A stretch of DNA of 64,000 nt from Tetradesmus obliquus (taxonomy: Eukaryota; Chlorophyta; Chlorophyceae; Sphaeropleales; Scenedesmaceae): NCBI GenBank assembly GCA_030272155.1, contig CP126202.1, forward strand, positions 2,542,001-2,606,000, written 5' to 3'. Below, in pieces: positions 1 to 64,000 of the stretch (its first letter is position 1; each line of letters begins with the position of its first letter). The position numbers and the translations under genes were made by a program. Below the pieces are notes generated by a model. The model was not told where the DNA came from. It made no database searches and saw nothing but the letters and a program-made list of their open reading frames with translations.

Positions 1-764
1 CTGTTATATAACATGTTGTTCAACATGTTACATACAGTTACAGTAACATGACAGTACGGAGCAGCAGCAGCAGCAGATGAGCATACAAAGTTGAGATGAG
101 GGTCCAGCTGCAGTGCAGAGTTCCCTCAGCCAACTGAGCTTTGCCGCATGCTGCTGTGCACGACCCAACTGCGCTTTGGCATTCTGCTGCCAAAAGTTGC
201 CTCAGCTGCGCTGCTGCAACCTGCAGCAAGAGGTTGGCGACAGTGCTCACTTGCAGCCGTTTACTGGAGTTGAACCAGCACCCAATGATTGCCTGGCAAT
301 GTGCAGCTGCTGTGCCTGTGTTGAGCAACGCAACTAGCAGCTCGCTCCGCTGCACCTGCCCATGGTGTGGCTTACTGCACTTCCCCTGCTGCTGCTGCTG
401 CTGCTGCTGCAAATGCCTCAACAAGCATGCCTGCCTGATGCAGTACTTGCACGAAGTTGCAAGCATGTTGCTACGCTAAAAGTACACCTGGTGCACTGTG
501 CTTGTGATGAGCACATTGTCGCAGACGTGCTAGACTTGCTGCCCGCACATACGGTTGCCTGGCATGGTGCTACTACATTCCCTGTATTAGATGCAACTTG
601 CAAGTGGGTGAGCCGTGACTGTGCGACAATCACAAACCCACCAACTCGCCAACTTGCAAGTTGTTTTCGAATGGTCACTGCTGCTGCTGCGTATGCCTCA
701 CAGCTGCACACCACACACCATGCATACTGTTCAGTGGACTGCAACTTTGTCGCTGATGCCGCAC
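1..764. other. Intron/low-complexity DNA left of CTP synthase exon 3
   Basis: No exon of CTP synthase is recognised here. The stretch holds a CTG run at about 388-411 and otherwise non-repetitive sequence without a convincing reading frame. It is probably intron 3 of the CTP synthase gene, since exon 3 ends with a donor GT at 763-764. Confidence 0.5.
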
Positions 765-1738
765 CTGGTACACTTTGCCTGTGGTGAGGTTGTTGTCGCG
801 AGTAAGCGTTATGTCCAGAAAGCGCTCATAGTTGCCCAGGTCCAAATCAACCTGCAGCAGCAGCAGCAGCAGCAGCAGTGATGACCGCTTGCTCCTACAC
901 TGCCTGCTGGTGTGCACTTCCAACTTGCAGCGCATGCAGTCAAGGCAGCTGCTGAGGATGACTCTTGCAGGAAGATTATGAGTGCTGCACTTCGGTGTGT
1001 GGTGCCGCAGTTGTTGCCGTTGCAGGTTCAGCAACTGCAGCAGCTGAGGTGTATACTGCCAGATGGCCATGATAATCTGCTGCTTTGATTCCCTGTATAT
1101 TCTGTGTGGGATGCAGCCTGGCATGTGGTGCTGTGGAGAGGTCGAGAAATGAGAAGCGCCTACAACCAGCTGAAGCGCGGACACACATCACGTTTCCATT
1201 GCTGAATCTGTGTCTCATTTCAGAGAGATTCTTCTGTTGGTGTTAGCTGCACACAGCTGCTCTCGCAGCATGCCCACTGCAGCGTGCCACAGCCGTGTAC
1301 TGCTACTGTGTTGATGCCCTGTGATTAGCTGCCAAGCAGCTGTCACTGCATCAGAGGACACTATCGTATTCATGTAAGACTGCTTGATGTTACGCTGCTG
1401 TGAAAACCACATCACATGCTACAGGTCTGCTGTGTGCAGCACCAACCCACTGCTGCTCACCTCCCCTCCATCATCCAGCACGAAAACCTCTCCGTGCTCG
1501 AAGGGCGACATGGTGCCGGCATCGATGTTGAGGTAAGGGTCTGCAACAAAGGCCCATAACGATCAGGCCGCATGCCCTGGCTGTGCTGCTGCACTGCCGC
1601 CCAGCGTGCTGCGCCCGCACCTATCTTGATGGAGGTCACGCGCAGCCCGCAGTTCTTCAAAAGCACACCAATACTACTGGCCGTAACTCCTTTTCCAAGC
1701 CCACTGACCACACCACCGGTGACCAGAACGTATTTCAT
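765..1738 (-). CDS. CTP synthase, N-terminal exons (partial)
   Basis: CTP synthase makes CTP from UTP, ATP and glutamine in the cytosol, the last step of pyrimidine nucleotide synthesis. Three exons are visible: 1621-1738, 1461-1540 and 765-851, with phases that close. The start at 1738 gives [18 protein letters not shown], the canonical N-terminus with the synthetase P-loop. An in-frame ATG 36 bases upstream is less likely because family members begin at MKY. Exon 2 encodes [20 protein letters not shown], and exon 3 encodes [13 protein letters not shown] followed by [13 protein letters not shown]. Together they give the first ~95 residues of a protein that is usually 550-600 long. The rest must lie left of the window; I recognise no further exon in 1-764. 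The acceptor of exon 3 is preceded by a pure CTG run (853-881). Confidence 0.93.
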
Positions 1739-2932
1739 TTTTGCTGCTTCGTTCCACGTGTGTGCCAGCGGCAACTACGCGTCCTAACAACACTAATTGA
1801 TTCCCAACACATACATTACACAAATGTATCGAGCACATCAGGCCGGACCAGCACTCGCGTCTTGTTAGTTATAACGAGCGGGCGCCAAAAGGGTTTGTTT
1901 GAATTTGGTGCCGGGTCAGTGTTGCATTTGTTCGAGGAAGCTGATCTTTCTCCGAATGCTGCAAGCGTTGCCGTTTTTACTCAAGTACGGGTTCATGGTA
2001 ATGGAATGTGATGGCAAAGTGAACACCAGCCAGGCAGGTGCGATGCTCAAACCTCTTTTACATAATTGTGGCAGGCAGGATGGGCTCCAAGTAGAAGCGA
2101 AGGAACGCAGAGATCATGCTGTTTACTGCTGGGTTGGGTGCGGTGTGCTCAAAGACAAGAAGCGGTAAGGCTGCCTCTGAGGTTATGCTGTGACCCATCG
2201 CCAGCCCAGTGGGCTTGCAAGCAGCTGACCCTTGTTGCTCAAACGTCTACATCATGCAGATTACAGAAAGCGGACAAGAAGCCACAGCCCAACATCGTTC
2301 GACATATTATACCGTTTAAGCATGCTGTTTAAGCAAGCTGTGGTGTAACACCAGCAAAATAAGAGCGCTGTGTCCCCATGCCCAGCTGACTCTGCAGCGG
2401 TGCTGTACTTCAGCAACAGCATCAGCTGCTCAACACCAAACAAAAAGATACCAAAAGTCCCAACATCTGTTCTTTAGCACAGCCAGAACTCCTTGGCAAT
2501 GACCTCTGCAAGCACACGCCAAGCTGGCAAGCCACGACTCACTGCAAACACCTATGGTAGCACTGCCGTACTCGTGGCGCGGCAACCGCATGCCAGCTCA
2601 GCTATGCATCCCGCTTCTTCAAGCCATTCAACCCTGCCCACCAGGGTGACAAGGGTCCAGCATTGCCATAAACCCTAGCCCCCCACCCCAGCTGACAGCA
2701 TGTATACTTTACTGTAGTACAGCATGCTGCAGTAACCCACCAGCACACCCCTGCTGCGCCCCCACCACCACCACCACCCCAGCCCCTCCCCCACCCCGCG
2801 CCACACCCTGCATGTGAAGCTTGTTGCTGCAGCCGCCAGCAACACAGCACCCCTGCCCCAACCCCTAAGCAATGCCACCCCAATGCATCCCTAGCTCACA
2901 CGATTGTCACCCAGTGAAATCTTCCTTCCCCT
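1739..2932. other. Intergenic: CTP synthase 5' flank and Alba 3' flank
   Basis: Both flanking genes read leftward. The stretch should therefore hold the 3' UTR of the Alba gene and the promoter of CTP synthase. A TTACA (TGTAA on the minus strand) at 2271-2275 is a possible poly(A) signal, but it would imply a ~660 b 3' UTR. A CCACC-rich patch lies at 2758-2800. Nothing else is supported. Confidence 0.4.
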
Positions 2933-5900
2933 TCACTCGATGTGCTCCACGCCTGCACCCTCGCCCATGCCAGCATCCCCGCCTGCGCCGCCGCCGCGCC
3001 GCGGCCTGTTGCGGCGCGGGCCCCGGTGCCGGCCGCCACCCCCCTCGTGGTGCTCGTAAGCAGCATCTCCCTCGCCACCCTCGCCACCTGCGCCGCCGCC
3101 ACGCCTGCCGCGGCCCCTGCCCCTGCGGCCCCTGCAAACAAACAAGCGGACAGAGAAGCTTCAAAGGCAAGATGCCAAACCCCTCGTGCTGTTTGCAGCA
3201 GCATCACCCTCGCCACCGCCGCCGCCACGCCTTCCGCGGCCCCTGCCCCTGCGGCCTCTGTGTGTAAACAACGGGGGTGACAGCAGCGTGCAGAGTGACA
3301 GGATGCTTGGAGGATGCTTGCCAGACGAATGCAGGTGCAGGATGGACAGTCAGCGGGCAAGGGCCTGGGCAGCATGCAGGTGCATGCCAATGCGTGGTGC
3401 TCGCCAGCATCGCCCTCGCCACCCTCGCCACCTGGGCCGCCGCCGCCTGCCGCGGCCCCTGCCCCTGCGGCCCCTGTAGGTACAAAAACGGGAGTGACAG
3501 CAGCGTGCAGAAAGAAAGGATGCTTGCAGGACGATCGCAGGTGCGGTATCGACAGCCAGAGGGCAAGGGCCTGGGTACCATGCATATGCATGCCAATGCG
3601 TGGTGCTCGCCAGCAGCATCTCCCCCCTCGCCGCCCTCGCCACCTGGGCCGCCCCCACGCCGGCCGCGGCACCTGCCCCTGCCCCTGCGGCCCCTGTGCA
3701 CGACCAATCGCAAACAGGTTACAAAACAACAAAACAGGCCTCAGGAAGATCCAGCCGCGGGCCCTGCCCCCGCAGCCCCTGCATACAACCGGGTTGAAAG
3801 CAGCTTACAGAGTGAGACGCTGCTTGCAGGACGTTTGCAGGTGCAGGATGCACAGCCAGGCGAGACCTGGCACGGTATGCATACACAAGTCTGCTGCATT
3901 GCAACTGCAGCTGCCGCCTCTCACCTGCCGCGCCCCCTGTAGCCCTCTCCACCGCCCTCTCCTCCCTCTGCTGCGCCCTCCTCGCCAGCTGCTCCGTTGC
4001 TGTCGCCGCCCCTGCCCCTGCCACGCCCGCGGCCCCTGCAAATGACACGCAGTGGAACGCATGCAGCACACACAAATGTTCCTCAGCACTGCCGATGCCT
4101 TGGCCATACATGCTACTGCTATTGTTGGAGCTGGTTTTAATTGCGGGCAGCAGCCGCTGCAAGCGCTTAGCCCGCAGCTGGCGCACAGCTTCTTTTGATG
4201 TGCTGCTACCATCAGCAGCCCATGTTGCTGCGCCCATGCGCAAAAAAAAACACTCGGATACACCAGCAATGTGCCCACATATGCCTGGAAGCAGCAATTC
4301 TCACACACAGCTGCACTCCAGCGGCAGCAGACTAGCAGTGGAGGTGCCACAAAAGAATATGCACTTCTGAAATTGAATACTTTGCAACTGTGCAGTGCCC
4401 ACCTGCCGCGTGGGCGCCTGGACCTGCGGTCCTCCCCAAGCTCCTCAGGGTCCAGCGGCTTCACCTGCAGAAAGTAACATGTTACATGTGTCAAATGACA
4501 TATCCTAGCAACGTTTGTATTGAGCTGGCATGCAGGTGTCCCGAAGATCCTCAGGGTCCAGCGGCTTGACCTGCAAAAAGTAACATGTACATGTGTCAAA
4601 TGACATGTTTCGGTATGCCACAAAAGTTGTAGTGAGCTATGGCGTAATTGCTTGACTGACGACACTTGTGTTGGCTGGCACGTGTGTCCAGGTGCACTAG
4701 ATATCTGCTGCTTGTACTTGCACCAGCATATTGCACGGACTGACATCAGTGCACCAGCGCTTTTCGAGGCAATGCAATGCCGCATCAGCCCACCTGGTCC
4801 TCAGGCAGTGGCGGCTGGTAGCCCACGTCGCTGCTGTCCAGCGGCTCCCGGCTCAGGATGATGGTGATGACACTGACGCGGCGCGTGGTCTCCAGCCTGC
4901 GCAGCAGCAGCAGCAGCAGCAGCAGCCGCCGAAAGTTCACTTGCTAGTTTACAACAACAACTAGTATGTGTGGATCCATGCCAACATTGGACACTCAGCG
5001 GCACAACGAGTGTGATGGTGATGACGCTGACGCGGCGCGTGGTCAACAGCCTGCAGGAGACAGACACAACGAGTTCACACGAGTCCATGTATGCAGGATG
5101 TCGGGAGGGATGGACAAGGAACGACCGGAACTTAACAAGTCCTTCGTGAAAACGACATCTGCTTTTGAATGAAAAGCGCCTCATGAACTTCGTTTGTGCA
5201 GTGAGGCGCACCTGTCCAGGCCCTCCTCCTTGGGCTCCCACACGTCCACGATGCACAACAAGCAGCAACCAAAACCCTGGACCCTTCAATCCTACATCTG
5301 CCAGTTTAAAACCGCAAACCCTGCAGCACATCACACCTGTCCAGGCCCTCCTCCTTGGGCTCCCACACGTCCACGATGTTGGTGGAGGCGATGGAGGTGA
5401 GCTGGTGCAGCCCCACCATGCGGCGCTTCAGGATCTCGGCTGCAGCACATGAAGAAAGTATGCAGACCAGCAGATAGTGTAGCTGAGACAGATCGAGTTC
5501 AATTCAAGTGTTAGAGGTGAGCTGGTGCAGCCCCACCATGCGGCGCTTCAGGATCTCGGCTGTTGACGCAGCAGCAAAAAAAAACAGTAGTTCAACAGTT
5601 TCAAGGGTCAGGCAGAAGAGGTGCGGTTGGTTGGGGTGTCTGGTAACCAGCCTGTGGAGTAAGCAGTGCAAGCTGAGCTGGTGCAGTCCCACCATGCGGT
5701 GCTGGAGCATTTTGGCTGCATGGTGCAAGCAGCAACGACAGAAAGGCCACGGATCAAATGCAGCACACGGGTTGCATGGGTGGAAAGGATCATGTTGATT
5801 GGGGTGTCAATATGCTGGATTTGGGGATGCATTGGCTTTATGGTGGCGTATGCCATTGACCATCATGCTGCAGATGGCTTTCATCACCTTGAACACCGTC

Positions 5901-7364
5901 AAACACTACCCCAAGATAACTCACCCACGACCACGGTCTTGTTGATGGCCTTGCCCATGCCCTTGAGCACCACGCTGCTGTGGCCCTTCTCCTCCAGCAG
6001 CGGCATACATAAATCAAAACAGCATCAAAAGAAACAAAAACAAGAACAAAAGGCACCGTTGCATCAGCTAAATATCACCTGCAAAACCAACAATACACAA
6101 AGAAAGCTGTGCATAGCAGCGCTCACCCACGACCACGGTCTTGTTGATGGCCTTGCCCATGCCCTTCAGCACCACGCTGCTGTGGCCCTTCTCCTCCAGC
6201 AGCGCCATCGCGTAGCTGATGTAGTTGCGCACCTTGTTCACCGCAGTGATGCGCACCTGAGCAGAAATAACACATTGTTGCAGGCAGCAGAGGCATGACA
6301 TGCCTTTGATGAGTCCTGTGTGGTAGGTGGTTTGATGCTGTGCAGGCATGTACCTTGTTCACCGCGGTGGTGCGCACCTGGTGCAGCACAGCAGGATAGC
6401 ATCCATCACAGCAGCAACGGCATAAGGTGCAGCACAGGGGGCAAGAACTGGTCTGCATATCTGGTGGATGTGGTGCGATGCCACAAGCCTTTTTCAACAC
6501 AATTATGCGCACTAAAAGCAAGCAGCACAGCACAGCACAGTTCAGCACAGCACAACACAGCAGGTGATTGGCGAGATGCAGCAGCCAAATCAGCAGAGGC
6601 ACGACTGGCCTTCAAGGACTCATCGGCAGTGGCCCAGGCAGTGTTTTTTCATCCAGGTGCGCACAACACAGGTACTAAATTGCATGCTGTTAACTATCTA
6701 ACAATGCTCGACACGAGTACACACAGTTCTCGGCATGCAGCTTCAGCTAGATAGCCAGTAGTGTGTGTGTGGCACTAAGAAACTGCAGCTGTGTGCTAAC
6801 AAGCACTGCCTGCCACGCAGCTGCTTCAGAAACCGATCCAGGGGCGTGGCTTGTGTGAAACAGGTACACACGTGTGCTGCTCTGTTCTGGTGCGCAGTAC
6901 CGGAACGGTACATGCTGCTTGGATGTCTATGTGCTGGTTTGCTCATTCGGCTGCTACACCTCCAACATCACTGTTCGACGCGGCTGTCTGTGCAGCACCA
7001 CACATAAAGTGCACTGTTTGCAGCATGATTCTGTTTGACAAGGCACGGCCTGTGCACATGTTCCGCAGACAACAGTGTCTGGAGCGGGTTGCCCGCCCAT
7101 CGCAGCTGCCAAACCTCAGTGACTGCTCAGGTACCTTTGCAACAACCAGCACCACTTGACAAAGTCAAGCGTAACAAATCTCCAATCTTTGAGAGCATAT
7201 GTGTTGCTTGATGGTCTACAAGCTGCATGATCAAGGCAGATCACAAGGTAACTTGCTGCTGTGTGCAGCAGCTGCATTGAATCCACTCACTGGGCTCAAC
7301 TCACCTCATTTTCCTGGATTTCACTGTCATTGCGCTCCTTTGGAACCCTTTTGTAGGCCTCCAT
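2933..7364 (-). CDS. Alba-domain protein with C-terminal RGG tail
   Basis: Alba-family proteins bind RNA and DNA; in plants and algae the longer RGG-tailed form works in mRNA storage and translation. Seven exons read in frame: 7305-7364, 6127-6256, 5337-5439, 4794-4896, 4403-4464, 3925-4035 and 2933-3131, giving 255 residues. The start at 7362-7364 gives MEAYKRVPKERNDSEIQENE joined to VRITAVNKVRNYISYAMALL, the conserved Alba entry. GKAINKTVVVAEILKRR, VWEPKEEGLDR and TTRRVSVITITL follow. Residues ~150-255 are Arg/Gly-rich (RGRGRGRG, GGEGGEGD), ending GVEHIE and a stop at 2933. Several exons have nearby partial copies, listed separately. Splicing one of the upstream copies of exon 7 into the message would lengthen the RGG tail, so tail length is the least certain part of the model. 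Confidence 0.9.
3190..3705 (-). repeat. Echo array of the Alba RGG exon start
   Basis: Three copies of the 5' part of Alba exon 7 (3060-3131) lie upstream of it in the intron: 3190-3263, 3399-3478 and 3612-3703. Each keeps an AG directly before a GGCCGCAGGGGC-like exon start and the Gly/Arg/Glu coding pattern. Each then runs into a similar ~130 b non-coding stretch, so the unit is ~215 b. A shorter piece at 3757-3781 may be a fourth, older copy. Confidence 0.8.
4403..5056 (-). repeat. Echo copies of Alba exon 4 and exon 5 starts
   Basis: The start of exon 5 (VKPLDPEE, edge at 4464) is repeated at about 4541-4573 as VKPLDPEDLR. The copy carries ~40 b of upstream intron: both copies are followed on the plus strand by AAGTAACATG..TGTGTCAAATGACAT. 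The start of exon 4 (LETTRRVSVITITL, edge at 4896) is repeated at about 5003-5047 as LTTRRVSVITITL. The repeated unit therefore spans the splice acceptor. Confidence 0.85.
5207..5715 (-). repeat. Echo copies of both ends of Alba exon 3
   Basis: Exon 3 is 5337-5439. Its 3' end (VDVWEPKEEGLDR plus donor) is copied downstream at 5207-5256. Its 5' end (AEILKRRMVGLHQLTS) is copied upstream at 5515-5562, nearly unchanged, and again at 5672-5716 as AKMLQHRMVGLHQLS. The farther copy is more diverged. Confidence 0.85.
5924..6381 (-). repeat. Echo copies of both ends of Alba exon 2
   Basis: The 3' half of exon 2 (6127-6205), with its donor, is copied downstream at 5924-6003 with about two base changes. 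It then breaks off into unrelated intron. The 5' end of exon 2 (VRITAVNKV) is copied upstream at 6354-6378 as VRTTAVNKV. A very short third match lies near 6655-6664. Confidence 0.85.
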
Positions 7365-9499
7365 CGTACTGGCTAGAAGAACTTCGGGTATCGACGAGAC
7401 CAACTGCTGCTGTTTGTGCCGAGAAGGAGTATGCGAGAATGATCGCGCTACGTACGCTTCTCAACAAGCAAAGTATATCGATAACTTTCAAGAAATTAAG
7501 GTTTAATCGCCAACGGCCTGTAAACTTCGCTGGCCCGTCTCTGCCAAACGGAACTGCCTCGTTCAACAACTGGTTTCGTTGATCAGGCACGCGATCGATG
7601 AACACAAAACATGGCTACTGGTCAAGCTGATGCAGACGCCGTGATGCAGTGACGTGGCACTGTTGGTGTTTAGTGCAAGGGCTCAAAGACCGGGCCCATT
7701 GGGTGCAGAAAGGTTGAACCTTTCTGCACTTAGGTGGCCTCTGTCCTCCTTGCAGCGCTGGCATGCACCTTGTGGAGCAGTTAGACAGGTTCATGTGACC
7801 TGACAACATTGCAAGGGCACAATATCATGGCATTGATGGGTTACATGCGCAAAACGCAATTGTTGAACTTGTTCAGCAAGGTTTGGGCAGCCAGTGAAAG
7901 GCTCATTGGGCATCTTCATCACCACAGAATCACAGCCCCAAAACACAACAAGCCTGAGCAGAAAACACGTACTTCTACTCAAGAGCGCCACAAGCTGCTG
8001 GCTTACTAGTGACGGTCACTAGTCGTTACTAGTGACTGCAGTGGCACTGCCAAGTGCTGCGACGATGTCAGCAGCACACAACATCAATGGTATGATACCA
8101 CCGGCTATCGACACTACACCACGCATCCATGGACACACCATACCTTGTGTTGATGCTGCTGGATCACAGCACAAGCATATGATGGCAACTGCTAGGCAGG
8201 CAATTGCGCTGTCACCACAAACACCAGCCAGCTGCTGCAAAATAGTACAGTCCTTTGGCAGCACATACACCAGGTAACGTTGCTGCCCATCATTCTGTGA
8301 TGTGGCCAGCCAGTGCTGTCAGGCCTGCCACGTTGAGCCAGAGCAGCTGCCAGCAGTCGGCAGCAGGCTGTTATTGTCCTGCAAGAAATCAACGCTCACT
8401 GTGTGTAGCTGTACAACAGCAAGGTGCCTGTAGCAGATAAACACCTTGCGCTGAAGCCTGCCTGTGCGGCAAGCAACCTGCTGTTGCACAGCCCCGCTTG
8501 CTTGCACAGTTGTGCAACATGAGTGCCGAGACAGCACGCACGCATTAGAGACTGCCATCAGCAAAACGACTTCATCTCACAACCTCTCAGCGACTTGTGC
8601 GCCCTAGAGGCAAGGCATATGCGGCACTGGCATGCATCACCCAAGCGGGTGGCAGCAACACTCGACTCTGCTTGCACCGAACAGAGCGCGCAAAGGAGTC
8701 AGCAGAAGCAAGGCAGCCCTACTTGCTTCATGACTGCGTGAAGATATGCAAAAAAAAAACAAGCCATCATGAAGAGGCTGTTTGATTGTAGAAGCTGACT
8801 TCATGCTCCAGAAGCAATCACAGCTGGGTGCTTCTATGACATGCACAAATGCCTGTATTGCTCGAGCAGGTGACCCCCAAGATATCTGCTTGCAAGGCAT
8901 TGACTGTGCCTCAACAGTTTTGTACAGAACATGCTCCACGAGATATGCCACACCCAATTAGCCAGAAAGCACAGCAGCACCTGCACACAAAGCTCTGAGA
9001 ACACGCGGCAGGCTCATATGTGTCTGTAGAAAGCTGGCGTTGTCGGCAACGCTCGTGTACACTCCACTATAGAACAGCTCCATCAAACACAGTAGCGGTG
9101 TCTTCTCACATGCTTTGAGAGCACATCCCTCTCACCACACTTCTCTTGTCGACAGACCTGCACTCTACCTAAGCACTGTATAGCCGACACCCTGCAAGCT
9201 CAGTGCTGCGCTTGCTATGCTGCTGCCACTCATCACACCCTGTCATGCTTGACTCTCGGTCAAACTAACAGCTGCATGTTTGACTGCAATGACTGCTGTC
9301 ATGGAACCCTCGCTACTGTTTTTGTCTGCAGCCAGGCACTTTCCTGCAAGCTGCAGCGCTAGCCGCGCCTTGCAGCGCTAACTGCAAAACAGGTGACAGC
9401 TGACATCTGACACAGCCAGGCCTGTAGCCACTGGCTAGAGTGATTCCACACACCCCATACGCAAGGATCATAGGAGAGACGAAACATGCCGCAGCGCAT
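7365..9499. other. Intergenic, 2.1 kb, no gene recognised
   Basis: This is the gap between the Alba start and the stop of the next leftward gene. It should hold the Alba promoter and the 3' UTR of the plastid protein. I see no family-like reading frame. A small palindrome ACTAGTGAC-G-GTCACTAGT sits at 8005-8023, with a third half-copy at 8028-8036. Confidence 0.4.
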
Positions 9500-11079
9500 C
9501 TACACAGATGTCTTCTGCACCACGACTGCAGTTGCTGCCAGCATTGCCACCAGCACTCCCACAAGGAACGGCAGGTAGGGCACTGCTGCCACCTTGTCAT
9601 CTGGCTTGTAGTAGGTCTTGATGTTCTTGACCTGCTCCTCCTCAACCCTGCAAATATAACAGACATTACCTGTGTTACTAACAGTCTGTAACAATGTGTG
9701 ACGAACCTGATGATCCTGCTTCTGGACGTGTTGGTGTTTGGCAGGTTGCTGTCGTTCGATGGTGGTGGCACATGGCAGAGTGCACGCAAAGGGAACAGCA
9801 AGCATGGGTGGTTGCTGTGCTGGTCCAGGTGCTACTGAGAATTGCAAGGATACTGGTCTAGTGCACCCAGCAGCAGCCAGCAGCAGCAGCAGCGTTGTGC
9901 CTCACCAGTCCTTCCAGTAGTCGCGTGCAGTGCCACCAATCTTCCTGCGCAGAGCCCTGCAGATGAATACACATGCAGTTGCAGCATGGCGGTCAGGACA
10001 CAGGCCATCAAGAGCAACAAAAGCTGGAAACCAATGTGGAGTTTCAATATGTTTTAACATCTGCGTGTTGATACGGATGCACAGCCAAGGGTTTTGTTGT
10101 AACGTTGAAATGCAACATGCTTGCATCTGTGACAGCAAGTCTGCAAACCCGCCTAGCTATGGCTGCAGCAGCATCGCGGCAATTGCTGTCAGGCTACGCA
10201 ATCCGCAGCACTGCCACTCACTGATACTGCTCGGGGGTCATCTTGCCATCTGCAGCAGTTTCGTGCCAATGAAACACAGGCAACGCAGTGTCACTTACTC
10301 ACATACTGCACAGTGACTATAGCGCCAGCTGGGCAAAGGCCCATTGCACGAGGACCCAGTAGTTCAGGCGCACAATCCATCTGGTGCAAGCTGCTGTAAA
10401 ATGAACTTGAAGCTGCTCCTCGGCCAGCACTGTAGCTAGTGCAGCTAGTGTGCCACCAGCAACAGCAACTGCTGCTGCTGCTGCTGCTGCTGCAGAAGCA
10501 AGGTTTAACATCGTTCATTGCAATGACTACTCATAGCACAGCAGCACCCTCCTCACCTGGGCCACGCTCGCCATACTTTGCCTCATACAGCAGCTCAGCA
10601 TCCTTCTTGCTGCGCACTGCTGCAAAGTCAAACGCGTTCAGCGTCTGAGACATGAAGGACTCCTTTGGCCTGCAGGTGAAGCAGCAGCAGGAGCAGCAGC
10701 CAGGGTCAGCCTGAGCCTGTGCTGGCAGTGGCACTGCTGGGATGGCGCCTCAAATCCCCGCCCAGCCCTGGCGGTCGCCTTGCTACAAGTCGCGACGTGA
10801 TTGTTGTTAAAGCATCGTTTTCATATCAATCACGGAATGTTTCGCGCTAAAGGTGCCGGGCAACGCTTGAGCAAGGCTGCAGCCACACAATTGCCATCCA
10901 CCACAGGCCAGTACTCACAGCTCCTTTGGCACGCTGCTGCTCTTGCCCTTTGTGGTTGTCTGCTTAGTGGTCTTTGGCTTCTCAACCACAGCGGCACCGG
11001 CACGCTTGCCGAAGAGTGCCATTGGCTTCACTGCTGCCCTGCTCGAGCTGACGCGCATTGAACGCATTTGCGTCTGCAT
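9500..11079 (-). CDS. Predicted plastid protein with C-terminal membrane anchor
   Basis: I do not recognise the family by name. Five exons join in frame: 10919-11079, 10557-10669, 10222-10249, 9906-9956 and 9500-9647, giving 166 residues. The N-terminus (MQTQMRSMRVSSSRAAVKPM) is rich in Ser, Arg and Ala and lacks acidic residues, as in algal chloroplast transit peptides. A basic Thr/Lys stretch follows. The middle carries the pattern LNAFDFAAVRSKKDAELLYE, DGKMTPEQYQALRRKIGG and TARDYWKDWVE. Residues ~141-162 (VPYLPFLVGVLVAMLAATAV) form one membrane span, with only a few residues after it. This suggests a thylakoid or envelope tail-anchored protein; membrane choice and function are inference. 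The microexon 10222-10249 (28 b) is supported by phase and by both splice sites. No echo copies were noticed around its exons. Confidence 0.82.
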
Positions 11080-13588
11080 TTTGTGTTTGGTGTTGATCCC
11101 TGTGATTGGTAAGGACGCCTCTGAGGCTCAAACAATCGGGGGGTGAACAGCGTGCCTGAGTGCAGCTTGAGTGTATCACGCAAATGGAAGGAAGAATACA
11201 AGGTTTGTATGTATGTGAAAGAATTCACACGCTCGACGCGACCTCTGGCAGTGAGCAGTGCCTTTATGCTCCTCACGGGCCGGTCAAGAGTGTCATGTGC
11301 ATGTGTGGCTGCAGCAGGTCAGCGCCCGGCCTCAATGCGTATCCTTGTCCAACCTTCATTCATCGCTCACAAAGCAAATTTTTTTGTATCCAAGGGACTC
11401 GCAAGCCCAGGTGCCCCGTCCCTTGCAATTAACCCAGCCACGAATCAGGTGCAGATCAGTAGAGGGCTGTCATGTGATTGTGACCGCGACCTGGGTGCGG
11501 CTTTTGGGCGCAGTGCCGACGAATGACAATGGACCAGATGTCATCAAACAACCCAATTTTAATTGAAGCCAGGAACCTCTGAGCATTACACTCTACAGCA
11601 CTGCCTTGACAGTCACTGCGGCAGACCCAGCAAGGGCAGACCCATAAGCTGCATCATCCTGCAACTGCACACAAGTGAACGAGCCCCGGCACGGTGAGCA
11701 TGCAGAAGCGCACCCACAGAAAAGCCAGCTGCATAACTTTGTCAACACAAGACACCACTGTGTTGCAGGTGCGGCAAGAGCTGCGCAGCATGCTGCAGTA
11801 AAACCCCAGGTGTCACGCTGGCTGTAGCAAAAGCACCTCAAAACGAGCAGGCACCTGCTGCTATTATGAGCCACAGCAAGCACATGGCTTGCGTCCTGCA
11901 CAACAACATGACGGCGCCGCACTGCAGCAGCGCTTGCCATCCGAGCAACACCTCGGAACACAGATGTGCTGTGCTTAGCGCACCACAGCGCAACCAAAAA
12001 GCTGCAGCTAGACTAGCTACAGGCACGACACTGACTTGCTGTGCACACGGTTCACTGTAAGCAGTGCACATACATAGCTTTTATGCTATATGCAAACTCT
12101 CTGTGAACAGCTGAAAAGCCCTTGCTGCTTCCGTCACACCCTCCAGTGCAGCCAGTGCAGCAAGAGGCACTCCCTTGCAGGCAACAAGGAACAAGCTTGC
12201 AGAAATTTGAGGTTGTGCAGTGACGTCAAGTCCTGCGCCTGGCTGACACTGCCAACGCCCAACAAGAGTAGCGCTGACCACCCCTATAGTGCAGCGGGCC
12301 CATTGCATGCAATGCCTGCCGACTCTATTGCATGCCAGTGTGCCGAGTGTGCAGCTGTGCAACTCTACACATGCCAGGCATAGGCAAGCAAGCCCTCTCA
12401 CACTCGCCCTACTTGCCACCACAAGGTGCTACAGCCCATAGCACAGCTGCTGACAATGCACATGTGTCAAAAACAGCAGCGCTGTTTGTCGGACTCAGCA
12501 GACAGACATTACCCTCGGCCCATAGGATGGCATCTGTGCCATGGGATCTGTCAGCACACAGCAGCTCTTGCACTGCTGGTGTTGCAATCTTCTCTTCAAG
12601 CTGCTCTCTCTGCAGAGCACGCTTTCCGCGTTACCAACTCCACACGATCATGCTGTACATCAGTCCCCGCCCCAAACACACACGCCCTAGCTATCCGTCG
12701 CTCCCTGAAGCCAGTCACAAACACCCAGCAGGTAGCTACCAGCATGCTGCTGCACAGCACAGAAAAGCAGAGTCAATCAAATGCCTGAATCTCGCAGCGC
12801 CAACAAACAAACAACGCACAGGCATTGTGCGCCTGGCAGCGAGTCAAATTGCAGTGAGCTACAACTGGTGCTATGACACAACCGCTTGCAGGAACAATCT
12901 GCCGGCTGCAGAATTTGGCACAGACTGCAGTAAGCAGGCCAAACGCACCTAAGCAGCCCGTCATGCTGCTAGCTGCTGCTGCAGCTGCATACAGAAAGAG
13001 TGTTGCTGCAGCCAGTGCACCTGTAACTGCCGCTGCTGCTGCCGGGCTGCAGCTGCATCCATCAGATTGGGGCACTGCTTGCTGCCTGTGGCCTGAGCAG
13101 CTGCGAGGTGCACTTAACCACTAGCAGGAGCTGCTGCAGCTGCAACTCGAGCTGCTGCAGTGCTGCTGCTGTTGCTGCAGTGCTGCTGCTGCTGCTGTGG
13201 CGGTCGATGCAACAGCCACACCTGCGACGGCAGCTGCAGCCGCCGGCCTTACTGCTGCTGCGATCATCACAGCTGCCGCACAACATCAGCGGCCATCACC
13301 AGATGCACCAGAAGGCTTGCTGTGATGCTGCCCGCCGCGGCCTGCCCCCGGGGCTGGGCCAGCCGCACTGCTTCTGCTGGTGTGCTGACGTCATCTGCAG
13401 CTGCAGATGTCTGGTGCTACAGCGCTGGCGCAGCAGCAGCCATCACTCAAGGGTCGCAGGCAGCACACAGCAGCAGCAAAGACAGCCGTACCCCTAGATT
13501 TAACGGTCACAGGCAGGCCATCGATAGAAGCCAAGAGGGTGACCGTGGGGTGCCGCCGCCGCCGCAGCAGCAGAAACAGCTGCGCCGC
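11080..13588. other. Intergenic, 2.5 kb, no gene recognised
   Basis: This lies between the start of the plastid protein gene and the stop of the P450 gene, both leftward. Long open frames exist, for example plus-strand 12332-12952, but they show no domain-like sequence and are dominated by Cys, His and Ser from GC/CA-rich DNA. CTG/CAG-rich DNA runs from 12960 to 13460. Confidence 0.4.
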
Positions 13589-14140
13589 TCACTCGATGGT
13601 CACAGGCAGGCCATCAATAGAAGCCACCGGGATCACCGTGGGGTGCCGCTGCCCTGGGTCTGCCAGCTTTGAGGCGAGCTTGAAGCTGAATCGCTGCTGC
13701 AGCAGCGCCAGCACCACGCGGGCCTCCAGCAGCGCCAGGTGCTGCCCCAGGCAGTTGCGCGGGCCCTGCAATGCACGCAGACGTGTCGGCGGTGTCAATA
13801 GTTTTGAGTTTGATTGTGCATTACACAGGCTGCTAGCAGCGCGAGGTGCTGCCCCAGGCAGTTGTGCGGGCCCTGCGACCACCAAATCGTTGCAGAACCA
13901 CAGATGCAGGGAGGTGTCAGTGGTCTGCGACTGAATGGTTGGCAAATAAATGGTTGATGTGCACCATCAACTGGTGGATTCCCCATGCGCCTGCCACCTG
14001 AGCAGGGCAGTGCAGCTGCTGTTTATTTTCGACTATGAAGCACAAGCAACACGCAAACCTGTACACAAGTGGATGAAGGGCACAGACATGTAGGGCCGCA
14101 CGCTCTCCTCAAAGCAGTCGAACTCGCCGCCAGGCACGAT
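13499..14140 (-). repeat. Echo copies around P450 exons 6 and 7
   Basis: The last ~55 b of exon 7 around DGLPVT, near the stop, are copied downstream at about 13502-13556. The start of exon 7 (GPRNCLGQHLALL with its acceptor) is copied upstream at 13834-13880 as GPHNCLGQHLALL. The end of exon 6 (GGEFDCFEEGVRPYMFVPFI) is copied downstream at about 14059-14136, with several changes. Confidence 0.82.
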
Positions 14141-17100
14141 CAAGTCTCACATAGAATGTGATGCACATGTTGCCGAAAAAAAAGAAATAGAAGGCAGGTA
14201 AGCAAGCTGTACACACCTGGATGAAGGGCACAAACATGTAGGGCCGCACGCCCTCCTCAAAGCAGTCAAACTCGCCGCCGGGCATGAAGCGCTCCGGGCG
14301 GAATGCTGTTGGCTCGCTCCACTGGTTGTGCACGCCCTGCAGGACAGTCAAACACCACTTTCAGTTGTGTTCATGAGGGACTCCCGATGGGGACTACAAA
14401 GTCAAAAGGTATGCTGCTTTGCCATACCAAGGACACCGCCTTGCAGAAGGTGTACAGGGCAGCGCCGCCAGCAGCAGCATTGAAGAAAGATGTTCTGCTG
14501 TACCAAAGCAGCCCCATGCGCATGGCTATGCCTTTGTTTTTTATTCTCTTTGCTAACAATAATCCATTGCCTGACACATGCTTGAATCTTTTTTAAGTCA
14601 TTTGTTCCCGCAGCTTGCCGCCCACTTCCTCACCTGCAGGTGGCACACGATCATGGTGCCAGCTGGCACTGCCTTGCCCTCCAGCTGGTCGTCCTCCTTG
14701 AGCGTGCGCGTCACCACAGGCACCACGCTGTACCTGTTAGTCAAACATGTGACAGATAACAAGTAACATGGTGGTTAACACTGATTGATAACATGATGTG
14801 GTTGACAATGATTGATGACATGATCAATGACACTGATGCAGCGTGTTTACTTCAATTTACAGAAGACTGTGCGGGTGCTAGAATGGGTGATGTTGGCTGT
14901 GTTTGCAGGAAGCTGTGTTTGCAGGAGGATGGCAGCAGCAGGTGCCATGCACCGCCGCCACCACCAACAGCAGACGTGAGGTGCGACAAGCTAGACAATC
15001 CAGCACATAACAACGCTAGCAGCAGCAGCAGCAGCAGCAGCAGCGCACCTGCGCAGCGCCTCCTTGAGCACGCTGAGTGTGTAGACCATGCCGTCTGCTG
15101 CTGGGCGGGTCGCGGTGTTGCTGCCAGAGGGGCCAAACACGCGCACCGCTTCCTCAAGCACCTGCAGGAAACCACAGCAGCAGCAGCAGCAGCAGCGCGA
15201 GGGGACGTCAGGCAGCTGTGCTACAATTCCTCAACGCACTGATGTCACCTGCGCCAAAGTAAGCGCTTTACGTACGGCTGCATCTGCTCACACCAGTAAC
15301 GCTGACATGCTGCCCATATGCCGCAAGCCTCATATCTGCATTGCTGTTGCCTGTGAAGTGCACACCAAGCAAGCCGCGCACCTGATCCCGCTGCTGCGGG
15401 TGCCTGCTGAGCTCGTACGCGCTCCACATGAGCAACGCTGTTGAGAGCCACAGCAAACATGCCGTCTGTCAACATTGCCCTGTCAACATTATCCGAACTG
15501 CGCACCTTGTCCCGCTGCTGCGGGTGCCTGCTGAGCTCGTACACGCTCCACATGAGCATGGCGGCGCTGGTCTCGTGGCCAGCCAGCAGGAAGGTCTTCA
15601 TCTCGTAGCACAGCTGCGTCTCGATGGCTGCAGACCACTTGGTGCCCGCGGCCTGCAGCGAGCAAGCAGCACAAAGCGTGGTATGGATGTGAGAATGCCC
15701 AATCATCTGATTACACAGCTGCGTCTCGATGGCTGCAGACCACTTGGTGCCTGCTGCCTGCACAGCACAGAAAAGAACACAGCACATGGCCGCAGGAGAG
15801 TGAGGCAGCAGCAGGGGTCAAGGCAACAGCGGGTGTCAAGGCAGCAGCCGGAAGGTCTTCATCTCGTAGCACAGCTGCGTCTCGATGGCTGCAGACCACT
15901 TGGTGCCCGCGGCCTGCAACAAGTAAGCAGGACAGAGCACATTTTGATGTAAGACGGACGCTTCAGTGCATAGCACAGCTGCGTCTCCGTGGCTGCAACC
16001 TAGGCCAGCAGCAGGTTGCCTACAGTTGAGTGCGCGAAGGAGGGCACACAATGCAGTCGCACCCGCAGCCTACCACACCAACCCATCAGCACGCACAAGC
16101 CTTCCTACGCGTATCCAAACAGCAAGCCTTCTACACCATAACATAACACAGAGCCAGCTGCGTGTCTCACCTCGATGGCTGCCAGGATGCGGTCCAGAAT
16201 GTCGCCCCTGCCAGGCTTGCCCGCCTGCCGCGCCTGCCACCGCGCCCTGATCAGGTTCGTGAGGAAGCTGTTGAGCCGCGCAAACACCTAACGGCCAAGC
16301 AACAACAGCTGCCGTCCCCGCTCTTGAAGCACTGCGAGCACCACCCCCGCACACGCAAGCCTCCTTGAACCAGCCCTCTTTACAAGCCGCCGATCTACCC
16401 TTGCAACGCACCCCAACTCACCTCGATCGCAGCCAAAATGCGGTCCAAGATGTCGCCCCGGCCTGGCTTGCCCGCCTGCCGCGCCTGCCACCGCGCCCTG
16501 ATCAAGTTTGTGAGGAAGCTGTTCAGCCGTGCCATGCGCCACTTGAAGGCAAACCAGGCCGGGCTGGGCAGGTACTTGCGGTGCGGGCGCAGCACGCGCT
16601 TGTTGCCCTCCTCCATCACTGGCAGGTACAGCTGCGGGAACACCTGTGTTTTTGAAATGAAAAGTGACAAAATGACAAAAAAAGAGGCAGGCAGTGCAGC
16701 TGGTGGTGAGTAGAGGCAGAGTAGCAGGACAGGAGTGTGAGGCGGGCAGAGCAGCGCGCGCTTGTTGCCCTCCTTCATGACTGGCAGGTACAGCTGCGGG
16801 AACACCTGCGATCCATATTCATATACAATCAGATATACTACAGATAAAGAGGGATGCAGGGTAGTTGCAGGCGTGCTGCCAATTTGACATGACAGCACAG
16901 CAGTGCCAGCCTAACACAGCTTGCTGCTGCTGCTGCTGCTGCTGCTGCTTTTACTGCTGCACCATGCTGCTGCTACTAATGCTGCTGCTGCTGCTGGGTA
17001 GCACAAGTACGTGCTGCCTGTGCTGTACTGCGGCAGCACCATTGAGCGTCATGCTGGCACGCCTGTGCCTGCATGCTGTGGCGCTGCTGTTCCAAATGCA

Positions 17101-18060
17101 TGTGGCTTGCTGTGGCGACTGCAGAGCACTGCCAGCAGCACTGCCAGCAGCGATACAGAGCCAAACTAGGGGCACTGCTACCACTGCAGACCATTCTGGC
17201 GCCTAGCAACTGCTGCTGCTATTTAAACGGCGCCAGATTCAGCACCCTGGTGAATGCACTGAAACCCTGGACCTGCAGAGCTGTCAAACACTGCCACTGC
17301 TTGCAGGACGCAGCTTGCAGGACAGCACACATCAACCACTACACATTGACACGTTGCTGCAGCAGCTCACCCTGTCGCACTCCTCAGGGGGCAAGCTGAG
17401 GATCGCCTCTCCAATGATTTGCAGCGTCAGCAGCCTGAACTCTTCCTCCAGGTGCACCACCTGCCCAGTGCCCCTGTACTGCTCCAGCTTGTCTGCAAGG
17501 CGTGCTGCTCCTCGCTGCGCAATGTCTACAATGTCGTCCAGGATGTCTACACGCAGTGCAGGACCCATCAACAGCCGCTGCTTCTGCCACAGCTCCCCAT
17601 CTGCTGTGACCAGCCCTGTGCCCAGGATAGGCATGAAGGGGTGGTAAGACAGGCTCAGGTCCTTTGCGTATATCTTGAAGCGAGTCTGGAAGATACGCTT
17701 GAAGGCCACGGGGTCGTTCACCACCAGGCCGTGTGTTCCCAGCACCCTGAAGCGCACTATGCTGCCCCTGGCCTTTGCCCACTCCTCCATAAGGTCCCAG
17801 GCGCCTTTGCCTTGGCTGGGACACTTGAGCAGCGGCAACACGTGCCCCAGCAGGATGTTGGAGCCAGGTGCGAGCGGGAAAGCTGACAGCACGCTACTGT
17901 TGCGCACGTAGCGGCCAAGCGCCTTGATCAGGTGCGCCAGCAGCACTGCAACAGCGAACGCTGCTGAAAACACGACAATTCGCAGTACGTCCGACGCCTC
18001 CTTGCTGGGCGTGAGGCCTGCCATGGTCAGGAACCGCTGCTCTAGCTGTTCAAACGCCAT
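13589..18060 (-). CDS. Cytochrome P450 monooxygenase
   Basis: Seven exons close in frame to 522 residues: 17371-18060, 16422-16643, 15506-15652, 15049-15161, 14634-14733, 14217-14336 and 13589-13765. An N-terminal anchor lies at ~24-48 (VLRIVVFSAAFAVAVLLAHL). The I-helix oxygen-binding motif AGHETS is at ~328-333, and the K-helix motif EALRR is at ~387-391. PERF is in exon 6. The heme loop F462-x-x-G-x-R-x-C469-x-G (FIQGPRNCLG) is split by the last intron. P450s of this layout are ER- or plastid-membrane heme enzymes that oxidise lipids, sterols or carotenoids. The sequence after the C-helix resembles the algal CYP711-clan group, but I cannot assign a subfamily or substrate. The start at 18060 is the first ATG of the frame. 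It is divergent from the biotin ligase gene, 638 b away. Confidence 0.92.
15377..16808 (-). repeat. Echo copies around P450 exons 2 and 3
   Basis: Exon 3 (15506-15652): its end (MWSVYELSRHPQQRDKV) is copied downstream at 15377-15435. Its start (AAGTKWSAAIETQLCYEM) is copied upstream at 15712-15762, again at 15848-15917, and faintly at 15966-16000. Exon 2 (16422-16643): its end (FLTNLIRARWQARQAGKPG, through the donor) is copied downstream at about 16170-16290 almost unchanged. Its start (VFPQLYLPVMEEGNKR) is copied upstream at 16758-16808. Confidence 0.88.
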
Positions 18061-18698
18061 CACTGGCCACCTGCGGCATCATGGGACACCAGGTGCATGA
18101 CCATTAGCATCAAAACCCAAATATACTACAATAGACGCAAGCTCGCGCAGCGAGTCACCCACCCGCCAAAGTCACTGCTTTGTGTTGCTGCTCCACTGCT
18201 GCCCAGCGCCTGTGCTACTGCTGCCTCAAGCGTTGTTACAACGGCACACGCTTTACACAAATGCAACGATCATTGGTTTTGGCGCGCTGCCCACATAAGC
18301 ACGTCCAGCTGTCAGCTCTTGCTGCACTGCAGTCTGGTTGGTGTGCTATTGCCTGATCGGCCTTTGCTGGGCAACCAAACCAACGTTGACTGAATTTGTA
18401 CGCCCAATACGCAGTCAACAACGAACCACGGCAGCTCGTCAACGGTGCACGTATCTGTGTACCTCGTAACAGTGTCAGCTTGTAATGCCTTGGAGCCTAA
18501 TACGCTCATCGCACCATTACTGCAGCTCAAAGCACCCGCAACGGTGCTTGATTAATAACAGCACGAAATCAGGGTTCACAGTGGCGCCTCCCCACCATCA
18601 CACACACACACACACACACAGTGACCGCTGCTGCTGCTGCTCAACCTGCTGCTGCTGCCTGTTGCACATTTGCTGATCGCTGCACAGCAGCAACTGGC
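18061..18698. other. Divergent promoter region, P450 / biotin ligase
   Basis: This is a 638 b gap between two divergent starts, so it should hold both promoters. A (CA)n run lies at about 18600-18620. I see no convincing TATA box or shared element. Confidence 0.4.
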
Positions 18699-21463
18699 AT
18701 GCTTTGTTGCGGCTTAAAACATACTAGCCGTTTCTTGGCAAGTCAGCGCAAGTGCTGCAGAGCCCGTTGGCAGTCACAGCAGGCAGCGGGGCGCATGTCG
18801 TGCTCAACAGCCATCACTGTGGCGTTCAAGTCGCCAGCACAGCAGCAGGAGTTTGCCAGCTTCAAACTAGTAAGCACCTCTGCACAGATTGATGTCTTGC
18901 GCTATCAGCAGCTGCCTGTCACTTCCTGGTGTTTCTTTCTGCACAGCGGGACAGCCAGACAGCACAAATGCAGCTACATCATTGCAGCTGCTGTATGCAC
19001 AAAGCTGCATCTCCTGCGGCCACCAGCCAACAAGTGTCACGACCAATCTGCTGTTTAGGCATATGCCAGCTGAACACAGCAACAGACCGCAACCTGCTGG
19101 CAATCTCAAGCATTCTGGCGATGATTTGTTCCCCACATAGCATACACACCACATTCATGTACTTGCTCACATCAAACCAGTCCCAATGCACTTCTTACAA
19201 CAAGGCGCTGACATAACAAGCCTTGCAATGCATGCAGGCTGATGGTCTGGATGTCTCCATCAGCCAACTGCCTGTAGAGGCAATAGCAGCAGCAGCAGCC
19301 GGCCAAGCCAGCAGCACTGGTGCCGACAGCAGCAGCAGCAGCGGCAGTAGCAGCAGCTGTTTCCGGCAGCAGGAGTTCTTCAAGCACCTGACCTCCAGGC
19401 GCATGGGGCACACGCTGCTCACAACAGCCAGCATACCATCCACACAGGTGCGTACATGTATAAGAACGAATTGTACACATCCGCAGAGTCCTCACGGACC
19501 GCATTGGATGCGAAACTGCACATTCAAGCAAAGCTGCGCCAGAAGACCTCTCTGTACATGTGTGTGCATGTCCATGCAAAAGGGTTGCCGCCGCCGCAAA
19601 TAGAAGTTGTTGCACGGAAAACGGGCCACCAGCATACAATGCACACAGGTGCGAGCCTGCTTATGCATTCTCGGCAAAGGGATCTGTTGCGTTGGTGCAA
19701 GCAGCAGATGCTGGAGGAGGAGCTCTTTTGCGGCTTTCAGCGGTTGTCCGCTCCTCTATTCGCTGCCATGCGGTGTCAAGCAGCAGCAGCAGCAGGTGTT
19801 GGGCCCATAGCTTGACCTGTATGCCTCACACCATGAACTTTCACAGCAGCAGCAACTTCATGATCATGCAGATGATGGGAATATCTTCTGCTTGCTGGCT
19901 TGCAGGAGTTCATGCGAGCACAAAGCATGGTGCTGCCGGAGGGGGCAGTGCTGGTGGCCGACCAGCAGAGCCGCGGCAAGGGCAGGGGTGGCAACGTGTG
20001 GACCAGCCCGGACGGCTGCCTCATGTTCACAGCGTTGCGGCGGCTGCAGGTGTGCGGTGTTGTGATGTTATAACGTGCGGAGGCAACGTGTGGACCAGCC
20101 CGGACGGCTGCCTCATGTTCACTGCGCTGCGGCGGCTGCAGGTGTGTGTGCTGTTTGCTGTTTTTTTCTAATGTTGAAACGCCGTTTGATGTATTCGTGC
20201 GGAGGCAACGTGTGGACCAGCCCGGACGGCTGCCTCACGTTCACAGCGCTGCGGCGGCTGCAGGTGTGTTTGCGGAAGTTGTGTTGTTGAATATAGAAGT
20301 TTGGTATGTGCGGCAACGTGCGGACAAGTCCAGACGGCCGCCTCATGCCTATTGTGCTGCGCCGGCTGCATGTGCACTTGAGACTGGGCGTCATGGTAGC
20401 AACAGCAGGTACAAAATGTTTTGCCTTGCATTTCCGCGCTGCGGCGGCTATCTTATTTCGTGCATATACAAGCAATCTTGTGTTTGCTGCATGCTACCCA
20501 CTCTCAACCAACCCTCAACATTGCTTGCTGCTGCAGGTGCCAGGCACGCAGGCTGCCTTCATCAACTATGTTGTGTGTTTGGCAGTGGTGAGGGGCATCA
20601 AGCAGGCCACGCAGCACCTGGTGCAGGTGAGCGCCGCAGTTGTCACGGCCATGGTGCTGATGTGCAATTGACTGCATTACTGGCAGAAATCGTAGTTGAT
20701 GCATGCACTGTACGCTGTGCCATGTCAGCAATGCCGCATTGCATGCATCAACTACAATTGCCAGTAATACAGTGCATGCATCAACTACGATCACTGCCAG
20801 TAACACAGCAGCGGCTGCTGTCATCAAACAATGCCCATCACGCCATAAAAAGCAATGCTGCCGTGATGTTTTGCATGGTCTAAACGATTGTTCATACATA
20901 AGTTGGAGCTCTGCTGCAACCTGCATCTGCTGCCCACTTGCATACTATAATCAGTTCTGCATGCAGACACACACGCCTGTACTTTTTCTCACCCTTTCAC
21001 ATGCATTGCCCTCCTATCACTGTCTGCTGTCCTTTTGTTGTGCGCAGGGCGGCCTAGACGTACAGATCAAGTGGCCAAACGACATCTACTATTCTGGAGT
21101 CAAGATCGGCGGGGCACTGATTCACACCACCTGGACTGCCAGCAAGTTCAGCGTGCTGACTGGCATCGGTTTAAACGTTAGTAACAGCCAGCCCACCACG
21201 TGCCTGGATGACGTAATCGCCAGCCTGCAGCAGCAGCAGCAGCAGCAGCAGCAGCCGGCAGCTAAGGTCAACAAGGAGCAGCTGCTGGCAGCTGTGTTGA
21301 CTCACCTGGAGGCTTGCTTTGACCAGTTTGAGACCCAGGGCTTTGCGCCGCTAGAACCTCAGTACCTCGCCAGCTGGATGCACAGCAACCAGCAGGTGGA
21401 GCTGGAGGAGGGTTTAGCGGAACCAGCAGGCAGCAGCGGCTTAGGCGGCGGCAGCGACGCAGC

Positions 21464-21494
<31 letters not shown>

Positions 21495-21632
21495 GTGACG
21501 CTGAAGATTGTGGGGCTGAGTCCGTTTGGGTTTCTGTTGGCGGTTGATGCTGCCGGGCAGCGCTTTGAGCTGACGCCTGATGGCAACAGCCTCGACATGA
21601 TGCAGGGCCTGATCAGGAAGAAGCTGAACTAG
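18699..21632 (+). CDS. Biotin-protein ligase (holocarboxylase synthetase)
   Basis: This enzyme uses ATP to attach biotin to a lysine of acetyl-CoA carboxylase and other carboxylases. Five exons join in frame: 18699-18869, 19238-19447, 19906-20049, 20537-20626 and 21048-21632, giving 399 residues. The biotinyl-AMP loop GKGRGGNVW lies at 151-159 and KWPND at 213-217. SGVKIGGALIHT, GLNVSNSQPTTCL and the C-terminal domain (GLSPFGFLLAVDAAGQRFEL) follow. The chosen start gives MLCCGLKHTSRFLASQRKCC, an Arg/Ser-rich leader that could target an organelle; an in-frame ATG at 18795 would give a cytosolic form. Exon 1 after that point (MSCSTAITVAFKSPAQQQEF) matches the position of the plant enzyme's variable N-terminal part. 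Poly-Ser and two poly-Gln runs interrupt the protein in loops. Confidence 0.92.
20079..20371 (+). repeat. Echo array of biotin ligase exon 3 end
   Basis: The last ~63 b of exon 3 (19987-20049, encoding GGNVWTSPDGCLMFTALRR) plus its donor are copied downstream at 20079-20141, 20201-20263 and about 20310-20371. By eye the first two copies differ from the exon at about three bases each. The third differs at many positions and has lost the CAG-GTG junction (CAT-GTG). Spacing is ~90-122 b. Confidence 0.93.
20676..20803. repeat. Inverted repeat (hairpin) in biotin ligase intron 4
   Basis: The arm at about 20676-20711 (ATTACTGGCAGAAATCGTAG onward) is the reverse complement, with about two mismatches, of 20768-20803. 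A second, partial copy of the right arm sits at 20739-20767. The centre is short, so the RNA or single-stranded DNA could fold into a long stem. It resembles a tiny foldback element, but no target-site duplication was confirmed. Confidence 0.7.
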
Positions 21633-22300
21633 GTGCTAATCACCAGTCAGCTTTGAGTTACAGCTCTAGGTTGGCCAGTTTGTCCATCACCAGGGTAACA
21701 GCCTGGACAACAGCCTGGACAAAGCCTGGAAATGATGCAGGGCCTGATCAGGAAGAAGCTGAATTGAACCATTTTGTCTAAAGATGACGTTTCAGCTTCT
21801 GTTGTTGATGGATGATGTAACGGCCTGGCCACGACATGTTGGTGGGCGTAGTCAGCAGGAAGCTGAACTGATTGAACAATGCGCTACTTCTTCTAGCATA
21901 ACAGCCGCAGCCTGCGGCCAGTGGTAGTGCAAGGCGAGGTACACGTTGGCACCCAACTTTCACGATAATGGTGAAAACCGTTGGTGGCCAAAGGCGTTAC
22001 ACCCATGAGACTAGCTAGCAGTCCTGGAGCATTGGCGTGCACTGCATACCATGGGCAGGGCACGTCACGTGACACCCTGCAACCTTTTGCACACCTGCAA
22101 GGCAAGTGCATGCTTGTACATGCTCCCCCTGGTCACCATAAAAGTGCACACCCAGTTTCTCCTGTATCACCCACGGCTTGCAGCCGCTTGAGGCCACCGC
22201 GCGCAGCGCTGCTAGCATGCTGGCAGCAGACGCACCAGGTTGTCGCACCCATAATATTGCCTAATGGTTGTGTTGACCAACAAAGGCATCACTCTGCTTC
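21633..22300. other. Biotin ligase 3' flank with echo copies of its last exon end
   Basis: The end of the coding region (AGCCTCGACATGATGCAGG... to the stop) is repeated after the stop at about 21690-21767, where GATGCAGGGCCTGATCAGGA recurs and is followed by a TGA. It recurs more faintly at 21846-21872. The stretch also contains the likely poly(A) signal and, from ~22085, the oldest copy of the oxidoreductase last-exon array. Confidence 0.75.
21816..21820 (+). terminator. Possible TGTAA poly(A) signal of biotin ligase
   Basis: TGTAA is the usual polyadenylation signal in green algae. This one lies ~185 b after the stop, a plausible 3' UTR length. No cleavage site can be seen from sequence. 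Confidence 0.4.
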
Positions 22301-23290
22301 TGCTTTCCTCGCCACCTGGAAGGCGAAGTGCATGCCGAAGCTCTCCTGCGTGACGCCGGCTGACGTCACCGCACGCTGCATGCTGGCAGCAGACGCACCA
22401 GGTTGTCGCACCCATAGTGTTGCCTGATAATGGTCAGCCAACAAAGGCGTCACTCACCCTTTTTCCGCGCCACTTGGAAGGCGAAGTGCATGCCGAAGCT
22501 CTCCTGCGTGACGCCGGCTGACGTCATCGCACGCTGCATGCTGGCAGCAGACGCACCAGGTTGTCGCACCCATAGTGTTGCCTGATACTGGTCAGCCAAC
22601 AAAGGCGTCACTCATCTTTTTTTCGCGCCACTTGGAAGGCGAAGTGCATGCCGAAGCTCTCCTGCGTGACGCCGGCTGACGTCATCGCACGCTGCATGCT
22701 GGCAGCAGACGCACCAGGTTGTCGCACCCATAGCGTTGCCTGATAATGGTCAGCCAAAAAAAGGCGTTACTCTGCTTCCTTTCGCGCCACTTGGAAGGCG
22801 AAGTGCATGCCGAAGCTCTCCTGCGTGACGCCGGCTGACGTCATCGCACGCTGCATGCTGGCAGCAGACGCACCAAGTTGTTGCACCCATGATATTGCCT
22901 GATAATGGTCAGCCAAGAAAACAAGAAGGCGTCACTCTGCTTCCTTTTGCGCCACTTGGAAGGCGAAGTGCATGCCGAAGGTCTCCTGTATGATGCCGGC
23001 TGAGGGCACCACACCGTGTGGTAGTATTCAAGCAATCCAACTCAAGCAGCGGCGCTGCATGCTGGCAGCAGACGCACCAAGTCGTCGCACCCATGATATT
23101 GCCTGATAATGGTCAGCCAAGAAAACAGAAAGGCGTCACTCTGCTTCGTTTCGAGCCACCTGGAAGGCAAAGTGCATGCTGAAGCTCTCCTGCGTGCAGC
23201 CGGCTGACGTCACCGCACGCTGCATGCTGGCAGCAGACACACCAGGTTGTCGCACCCGTAGTGTTGCCTGATAATGGTCAGCCAAAAAAG
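22085..23290 (-). repeat. ~158 b tandem array of oxidoreductase last exon end
   Basis: The end of the last exon (sense strand FTQESFGMHFAFQV) recurs downstream of its own stop. On the plus strand the marker GGAAGGCGAAGTGCATGCCG or close variants begins at 22318, 22476, 22634, 22793, 22958 and 23162, against 23320 in the gene. A much older copy lies at ~22085-22255. Spacing is 158, 158, 159, 165, 204 and 158 b. Each unit also carries CAGCAGACGCACCAGGTTGT or a variant, followed by TGCCTGATAATGGTCAGCCA. Copies do not form one open frame. Confidence 0.93.
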
Positions 23291-23293
23291 GCG

Positions 23294-25566
<2,273 letters not shown>

Positions 25567-27499
25567 TGGAGGAGCTTATGTCTGAAAGTGCTTAGAGACA
25601 ACGAAATAACGTTTTTGCAGCGATACTTTCTGCGCGTTGGCTAAAATGAGACGCCCACAAACCCTAAACTTGGTGCTTTGCTTGTCACGTGTGCTGGCTG
25701 CTTGGGTACGTGCCAGTTGCGAACGGGAGCATCCGAACCTGTCAACAGCCGTTTACAGTCATTGTTATTACTGCATGCTGCTCCCACTGCCTGCTTCAAC
25801 GTGCGTCATGTTAGTGGCAGGGTTAGTTGCGTCACTGACGCCTAGCATAACACGCGTGCATGGGACGTGGCGCATGTGACAAGCGCCATGCAGCACGTGA
25901 TGCTGACAGCGTCTGCTGGTGAGTAACATGTGCTTGGCCAGCAACTACTACCACAGGGTAACATATGACTCAACATGCAGGTTTACACTGTAAATGGCAT
26001 GTAATGGCATGTAAGGCATGTGCGTGTCGTCACCATGTCAAATGATGCAGCCACCCTCAAGCATTAGCACATGGTCGGCATGCGCAGACAAGGGAAATGC
26101 GCAAAATAAAACGCATATATTGTATATGCTTGTGCTTTATTTGTAGGGGCCTGCATCGCCAAGCTTACTGAAACTGCACAATGTATATGGATGTGCTGCA
26201 GCACGGCAGCTGCCTCGGAAGTGGCTTGGCTTACGCTCAGATCACCCCCCACAAAGCAGCTGGTGCAAGCTGAGCCACATCTGCTTCGACCAACCTTTGC
26301 CAAAAGACACAACTCCATACAACTACTAGTAAAGTATGTGAAACATATGCTGCTGCGGCCAGCCAGCTGGCAGCCAATGGATGACCTCGGACAGGCATAG
26401 CGCTGGCATCTGTGCACACACAACTTCTGCCAGAACCTTTGCAAACGTGGCATGTGTTAAGAAAGCACCCGCACAGCCCTCCGCAGGCAGGCCTGGTCAG
26501 GGCTTTGAGCCTTGCACAATGTAATGCCTGAGCAATGTGACTGCCAGTTTGCCAGGCTGGGGGATACAGCCCAGCTGCAACTTGCATTGAACGACAAAAC
26601 CTTGGGCATAAGTGTGCGACATGCAATGCCTGAACACCAAACGCCGGACATAACATCCAAGACACAGCCGCCTGACAGAAATCGAATCCTTGCTTAACAT
26701 AAAACGCAAGTGCTGTTAACATGCTGCAAACATATCTGTGCTTTGTTGCCACATGTGGCCTGCCAGGGAGGCAAAGCACACCATGGTTCATGCACCACAC
26801 AGTGTCGCCCAACGACTGGAGCCCTCTGCGTGCAATGTTGGTTCAAACAAGATCAGACTCTGATGATGATCATCGATCCGCCCATAGTTGCCATGCGCCC
26901 CAACCAGCTGCATATGGCTTCAAAACCATTACCACCACAAGCTCGCTGCACTGGATGCGCTGCTGCTGCTACTGCTGCCCCTGCCTCGCCCAAACATACC
27001 GCCAAGCATGCGCCGCTGTAGTACTGGGTTTGTTACCATGTGGCACCAGCTGACCCAACCCAACCTGACACACGTATGCGTGGTGTGTACAAGCTGAGTT
27101 GCGGGCCGTCCGCAGCTGATGATAGGAGCAAGGTACCCAAGGAAGCTATGCATGTTTGCTACTTGCAGCTCTGAACCTGACTAATCCAGCAATAGTTTGT
27201 TCCCGAAACGTTCTGAAGGCACGATGCCAACGTCCAGTGGCCCTCAAGTGCGTATGTCTGTCCCCAGCAGTTGTTGACCCCTATGCCCTCAGTGCATGAC
27301 CCAGGTGTGCGGACCAAGGAGCCCCCACACCTCACCCACCATGCTGTACAGAGCGCACAAGTGCACCGTCGCGTGTGTGCGCATGCCTTGAAGCAGTCAC
27401 ATGATGCCGCAGCTGGCATGCCCTCCTGCGTTGTGCTCTGCAGCAGCGCTTCAGCCTGCTGAGGTAAGCACAGCTGCTGCCAGGGAGGCGGCAGCTGCG
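25567..27499. other. Intergenic, 1.9 kb, no gene recognised
   Basis: This holds the promoter of the oxidoreductase and the 3' flank of the membrane protein, both leftward. A 191-codon minus-strand frame (26237-26812) has no domain-like sequence. No repeats stand out. Confidence 0.4.
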
Positions 27500-29038
27500 C
27501 TAGTAGAGGCCCATTGCCAGGCCGCTGACTGGCAGGCCAACGCTGGGGCCTGGGCTGCGGGGCTCTGGTCCCATGATGCCGGACACCTGCAGCACGCAGT
27601 GAAAGAAAACAAGCAAGGAGCACGGCAGGCAGGTGTGCAGGTCGGCAGCGGAACCGTAGGTCAGCCATTGAGCAGTAGCAGCGCAATTAGGGAAGGAACA
27701 AGAAGTTTGAGCTGCAACACACAATGTATAGTGCTCAGATTTGCTCACACTTCCTAAGGCAAGGGCAGCTTCAGTTGACAGGTGAAGGCCAGATCATGCA
27801 ACACATACAGTGTGGATGCATTCCTGCAAGCAGCGCTGTCATGATCCTGCAAGGCCAGCTGCAGCAGCTGCCTGTGCGCACCTTGGTAGGCAAGGAGCCA
27901 AGAGAAAGCGGGGTCAAGTGCGCGCCCCTGTGCTGGGGCACTGGGCTGTAGCGCAAAGGGAAAGGGTTGTCTGCAGTGAAGCCACCTGCAGGAAAGCGTG
28001 CAAACCATGTAGATAGAGCCGGTCAAACCTTGGTCAAACCTTGACCCAGCGGGGATGCAAGGTGTTCAAACAAAGGGAAATCAGTGTGCCCTTGCATGGT
28101 GAAGGATCCCTGAGACGTCAGTGATTACATTGTTGGGGATCTGCAAACATACTAGTTGTCATACATACTGTCCTCCTCTCTCTAAGACGTGATTTGCTTT
28201 CATGTGTGCACAAGTGTGCTTACAACATTACGGCTTGAAGCTGGCTGTGTGCTTGACGGCCTGTGCTGTTTCACTACACCCTGCACATGCTGCTAAAAAC
28301 TACTTGGCACTTACATGCTGGCACTGCAGATGGAGGCACAAAAATGCTCGAGGGTGGGGGCGCTGGGCTGCTGGCCAGCACCCGCTGCATCTGGTTGGGG
28401 GTGGGGCCCCTTGCAGGAAGCGGACGCTCCTGCGGCAGATCCCGCAACTGCTGGAATGGCTCTTGCTGGTCATGCAGCGGCAGCGCCTGCAACTCCAGAG
28501 ATGAGTCCATGCAGAGGATGGTCGGCGCTACAGCCGCTGTGCTGCCTTGCGGAGGCTTGGCTGCTGCTGAAGTGTCTGCATCTGCAGCTGCTATGAAGCT
28601 CATTGATGGCATGGGGTAACCGTAGACGGGCCGTTGGTAGTGCTTCTTGCAGCTGCTGCATACGAACGGCAGCCAGCTGATAGGGAAGGCGGTGCACAGC
28701 AGCGCTCCAAAGCAGCACCAGCCCAGCTTGTTGAGCTGGCAGCCTCCTGCCTGCTTGGGTGAAGGATTTCAAGGCATAATAACAGGTATGAATGCATCAA
28801 TCGTGAGCCAATGAACACGGCAATCACAGAGCCCGTACTGCAGCAGTACTGTTGCTGTGCTGCTGCGAGCGGTGCTGCTTGCTACACCCATTGACCAGTA
28901 GTTCCCTGAGCGCAATGAAACACTTACCGCCTCTACTTCATAGCGTATCAGCACCTCGCCCGGCTGCTGCGGGTGCAGGCTGGCCTTCATTAGCACACCC
29001 GGCAAAGGACTGTCGACGCACTTCACCACCTTCCCCAT
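27500..29038 (-). CDS. Cys-rich single-span membrane protein, Pro-rich tail
   Basis: I do not recognise the family by name. Four exons join in frame: 28928-29038, 28315-28750, 27882-27985 and 27500-27586, giving 245 residues. The start at 29038 gives MGKVVKCVDSPLPGVLMKAS and a short cytosolic-looking domain. Residues ~38-82 then carry AGGCQLNKLGWCCFGALLCT and AFPISWLPFVCSSCKKHY, a hydrophobic segment flanked by Cys pairs (C41, C49, C50, C56, C68, C71) and followed by QRPVYGYP. That layout recalls LITAF/BRI3-type membrane-associated zinc domains, by inference only. The remainder is low-complexity Ala/Pro/Ser sequence ending GLPVSGLAMGLY. The junctions (TGTAAGT donor, CTGCAG acceptors) are good and phases agree. 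No echo copies were noticed. Confidence 0.72.
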
Positions 29039-29477
29039 CTTGAGACAATGTTGCAAGTAACTCAAAGTATATCATTCCATATTGACCCTAAGCGCCTGCA
29101 GAGCCGAAAGCAGGAGGGACTGAGCGCTCTAATGCAAGTCAGACAACACCTGTGTGCAAACGCCTCAAAACAGGCCTGTAAACAAAACTTCAGTACATCA
29201 ATAAAACTAATCCAATGTATGGCTTAGCCTCGCTCTGCCTGCTTCAATGGCCATGTGACGGTCACATGTGGGCACTGAAACATTTTGCACGCGGCATCTG
29301 CTTTTCAGCGCTGTGTCTTGTTAGTCTTTAAATTTAATGATTGTTTTTTACTATAGATTATGTTACTTCGTCCTTTGGCTTTTAATTGCTTGTCGCAGAG
29401 TGAAACATGCGATGCAGCTCATAAAGACAGCAGATGACACAGCTTATGACTTCGAGAATTACTGGCGCCTATCACCA

Positions 29478-30400
29478 TAAATTAGGGAGTCTTCCACTCC
29501 GTATCCTGGACGATTGTTTCCTTGCTTGTGTGCGAGGCACGCGCCATTTCGCATGCACGCATGGGTGCAAGCTTGACTTAACTTAAGTGCTGAGCTACTG
29601 CAGCTGTCACAGTTGTTGCCTGGTATGAAGCCATCCGGCCACCCTCCCACCCCTCCCAGCCCTTACGAGGCGCTTCATTACCTTTTATACATTGAGCAGT
29701 ATCTTTTCGTGACGCGCTATGTGGAAACACCTGCCTGCAAATTCTGGCAAAGTCAAAACCCACAACCCAAAACACCAGAAGCCATTGAACCTGGCGATGA
29801 GGTAGAACTGGACGTCGTTATTTGCACAACTGCAGAATGACAATGCTGGATAACTTACGAGGCAGCGTCTTTGCCCTGATACGACGTATGCAGAGACTGT
29901 TACTGCTCCACGACGCTCTCCAATGCCTGCGCCTCGCGCGCTCAAAGTTCAGCTAAATTAGGGAGTCTCGACTCCGTATCCCGGACGATCGTTTCTTTGC
30001 TTGTGTGCGAGGCACGCGCCATTTCGCGTGCACGCATGGGTGCAAGTACTTGCTGGTCTACTGTCACAGATGTTGCCTGGTATGAAGCCATCCGGCCACC
30101 CACCCACCCCTCCCAGCCCCTACGAGGCACTTCATCACCTGAATACATTGGGAAGTATCTTTTCGTGACGTGCTGTGGGGAAGCACCTGCCTGCAAAGTC
30201 TGGCAAAGTCAAAACCCACAACCCAAAACACCAGAAGCCATTGACCCTGGCGAAGAGGCAGAACTGGACGTCGAAATTTGCACGTTTGCTGAAGCAATTT
30301 ACTGAATAGTTTACGGGCAGCATGTTTTGCCTGATTTTACGTATACATAGACTGTTACTGCTCCACGACGCTCTCCAATGCCTGCGCCTCGCGCGCTCAA
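29478..30400. repeat. Two-copy tandem repeat, ~455-475 b unit
   Basis: Copy 1 is 29478-29953 and copy 2 is 29954 to about 30400. Matching landmarks are AAATTAGGGAGTCT (29478/29954), TTGCCTGGTATGAAGCCATC (about 29610/30073) and CTCCACGACGCTCTCCAATG (about 29905/30359). Both copies keep a short open frame on the plus strand containing FWQSQNPQPKTPEAI or VWQSQNPQPKTPEAI and ELDV. I cannot tell whether this frame is coding. The unit matches no transposon family I know. Confidence 0.85.
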
Positions 30401-30404
30401 ACTT

Positions 30405-30830
30405 CAGCTATAAAGGGGGACCACATCTCACATTGCAATGAATCCTCGCTTGCCGTCACAGCTTCATTGACTTCAGAGCAGTTTGAGTCGGAAGAGCCGG
30501 TGTAACACGAAAAATAACGCTGGCCGGAAGGCCACAGTCTCCGTCCTCATTCTATTCGTCCGGGTATAAAGGTGGGCCAGACTCTAACTTGCAACGAGTA
30601 TTTGCGTGCCGTCACAGCCTCTGAAACTTCAGAGCAAATTGAAACGGAAGAGCCGGTGTAACACTGTGCAGCTTCTTTGGAGGGGGTAAGGAAGGGGGTG
30701 GGAGACCAGGGTAAGAAGGGAGGTAGGGGGAAGGGGGGTGGTAGGGTGGGTGGGTGAAGGGTGGGTGAAGGGGGAATAACGCTGGCCGGAAGGCGACAGT
30801 CTCCGTCCTCATTCTATTCGTCCGGGTAAA
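30405..30830 (+). repeat. Duplicated TATA-like promoter module with G-rich insert
   Basis: CTATAAAGGGGGA at ~30409 and GTATAAAGGTGGG at ~30563 each precede TTGCCGTCACAGC-like sequence, GAAGAGCCGGTGTAACAC, AATAACGCTGGCCGGAAGG and GTCCTCATTCTATTCGTCCG. The units are ~155 b apart. The second is interrupted by ~105 b of G-rich DNA (about 30665-30773). It looks like a core promoter plus leader that has been duplicated, and no open frame follows directly. Confidence 0.6.
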
Positions 30831-31443
30831 GGCCTCACTCTGCAGGATAAACTTTTTGGCTGCTGCTAAATACCTACCGCTGTGGCCAATCATATAGATC
30901 TATTTGCGCAGCTGGCCCTGATCAACTTGCATTGAATGCAGATGTTCCTTTCAAAGCCCACAATTTGGGTGCCCAGGTCACAAGCTCAGCTGTGCTGCAA
31001 GTGAAAGCAAATTTTGGATTTGAGGGGCACTGCTTTGGTACAATCTTTTGACTGTAGAGGCTAAACCCACGCCACAGGCGCACAAGATTTGCACTTCTGG
31101 CACTGGGATTTTCCTGTTCTTTATGGTCACCATACAGTGTAGTGTCCAATGCTGGTTGGCAACACGGCTTCACCTACATCTGTCCGTGCAACGGTTTCAC
31201 GACACTGATGAACTATGCGTCCTTCTATGTGCGTTGATAGTAGCCAGCTGCGGCTATCGCTTGGCAAATCATGACCTGGTGAAGTTCAAACACTGCCAGA
31301 CCACAAACCCCGCCAGGTCAGCTGCGAGGTCCGCCCAGCCTTACAATGGCGGATCCATAGAATGCCACAATAAGCTCAATATTCATTTTATCACACTGAT
31401 GTGTGTTGTTTGAACTGCAGTAGCCCATCAGCCAAGCCAAGCG

Positions 31444-31592
31444 ATGCTGCCCTCGACGCAAATGAAGCAAGCACGGTTGTTCGAGCGTAATCATGCCTCA
31501 TTGCGCTGCATATCTGGTGAAGTCAGCAGAAAGGCTCGACTTACTACTCTGGCAGTACGCAGCTCACGGCAAACCCCAGCTATCAGCAGCAG

Positions 31593-31678
<86 letters not shown>

Positions 31679-33316
31679 ACAGTAGACGGCAGGCTCTGCT
31701 CGGTGCGTGTTTACGAGCTGCTGTTGTCATTGTCTTATGTCAACACGTTCGTCTCAACTTTCTTCAAGCTCTCAAGACAGCTGCATGAACAACAGAGCAA
31801 CAGCTCACAGACCTGCCAGAGCAAGCATACATTAGCAGGACATCGTCCTGCTTTCAGTGCTGGCAATGTTGCAGTCTAGCACTGCAACCAGGCTGTGCTG
31901 CCCATCAAGCTGTTATATTTGGCCTTTTGCACCCACCACTGTAACGCAGCTCTGTCACCTCCCACCAGGCACAATCTCACCGAGCAGGAGCAGCCCTGTG
32001 CAGAACCCTAACAGTGCCATTACCGCCCACACCAAAACCCCAACCCATGCCAAAACCCTGCACCCTCCCTGGACCTCACTTCACTGCAGCCCTCCTCAGC
32101 ACCTCACTTGCTTCTCAAGCAGCAGCAGCATCGGCCAAGCCAGCTCTGCTGGACCTGCCAGCTTGCAGGAAATTCAAACAGGCAGGACCAATCGGCTTTT
32201 GTGAACTAAAGCAGGGCAGCGGCGCCAGCCCTCTACCTGGGGACCTGATCATTGTTGACTACATAGCACGAGCTGTTGCAAACGACAATGAAGTTTACGA
32301 TGGCAGCAGGAACTTCAAATTCACAGTCGGGAACGGCGAGGTGGGTCAAGCACATGGAGAAGCAGTCACATGGCGTGCGGGAACAGCAGCAGCGTGGCAT
32401 TGGCAGCAGCATGCCCATGCTCCACAGCTGTGGTGTAGCCTGCTCAGCAGCAACCGTGCATTACATAAGAGAAAGCCGTTGTGTGAGCCTGGTTGCATGA
32501 TAATCTAGCAGTCCAATGGCGTGTGGGGATGGTAGCAGTGTGACTTCAGCCTGCTGGCCTATCACAGCTGCGGTGCAGCCTGTTCAGCACCGAATGTGCA
32601 ATTGTCCTGCATAGATCAGATTGTTGCGCTGGACTGGAGCAGGGCCAGGCGCATGAATGCTGATTGAGTTGATGATTGAAGTGCCACTGAAACAAGCGTA
32701 TGTCCCTTTGGTGTGCCTAAATTATCAATCACAATGCACACCAGGCATGGCGGTTGACTGCTACTTGGGCAGAAGCACGCCGTGCCTGTCAAGCTGCCAT
32801 ACCCCCGCAACAATGCATGCAAAGCAGCTTCATCACCATATGCACCTCCCTTGCCAATGCTGCTGCTGCTGCTGCCCCAGATGATCCCCGGCTCTAAGTT
32901 GTGCATCCTCAACATGTGCTCATGTCTGGCTGCCGCCACTGCCGCCGCCGCCGCTGCTGCTGCTGCTGCTGCCCCAGATGATCCCCGGCTTTGATTTCTG
33001 CATCCTCAACATGTGCTCCTGTCTGGCTGCCGCCACTGCCGCCGCCGCCGCTGCTGCTGCTGCTGCCCCAGATGATCCCCGGCTTTGATTTCTGCATCCT
33101 CAACATGTGCTCCTGTCTGGCTGCCCCCCCCCCCCCCCCCCCCCCCCGTTGCCGCCGCCGCTGCTGCTCCAGATGATCCCGGGCTTCGAGTTCTGCATCC
33201 TCAACGTGTGCTCATGCCTGGCTGCCGCCACTGCCGCCGCCGCCGCTGCTGCTGCTGCTGCCCCAGATGATCCCCGGCTTTGAGCTCGGCATCCTCAACA
33301 TGTGCTCATGTCTGGC

Positions 33317-33392
<76 letters not shown>

Positions 33393-33612
33393 GTCCCAGA
33401 TGATCCCCGGCTTTGAGCTCGGCATCCTCGGCAGCGAAGAGGGCTCGCTGCCACCCATCAAAGAGGGAGGCAGCCGCACACTGCTAATCCCACCTGAGCT
33501 GGCGTATGGGGCACTGGGTGACGGCTGCCTGTTTGGCCGCGCAGACAGCTGCAGGATCCCTCCAAACTCGGCTGTTGAGATCACCTTCCAGTACAGGGGG
33601 CTGGGGTACTGA
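31444..33612 (+). CDS. FKBP-type peptidyl-prolyl isomerase, thylakoid lumen
   Basis: FKBPs speed proline isomerisation and act as folding helpers. Three exons close in frame to 240 residues: 31444-31702, 32090-32340 and 33400-33612. The N-terminus is an Arg/Ser-rich transit peptide followed by a ~25-residue Ser run. Then SRRQALLALLSTSLASQAAA, spanning the exon 1-2 junction, gives a twin-arginine, a hydrophobic stretch and AxA (cleavage after ~A102), a classic Tat lumen signal. The mature part holds GDLIIVDYIAR, MIPGFELGILG, EGGSRTLLIPPELAYGALG and IPPNSAVEITFQY, an FKBP domain with a short insert (CLFGRADSCR). Five copies of the exon 3 start precede it, and two of its end follow the stop. A start at another frame would lose the signal. 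Confidence 0.92.
32881..33300 (+). repeat. Echo array of FKBP exon 3 start, five copies
   Basis: The first 30 b of exon 3 (33400-33429, ATGATCCCCGGCTTTGAGCT...) recur after a CAG at 32881, 32978, 33072, 33173 and 33267, spaced 97, 94, 101 and 94 b. By eye the nearest copy is identical to the exon over 30 b, the next three differ at about 4, 3 and 3 positions, and the farthest at about 5. Each is preceded by CTG-rich DNA and an acceptor-like CAG. Confidence 0.95.
33124..33147. repeat. Poly-C run of 24
   Basis: This is an uninterrupted C tract inside the FKBP echo array, replacing part of the GCCGCC-rich spacer seen in the other units. It may be partly a sequencing or assembly artefact. Confidence 0.85.
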
Positions 33613-34871
33613 TCCATACCAATCAAGATGTTGCCAGGACCCACATGGGTGATGGCTGCTTGTTCGGCCGCGCAGACAGTTGCCGGATCCCACCCAACTC
33701 GGCTGTTGAGATCACTTTCCAGTACAGGGGCCTCGGGTACTAGAGGCCTGGGGTTTTGGGCGCGCAGACAGCTGCAGGATCCCGCCAAATTCGGCTGTTG
33801 AGATCGCCTTTCAGCAGAGCGTGTTGATCTATAACAGCATAAAGTAGGTAACAGCTCCTCAACGGTCTTCACAAGCTGGCTCAGCATGAATTCACCGACT
33901 TCTGACAGCACATTCAGCACTAGACGAACCCACAATAGTGACGCCGGCCACAACCAACAAAACACCCAAGAAGGGCAGTACGAAGCAAGCACGAACATAT
34001 TTGCAATACTTCGTATTACTTCGTAAGTCATGTCAAGCGCAGCCATTTTCCGCAATTGCTGACCCCCTGCCTGGCAAACCCTCAGGGTTGTGCACTCAAT
34101 AATGATTAGGCAAGCACCGCTGTCATCATCTTGTCACACACCAAGCCATAGCAATGGTTACAATTGAAAACAATGACGTGGATGCAACACCCAAGAAAAG
34201 CCAACAAGTTGTACAATGCTGCACCATGCCAATGCCTCCACAAGCGTTGATGGCACTGCTCATCAAGCCTCTTCATGCTTCTACCAACGCCTTCCACCAA
34301 TCTGCGCCACCAACGTGCACAGCAATCACCAAACACCACGGATCATCAGGCTCCCCTCGCACTGCCGCCAAAGCCTGCTGCCCTCTTACCCACACCCTCC
34401 TCAACCTCCAGGTCAAATAAAGCAAAAGAAAACCAGCGGCAGCACCAGGCACATGAAACACTGGCTGCTCAGTTCCCCTCAGGCTGCCACCAAAACACCC
34501 TGGCTGCTGCCACGCTCACCCTACAATAACCTGTTCCTGCCAACCTGCACAACTGCGCCTACAACACCTCACACAAAGCACCCACTGTCTAGTTCACTGG
34601 GCTGCTCAAGCCTCCCTTGCGCTGCCGCCAAAGCCTGCGGCCCTCATGCCCACACCCTCCTCAGAGTTTTCAAGTACCCCAAATTCAACATGCACTCAAG
34701 CCCGTCCAACGGCAGCCTGTGCTGCCAACCTGCACAACCCCACACCATGCAACTCACAAGCTAGAGTGCTCGTCGCAGCCTTCTTCAAACTTTTGTAATG
34801 TCCACCAATGCCAAATTGAGACGTGCACCTCAGCTCAACTTGCACAACAGCGCACCAATCAATTTGGCTCA
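33613..34871. other. Convergent 3' flanks of FKBP and phosphatase with echo copies
   Basis: The end of FKBP exon 3 (GGCTGCCTGTTTGGCCGCGC through the stop) is repeated after the stop at about 33649-33742, still ending in TAC-TAG, and again partly at 33757-33812. From the other side, the last exon end of the phosphatase is copied at about 34350-34421 and 34605-34670. No gene is seen between. Confidence 0.8.
34350..34670 (-). repeat. Echo copies of the phosphatase last exon end
   Basis: The coding end at 34876-34945 (plus strand CTCGCGCTGCCGCCAAAGCC, then CCACCCCCTCCTCAGCCTCC) recurs beyond the stop at about 34608-34668 and 34354-34421, at ~260 b spacing. The copies lie outside the open frame. 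Confidence 0.85.
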
Positions 34872-35481
34872 TCACGCCTCCCTCGCGCTGCCGCCAAAGC
34901 CTGCTGCCCTCATGCCCACCCCCTCCTCAGCCTCCAGGTCAAACAGCGCAGCGCTGTCATTCCAAACCAGCATTGAAAGCTTGCCTGTCACCACCCTCGC
35001 GCCATACATTGCTGCATTGGCTGCTGCTGTTGCTGCTGCTGGCGAGGCTAGTTCTTTCGTCACGCCATGCTCATCCTGCTGCTTCTTCTGCTGCTGCTGC
35101 TGCTGCTGCTGCTCGTGCACGCGATGCATCAAGCCCTTCTGCTGTGCACCTGCTACCTCTTCTAGCCCGTCCATATCAGCACCATCATCGTCAAACACTT
35201 CACAATATACATCACCAATGCAGGCCCCCTCGCTCACATCACCCATACAGTAGCAGCAGCCGCAGCAGCTACTGCTGCAGCAGCCGCTGCCCTGGCTAGC
35301 TGTGCTGCTGAACAGCAGACCCAGCCCTGCCCTGAGTTGCTGCACATCATCTTGATGATGGTAGTTTTCAACATCAAAAGCTGCTGCTGTCGCTGCCTTT
35401 GGAGTGTACTCCAGGTCATCAGCACTGCCAGGGGACCCTGCTGCTGAGCTGTGCATGCTGCTGTGCATCATGACGTCATCA

Positions 35482-35539
<58 letters not shown>

Positions 35540-37672
35540 CTCTGCTGCGCTGGTCCTGAGAGTCCTGGCAGCTGCCAGGCTGGTCCTGATAGCCATTGCG
35601 GAAGTCCTGACAGGTATCAGGCTGGGCCTGAGAGTCATTGCATAAGTCCTGACAGCTGTCAGGCTGGGCAGCATCCAGCTCAGCAAGCACCACGCTGATG
35701 CTGCAGTTGCTGACTTTGCCATGCGCCTCATAGCCACGCGCTGCGCGGTGTGTGGCATGCAGCGCACCCCCGTGGCTGATCACAAGCACTCGCTCGCCTG
35801 CGCAGGTTGCGGCGGCAGCAGCAGCAGCAGAAGGCAGCAGGCACAGGCAGCGTTGTGGGACAAAACACCAACATCCAAGCTCGCGCCAGTGCTGCTGTGT
35901 GGCGCACCACAAACAGGCGCTATAGAAAGAGACGATGAGCCCGCCAGCGCCGTCCTCTTAACCATCTCCTCTTCCACAACCTGAAATGTAAACTCTCCCT
36001 TCACAACCTAGTTGCAGTCAACATATGCGTTTGCACACTTCACCTCACAGCCGCTGTGGTGCTGCGCTGCAAAGCTTAGCAGCGTTTGGGCCACCCTTTC
36101 CCTCAGTTGGTATGCCGCAGCGTGTAGTTGGTCGCAGCAGAAGGAGTGGACTGCAAGCTGGCAGCAGTTCTTCAGCAGCTGGCCCCTTGCCAGACCCAGC
36201 AGACAGTGCCTTCCCAGGGCAGCAGACCCTTGGTTGATATGCCGCAGCTGGCTACACAGCACCCACCCTCCCACTCCACACCACACAGCAAGCCCACCTT
36301 GGTGCTGCGCTGCGATCTCCAGAAGCGTTTGTGTTAGGAGCTGCTTCAAATCATCCAAACTCATCCCATCAACGCAACCCCAGGGATGCGGCCCTCTGCT
36401 TCACCACCCTAATTGCAAGTTATTTCAAGTAAGATATCTCAAACCTGATTCCCGCACCCACCTTGGTGCTGAACTGCAATCTCCAGCAGCGTTTGTGTTA
36501 GGCGCTGCTTCAGCTCATCCAAGCTCTCGCCACCGCCAGGGATGCGGCTGGCATGGTCGCCGCTCTGCAGCGCTGCCCACGCCTCTGGTTGCACGCTTGG
36601 CGCCTCTTTGTTGGCGAGTCCTTGCAGCAGGCCGATGTGGCGCTCTCGCAGGCCTGGGTGCTGCTGCACCTGCGCATTTTGTACACTTTGTCCATGTTAG
36701 GGGATGTTGTACACAGCACAAGCTGAGAAGGTGCAGCAACCCTACATGGCGCTCAAACGAGCCTCAATGCTTGCTTGCAACTGCAAGGACAGCAGGAGAC
36801 GCAAGTTTGCCAGGTCAGCATGTGTGCAAAGCAAGCATGTGTGGGATCCTGCAGCAGGCTGATGTGGCGCTCTCGCAGGCCTGAATGCTGCTGCACCTGC
36901 AGGACCAGTGTGAAATCAGCAAATGCACAATTGCCAGGTCAGCATGTGTACACAGCAGGTGCTTCTTTGTTTGTTTGGTGAGGCCCTGCAGCAGGCCGAT
37001 GTGACGCTCTCGCAGGCCTGGGTGCTGCTGCACCTGCAAGGCCAGCACACACGCAACCGCGAGGTCAGCATGCGTGCACAGCAGGCGCAAAAAAAAGTGA
37101 AGCCGCGCTCTTTGGCGCTCGTGCACGCCAGGGTGCTGCTGCACCTGCAAAGCCAGCGTAGGCCAGCATGGTGTGTGCGTTGTGCCTGTGAACAGTGCCA
37201 GGCCAGCATGTGTACAAAGCACGTGCTTAGAAGGTGAAGCAGCCCGATGTGGCGCCCGCGCAGGCCAGGTGCTGCTGCACCTGCAAGGCCAGCATATTGC
37301 GTGCAATTGCCAGGTCAGCATGTCATAAAATACTGTACAGTACAAAGCACGTGCAGAGACGATGAAGCAGCCCAATGTGGCGCTCACGCAGAACTGGGCG
37401 CTCCTGCACCTGCCATGACAGTTCATGTGTGTTTGCGACATCAGATGATGCGAAGCATTGCCTAGTCAGCATGTGCGTGAAGGGAGGGTAACAAACCTGC
37501 AGTAAGAAGCGGCAGAGGGTGCACACAGCACAACCAGAGGAAGCGCAGCAGGAGGTGTCCTGCTCTCAGCTGCAGCCAGTATGGTGCTGCCAGGATCTGC
37601 GCTGTCGGGTTTATGTGTGCTACACCAGAGCTGGCACACACTCGCAGCTACACCAGCGTCAGCAGCCGAGGT

Positions 37673-37731
<59 letters not shown>

Positions 37732-38161
37732 TGCATTCTGCTCTCACCTGCAGCCGGTATGGCGCCGCCAGGATCTGCGCTGTCTGCAGCGTGCGCTGCA
37801 GGTCGGAGCTGACCACAGCATCAAAGTGCGTGTAGCGCCTCTGCAGCACATGGCACAGCTGCAGTTGCAGCAGCAGCAGCAGCAGCAGCAGCAGCCGAGG
37901 CAGCAGCGATGACATATGAAAAAGAGGCAGCAGCATGCACGTTGCCATCCTTTGCGACACGCGTCAAGCTGTCTTCATTTGCCAGGCTTCGAGGGCCTTG
38001 CCTTCTCAGAAGATGACAGGTGATCCACAGATGGCGCAAAACACATGTGCCAAAACAACACTAGACGTGCATTTGATGCAGCAGTAATTGCATTGGCTGC
38101 TAACTGTTCCACACAACGGGGTCCTTGCAGGACAGCCTGTTGCTGGTCACAACTTCATACC

Positions 38162-38196
<35 letters not shown>

Positions 38197-38331
38197 ACTC
38201 ACCATTTGTGTCTGCTGGAATCCCATATCGTTTAGCGGTGGTCCTGGCTTAGCCTGCCCCTGCAGCCTGTGCTCTTTGTTCCAGTCTGTTTCCCCATGCC
38301 TGATGAGCACCAGCTCTGTCGTGACTGCCAT
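34872..38331 (-). CDS. Histidine phosphatase (phosphoglycerate-mutase-like)
   Basis: Four exons close in frame to 457 residues: 38203-38331, 37748-37858, 36462-36669 and 34872-35797. The catalytic RHG is in LVLIRHGETDWNKE, residues ~8-20. HFDAVVSSDLQRTLQTAQIL, HPGLRERHIGLLQGL, GGGESLDELKQRLTQTLLEI and ERVLVISHGGAL (second catalytic His) follow in family order. The family removes phosphate from sugars, carboxylates or other small molecules; the substrate is unknown. The last exon adds a ~220-residue insert of Asp/Gln/Ser repeats (including a poly-Ser run from CTG DNA at 35481-35537 and a poly-Gln run) before the closing strand LSMLVWND. Most homologues of this type lack that insert. The start at 38331 directly precedes the catalytic strand. 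Confidence 0.9.
36030..37605 (-). repeat. Echo copies around phosphatase exons 2 and 3
   Basis: Start of exon 3 (VQQHPGLRERHIGLLQG, edge 36669): copies upstream at about 36850-36899, 36990-37039, 37107-37149, 37238-37281 and 37372-37411, most with the CTGCAG-like acceptor region. End of exon 3 (LTQTLLEIAVQHQG, edge 36462): copies downstream at about 36294-36362 (LTQTLLEIAAQHQG) and 36045-36115 (AQTLLSFAAQHHSG). End of exon 2 (AQILAAPYRLQ): one copy at 37558-37605. The more distant copies are the more decayed. Confidence 0.9.
37676..37733. repeat. (CAG)n microsatellite in phosphatase intron 2
   Basis: This is about 19 CAG units between exon 2 and its downstream echo copy. Similar runs lie at 37868-37894 (directly at the exon 2 acceptor) and 38165-38193. 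Confidence 0.95.
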
Positions 38332-39605
38332 GCTGCTGGATGCTGAGCTACACGGCGATGCCGAAGTTGGAAATGGCTATATAGTAACATAAACTGTCTA
38401 CACAATCACTCTGAGGTTATCATCAAGCAACGCAGGCTGCATCCCGACAGGAAAATGGTCTGGCTCCGAGTACTATGACATGCTGAAGCTGTTACGCAGC
38501 TGATACGCATATACACGTTGGCAGCAACAACAGTTGGTTCAGTTTGAGCGATTAATGTGGCTGCAAAGCCGCGAAGCGCGCTCGTTATGTGAAGTTACTA
38601 ATGTTCAGCTCGAGTGACAAGGCTGACCTGGCAAGTCGGTTGACAGATGGGCTAGTGTCTGCTTCTGCACGGCATGACACTCATCGATCAAATATTAGCA
38701 TTACATTGACCTAACGCACTGCGATGGCTCGAGCAATAAGGCGTCATGACATCACGTCCTTGCAGGAAAGGCAGTTGACAGCATGCACACCTCGCACCGG
38801 GGTTTACATTTCCACACTCGTCAAATACGCACCCAACTGATACATACACACGAAAATTCAAGTCGTTTTAGTTGCAGGCCTGAAACACCACTCACAGTAA
38901 CCTGCTGCAGCAGCAGCATCTGACTGGCCCATGGGCTACAACTTGTTGAACGGCAGACACATTGGCAGACATCCGTCTGTGGGACACAACACGGTTAGCA
39001 TGCAGAAGTTCAGTTTAGTCCACAACACCAAAAATATTAACAAAGCTGGCACATAAAACATGCATGTGCACATGCACACCATGATGCAGCGAATGCAAGG
39101 AGACGCACCGTGATGTGACATCCCCGCCATGCATGCAGTCTTTCAAGCCAGCGGCAAAGCCTCGAGCTTTGACACCCAGATGAAGCCGACATGCAAAGGC
39201 CCAAGATGCATTTCGGTGAGCAGAACACAAGATTGCGGTGGAAAATGCAAACTCACCCTTTACAAGAAGCTGCCATCAACATCAACTGCCAATGCCAAAA
39301 CCAACGAATGCAACGCTGCTGTAGCCATGCTCCTCAAAATCAACTGCTGTGCTCTTGCTGTTGGCACCGCCACGACACTGCTGCTTACAGCCAGGATCAC
39401 CCATACATGCCATGCAGCAGTGCTGGCTGCATGGCTGTCTCCCACTCGCAGCCTTCAGCCGCACTTTGTCAGCACACCACTTCTGCCCTCAATCCAGGCA
39501 TTGATGAATCAGTAGTAGAAATGACTCACAATGCCCTGCAGCCTGGCCTCTCACATCTCTATCTTGCACATGGTGGAGCGCTTCCACGCTGTGGCCAGTT
39601 GCAGC
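38332..39605. other. Intergenic, 1.3 kb
   Basis: This is the phosphatase promoter and RING gene 3' flank. A copy of the RING last exon end occupies 39548-39600. TTACA (TGTAA on the minus strand) at 39386-39390 is a possible poly(A) signal for the RING gene. Nothing else is supported. Confidence 0.45.
39548..39600 (-). repeat. Echo copy of the RING gene last exon end
   Basis: Plus-strand 39605-39655 (CTAGCACACGTCTGTCTTGC ... GCTGTGGCC) recurs immediately to the left at 39548-39597 with roughly one change in five. The two lie ~57 b apart. The copied segment includes the stop codon region. Confidence 0.75.
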
Positions 39606-42021
39606 CTAGCACACGTCTGTCTTGCACACGGGGCACTTCTTGCTGTGGCCGGACAACCAAGGTGTAACACACTCCGCATGAAAAGCGTGCATGCAGGGCA
39701 GGTGCAGCAGCTGCTCCCCGGCTGCGTACTGCGACTGACAGATGGCACACATGTCACTGCAGGCAACAGACAACACGCAGAGGGCGGTAAGGTGCCAGGC
39801 GGCAGCAAGAAAACACTAGCGGTGGCAGCAGTGTCGCGCACATGTGCGCAGGGCATGTGAAGAGGCAGAGGCGAGCTTGTATTGGGATGCATGTGTCACA
39901 GCCAAGGGCCAGGTGGAGCTGGATGCATGCAAGCTGCAGCTGAAGGCAACACCTTCGTTGCAGATGAACTGCTGATGAACTGCTGCGCCAACGGAAAAAT
40001 GGGTGCATTGCATGGACCATAGATAGCGCGGCAGCCCCAGCTCCGCTGTTTGTGAGTTGTGCACTGAATAGCTATCTGTGCTCAATAACAGCCATTCATG
40101 TGACGGGTCTGCTGCTGGTTGATACTGCTGCTGCCCATCAAGCACAAGTCAAGCAAAGAACAACAACGTGTTTACACCAACTTTGCAGGATGCACAACTA
40201 GGCTGCTTGCATGCAACTGACTGCGACTCCGATGTCTACAACAGCACACCACCGCTCTCACCTGTCCCCTGGCGTGCGCCCCTCCACATACTCCGACCTT
40301 GGAAGCTGCTCCAGCACATCTTCCGGGGTTGTAACATGTACAGGGTCCAGACCCACCAGATCCTCGTACCTAGACCCTAAACCTCCACCAAAGCCGCCAC
40401 CAAAACCGCCACCAAAACCTCCGCCGCCGCTGCCACCAGCGCCAAACAGGGCCCCTAACAGATCATTCAAGCCGATTGCACCGCTGCCCCCATCAGCTGC
40501 AGCAGGCCCGCCTCGACCCACTCCAAATCCATGCTGCTCATCGAAGTCATCTACATCTGCCCCTGCAGCAGCAGCAGGGTTGAAGTGTGCAAAACCGCCG
40601 CCGCCAGGATGCCGCCGCTGGCTGTCGCGGGCACTGCGGGCACCTGCCAGCAGCAGCTGCGACAGCAAGTCATTGCCGCCTGACATGAACCCGAACGGGT
40701 CCTCATCATCATACCCTGAACTGCCCGTGTAATGCTGGAACTGCTGCTGCTGCTGCTGGCCGGGCCTGCTGCCGCTGCTGCTACTGTATGTTGCTGCGTA
40801 GCCGCCGCCAGGCAGGTGCACAACCCTGAACCCTGAACCACCAGAGCCACCAGCACCACCACCACCACCAGCAGCAGCAGCAGCAGCAGCGTCAGTAGCA
40901 GCAGGAGGTCCCCCACTCAAGAGCTGCTGCATCAGCTGCTGCAGCATATCAGCCTCAGCAACTGCCGCTGCATGCTGCTGGCTGTGCCTGCTGCTGCTGC
41001 TGCTGCCAGCAGCGGCCCCTGCCCCTGTATTTGCTGCTGCAGGTCTGCTAGGTGCATTACTGGTTGATGCTGATGCCTCTGCAGAGCTACTGCTAACTAC
41101 ACGGCCTGCAAGGAAGTGCCGCAATGCCGAGGCAGCCAAACCCAAAAACCCGCCGCCACCACCGCTTTCCTGTTGTTGCTGCTGCTGCTGAGTTTGGCTG
41201 GTGCTGCCGGCACTGTTGCTAGCTGCAGTGGCATCCGAATGCGCGTGTAATGAGCGCTCGCCACCCATCGCTGCTTGCGCTGCGATTGCTGCAAGAGCAG
41301 CAAGGCCCGCACCCACCAAGCCACCAGCACTGCTGCCGGCAGCAGCAGCAGCTTGTGAAGACGGCCTAGCAGCAGCAGTGTCGGTGCTACTGTCTGCTGC
41401 ATGCTGCTGCATGGAGGGAGTGCGATTGACCTGCTGCCAGCTGTCATCGCTGCTGCTTGCAGGATTCTCAGCAGCTGCTGCTGCCTCTTCATCTTCTTCT
41501 GACTCGTTTGACCACGCTTCTGCAAGCTGCATTGCCAGCCTGTGATCTTCCTCTTCCTGCAAGAGCCTGCGCTGCTCTTCACTGTCTACATAGCTATGCT
41601 GCTGCTGCTGTGGCACTGCTGCTGTGGCAGGGGGTGTCAGGTCAGGTGTGGTTGCAGGGATGGCTGGGTACAGGCCTCCTGCAGCTGCTGGCTGCTGGTA
41701 GCTGTGATAGCTGCTGTGCCCTTCTACATGTGGATACTGCGTTTGAGCAGCTGCAAGGGGCTGACTAGAAGCTGCTGGCTGTCCATGCAGCTGCTGCCAG
41801 CGTTGCTGCTGTCTGAGAATGCCTTCCCGCCTCTGTTGCTCGAACGTTGTGTCGCTGCTGTTGGGGTTGCTGTCTGGTGCTAACAACGGAGGAGCCGTGG
41901 GCGTTGCGTCGTGGCTAGCCGTAGCTGCATGCTGCTGCGATGCACGCTGTTCATCTTCTGCTGCTGTTCGCAGAGACTCCTCCAGCACTCGGCGCAGCAC
42001 CTCGTCCTCGTCATGATCCAT
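39606..42021 (-). CDS. RING-H2 protein, probable E3 ubiquitin ligase
   Basis: Two exons join in frame, 40262-42021 and 39606-39756, giving 636 residues. The second exon is a complete RING-H2 domain, C-x2-C-x14-C-x-H-x2-H-x2-C-x10-C-x2-C (MCAICQSQY, CMHAFHAEC, CPVC), ending VCKTDVC. Such domains bind E2 enzymes and transfer ubiquitin. The first exon is mostly disordered, with poly-Gln, poly-Ser, poly-Ala and a Gly-Phe-rich stretch before YEDLVGLDP. Its N-terminus MDHDEDEVLRRVLEESL and EEEDHRLAMQLAEAW (~residue 165) look like ubiquitin-interacting helices; this is inference. The start at 42021 was preferred over an ATG 27 b upstream because it opens an acidic helix. A near-direct echo copy lies just past the stop. 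Confidence 0.88.
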
Positions 42022-42616
42022 TCTATCGTAAGCGTTGCAAATAATCACGTTGCAGGCAAGAATCGCAGAGATGTATCGGTGCTGCCTGCACGCTCACGGA
42101 CAACTGTCACCGCTCAATACACAGGCATCCTATTGGTTTCGCTGGACATGATATGCAGAGCTACTTGAATCCGTGAGTCAAGCCGATATGCATGCATGAC
42201 CTGCGCTGCTGCATTGTTTGTACGACCTCCAGGACAGCCTGTAGACCCTAGCCCGGAATGACATCACCCTGGACAACCTGACACATTCTCGACCAGCGCT
42301 CCAGCGCACCAACGCATTGCAAAGCAGTGATTTCACATTTGGTTCAAAGCCTAGCCTCAGTACAGCATTTGCGCCATGCGCAGCACTGACGCTTGCAGCT
42401 AGCTGCGTCTGCACTGCCTCCACCTGTCCAGCTCACACCCCTGCAACCCCCACCCAGACCAGCTTGGCCTGAACAATTAGCAACACATTCAGCAACACAT
42501 TCAGCAACACATTCAGCAACATCCAGCAATACAACATGCTTCCATCTGCTTTACATGCTAAAACACTCTGAAAACTCCATGTTAACAACAGCTGCGCTGC
42601 AAAACCCTCCAAGTAA
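42022..42616. other. Intergenic, 0.6 kb
   Basis: This lies between the RING gene start and the Iwr1-like stop, both leftward. A 15 b unit AGCAACACATTCAGC-type repeat runs at 42478-42523. TTACA at 42551-42555 is a likely poly(A) signal. Confidence 0.5.
42551..42555 (-). terminator. Possible TGTAA poly(A) signal of Iwr1-like gene
   Basis: TTACA on the plus strand (TGTAA in sense) lies ~62 b past the stop of the Iwr1-like gene. The position is plausible but unproven. Confidence 0.4.
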
Positions 42617-44127
42617 TCACGCATCAGCTGCGTCTGCCCCGTGAGCAACCGGCCCAAACTCTTGCGCAAGCATCGCCCGCCACGCAGCACCCCCCGATAG
42701 CACAGCCGCCCCATGCCCTCCATGCTGCTGCTGCTGCTGCCCCCGCCCGCCTGCATCCTCATCCCCGCTGCTTACGTAATCATCGGCATCAAACTCTTCT
42801 GCTTCTTCTGCATCCACGTCATCGGCAACACCCTGCCAGCGGCCGCCGCGCCGGCTGCGAGGCTCGTAACGCGTTATAACACCCGCTGCATCCACAGCAC
42901 TCGCAGCACCAGCAGGGCCAGTACTTGGCACTGCAGCATACACCCCACCATACCTGCCCTCTTCTTCAGAGCTATCTGAGTCACCACCCCCGTAACCGCC
43001 GCCGCCATACCCCCCCACGCGGTAGCCGCCGTCATCGTCGTCATCGTCGTCATCAGGCTCGTACCCAATTACGCCGCCGTCGTCATCGCCGTCGTCGATT
43101 ATGTCGTGATGGCTGTCGGCCTCGTCATCCGGGTAGCTGTTTGCATAGTAACCCTCCGCGTTTGAATCGTCGTCGCTGTCGTCATCTGCTGCTGCTGCTG
43201 CTCCAAAGAGCCCCCCAGTCCACAGGTCATCAAAGTCCAGCATGTCCTCTTCCCACACCTGCAGGATGCACAACATCACCATCAATATTAGTATTAGCAT
43301 TTAATGCACGTTGCGGACAACTTGCACCAGTTGAAGCATGTCCTCCCCCACACCTGCAGCAGACGGCAGTTGAAGCACACACATCTATACAGCACAACCG
43401 AGCTGTTATTATTGAGCCGTCATCTCAGCCTAGCATATGCAGCATGTGGGGCCAACCACATAAAGTCAAGCAGGCATCACAAAATACTCAACCAGGCATC
43501 TAGATACAGTCAAGCAGGCATCCATATACAGTCAAGCAGGCATCCAAATGTAGCCAAGCAGGCACCGTCATAACATCCCTGTGCAGGCGAAAGGACAGGG
43601 CAGATAGTACAGCATACAGACACAGCCATGCAAGATCCGCCGCTGTGCAAGCAAGCATCACCCAGCGCAGCGCAGCAGCAGTCTCATTCATTCTTGTGTC
43701 ACTAGCCCACCTGCACAACAGGCGTGTTTGGCTGCTGCCCAAAGCCTGGAAAGACTCCTCCGGCGTCCTCGCCTGCTGCTGCCGCTGCTGTCATGTCTTC
43801 ATCCTCAAACACTGGCACATACATGTCATACACAAACTCATGCTCGTCCTGCTGCATGGCTGTCGCCTCTCCCGCTGCTGCTGCTGCTGCTGCTGTAGCG
43901 CCAACCGCTGCTGATCTATCTGCTGCTGCTGCTGCTGCTGCCACATGCAGCCGCTTTGCAGGCAGTGGCTGCAAGCTGCTGCTGATCCTGTCCAGCAGCC
44001 CATACTGCTGCAGCATCTCACTCGTCATGTACTCCGGCAGTTCTCGCTGCTGCTGCTGCTGCTGCGGGGTGTGTTGCTGCACTGGAGCTCTATTGCTGCG
44101 CCTGCTGGGTGGCTTATGTGGCTTATG

Positions 44128-44163
<36 letters not shown>

Positions 44164-45384
44164 GGCACCTGCAGAGCCAGCTGCTGCCTCCTCTGGATGC
44201 TGCTGCAGGTGCTGCTGCACCATGTCAGCATACACTGGCAGCTGCTCCTGCTGATGTTTCCTGGCCTGCTGCTGCTGCTGCTGTTGCAGCTGCGGGCCTG
44301 CTGCTGCAGAAGGCACTGCAGTGTGTGCTGCTGGAGCTCTGCTGCTGCTGCTGGTGCTGCTGCTTCTTGGCTGCAGGCCAGAGCTATGCCACAGGTCCAG
44401 CACCCGGGTGCAGCCAGCTGGCAAGGCATCTGCTGCTGCATCAGGCTGGGTTGTGCCAGCTGCTGCTGCTGCACGTGGGGTAGCTGCTGCTGCTGCTGCT
44501 TGCCGGGGCTGGCTGCTGCTTGTTGCTGCTGCTGCATCACCAGCAGCCTGCTGAGCAGCGCAGGTTAATGCAAGGATAGCGAAACATAGAGCAGCAGGTG
44601 CAATGGTGTACAGTGGATACAAACTAACAGTTTCATCAAAGAGTGTAGACAACACAGAAAAGGCCATCAGCATGGATTGTGGCATGGCAGGCACTGCTGG
44701 GCATAGGGTGTGGTGATGCTGTTTGTTTTTTTCACTCGGTGCCTGCTGTTTTGCATTGATGCCCTCTTTCACAGCGGGCACCTGCTGTTGCTGCATGCTA
44801 CCACTGCATGCGGACAGCCTCACTGCTGTGACTGCCATATGCTTGCAGGAAAGCCCACACACCGTGTGATGCACTTGAAACATCTGCTACAGCATTGGAA
44901 ACTGCTGTATTACCTGCATCAGCAGCGTCAACAGACTGCATGTTGCAATTAGACATCTGCTTGTCCCGCGTACCTGCTGCAAAGCACTTGCTTCGGCCTT
45001 CAGCAGCACAAAGCGGCAACGCTTCCTAGGGGGCCCTGCCACTGCTGCTCCTGCTGCTGTCGCTGCTGCAGCCTCATCCTGCGGCTGCTGTGATGCTGCT
45101 GCGATGCCTAACGATCTTTCGAAGTCGCTCACAAGTGCAGCAGTCCTGCTGGTGGCTTCAAGAACTGCAGGCAGGTCAGCAACAGCAGAACTTATTTGAT
45201 GCTGACATGCTATGCATGCTGATGGTCCATGCAGCTATCTAGAGCGGTTACGTGTTAAACGCATGCGTTTCATACCTATTTGCTGCGGAGCCTGGGAATC
45301 CCTGCGCCGCTTGACCCGCAGCACAACACCAGCTGCTCCTGCTGCTGGTGCCTCTGCAGGCTGCTCGTGGTGCTGCGGCTCCAT
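42617..45384 (-). CDS. Iwr1-like RNA polymerase II nuclear import factor
   Basis: Iwr1 binds assembled RNA polymerase II and carries it into the nucleus. Four exons close in frame: 45276-45384, 44974-45164, 43711-44547 (or 44550) and 42617-43258, giving ~592 residues. The N-terminal VVLRVKRRRDSQAP and the following VLEATSRTAALVSDFERSLG match the family start. EFVYDMYVP and VFEDEDM end exon 3. The acidic signature, DSDDDSNAEGYYANSYPDDE, lies in exon 4 after VWEEDMLDFDDLW. The middle is a long Gln/Ala/Ser-rich insert encoded by CAG runs. After the signature comes a Gly/Tyr/Asp-rich tail. The protein is longer than yeast or human homologues because of these inserts. The exon 3 acceptor is ambiguous by one codon (CAG-CAG). 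Confidence 0.88.
43335..43570. repeat. Iwr1 exon 4 start echo and a short minisatellite
   Basis: The exon 4 acceptor edge (CATGTCCTCTTCCCACACCTGCAG on the plus strand, ending 43264) recurs at about 43338-43363 with two changes. A ~20-25 b minisatellite (CAAGCAGGCATC units) then runs at 43467-43565 in the same intron. Confidence 0.7.
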
Positions 45385-46648
45385 GTATCCTATCACAACC
45401 GATGGTTTGTATCAAAAAGTAGTTTCTTCTGTATTGGTTTGAGAGGGAGAGGAACGAAAAGCGCCACGGCCAATTCGCAACGGTCTGATGCTCGCCGATC
45501 AGTCAGGCCTGTTTGTTTGAACTGCTGCTGCTTCCCGGACCTTGTCAAGAACCAACTCGAACTCATTGCGACTGTTTTCTTTCTTGCACACTTTGCATTG
45601 CTTTGGCAGCATGTGACTGTCACTCTTGAGTCAAAAGTCTTGACATCGGTTCCCACTGCAACTCCACTGGCATGCAAGCTGCACCTGCACAGACGTCATG
45701 AGACGGCCTCCAGCATGTTACAAGGCACCAGTCAGCCACGTACCTGTGCTTGCCCCACAATCGGAGCTAGCTGCGACAACATTGGACACAAAAGTTTGCC
45801 CACAGCAGCCCCACCCTCCCTGTGCAGCCACCCTTCACCAATTCTGGATCCAATCAGTGCAGGTTGCGAAAACACCAGGTCTCAGGCCAATGCCAGAAGC
45901 CCACCGTCTCCCATAATCACCATGGGTAAAAAAACACGCAGCGCGCAAACTGCTGCACACATGTTCTCACCATACTGCAGCACATACGGTACAGTGCCAC
46001 TTCCTCCCATGAGACTGCCACACCATCGTATACAACACAGCAAGACACTGTGGCAGTACCAGTGTCCTCAACGCACACTGAACTGTTCTGCCACGCATGG
46101 CAGAGTGAACGCTACTGCACTGACCAGAGATCAGATACACCTGTAGCATGATTGTTGACAACTCTCCAACAACCCCCTCGCAAAAATGCTACTAGCCTGC
46201 TGTCGGCAGGCCAGAAAACAAGCAAAACATCAACGATTTCCAATCGTCTGTGTACAATTACTACAGCAACTGCCAGCCATACATCGACATCAATGAATGA
46301 GTCGATCATTGGCTGCAGCTGCATGTTCCTGATGAACATCATGATGAACATCATAATGACACTGTCCCATACACACCACGCAACACAGCGCTTATTAGAC
46401 AGGCAGGATCAACCTGCTGCTTGGTGTGCAGCGTGCAGGCTGCTGGTGTTGCAGCCGCACAGCCACGCACGCCAACTCCTAGTATCCGTAACCTGGTACT
46501 TCCAACTGCACAGCCACAACCTGTTCAGGCTTCAAGGCACTGGGAAGAATACCGCACACTTGGCTGTCCTAACCACCACTATTTGCCCGAGCAAAACTGC
46601 CCCTTGCTTTCTGCTGCGGCTCTTTGCTGCTGCTGCTGCACCTCATGT
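45385..46648. other. Intergenic, 1.3 kb
   Basis: This is the Iwr1-like promoter and the 3' flank of the ABM-domain gene. The plus-strand frame 45280-46146 is open but lacks any domain-like sequence. No repeats stand out. Confidence 0.4.
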
Positions 46649-48698
46649 TTAAGGGTGGCGGGAGGGCACGCGCCACAGCTTCTTGTTAATAACAACGATG
46701 TCGCTGTCAGTGACGTACTTCAGGAAGTCGCGCACAGCGCCCTTGCGAGCAGCCTTGCCCAGAGCCTCATACGACTCCCAGGCGCTGTAGGACACAAAGA
46801 CGGTGTTGTCGCCTGCAGCAGAATAACAGTTAAGGAAAAGAATAACATTGCATCAAGCCTTTGCGAGCGGCCTTGCCGAGCGCTTCGTAGGACTCCCAGG
46901 CGCTGTAGGAGACGAATACCGTGTTCTCACCTGCAAACATAACATGCAGAACAGTAATTTTTGTTGCGGGCATAAACAAATAAACCTGTGCCGAGCGCCT
47001 CCAGCCCCGGCACTGTAGGAGACAAACACTATGCAGCCAGCTGTGGGAAAACCCAGAGGTTAGATGTTGAGCAGGCATGATGACAATGGGTGCATGCAGG
47101 AGCCAGCAGGGCAAGGGGCAACCCGCCCTCCAACCCTAGGCACACCAGTGCAAGAAAAAGCTGCCACCGGCGGTGAATACACATCAAGCAACATGCCGCA
47201 CCTGCAGGCTTCTTCAGCACCAGGGCCAGCTTGCCCGTGGCGTCCTCCAGGGCCTCTGCCACCTTGTCACCATCGTAACATGACACATATTTTGATAGGA
47301 AAACACAGAATCACATACATATCAACATGCAGCACATGCAGGCTGGTGGTTCAGCACCAGGGGCAGCTTGCCCCTACTGTCCTCCAGCGCCTTGACCATG
47401 CAGGCACCAACGCAACATGACACAACTGCAAACATGACACAACTTCAAACATGACACAACTTCAAACATGACACACAAAGTCACATGCACGATAACATGA
47501 CGCACCTGCTGGCTTGTTCAGCACCAGCGCCAGCTTGCCCTCGGCGTCCTCCAGACCCTCTTCTGACCAGGCACCAACGTAACATAACATGATGATAAAT
47601 AAGTAACATAATGATGATTGAATAGTAACATAATGATGATTCAAAAGTAACATAAGGAATTAACTTAGTATAATGCCGCACCTGCCGGCTTGCTGAGCAC
47701 CAGGGCCAGCTTGCCCTTTGCATCCTCCAGGGCCTCAGCCATCTTGCCAAATGCCTTGATGAAGTCACGGCCGTCACCTGGCAGCAGCAGCAGCAGCACG
47801 AGATGGTGTAAGCAAAAGGTTACCAGGCCAATGAGCAGGCGCGTCTGGTAGCGCATCTTACCAGATGCCTAGATGTCACGGCGCCACCTGGCAGCAGCAG
47901 CAGCAAGAGTTGGCTGGTACTGCCATACCACAAACAAAAACAGCAGCAGCAGCAGCAAGAGGGGCACAGCACACCACAGCGTGGGTCAAGGACCCACCAC
48001 AAACGAGGACAAACGCAAACTGCATCCAAAAAGGTGCCCACAAGGAGGCACGATCACGAGGAGGAACGATGTACTTGTAAAGAGCCAGCCTCACGGGCCA
48101 TCCGCGCTTCTTTTTGTCCTCAGCACCAGCTCCAGCAGCAGCAGCAACAAAACATGTCTTAACTTTCATCAACTTTCATCATTAACTTTCATCAACCGTA
48201 GCAATGCGTAACACTCACGAGGAGGCACGATGTACTTGGTGACCAGCCTCACAGGCCATCCGCGCTTCTTGTTGTCATCAGCGCCACCAGCAGCAGCAGC
48301 AGCGAAGGGCGTGGCCGCCAGGTCAGCGCCCGCAGCATCACCAACTTCATACAACAGCAGCACTTGCCACACACCACCGACACAAGCAGCAGCAGAGCAG
48401 CAGCACCAGCAGGAGGGGAACACAACACCATGGCACACTGCTAGCCACAAACCACACGCAACAAAACACAATGCTGGTTCTGTAAATTACTCACGAGGCG
48501 GCACGATGTACTTGGTGACCAGCCTCACAGGCCATCCGCGCTTCTTGTTGTCATCAGCGCCAGCAGCAGCAGCAGCAGCGAAGGGCGTGGCCGCCAGGTC
48601 TGCGCCCGCAGCATCATCAGCTGTGAAGCAGTCAGCGCCATTGGCGTTGGCGCCGTTCTCATCCTTCTTGCAGTCCTTGCAGTGGCAGCCGTGGATCT

Positions 48699-48729
<31 letters not shown>

Positions 48730-50029
48730 AAACAGATCAGCAGGGAGAGACAGTTGCCGCTGTTGGCAGCCTCATAGTTCTTCTTGCAGTGCTTGCAGTG
48801 GCAGTGGTGGATCTGACGCAGCGACAGGAAGCATCAGCAGCAGCAGCACGATTGCAAGGTGATATTCAACCAAAAATTGACAGCTCATGAGTCCACGGTG
48901 CAGTGTGTGATCAGCCTTCGCATTGTGTGGCGCATTGCATGATCTGAAAAGCTGACACCTCCTTGTCACCATGACACTGCGAACTGAGGAGTAGCCACAC
49001 TTTCCAAATCAACCAGTACGCTCTTGCAAAGATCTGCAGAGCAGCTACATCAAGCACAAGCTCACAGGGAAGACCAGGCTACACTCCACAGGCACGTCGG
49101 CCGTTATCAGTGTGCACACGCGCACACGTACACGCGCGCACGCCCGCACACGCAGGACGCACGCGCGCACGAACACAGCAAACATGACTTGGTCAACATG
49201 AAGAAAACTTTTATCCAGGAAGACAAGAACATGCAGTGCCACTCACGAGGAAGACCAGGACGGGCACGATGGCGGTCATCAGCACACAAAACCTGGCCAA
49301 CATCTAGCCAACGATGAGCCAAAACAACACGACTTGATGTAGTGCCACTCACCGGGAAGACCAGGGTGTACTCCACGGGCACATTGGCGGTCATCAGGTA
49401 GGAGCCAAAGTCGCGCAGCGCCTCGGAGCTGCAATGACATGCAGCAGCAGCAGCAGAAGCAGCAGCAGCGGCGGCGTCAGGTAGGAGCCAAAGTCGCGCA
49501 GCGCCTCAGAGCTGCAATGACAGGCAGCAGCAGAAGCACCAGCAGCAGCAGACAGTATGACGGTCAGAGGTAGGAGCCAAGGTGACGCAGCGCCTCGAAG
49601 CTGCAAGGACAGGCAGCAGAACAGGGAGCAGTACAGCAGCAGACAGAGCGCACACGTGCATATGTTGGCTGCAGCCGACTTGCTGCGTATTCAGTGTTTG
49701 ATGCGATCTGCCGAACGCGATGCTGCCAGCGCTGCCAGCGACAGCGGTCTGAACAACACCACCTTTCAAGTGTGCTGCAGTCATACGCCTTACTATGGTA
49801 CAGGGCAGCTCCAGGCGTCTACAGCACTGTGCGTACCGCATGAAGGCGGCTTGCACACTAGCATACACTGTATAGCAGGCTGGTGCGTGCCGGCATGCCA
49901 GCAACACATTAGTGTTTGTAATGGGGCAGGAACATCCAGCTCCAGCACTGTGCTTACCGCATGTGCTTGAAAGCAGCCTCCACGTTCTTGTAGACAGTGT
50001 AGGAGGTCCACACCAGGTTGTCACCTGCA

Positions 50030-50060
<31 letters not shown>

Positions 50061-51596
50061 GATAAGGAACTTATTGACAGCCTGCTCACTCCCGGCCCAA
50101 TTACACCATCCAAAAAGAGCAACAGGCCGCCCCTCTGGAAAGCCAGACACACCGCATATTGGTTCTGTTTCATGGCGCAGCGGTGCCCTCCAACTTCAAC
50201 CCCAATCTCAACTCCAAATTGCCACGCCCCTGCAGCAGCCCCTGCAACCTTGGACAGGCGGTGTGCAGCAGGCCCAGACGGATCAAGCATGGCCTTGTAT
50301 AAACTTGGGAAAGTAAAGATGTTTATATACAACGGTGTGTTTGCGCGCTGCCTGCCCCTCACCTGCCACCTTGGAGAGGCTGTGGTGCAGCAGGCCCTTC
50401 TCATCCTCACTCCTGGCGTTGTACGCCCACCAGCGGTGCACAAAGTTGATGTGACCATCTGCAGTAGCAGCAGCAGCAGCAGCAGCAGCACCAACAGCAG
50501 CAGGCTTGTGGTTCCAATGGCAGCAACATCAGCAGCACCAATAGTATGCAGCAGCGGCTAGCGGTGACAGGAGGTCGACAACAAACGAGGGCGGCGAGGG
50601 CAGGCGCCTCTGACTGCTGGCAAGAAGGCAGGAAGGCATTATCAAAAGATGCATAGGACAGCACAAGGCGTGGGCAAGGCTGTGTCAATGCACGCGTGCA
50701 TGGGTATACTTGTGGCTAATGCACCACGCATGGAAACTGGGAAGGCAGCAGCTGTGAGATGCTGCCCCACATGATGACGTAAAAAGCCGGCACCTGCACA
50801 GTACGCTGTTGTGTGCTGTCCTATCCTCAGCACAGCTGCATACTACACACGGCATGCAAGGCTGGGATTCCAATGCAGTTACCTGGCGGTGTCAACGCAG
50901 CAGTTTAACAGTTGTAGCCTAGTGTTAGCAGCATCCTCACGTTGGCTGCGTGATTGAAGCGCTGGTGCAATGGCTGACACCATACTGCAATGCATGGACT
51001 TGGCAGTACCACAAAACAGCAGTGGGCAACAGCAGTTGTGGCTTGGCTGCTTGCAGCAGCACCTGCAAACATCTCTCACCTGGCTTCACCAGGAACTTGG
51101 TGGCAACATGGATCGGCCAGCTGCCCTTGCCCTTGCCCTTCTGCACATGCTCGTTGGTGGCCAGCATCATCTGCTCGAGGAATAAAAGCAGAAGAATGTA
51201 TTTATTTTGCCAGGCATGCAGTTGAGGTGTGGTGCAAGGGGTGGTTTGACAGGCAGCCAGAAGTTCAAACCATGCGTTGGTGAAGTTTGCAGGACATGCA
51301 GGCCACAGCTGCGAGCCAGCTCTGCATGCTAGCGATCGTAACGAATTGGCTGCAACATGTCCGATAGCACAGCGTACCTCCAGGTCTCCGTGCGCTGCGG
51401 ATGCCATCATGTTGCCAACCACCTGAGCAGCAGCACTGGTGTCCTCATTGCTGTCCTGCTGCTTGGCAGCGCCCTGCATGCCCATCATTGACTGTGGCAG
51501 CGACTCCAGCATGGAAAGAGCGTCCGCTGGCAGGCGAGCGGCTTGAGCCATGCACGCCAGGGCCAGCAGGCCCGCGAAAAACAGCAGCTTGGCCAT
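46649..51596 (-). CDS. Secreted protein with two ABM-like ferredoxin-fold domains
   Basis: Eight exons close in frame to 336 residues: 51378-51596, 51080-51170, 50363-50458, 49958-50024, 49353-49428, 48495-48696, 47682-47777 and 46649-46812. MAKLLFFAGLLALACMAQAA is a clear signal peptide. Two similar segments follow. The first, ~93-180, has HVATKFLVKPG, a helix with GLLHHSLSKVAGDNLVWTSY and ALRDFGSYL. The second, ~240-336, has RLVTKYIVPP, DFIKAFGKMAEALEDAKGKL, ENTVFVSYSAWESYEALG-like sequence and VRDFLKYVTDSDIVINKKLW. Strand-helix-strand order and spacing fit dimeric alpha/beta-barrel (ABM-type) domains. The linker carries CHCKDCKKDENG (C-x-C-x2-C). The function is unknown; an extracellular or vacuolar enzyme or binder is inference. 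Nearly every exon has echo copies. Confidence 0.85.
46855..47570 (-). repeat. Echo copies of ABM gene exon 8 start and exon 7 end
   Basis: Start of exon 8 (NTVFVSYSAWESYEALGKAA, edge 46812): a close copy at 46852-46932 with its own CAG, and a decayed one at about 46985-47033. End of exon 7 (GKLALVLSKPAG plus donor, edge 47682): copies downstream at about 47503-47555, 47335-47392 and 47199-47262. Copies of both kinds share one intron and meet near 47.1 kb. Confidence 0.88.
48055..48815 (-). repeat. Echo copies of both ends of ABM gene exon 6
   Basis: The end of exon 6 (DDNKKRGWPVRLVTKYIVPP plus donor) is copied downstream at about 48217-48312 almost unchanged, including AAATPFAAAAAG-type flanking sequence. 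It is copied again at 48050-48140 (EDKKKRGWPVRLALYKYIVP). The start of exon 6 (IHGCHCKDCKK) is copied upstream at about 48779-48814 as IHHCHCKHCKK. Confidence 0.88.
49070..50265 (-). repeat. Echo copies around ABM gene exons 3 and 5
   Basis: End of exon 5 (TANVPVEYTLVFP, edge 49353): copies at about 49245-49285 and 49065-49112 (TADVPVECSLVFP). Start of exon 5 (SEALRDFGSYL, edge 49428): copies upstream at 49478-49517 and 49566-49604. End of exon 3 (GLLHHSLSKVAG): one decayed copy at about 50230-50268. Confidence 0.85.
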
Positions 51597-53617
51597 TGTG
51601 GGGGATTGAAGCACGCTTGGCAACAAACAATGAATGCGGATCACCGCTTTGTGAAAGCTGGAAGCCAAGATGCGGGAGATCGGCTTGGCTTTGAAGCGAT
51701 CTGGGCTCTCGTAGACTTGTGTGACGGAGGACCGGTGGGAGTTGTAGAGAGAGCTCAGATCCTACCAGCGCTTCAACCACCACACATGCACACGCGTAAT
51801 CGCCGAGGTTTTTTAACCCAAAGACCGTGGTTTTCAAATCAATGCACACAGCTTACAACGCACTGCACCTGTCGTCGACGGAGTCCATTACACCTCTCTT
51901 TTCAAACGCCCATACGTTCAACCAACGTGGTCCAGCAATATCACCAATGGTAAGGACTTCATTTCTGTTATTATTTAATTAATCCAGGGTCTGAGATGTG
52001 CGGAGGACAGGTGAGCCCAAACACCCAGACGCAGGTACATTGTACTGCTCACATACTACCCAACCAGTGCAATCGCGTATAAACGGTCGCTGTGTGTTTT
52101 GTACCTGCACACAGGTTGATTTTCGGGCAGTTGTTGCAGAGCATCTGTGAACTGTGCAACTTTGATTTTCAGTCACTGCGGGTCGACAACTTGTCTTGAT
52201 GTTGAATATCCAGCCTGGCAGGCTGGCAGGCTTGCGCTGCAGGCCTTGCAAGGTGCTTTGAGGTGCCAGTCACGTGCGCTGACCACAACTGAGGAAGTGG
52301 TTAGTGGGCGTTGGTCTTGATGCTGCTCTCAATCCGGGATGGCATGCACACACGCAGCAGAATTGACAGCAGCCTGCCAGCAGCCTGAGGCGGGCAGTAC
52401 TGCAGTGCAGATCTGCAGAATTCGAAGTTTTGAGCTTGCACTTACTTTTAAGGCACATTGCTGGCCAGCACTACAAAAGAGGCTGCTGTACACTGCTCAG
52501 TTAAACAGACCACGCAACAAGGGCCAGCCAGAAAAGGAAGAAAAGAAACCACTGCAACCACGCACCACCGGTGCCAGCGCTCTCAGAGGCTCATTTTCTC
52601 ACCTGTTCAGTGCCAGCCTGGACTCCAAGCGACCTGGCTGTAATATGACAGTTTTAGGCATGTAAATGCATTTCCGTTCACCTGCAAGCAATGCTGCCAA
52701 GCGCCCTGGCAGTGCACATCCTGCAAGTGCAGCACAACACCATGCTGCTATCCTTGCACTATCAAGGCCCATTCATATCAAGATGTACAGTCATCAGCCG
52801 CGTTCATCGAACACAACAGCAAGTTATCGCTGAAGGCTAAGTACAGCCATGCCAACAGCATACACCATGTTCTGCTGGTGCTGTGCTACAGTGGTACTGA
52901 TCAGCTGAAACATCTGCAGCTGCAGCACTGGCAAGATGTTGCTGGTCTCCAGTCCAACTAGGACGGGTTGCACCAAGGCAAGGACAGCAAAGCAAAGGAC
53001 TCTGAAGAGCATTCACAGGACCCCAGCAGACACTGGATATAGCCACTTTCTCCCTCCCCAGACATATGAAAATGCATTCAGCGCCGTGACGTGTGAGCTC
53101 AGCTCGGCTCGGCTTGCTGCAGCACAGCAGCACTGCCAGGGCTCCTAGCAGCTGCACACCACGCCACACAGCACATGCAACTTGCCAGATGTCTTGTTAT
53201 GCAGCGCCAAAGCGGCATGCATGTGGCCCACAGCCCTGCGTAGGCTCAAAGTGCATAATCACCGCCACCCGCCCACAACATGCACGAAACTATGAGCTTG
53301 CACATGTGCATATGCATATGCAAATGAATGCATCACAAGCAGCCGCTCAGCGCTGCATGAACACACCAGCCGCCAAGCCCCATGCGTTTTGCTGCACGAT
53401 ACTAGCATGCCCGCCACGACGTCACGATGCTTGCTGCTGCACCATCGCACCCAGCGGGACAAAAGCATCGTGAGCAGCGCAGGCTGAGCTGCAGCTGCAC
53501 GACAGTGGCCCCCTCTCTTAGTTTCACAACACACAAAACACAGCCCGTGCTTCAAGCAAATGATAGGCACCGAATTTAATCCGACCACAGAATCCACTCA
53601 CACCAGAATCCACATTA
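51597..53617. other. Intergenic, 2.0 kb, no gene recognised
   Basis: This is the ABM gene promoter and the 3' flank of the ADC-fold gene, both leftward. No domain-like frame or strong repeat was found. Confidence 0.4.
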
Positions 53618-55994
53618 TTAACCAAAGAAAGGGAACGCTATACTGCTGCGCCCAGTTGCAACAGCAGAACCGCCGCGGCCGCCACCACTAGCAGCAGCAG
53701 CGCCGCCACGGCTGCCACCACTAGCAGCAGCAGCAGCAGCAGGTTGGCACAGCTCTGGGGCTGTCAGTTGTGCTGTTGTTCCTGAAGGCAGGCGCACGGC
53801 AAATGGCATCAGGCTTGGGGATTCCTGGCTGTGGCCTGTCCATGCCTCTCCATCCATGAAGGAGTGCGTCACCTTGGAAACAGTGCCTGCAGGAGACACG
53901 GCAGAGCAGCAGTAGCTGTGCGTGAGGCGGTGATCGAGGCAGGGCAACAGATTGCCATCAGGTGCTTGAGCTGCTGCATGCAAGCTGGTGCATGCAAGCT
54001 GATGTATGTGGCTGGTGCATGTGGCTGGTAACAATTTTATTTGGATTATTCATGAATAGCACGATGACGCAGCGATGCGTGAACCAGCCGCCAGAGCATC
54101 GGCGATTGCCAGCAGCTTCACACAACGAAAGAAGCCTTATACACCTGAGTTTTGACTTTTGAACAGTGAAGGGTATACCACCCAAACGTCAAAACCGTTG
54201 TTATGAGATTTCTTATGAGCTTCAATGGCTTGCATGCATGCAACTGATGAACTTGTGTGTCAACAATCTTTCAGTGCAATATGCTGTCCTACAAAGCTGC
54301 ACAGCTTTGATGTTCCCATGGCCAGAACCCTAGGCACAAGCCCACCATGGTGCTTGCTCACCTGACGCAGTGCTGGCGCAGACCTTTGTTGTTAGCCTGC
54401 CCATCGGCTTGGCCTTGAAAGCCTTCTGAGAAGTAGAAAATGCCGCCACGTCAGCATACTCCGTTTTGCCGATGTTGTCGTCGATCGGCAGCTGCACTGA
54501 TGCAATGCATCCAGCAGCATCTTGCACGAATGCCGATACCAGCTGCATGCCTTTGCTCTGAAGCGGCCGTGGGAGTGGCACGTCTGCCATCTTTGCTTCA
54601 AAGATGAGCTTGTTGCTTTTGTTATCTTTGACGCTGACTTTGACCCAGCCGGGGCCTGTTGACCAGTCAAAGGTAGCCAGCTCCTGCAGGAGACACGTGT
54701 GACAGCACACTTGAAATTCCAAAACAGGGATGTGCCATCGCGTTTACAACGCATCAGTGTCAACACCGCCTGCAACCTTACGTGTCCGTGTCCTTGGCCG
54801 CACTCCTGCTGCTGTTTATGCTGCTGCTCGCGTCCACTACCGACAGCGTCTAGTTGCTGTGCGCCATCCCAGCAGTGACACATAAGGTTCTACCTTACTG
54901 CAGAAGCACGCTTGCCGGACAACATAGCAGCTGCCGATCACGTTGGGGAGGCCCCAGATGTTCCTGCCAACAACACAGCAAAAACGCAGAAAGCAAGCGG
55001 CAAGCAGCAGAAAAGCAGCAAGAAAGCAGCCTTGCCTCACCTTGGGCATGCCCCAGATGTTCCTGCCAGCTCGCTGAGAGAAGGGAGAGTCTACCCAAAT
55101 ACGCGCCACATGCTGCAGCCCATCACCGCCGCAATCGGCTGCAGTGTCATACTTGCCAGGGCTGCATGTGTGCAGTAGACAGCAGGCAGAGCAGCACAGG
55201 TGGTAGTGGTTAGTGTCACGTGGATCACACATACGCGCAACATACTGCAGGCCATCCACGCCGCAATCTGCTGCAGTGTTTCAACCCTCCAAGGCTGTGT
55301 GTGTATGTGTGCAGCAGAGAGCAGGCGGGGCAGCACAGGTGGCAGTGGTTAGGGTCACGTGGATCTCACATACGCGCAACATGCTGCAGCCCATCCACGC
55401 CGCAATCTGCCGCAGTGTTTAAACCTTCCAGGGCTGTGTGTGTGCAGCAGACAGCAGGCGGGGCAGCACAGGTGGCAGTGGTGAGTGTCACGTGGATCAC
55501 ACATATGCGCAACATGCTGCAGCCCATCCACGCCGCAATCTGCTGCAGTGTGGTGCCTTCCATGGTTGCATGTATACAGCGGGCAGCGGGCAGACAGGCA
55601 CAGGTGATGATAATGAGTGCACATGCAACACACATTGCAGATGCGTGCAACATGCTGCAGCCCCTCCAAGCAGCAGTCTGCAGCCGTGTTGAACTAACAG
55701 GGCTGCGAAACATTGTTTTTGAATATCAGAACAAACTGGTGGAGTGAGACCGGTGATTTTCAGGTGGATGGTCAATGCAGGGGCATGTGGGACACAAGTG
55801 CTGTGCAGCGTCAATGGTATCAAGTACAGGGGCAAGCTGCACGGGCAGTGCTGCAGCCTGTACAGCCTGATGATAAGAATGAATTTACACATCCTCCGAG
55901 TCCTCACGGACCGCAGATGTGCGTCGCTGCTGCTGTCATAGAAGGACATCTGGATGTATTGGATGAGGCAGCTTGCTGTGTAGCTAGTAGCTGC

Positions 55995-56045
<51 letters not shown>

Positions 56046-56502
56046 GTGCTGAGCAGGGGTGACAGCTGCTAGCAGCACACACCCCAACCCCAGTGGCTTG
56101 ACCTCACCTGAACAGCAGCTCGCTGTACGGTCCGATGACAGAGTTTTTGTACTTGACCACCATGAGTAGTCCAGTTTGCATGCCACCTTGCATGGTCAGC
56201 TGCTCTGTGTAACCAGCATAGGCAGCAGGCGGGGTGGGCGCAGCTTTGAGCGGATTCACAAGGAAAAGGAACGCATGCTCTCCTTCAAACTTCCACGGAA
56301 AGGAAGAGTACTCAGGCGTATCAACGTAGGGATCCCTGCTGCTCTTTGTTGCGTCCACTGCCTGCTGCTGCTGGCTGGCACGTGCGGTACCCTGCGCAGC
56401 AGCTGCGTGTGTCGCGAGCAGACAGCAACAAACAGCTACGCTGCAAGCCACTGTTAGCATCGTAGGTGAGAGAGAGGTGCGTCTACACTTTGAGGGTCCC
56501 AT
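53618..56502 (-). CDS. Secreted acetoacetate-decarboxylase-fold protein (one exon uncertain)
   Basis: Clear exons are 56108-56502, 55041-55138, 54362-54683 and 53618-53886. Phase demands one more between the first two; 55751-55836 fits but is weak, and with it the protein is 389 residues. Exon 1 starts with a basic leader and MLTVACSVAVCCCLLATHAA, a signal peptide, so a start at 56460 is equally good. It ends SVIGPYSELLF, the ADC-family entry to the active-site strand. RIWVDSPFSQRAGRNIWGMP and KELATFDW then follow in exact family order. The C-terminus is Gly/Ala/Ser-rich and ends AFPFFG. True acetoacetate decarboxylases use a catalytic Lys; many eukaryotic family members are not decarboxylases, so the activity is open. 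The gene is divergent from the FUSC-like gene (863 b). Confidence 0.75.
54940..55692 (-). repeat. Echo copies of both ends of ADC-fold exon 3
   Basis: Start of exon 3 (DCGGDGLQHVAR, edge 55138): the segment at 55099-55145 recurs upstream at about 55233-55278, 55374-55419, 55507-55552 and 55645-55690, spaced 133-141 b. Most copies also carry GGTGGCAGTGGT and GTCACGTGGATC-like flank. End of exon 3 (GRNIWGMPK): one copy downstream at 54943-54975 (GRNIWGLPN). Confidence 0.9.
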
Positions 56503-57364
56503 GGCGCAGGTGTCGTAGCTGCTGCAATAAACTGTGATCTAGCACACAAGCACGCAAGCTGCTAAAATGATTTCAAACGGCACGTGCTTGACGTTTACAC
56601 GGTACCGAGCTGCTGCAGAGTACCACGGCAATTATGTGTCGAGTGCAGTCAGTGCCGCAGGTGTGCGTAATAGGATTTAGCTACGCCTAGACATTTGATA
56701 CCATGTCTTCATCACGCCAGTACTCTAAATATGATGCGCTTAGTATATGTGGTATTTGCTGGAATCGTTGTGGCGCCCAGGGCAGGAGGTGTCCAGCAAG
56801 TGACACCACTGCATCATGCCCCAGGGGCTGTGATCACATGTGTACAGCTGGCTGTATCCGGGCCCTCAGGGCGTACACGCATTCAGACGACGACTGCTGA
56901 GCATCAGCGACCTTGCGTAGATGAGTTGCACCGGGAGGTCTGCATGTTCACCGTCACCAACAGCACCAACAGGGCACTGCATTGCAGCTGACATGCGGCG
57001 AGCACAGCAGTAAGCATGCAACGGCTTGCAAGGTACACCATGTACACACCAGAACAGGCTTCAGCTGCCACTGCAATTGCTTCCTCGTCACGATGACCTC
57101 CGACTGGGGGTTCAAATGGGCATGACAAATCTGCTGCTGGCAGGCATTAGGTGTGAGACACGAGCTGAGCGCCGAGCAGCTTGCTGCAACAAACACCTGC
57201 AGATATACCAATAGATCAACTGCTGAGTGATAATACCGGTCCATTGAGCAGCAATACGGTAGTTTTCTTGCGAATGCTACGGGTGGCAACAGTCGCACAT
57301 GAGCTGCAAGCCAGCATGTTGCAGGAACCTATGAAAGCCCTTTTAGTTTGATTTGAACTGTAAA
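56503..57364. other. Divergent promoter region, ADC-fold / FUSC-like genes
   Basis: This is an 862 b gap between divergent starts. No TATA-like box is convincing; nothing else was seen. Confidence 0.4.
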
Positions 57365-57990
57365 ATGGTGCCTCAAGAGTTTCAGCTGTGGAGGCCTGGC
57401 TGGAAGGATGCAGTGCGAAGATTTCTGCTGTCAGAAAACTTCCAAGGAGCGATGCAGCTTACGATGGGCATCCTCTTTGTGTCACTGTTCGTGTTTGTGA
57501 GGTGAGACCCATGTATCAGGCCTGGGGGTACGTTGCACACTGCATGCTGCTGGGCGGCAACGGCAGCAGCAGCAGCAGCAGTGGCAGTTGTGGACTCTGT
57601 GAGCAACCCTTAACATCCGTAGTCCCATGCAGCTCACATTGTAGCAACGCCATGATGTCCCTCACCAACCACTCTTGTACCTTAGCTGGGCTGCACATGA
57701 TGCCATGAGGCTGAGCTAGCACTTGTAGCGCTAACCTGCACCCCACTTAGCCTAACTGACGCTGCCCTGCACTCAAACCAACATTTCTGGCCTGGAACTG
57801 CTGTCACCACTTCAGTATACTTGCAACGTTCCATAATGTAGCTTTGTAGTGTATTGCTGCTACCACTTGTGTGAAATGCAGCGGCCATCGCACACCAAAC
57901 TTCCCTCTCTCCTGCGTGCTGCAACCTTGCACTCTGTAAAACAGCAACACGCCCCACCTGGCAGTGTGATGCGCTTCCCACGCTCCTGTG

Positions 57991-58024
<34 letters not shown>

Positions 58025-59014
58025 GCCGCGCTGCGCTGCTGCTGCCACACACCAATCACCTGTGCCTCTGCCGTGCAATGCTCTCTCCTCCATGCAGTGC
58101 GCTGCGCTTTCCTGGGTCCTGTGTGGCGGTGCTGCTGTACATTGTGGTGGCAGTCACGGCAGCGCCAGACAACCACGTGGGCACACGCATCTTCATCAGC
58201 GGGTTCATGCTGGGGCCCATGTGGCTGGCCATAAGCATCGGGGCAATCGTGGTGAGCAACTGTGGTGTGTGCTCAGTGCTAGTGATAAGGCTGTGCAGCA
58301 GCAGCGGCGGCGGAGGCAGCGGATTCATGCTTGGGCCCATGTGGCTGGCGATCAGCATCGGAGCAGTAGTGGTGAGTACTACAGCACGTACAGTAGCAGC
58401 AGCAGCTATTTCTATATTAGGCACAGCAGCAGCAGCAGCAGCAGCAGCATCTTCATCAGCGGCTTCATGCTGGGGCCCATGTGGCTGGCCATAAGCATTG
58501 GGGCAATTGTGGTGAGTAGCACAGCACGTACAGTAGCAGCAGCAGCTAGTTCTATATTATGCACAGCAGCAGCAGCAGCAGCAGCAGCAGCATCTTCATC
58601 AGCGGGTTCATGCTGGGGCCCATGTGGCTGGCCATAAGCATCGGGGCAATTGTGGCGAGTGGTTTACTCAACCAGTACATTAAGGTGTGCAGCAGCAGCA
58701 GCAGCGGCGGCGGCGGCGGCTTCGTGTTGGGGCCCATGTGGCTGTCTGTCTCTGTTGGAGCAATCGTGGTGAGTAGTTTAGCCTGTACAGCAGCAGCAGC
58801 AGCAGCAGCACCTAGTACTACAGCCTGTACAGCGGCAGCAGCAACAGCAGCGGCTTCATGCTTGGGCCCATGTGGCTGGCAATCAGCATCGGGGGGATTG
58901 TGGTGAGTACTTTACTCAATAGGAAAATCACGGTGTGCAGCAGCAGCGGCAGCGGCGGCGGCTTCATGCCGATGAGGCTGATGGGCGCAGGCGCGATGTG
59001 ATGAGCGGCTGTGG

Positions 59015-59046
<32 letters not shown>

Positions 59047-60279
59047 GGTGTCGGCGGCAGCAGCAGTGTCGGCGGCAGCAGCAGCGGTGGCGGCGGCAGC
59101 AGCAGCAGCAGCAGCGGATGCTGGAGCCAATGTGACTGGCCACATCTAGTGGAGCTACTGTGGCAAGTAGCAGCACAGCTGGCAGCAGCAATGGTAGCAG
59201 CAGCGGCAGCAGCAACTGTTGCGCTTCATTGCTCAGCCCCCCACTAGGTCAACACCCTGTGCTGTGCTGCCGCTGCAGCTGATGTGCAGGCCACAATCGC
59301 CAAGCTGATGCCCACCTCTGAGGCCCACATGGCAATGCTGTGTATGCTGGGACTGCTGGCAATTGAATGGTTGCTATCGCTGCTGCCGCTGCTGCTGCTG
59401 CCACTGCCGCTGCCGCTGCTGTTGCTGCTGCTCTTGCAGGAATTGCTTGCCACATCCTGCTGAGCTATCCCTTGTGTCATGCCATGATGTCAGCCTCTGC
59501 TGCATCTCCATATGCTGTTGCACTGCTGCACATCTTGATTTATGTGCAGGCCACCATCGCCAAGCTGATGCCCACCCCTGAGGCCCACATGGCAGTGCTG
59601 TGCGTACTGGGCCCACTTGCAGTTGTGCCTTTTGCTATTGTGCGTGTGGGCACAGGACACCTCTACCTGTGGGCGATGGGCATGATATCAGCGCTGTATG
59701 TCGGAATGCCAATCATTGCAGGTGCGCCGCACTGCCACTGTTGATTCGGTGTGTTATCCATACATTACTACACATCAAGGTCACAGCGTATCCATGCACT
59801 GTCTATGCGTGACTGCATCACGCCCAGATTATGAAAAAAAATGCCGTGACGAATTGTGCTTGTTTGACCGACACCTCTGGCTGCATGCTGGCCAAGCTTG
59901 CATCAACACATGGCTGTGAGCTGTAGCGAATTGTTATTGAGCATAGCACCCACATCATGAACCTTGGACTGGCGGTGCGGCGCATGCTGCGTGCTGTTTG
60001 AGCAGGCCCGAGTGCAGTTGCTTGCAGCTGTCTGGCTTGCGTGTAGGCAAGCAGTTGCTGCTGCTAATGCGACGCATGCAAAGTCTTCAACCTTCAGCCT
60101 GCTGCTGCTGCTCAACATGCTGCGCTGCCACAGGAATCCGACTGTTCAGCGGTACGCTTCAATGTGCTGCTGCTGCTGTTGCCGCCGCCATCTGCTGTGT
60201 ATGCTGCACTGCCGCCTGCAGGATACAAGCTGCCCACCGTGGCACAGCTGTGGATGCTGGCGGTTCTTCAAGCTTCAAC

Positions 60280-60313
<34 letters not shown>

Positions 60314-62400
60314 ACGCTGCTGCTGCTGTGTGCTGCGCTGCCGCTTGCAGGATATCAGCTGGCTACTGTGGCGCAGCTGTGGATGCTGGTTGTGTTCGTC
60401 ATCATTGCAGCGCTGGTGGCAATGTTTGCTGGCTCGTTTCTGTCCATGCTGGTGCTGCCTTCCCTGGCCTCACACAAGGTGAGTGTTATGTAACATGTTA
60501 TGTAACATGTTAAACATTGTTACTGGGTGTTACATACCGGTGGTGCTAGGGGTGCTTTCTGACCGTCTTGCAGCAATCTCTGCACGAATGGTGCATACTG
60601 CCGAATTCCTTGTTGTCCCTTGTTGTCCCTTCCCGCTTTTTTGGAAAGGTGCAGGCAGTGAGCACCTCAATGGTTGCTTTTATTGATACACATGTCAATT
60701 GATGCCCTGCAGCTTGAAGACGAGGTGTCACTAGCGCTGCGCCAGCTGGGCCACCACCTGACACGACTTCAACGTGTTGCTGTTTCTTCCCTTTTCTGCC
60801 CTGCAGCTCGAAGATGAAGTGTCACTGGCGCTGCGCCGGCTGGGCCACCACCTGACATGGCTTCAACGTGTTGCTGTTCCTTCTGTTTTCTGCCCTGCAG
60901 CTCGAAGATGAAGTGTCACTCGCGCTGCGCCAGCTGGGCCACCACCTGACAGCCACTACCTCACACCTGTTCAGGGCCCAGGCAGCATCTGCTGCCGAGC
61001 TGCTGCCAGGGCACCTTCAGGGCATTCACCCGCTGCTGCTGCAAGACTCGGCTCCTACAGCCTTGGCACCTGGACTGCTGGAGACAGAGACGTTAGGGCA
61101 GGTGGGTGAAAGCGCTAATGCTGTTTGTGACCTGGCAGAGTTGAAACAGAACTAGCATGTGTCTCGTGGGTGAACTGAACCAGTGACTGGTATTGCACAG
61201 TGCAGCCCGCGCTGCACCGCAGCAGTTGTGTAGCGCCAGCAGAACCTGTTTTTGTGGCCAGCTTTGCTGCTCTTGTTGCGGTGTTATCTCAGCTGCCTGA
61301 AGCTATAACTTCTCTGCATTTTTATTTATGCATGCCGCTGCTCACTGTGCTGTGTGGCCTGCAGCATGCGGTGCATGATGTGTATGTGGCGCTCATGGAC
61401 TGGTTTGAGCGGCAGAGCAGGCCGCCTGCGCAGCAGCAGAAGTCAGCGCCCAGCATTATGTGCGGGCGCAGGTCAGGCGTCAGCTCAGAGTCAGGCAGCA
61501 CGATTGTCAAGAGCACTTTCTACGGCGCAGATGCTGCAGGTAACCTTGTCAATGTGTTGACCAGACAAGGTTTGACTGGTTGTGCTTGGCTTTCTGAGAC
61601 GCTTGTACTTCTTTGTGACAGACGGACGAGCATACAGCACGGTGTCTTGCTTGCTTTTTGCGTGGCAGCTCTTCCCCACACAGGTGTTTTCCTGTCACTT
61701 AATGATGCGTTGATTGCTGGTTGCCTTGACTACATGTTGAGTGCACCTGCTGCAGATGTGCCCCAGTGCGACTGCACAAGTGTGCTGCCATTTTGGGCCT
61801 GTGTTGCTGCTTGCAGGACTCGCATGTTTGGCCTGCTGTATAAGGCTGCTTCTGTGACAAGTTCTGTCAGCTTCCCTCCATTTGCAACATAACCTACTTG
61901 TGCTGCCATTCTGTGCCTGTGTTGCTGGTTGCAGGACTCGCAGCAGCTGTAGCAGCAGCAGCAGCCGACTCCTTTGTTGGCTGGAGTGATGCTGAGCCCG
62001 ACGAGTATGACATGGATTCAAACGAGCGTAACATGGGCGCGACAGCTGGCACTGCAGCAGCAGCCGATGCAGATGTTCCTGCAAGCAGCAGAGGCGAGTC
62101 AAAGCAGTCAAACTCTGGAAGGCAGCAGCGGAGCAGCTTGCGCCTGCGACAATCAAGCACACAAGCAGATGATACATCAGCAGCTGCTGCTGCAGATGAG
62201 CCTGAGGAGCAGCAGCAAGATCAGCAGCGGTCAGACACGCGGTCAAACACAGAAGCGCCAACGCTGCACTCGCTGTGCTCTGTGACAGACCGCAGCAGCA
62301 AATGCAACAGTGGAGAGCTTCCTAGGGGCTTGAGGCTGGGGTCCAGCAAAGCAGCTGCTTCTTTTGTTGCAGTACAGCTGAAGCGCGCAGCATCTGGCGC

Positions 62401-62434
<34 letters not shown>

Positions 62435-62847
62435 ACTGGCAGCAGGACAGCAGTAGGCGGACTAGGGGCTGCAGGGTTTGATGCACCCCTGAAGGCAGCA
62501 GGCAGCCGAAAGCTGCGTCTTGCAGGCAGCAGCAGTGCAGGGCTTGCAGGAAGCAGGTCAGGCAGGGCAGTGTTTGCGCCTGTCCCTCGCATTGCAGACA
62601 CGCGACAGGTGGGTCAAACATAGTTTATCGCAGCAAGGCGTGGTTTGACCGTCAGGGTGGCTGGGGTGTCACAAGGCAGATTTGCAAGCGGGGTTTGTCT
62701 GCTGCTGGGGGTGTGTGTTTGCTCAGTGTGTGCTGCTTGCTGTCTGCTTGAGGCTATTTCTAGGCCAGCTACTTGTACAACATAGCCAAAGATCGCTTGC
62801 AGGATTTGTCGCTACAAGCAGTTGGGGTTTACTAACAGAGTCTGCCG

Positions 62848-62878
<31 letters not shown>

Positions 62879-63725
62879 ATCTTGCAGCTGCTGGCGCATG
62901 CCGGGCTGCTGCTGGATGCTGCTGCTGCTGAGCCGCAGTGGCTGCGGGGCTCTGAGCGGCGATTTGAGAGCAGCAAGTGGGCTGGCGTCATCGCTGCAGC
63001 GCAGCTACTGGCCACAAGGTGTGCATGATGCAGCAGTAGCGGCTGCCTGCATCAGGCGATAAGGCACCAAGTGATGCAGTGTTCGACCTGTCCCCAGGGC
63101 ACCAAGTTTCAGGTCTCGTGACTGCAAGCAGCAACACAAGTGGCATGTTCATCCTGCTCCTGCTGCTGCTGTTGCTTCTCTGCGGGTCCTACCCTGCTAC
63201 ACGCAGGCTGTCTGCACTCGACCTGGTGCAGCAGGATCACAGCACTGCACCTTGCCTTAATGTCCCACTGCTGCTGCTGCTGCAGGCTGTCTGCACTCGA
63301 CCTGGTGCAGCAGCATCACTGTGCGCTGCTAGAAGAGGCCGGCGCTGTCTCCCTCTCCGGTGACATGACGCAGCTGCTGCTGCTGCTGCCGCTGCTGCCC
63401 TTGACGTGATGTGCAGGACTCTGTTTGAGCTATATGCATACAGATAGTACTTTTCAAGGTGGGTAGCATTCAGATCCTCCTGCTGCTGCTGCTGCTGTGC
63501 GGTTCTTTCCTTGCTACATGCAGGCTGTCTGCACTCGACCTGGTGCAGCAGGATCACTGTGCCCTACTGGAAGAGGCTGGCGCTGTCTCCCTCACTGGTG
63601 ACATGACGCAGCTGCTGCAGGCGCTGTATGCTGCTGCTGCCGCTGCGCTGGCGATGCTGTCTGAGCAGGCTGGAGACAGGAGCAGCAGGGCGCAGGGCTG
63701 CAGGGCGGCGCTCACTGTGCTGCAG
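57365..63725 (+). CDS. FUSC/ALMT-like multi-span membrane protein (partial, runs off right edge)
   Basis: Nine exons join in frame: 57365-57501, 58098-58251, 59550-59721, 60351-60478, 60901-61101, 61365-61539, 61935-62608, 62888-63018 and 63524-63725. They give 658 residues with no stop yet, so the gene continues past 64000. The N-terminal half holds about six hydrophobic spans, including GAMQLTMGILFVSLFVFV, FMLGPMWLAISIGAIV, WAMGMISALYVGMPIIAG and LVVFVIIAALVAMFAGSFLS. LEDEVSLALRQLGHHL and HAVHDVYVALMDWFER follow, the amphipathic region typical of FUSC and aluminium-activated-malate-transporter-like proteins. A long Ala/Ser/Gln-rich cytosolic insert sits in exon 7. Transport of an organic anion across plasma or vacuolar membrane is a family-based guess. 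Splicing near exon 2 is uncertain because five near-copies of its end lie downstream. Confidence 0.78.
57965..58910 (+). repeat. Echo copies of FUSC-like exon 2, both ends
   Basis: End of exon 2 (FMLGPMWLAISIGAIV plus GTGAG donor): the marker GGGCCCATGTGGCTG lies in the exon at about 58214 and recurs at about 58335, 58472, 58616, 58732 and 58865, ~116-144 b apart. Several copies keep the preceding ATCTTCATCAGCGG and the donor. The third continues as GLLNQYIK before its own GT. Start of exon 2: one decayed copy at about 57966-57995 (CGCTTCCCACGCTCCTGTGT). Confidence 0.93.
59275..60862 (+). repeat. Echo copies of FUSC-like exon 3, 4 and 5 starts
   Basis: Exon 3 start (ATIAKLMPTPEAHMAVLCVL, edge 59550) is copied upstream at about 59283-59360 as ATIAKLMPTSEAHMAMLCML. 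Exon 4 start (GYQLATVAQLWML, edge 60351) is copied at about 60221-60262 as GYKLPTVAQLWML. Exon 5 start (LEDEVSLALRQLGHHLT, edge 60901) is copied at 60713-60762 and 60807-60858, each after a CCTGCAG acceptor, ~94 b apart. Confidence 0.92.
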
Positions 63726-63885
63726 GTGCGTCAGATCAGCAGTTGGTGCTTGCTGGTGCTTGACTAGTGGGCAGTTGGTGCTTGCTAGTGCTCTGAGTAG
63801 TGGGCAGGCAGCATGCAGGGTGCAGGGCTGCAGGGCGGCGCTCACTGTGCTGCAGGTGCGGCAGATCAGCAGTTGGTGCTTGCAG
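61795..63885 (+). repeat. Echo copies around FUSC-like exons 7 and 9
   Basis: The acceptor edge of exon 7 (TTGCAGGACTCGCA at 61929) is copied with ~35 b of intron at about 61797-61829. Exon 9 start (LSALDLVQQDHCALLEEAGA, edge 63524) is copied upstream at about 63205-63242 (short) and 63287-63390 (long, through GDMTQLL). Exon 9 end (CRAALTVLQ plus ~30 b of intron, edge 63725) is copied downstream at about 63817-63884. Confidence 0.9.
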
Positions 63886-64000
63886 CTAGACTGGTCACCA
63901 ACATGCGGTTGACATGCCACTTGTTTGGTTTAGAGTGAGCAGGTTTGCAAGCCTGGTTTTAAGTAGTGCCAGTTGGACGTGTTCCTTGGCGTAAGTGGGC

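Follow-up and report, generated by a model that had tools for sequence, protein, structure and literature searches.

Tandemly duplicated, mutually exclusive exons are neighbouring copies of an exon in which synonymous differences are in excess. Templated insertions of end-joining repair are short local copies located near their source, and inverted copies are expected among them as well. Intron gain by AGGT tandem duplication yields a new intron whose GT and AG stem from different copies. Internal gene duplication, or tandem genomic duplication, was described by Rogers (1989) and Gao & Lynch (2009), both as cited in PMC4974935. The same article reports a potato gene with a tandem duplication that carries the branch site, pyrimidine tract, and 3' splice site, and with an 83-b duplication in the first intron. 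Introners and introner-like elements (PMC9860276) account for large-scale changes of intron content in some lineages. They are dispersed near-identical copies, which create introns at new sites in unrelated loci.

In the genome of Tetradesmus obliquus, edges of exons recur as copies, here called echoes, in the adjoining introns. An exon-edge echo pattern like this one was not found in the literature searched. Echoes resemble internal gene duplications in being local, direct, and intragenic, with units that can carry splice signals; the account given in PMC4974935, however, centres on new introns or altered exons, whereas the copy in T. obliquus stays in an existing intron. A total of 154 direct local matches were of the exon/intron type, as compared to none of the 24 inverted ones. 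Templated insertions share the short length and local position of echoes, but the absence of inverted exon/intron copies sets the latter apart. As to intron gain of the AGGT type, echoes adjoin existing borders, and no consistent donor or acceptor was recognized at the truncated echo end in ten stretches read by eye. Echoes differ from introners, since they reside inside existing introns and the two echoes searched genome-wide, both of them coding-like, matched only their own locus.

The analysis covered DNA of this one species: the window, i.e., the whole 64-kb stretch shown above, and 30 sampled 10-kb loci, or 364 kb of 104.66 Mb. All exon/intron calls were made with self-trained, imperfect gene models. 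The gene finder used simple-repeat masking and fixed length penalties; a first training, which drifted to tiny CAG-rich exons, was replaced. Pfam backed 7 of the 10 window proteins tested. The names oxidoreductase and FUSC-like were taken from the original prediction, and Pfam gave no match for either. The P450 model was backed by the annotated protein P0001, except for three errors: a spurious 12-nt exon; an echo taken as an exon; and an acceptor placed ~15 nt off. The second of these errors, made by our own model, is a warning for gene finders. Since many echoes share arrays, the tests reported below overstate independence.

Abundance, direction, and spacing of echoes

Self-comparison of the window, with CTG/CAG-type matches taken out before counting, revealed 90 local direct-repeat matches less than 3 kb apart. 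Repeat clusters were present in at least nine genes: Alba, P450, biotin ligase, oxidoreductase, FKBP, histidine phosphatase, ABM, ADC, and FUSC-like. The exon-edge copies reported in the original prediction are real, and they also occur beyond the window. In the window and the 30 loci taken together, echoes were found in 18 of 31 loci, and intronic echoes in 26 of the 61 genes having at least three exons. The window is richer in non-redundant echoes (35 in 64 kb versus 50 in 300 kb elsewhere). About 8% of borders possess an echo (36 of 440 acceptors and 35 of 440 donors), and echo-bearing introns are approximately twice as long as the others (median 518 b versus 255 b).

The direction of the copies agrees well with the earlier claim that copies of exon starts lie upstream and copies of exon ends downstream, which held for 83 of the 85 non-redundant echoes: 44 of 44 acceptor-edge copies and 39 of 41 donor-edge copies. 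Both exceptions are CTG-rich matches at 44.1–44.5 kb. In a looser scan, with the partner aligned at most 12 nt from the border, acceptor edges gave 75 upstream and 17 downstream copies, and donor edges 79 downstream and 7 upstream ones.

The spacing of echoes is 79 b or more, with a median of 148 b (multi-step copies counted). The array periods proposed earlier were roughly right: 94–101 b in FKBP; mostly 158–165 b in the oxidoreductase; 132–139 b in ADC; and 120–143 b in the FUSC-like gene. The accompanying notion that farther copies are more diverged survived as a weak tendency only, with 26 pairs for, 16 against, and 2 ties.

The centring of copies on exon borders was also supported. Among 145 in-gene repeat clusters of the window and the sample, 126 mixed exon and non-exon sequence and 10 were wholly intronic, as compared to 43–45% wholly intronic ones in a simulation of uniform duplication. 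The proposed comparison with shuffled positions gave 207 of 782 borders covered by repeats versus 118 ± 11 in circular shifts, a null that is too lenient because it includes intergenic sequence, where repeats are rarer (6%) than in introns and exons (18%).

CTG/CAG repeats are abundant in this genome, which might point to chance similarity, low-complexity sequence, or an assembly artefact as the source of the matches. Such an origin is highly improbable. With simple repeats masked, only ~3 of the 154 matches are expected by chance, as calculated from cross-locus matches scaled to the local area. The uniform direction, the regular steps of several echoes at one border, and the spread over more than half of the loci also speak against it.

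Echoes in the genes of the window

Both edges of the Alba exon 5337..5439 (minus strand; gene model, Pfam Alba, and alignment) are echoed. Its start recurs at 5514..5562 as cag plus 46 nt (49 of 49 nt identical), where the adjoining intron is not alignable with the source, and a second, more diverged echo (84%) aligns at 5671..5720. The echo of the exon end at 5209..5253 comprises 42 nt plus gtg (45 of 45 nt identical), and a diverged tandem relic is kept in the intron beyond. Alignment on the same strand also revealed a young contiguous border duplication at 4539..4606, composed of ~36 nt of intron and the first 32 nt of exon 4433–4501, and an echo at 5013..5054 (93%) of the exon start at 4859–4900.

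In the P450 gene (minus strand), exon 13593–13765 has a start echo at 13835..13876, whose segment is present once in the annotated protein, and an end echo at 13470..13560, detected in the repeat scan. The end of exon 14217–14336 aligns at 14056..14139 (90%). The start of exon 15506–15652 is echoed at 15845..15997, with 1 mismatch in 69 exon nt and a diverged intron part. Exon 16422–16631 (model borders) aligns with a long end echo at 16166..16281, which would encode the same peptide; the echoed segment occurs once in the annotated P450 protein and in the sequences of three relatives. Its start echo at 16742..16808, also identified by alignment, matches true intron sequence in 'cag' alone, since VFPQ belongs to the coding sequence in P0001.

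The end of biotin-ligase exon 19906–20049 (plus strand) is followed by an array of echoes at 20074..20374, with steps of 92, 122, and 108 b. The oxidoreductase array by exon 23318–23401 spans 22215..23216 (minus strand), and several of its repeats were predicted as exons by the gene model. In the FKBP gene (plus strand), exon-start echoes form an array at 32858..33355, ahead of the exon at 33400. The end of its last exon is copied at 33646..33741 with 10 synonymous and 0 non-synonymous differences, and the stop codon is TAG in this copy and TGA in the exon. A second copy of this end was found as a repeat match at 33755..33814.

Three further genes of the minus strand contain start echoes or upstream arrays: histidine phosphatase, with an array for exon 36462–36660 at 36838..37413 (repeat scan); ABM, with an exon-start echo at 46857..46935 (11 synonymous and 1 non-synonymous differences); and ADC, with an array at 55228..55705 upstream of exon 55041–55161. 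On the plus strand, exon-end echoes of the FUSC-like gene form an array at 58317..58914 (repeat match). Exon starts at 59550 and 63286 align with echoes at 59282..59365 and 63203..63240 (97%), respectively, and two echoes of the exon start at 60901, with linker, occupy 60703..60857 in 94-b steps.

Possible origins of the echoes

When only non-exon columns were considered, the young duplications (≥90% identity) were divided into 8 border-spanning and 7 intron-only events. Uniform birth predicts a border share of 39%, and the border class of these 15 events includes whole-exon duplications. Internal duplications are thus born outside borders too, although the numbers are small. Among diverged duplications (<85%, the same columns), 33 were border-spanning and 2 intron-only. 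The border bias had been taken to rule out ordinary tandem duplication; with births this close to uniform, that inference is not supported, and a border-copying process is not required by the data.

The explanation we favour, and hold to be slightly likelier than all else, is that local tandem duplications of the ordinary kind, spanning exon borders, left the echoes behind, with exon halves outliving intron halves. As the few young events indicate, such duplications would arise about equally inside introns and across borders. Judging from the geometry, a border-spanning duplication would be tolerated only if splicing keeps the copy that adjoins the rest of the exon. The echo direction would follow, because the protein stays intact only if the real exon start comes last among its copies and the real exon end comes first. 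Intron halves would lose similarity through substitutions and indels: 24 of the 54 sharp echoes, in which the intron side is seemingly unrelated, keep a diverged tandem relic, and 30 are without one. Exon halves may stay recognisable since selection holds the real exon, and also since the echo appears, on statistical grounds, to change more slowly than a neutral sequence at amino-acid-changing sites. Regular arrays could have resulted from later unequal exchange of echo with exon, and each duplication event would have lengthened the intron. If this explanation is right, protein-neutral duplications across exon borders are a simple route of intron growth. Among the five green algae listed in Table 1 of PMC5966456, T. 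obliquus ranks first in mean intron length (462 b).

The same bias could arise from border-specific copying, in which a splice site and a short exon stretch are copied into the adjoining intron and the copy is exon-delimited at birth. Among echoes with exon identity ≥97%, 10 of 12 are sharp at the splice site and 2 retain a recognisable intron flank; neutral tandem duplication predicts such a flank in 97–100% of them. Border or mixed matches prevail 57 to 16 at a spacing of 77–129 b (echo-to-echo pairs included in the 16), as opposed to 1 to 10 for units of 15–49 b, which suggests a spacing class of their own. At whole-match identity ≥95%, 34 border and 3 intron-only matches were counted (redundant matches), and the scarcity of intron-only clusters points the same way. 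The sharp ends at high exon identity and the whole-match counts also weigh against the favoured explanation, as do the 30 sharp echoes without a relic. Border-specific copying is nevertheless unlikely. It disagrees with the near-uniform births, the lack of inverted exon/intron copies, and the diverged tandem relics of sharp echoes, which were also present in 9 of 17 such echoes at exon identity ≥93%. Linker and outer flank were homologous in tandem register in 16 of 16 non-sharp echoes, with mismatched pairs giving 6.4% in the control for tandem relics. For echoes at d ≤ 300, linker–flank homology with z > 3 was found in 40 of 70; an earlier count of relics was 23 of 68, and the two differ because linker and flank were now cut at the border itself and d was limited to 300. 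Junctions of spliced RNA, i.e., an echo joined to the neighbouring exon, reached z > 3 in only 2 of 81 cases; this argues against border-specific copying as well, and copying from spliced RNA was rejected.

Several other candidates were discarded. Neutral tandem duplication alone was ruled out by the sharpness of echoes and their pN/pS, and a higher indel rate did not rescue it. Recursive splicing was dropped, since in many echoes the exon start does not resemble a donor, and so was in-frame unit retention, as multiples of 3 are not favoured among the spacings (both by eye).

Low pN/pS and possible coding-type constraint in exon parts of echoes

The pN/pS of echo exon parts is 0.29 (bootstrap 0.23–0.36), while a neutral copy would have at least 0.48. 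Neither mutation spectrum nor CpG accounts for the excess of synonymous differences, since the expected ratio stays at 0.48–0.49 or more. By similarity class, pN/pS is 0.16 in the most similar echoes versus 0.30 and 0.31. Over 32 echoes with alignable introns, divergence was 0.174 in introns, 0.207 at synonymous sites, and 0.053 at non-synonymous sites. Synonymous sites are on average no more similar than introns, and homogenisation is therefore not demonstrated. Splitting the synonymous/intron comparison by exon identity gave 0.089 and 0.300 versus 0.181 and 0.168, but these classes depend on the outcome itself.

If echoes arose by unequal exchange between diverged alleles or haplotypes, they would differ from their exons at synonymous sites, and have unrelated introns, from the outset. 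This origin is consistent with the low pN/pS and its minimum in the most similar echoes, and with the overall likeness of intron and synonymous divergence. The two echoes searched against the whole genome had no paralogous match that could have been their donor, which also fits allelic exchange. Still, this origin is improbable: by our own estimate, it requires neutral divergence between alleles of ~0.1 or more, which is unusually high, and clearly diverged introns occur beside identical exon parts at 5334–5378 and, in one sampled locus, at L015:1471–1508 (both picked for exon identity).

Under the favoured explanation of border-spanning tandem duplication, the slowing would most likely come from repeated exchange or contraction between an echo and its real exon, in which case damaged echoes would give rise to damaged exons. 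That untranslated echoes are under coding-type purifying selection via exchange with, or collapse onto, the real exon is a tentative idea, which we regard as rather doubtful. No mosaic pattern of partial conversion tracts was seen in a test of 55 echoes (KS P = 0.36), and constraint showed no trend with distance from the border, although exchange predicts one. Echoes that are apparently untranslated decay slowly at amino-acid-changing sites, an oddity that could reveal selection through recombination. If so, a damaged echo is a latent gene mutation, and selection reaches sequence that is never in mRNA and scales with exchange rate and population size.

The low ratio would also be expected if echoes were used as alternative exons or splice sites and conserved as coding sequence. 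The echoes at 46857 and 33646, the latter with a stop codon kept, show almost exclusively synonymous differences. Synonymous and non-synonymous counts vary between echoes beyond expectation (P = 0.014), and some echoes may therefore be in use. In 71 of 75 echoes the acceptor AG is kept, and in 59 of 79 the donor GT, overall not clearly above neutral. Coding use is quite improbable, however. A single clear border is present in 85 of the 119 non-redundant copies. Of 26 echo indels, only 6 have a length divisible by 3, and the remaining 20 break the reading frame. Stops were created by 6 of 404 differences, with ~8 expected, and the echoed P450 segments occur once in the known proteins. Mutually exclusive exons resemble echoes in being adjoining exon copies with a synonymous excess, but they keep two borders and the frame, whereas most echoes are single-border, truncated, and out of frame; the known P450 protein, in addition, has the echoed segment once. 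A few whole-exon duplicates also exist among the copies.

Distribution of local repeats relative to exon borders

The window (G000:C12:2542001-2606000; genome of 104.66 Mb in 17 contigs) was analysed together with 30 loci of 10 kb each, whose positions were fixed in advance and which represent 14 contigs, giving 364 kb in total. A small gene-finding model trained on these 364 kb learned CAG/GTGAG as the donor and TGCAG/G as the acceptor signal; it contained 432 introns with a median length of 281 b. Seven of the ten window proteins were recognised by Pfam. The window P450 shares 99% identity with an annotated Tetradesmus obliquus protein. This protein and the sequences from three relatives, which are transcript-derived judging by their source names, can be aligned for the greater part of their length to the P450 exons. 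Errors in the P450 model included one spurious mini-exon, one repeat copy taken for an exon, and one acceptor displaced by ~15 nt.

The survey for local direct repeats revealed 154 clusters. The 145 clusters located within genes included 126 of mixed exonic and non-exonic content (a class comprising whole-exon as well as edge copies), 10 wholly intronic, and 9 at least 95% exonic. Among 119 non-redundant copies outside exons with a partly exonic partner, one clear border could be assigned to 85. The original prediction placed copies of exon starts upstream and copies of exon ends downstream, and this direction was recovered for 44 of 44 acceptor-edge and 39 of 41 donor-edge copies. The corresponding values were 58 of 58 and 51 of 53 in the redundant list (n = 154), while a looser scan gave 75 acceptor copies upstream versus 17 downstream, and 79 donor copies downstream versus 7 upstream. 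Exon-to-intron matches between loci numbered 272 over 86 times the area, corresponding to ~3 expected by chance, and none of 24 inverted local matches was of the exon/intron kind.

These intronic copies of the neighbouring exon's edge (echoes) were present in 26 of 61 genes with at least three exons, in 18 of 31 loci and in 7 of the 9 window genes with at least three exons. Acceptors were accompanied by an echo in 36 of 440 cases and donors in 35 of 440. Twelve of 372 internal exons had echoes of both edges, with ~3 predicted under independence. Tandem duplication carrying splice signals has been described (PMC4974935). The titles and abstract openings searched in one literature library (duplicated splice sites, partial exon duplications, intronic exon fragments, and green-algal tandem duplication with introns) report no such pattern. 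Among five algae compared in PMC5966456, T. obliquus has the longest introns, with a mean of 462 b. Echo-bearing introns had a median length of 518 b (n = 66) versus 255 b in other introns (n = 374); longer introns are also roomier for echoes.

The bias toward exon borders is real. Uniform duplication was simulated with protein-preserving selection, neutral decay, and the detection applied to real data. With units containing a whole exon left out, the simulated intron-only share was 54, 50, 54, 36, 32, 14, 0, and 0% with rising age, ~45% when pooled, and 43% (252/587) at a higher indel rate, compared with the 10 of 145 observed. With echo-to-echo pairs counted as intron-only, border or mixed versus intron-only repeats numbered 57 versus 16 at a spacing of 77-129 b, 30 versus 10 at 130-199 b, and 39 versus 12 at 200-400 b. 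The bias was absent in short units: at a spacing of 15-49 b, a single border case was found beside 10 intron-only, 7 exon-interior, and 2 intergenic cases.

Birth and survival of duplications

The age of duplications was judged from non-exon columns alone, which puts the border-spanning and intron-only classes on an equal footing; a minimum of 30 such columns and a spacing of 77-320 b were required. At an identity of at least 90%, 8 border and 7 intron-only duplications were found; uniform birth predicts 39% border among eligible duplications (280 of 722 simulated). The counts were 3 versus 2 at 85-90% and 33 versus 2 below 85%, with three echo-to-echo pairs set aside. These numbers, which are small and include whole-exon duplications in the border class, suggest that border-spanning duplications are born not much more often but remain visible far more often. 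A coarser tally suggests the opposite: redundant matches with a whole-match identity of at least 95% comprised 34 border and 3 intron-only cases, many of the 34 being short exon-delimited echoes, whose sharpness is considered below. Local duplication followed by unequal survival of border-spanning copies would be the general frame, shown in part.

Several other duplications were recorded. Whole or nearly whole exon duplications adjoin edge echoes at 5920-6208, 48213-48622, and 63281-63641 of the window. A very young array of ~10 nearly identical units of 29/34 b, each copying the exon end and its donor, occupies L020:5798-6157. A 1.4-kb tandem duplication with 100% identity lies within a predicted intron (L003:4889-7684) and may represent a transposon or segment duplication of recent origin. 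Outside predicted genes are a tandem array of a 191-b unit (L008:1-1135) and an intergenic tandem duplication in the window (29478-30410; unit 476 b, 85% identity).

Sharp ends and decay of echoes

Numerous echoes seem to be exon-delimited. When the flanking intron was assessed ~6-35 nt from the border, it could be recognised in 2 of 12 echoes whose exon parts were at least 97% identical. At lower exon identity the values were 4 of 15 (93-97%), 4 of 28 (88-93%), and 8 of 30 (below 88%). Under neutral tandem duplication, the expected recognisable share is 97-100% where exon identity is ~97% and 90-97% where it is ~93%, the ranges reflecting indel rate. A process copying borders as such agrees with these sharp ends, but is at odds with the near-equal births of border and intron-only duplications and with tandem relics. 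Diverged tandem-register homology between the linker and the outer flank was retained by 24 of the 54 sharp echoes and by all 16 of the others (6.4% in mismatched control pairs). It is exemplified at 5334-5378, in the Alba gene, and at L015:1471-1508, where the exon parts are identical and the intron parts diverged. Because of this homology, a good part of the echo set, including 24 of the sharp echoes, appears to have been born as contiguous duplication whose intron half has since decayed.

Differences over 85 echoes comprised 218 synonymous and 186 non-synonymous changes. The resulting pN/pS of 0.29 (bootstrap 0.23-0.36) is below that expected for a neutral copy compared with a constrained exon (at least 0.48; 0.49 with context-dependent rates). 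It was 0.16 in the most similar echoes and ~0.3 in the others. Synonymous and non-synonymous counts were more uneven among echoes than expected (chi-square P = 0.014), and there may therefore be a mixture. Introns could be aligned for 32 echoes; in these, the divergence of introns (0.174) agreed with that of synonymous sites (0.207), and non-synonymous divergence was 0.053, about half of the neutral-copy value. A strong synonymous excess characterised the echo of an ABM-gene exon start at 46857 (11 versus 1) and the copy of the FKBP last-exon end at 33646 (10 versus 0; TGA in the exon, TAG in the copy); a genome-wide search of these two revealed no other matches.

Several observations speak against simple translation of the echoes: 20 of 26 echo indels break the reading frame, stops account for 6 of 404 differences (~8 expected), and splice sites are retained (AG 71/75, GT 59/79; 130/154 overall) at a rate near the 85% computed for a neutral copy. 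An inter-allelic origin agrees with the codon pattern but requires very high diversity. The likeliest reason for slow echo decay would be that echo and exon undergo exchange or contraction with each other, although neither the constraint gradient away from the border nor the mosaic tracts predicted by exchange were seen in the echoes.

Additional features were noted in individual genes. At 33515-33814, the FKBP last exon is followed by two copies of its end, both 3' of its stop codon, the first being the strongly synonymous copy at 33646; one FKBP echo unit contains a long C run (33126-33148), and several carry (CTG)n tracts 5' of the acceptor. A paralog of the window histidine phosphatase, with exons 64-67% identical, is located at G000:C8:1146079-1147118 and could serve for comparison of echoes between paralogs.
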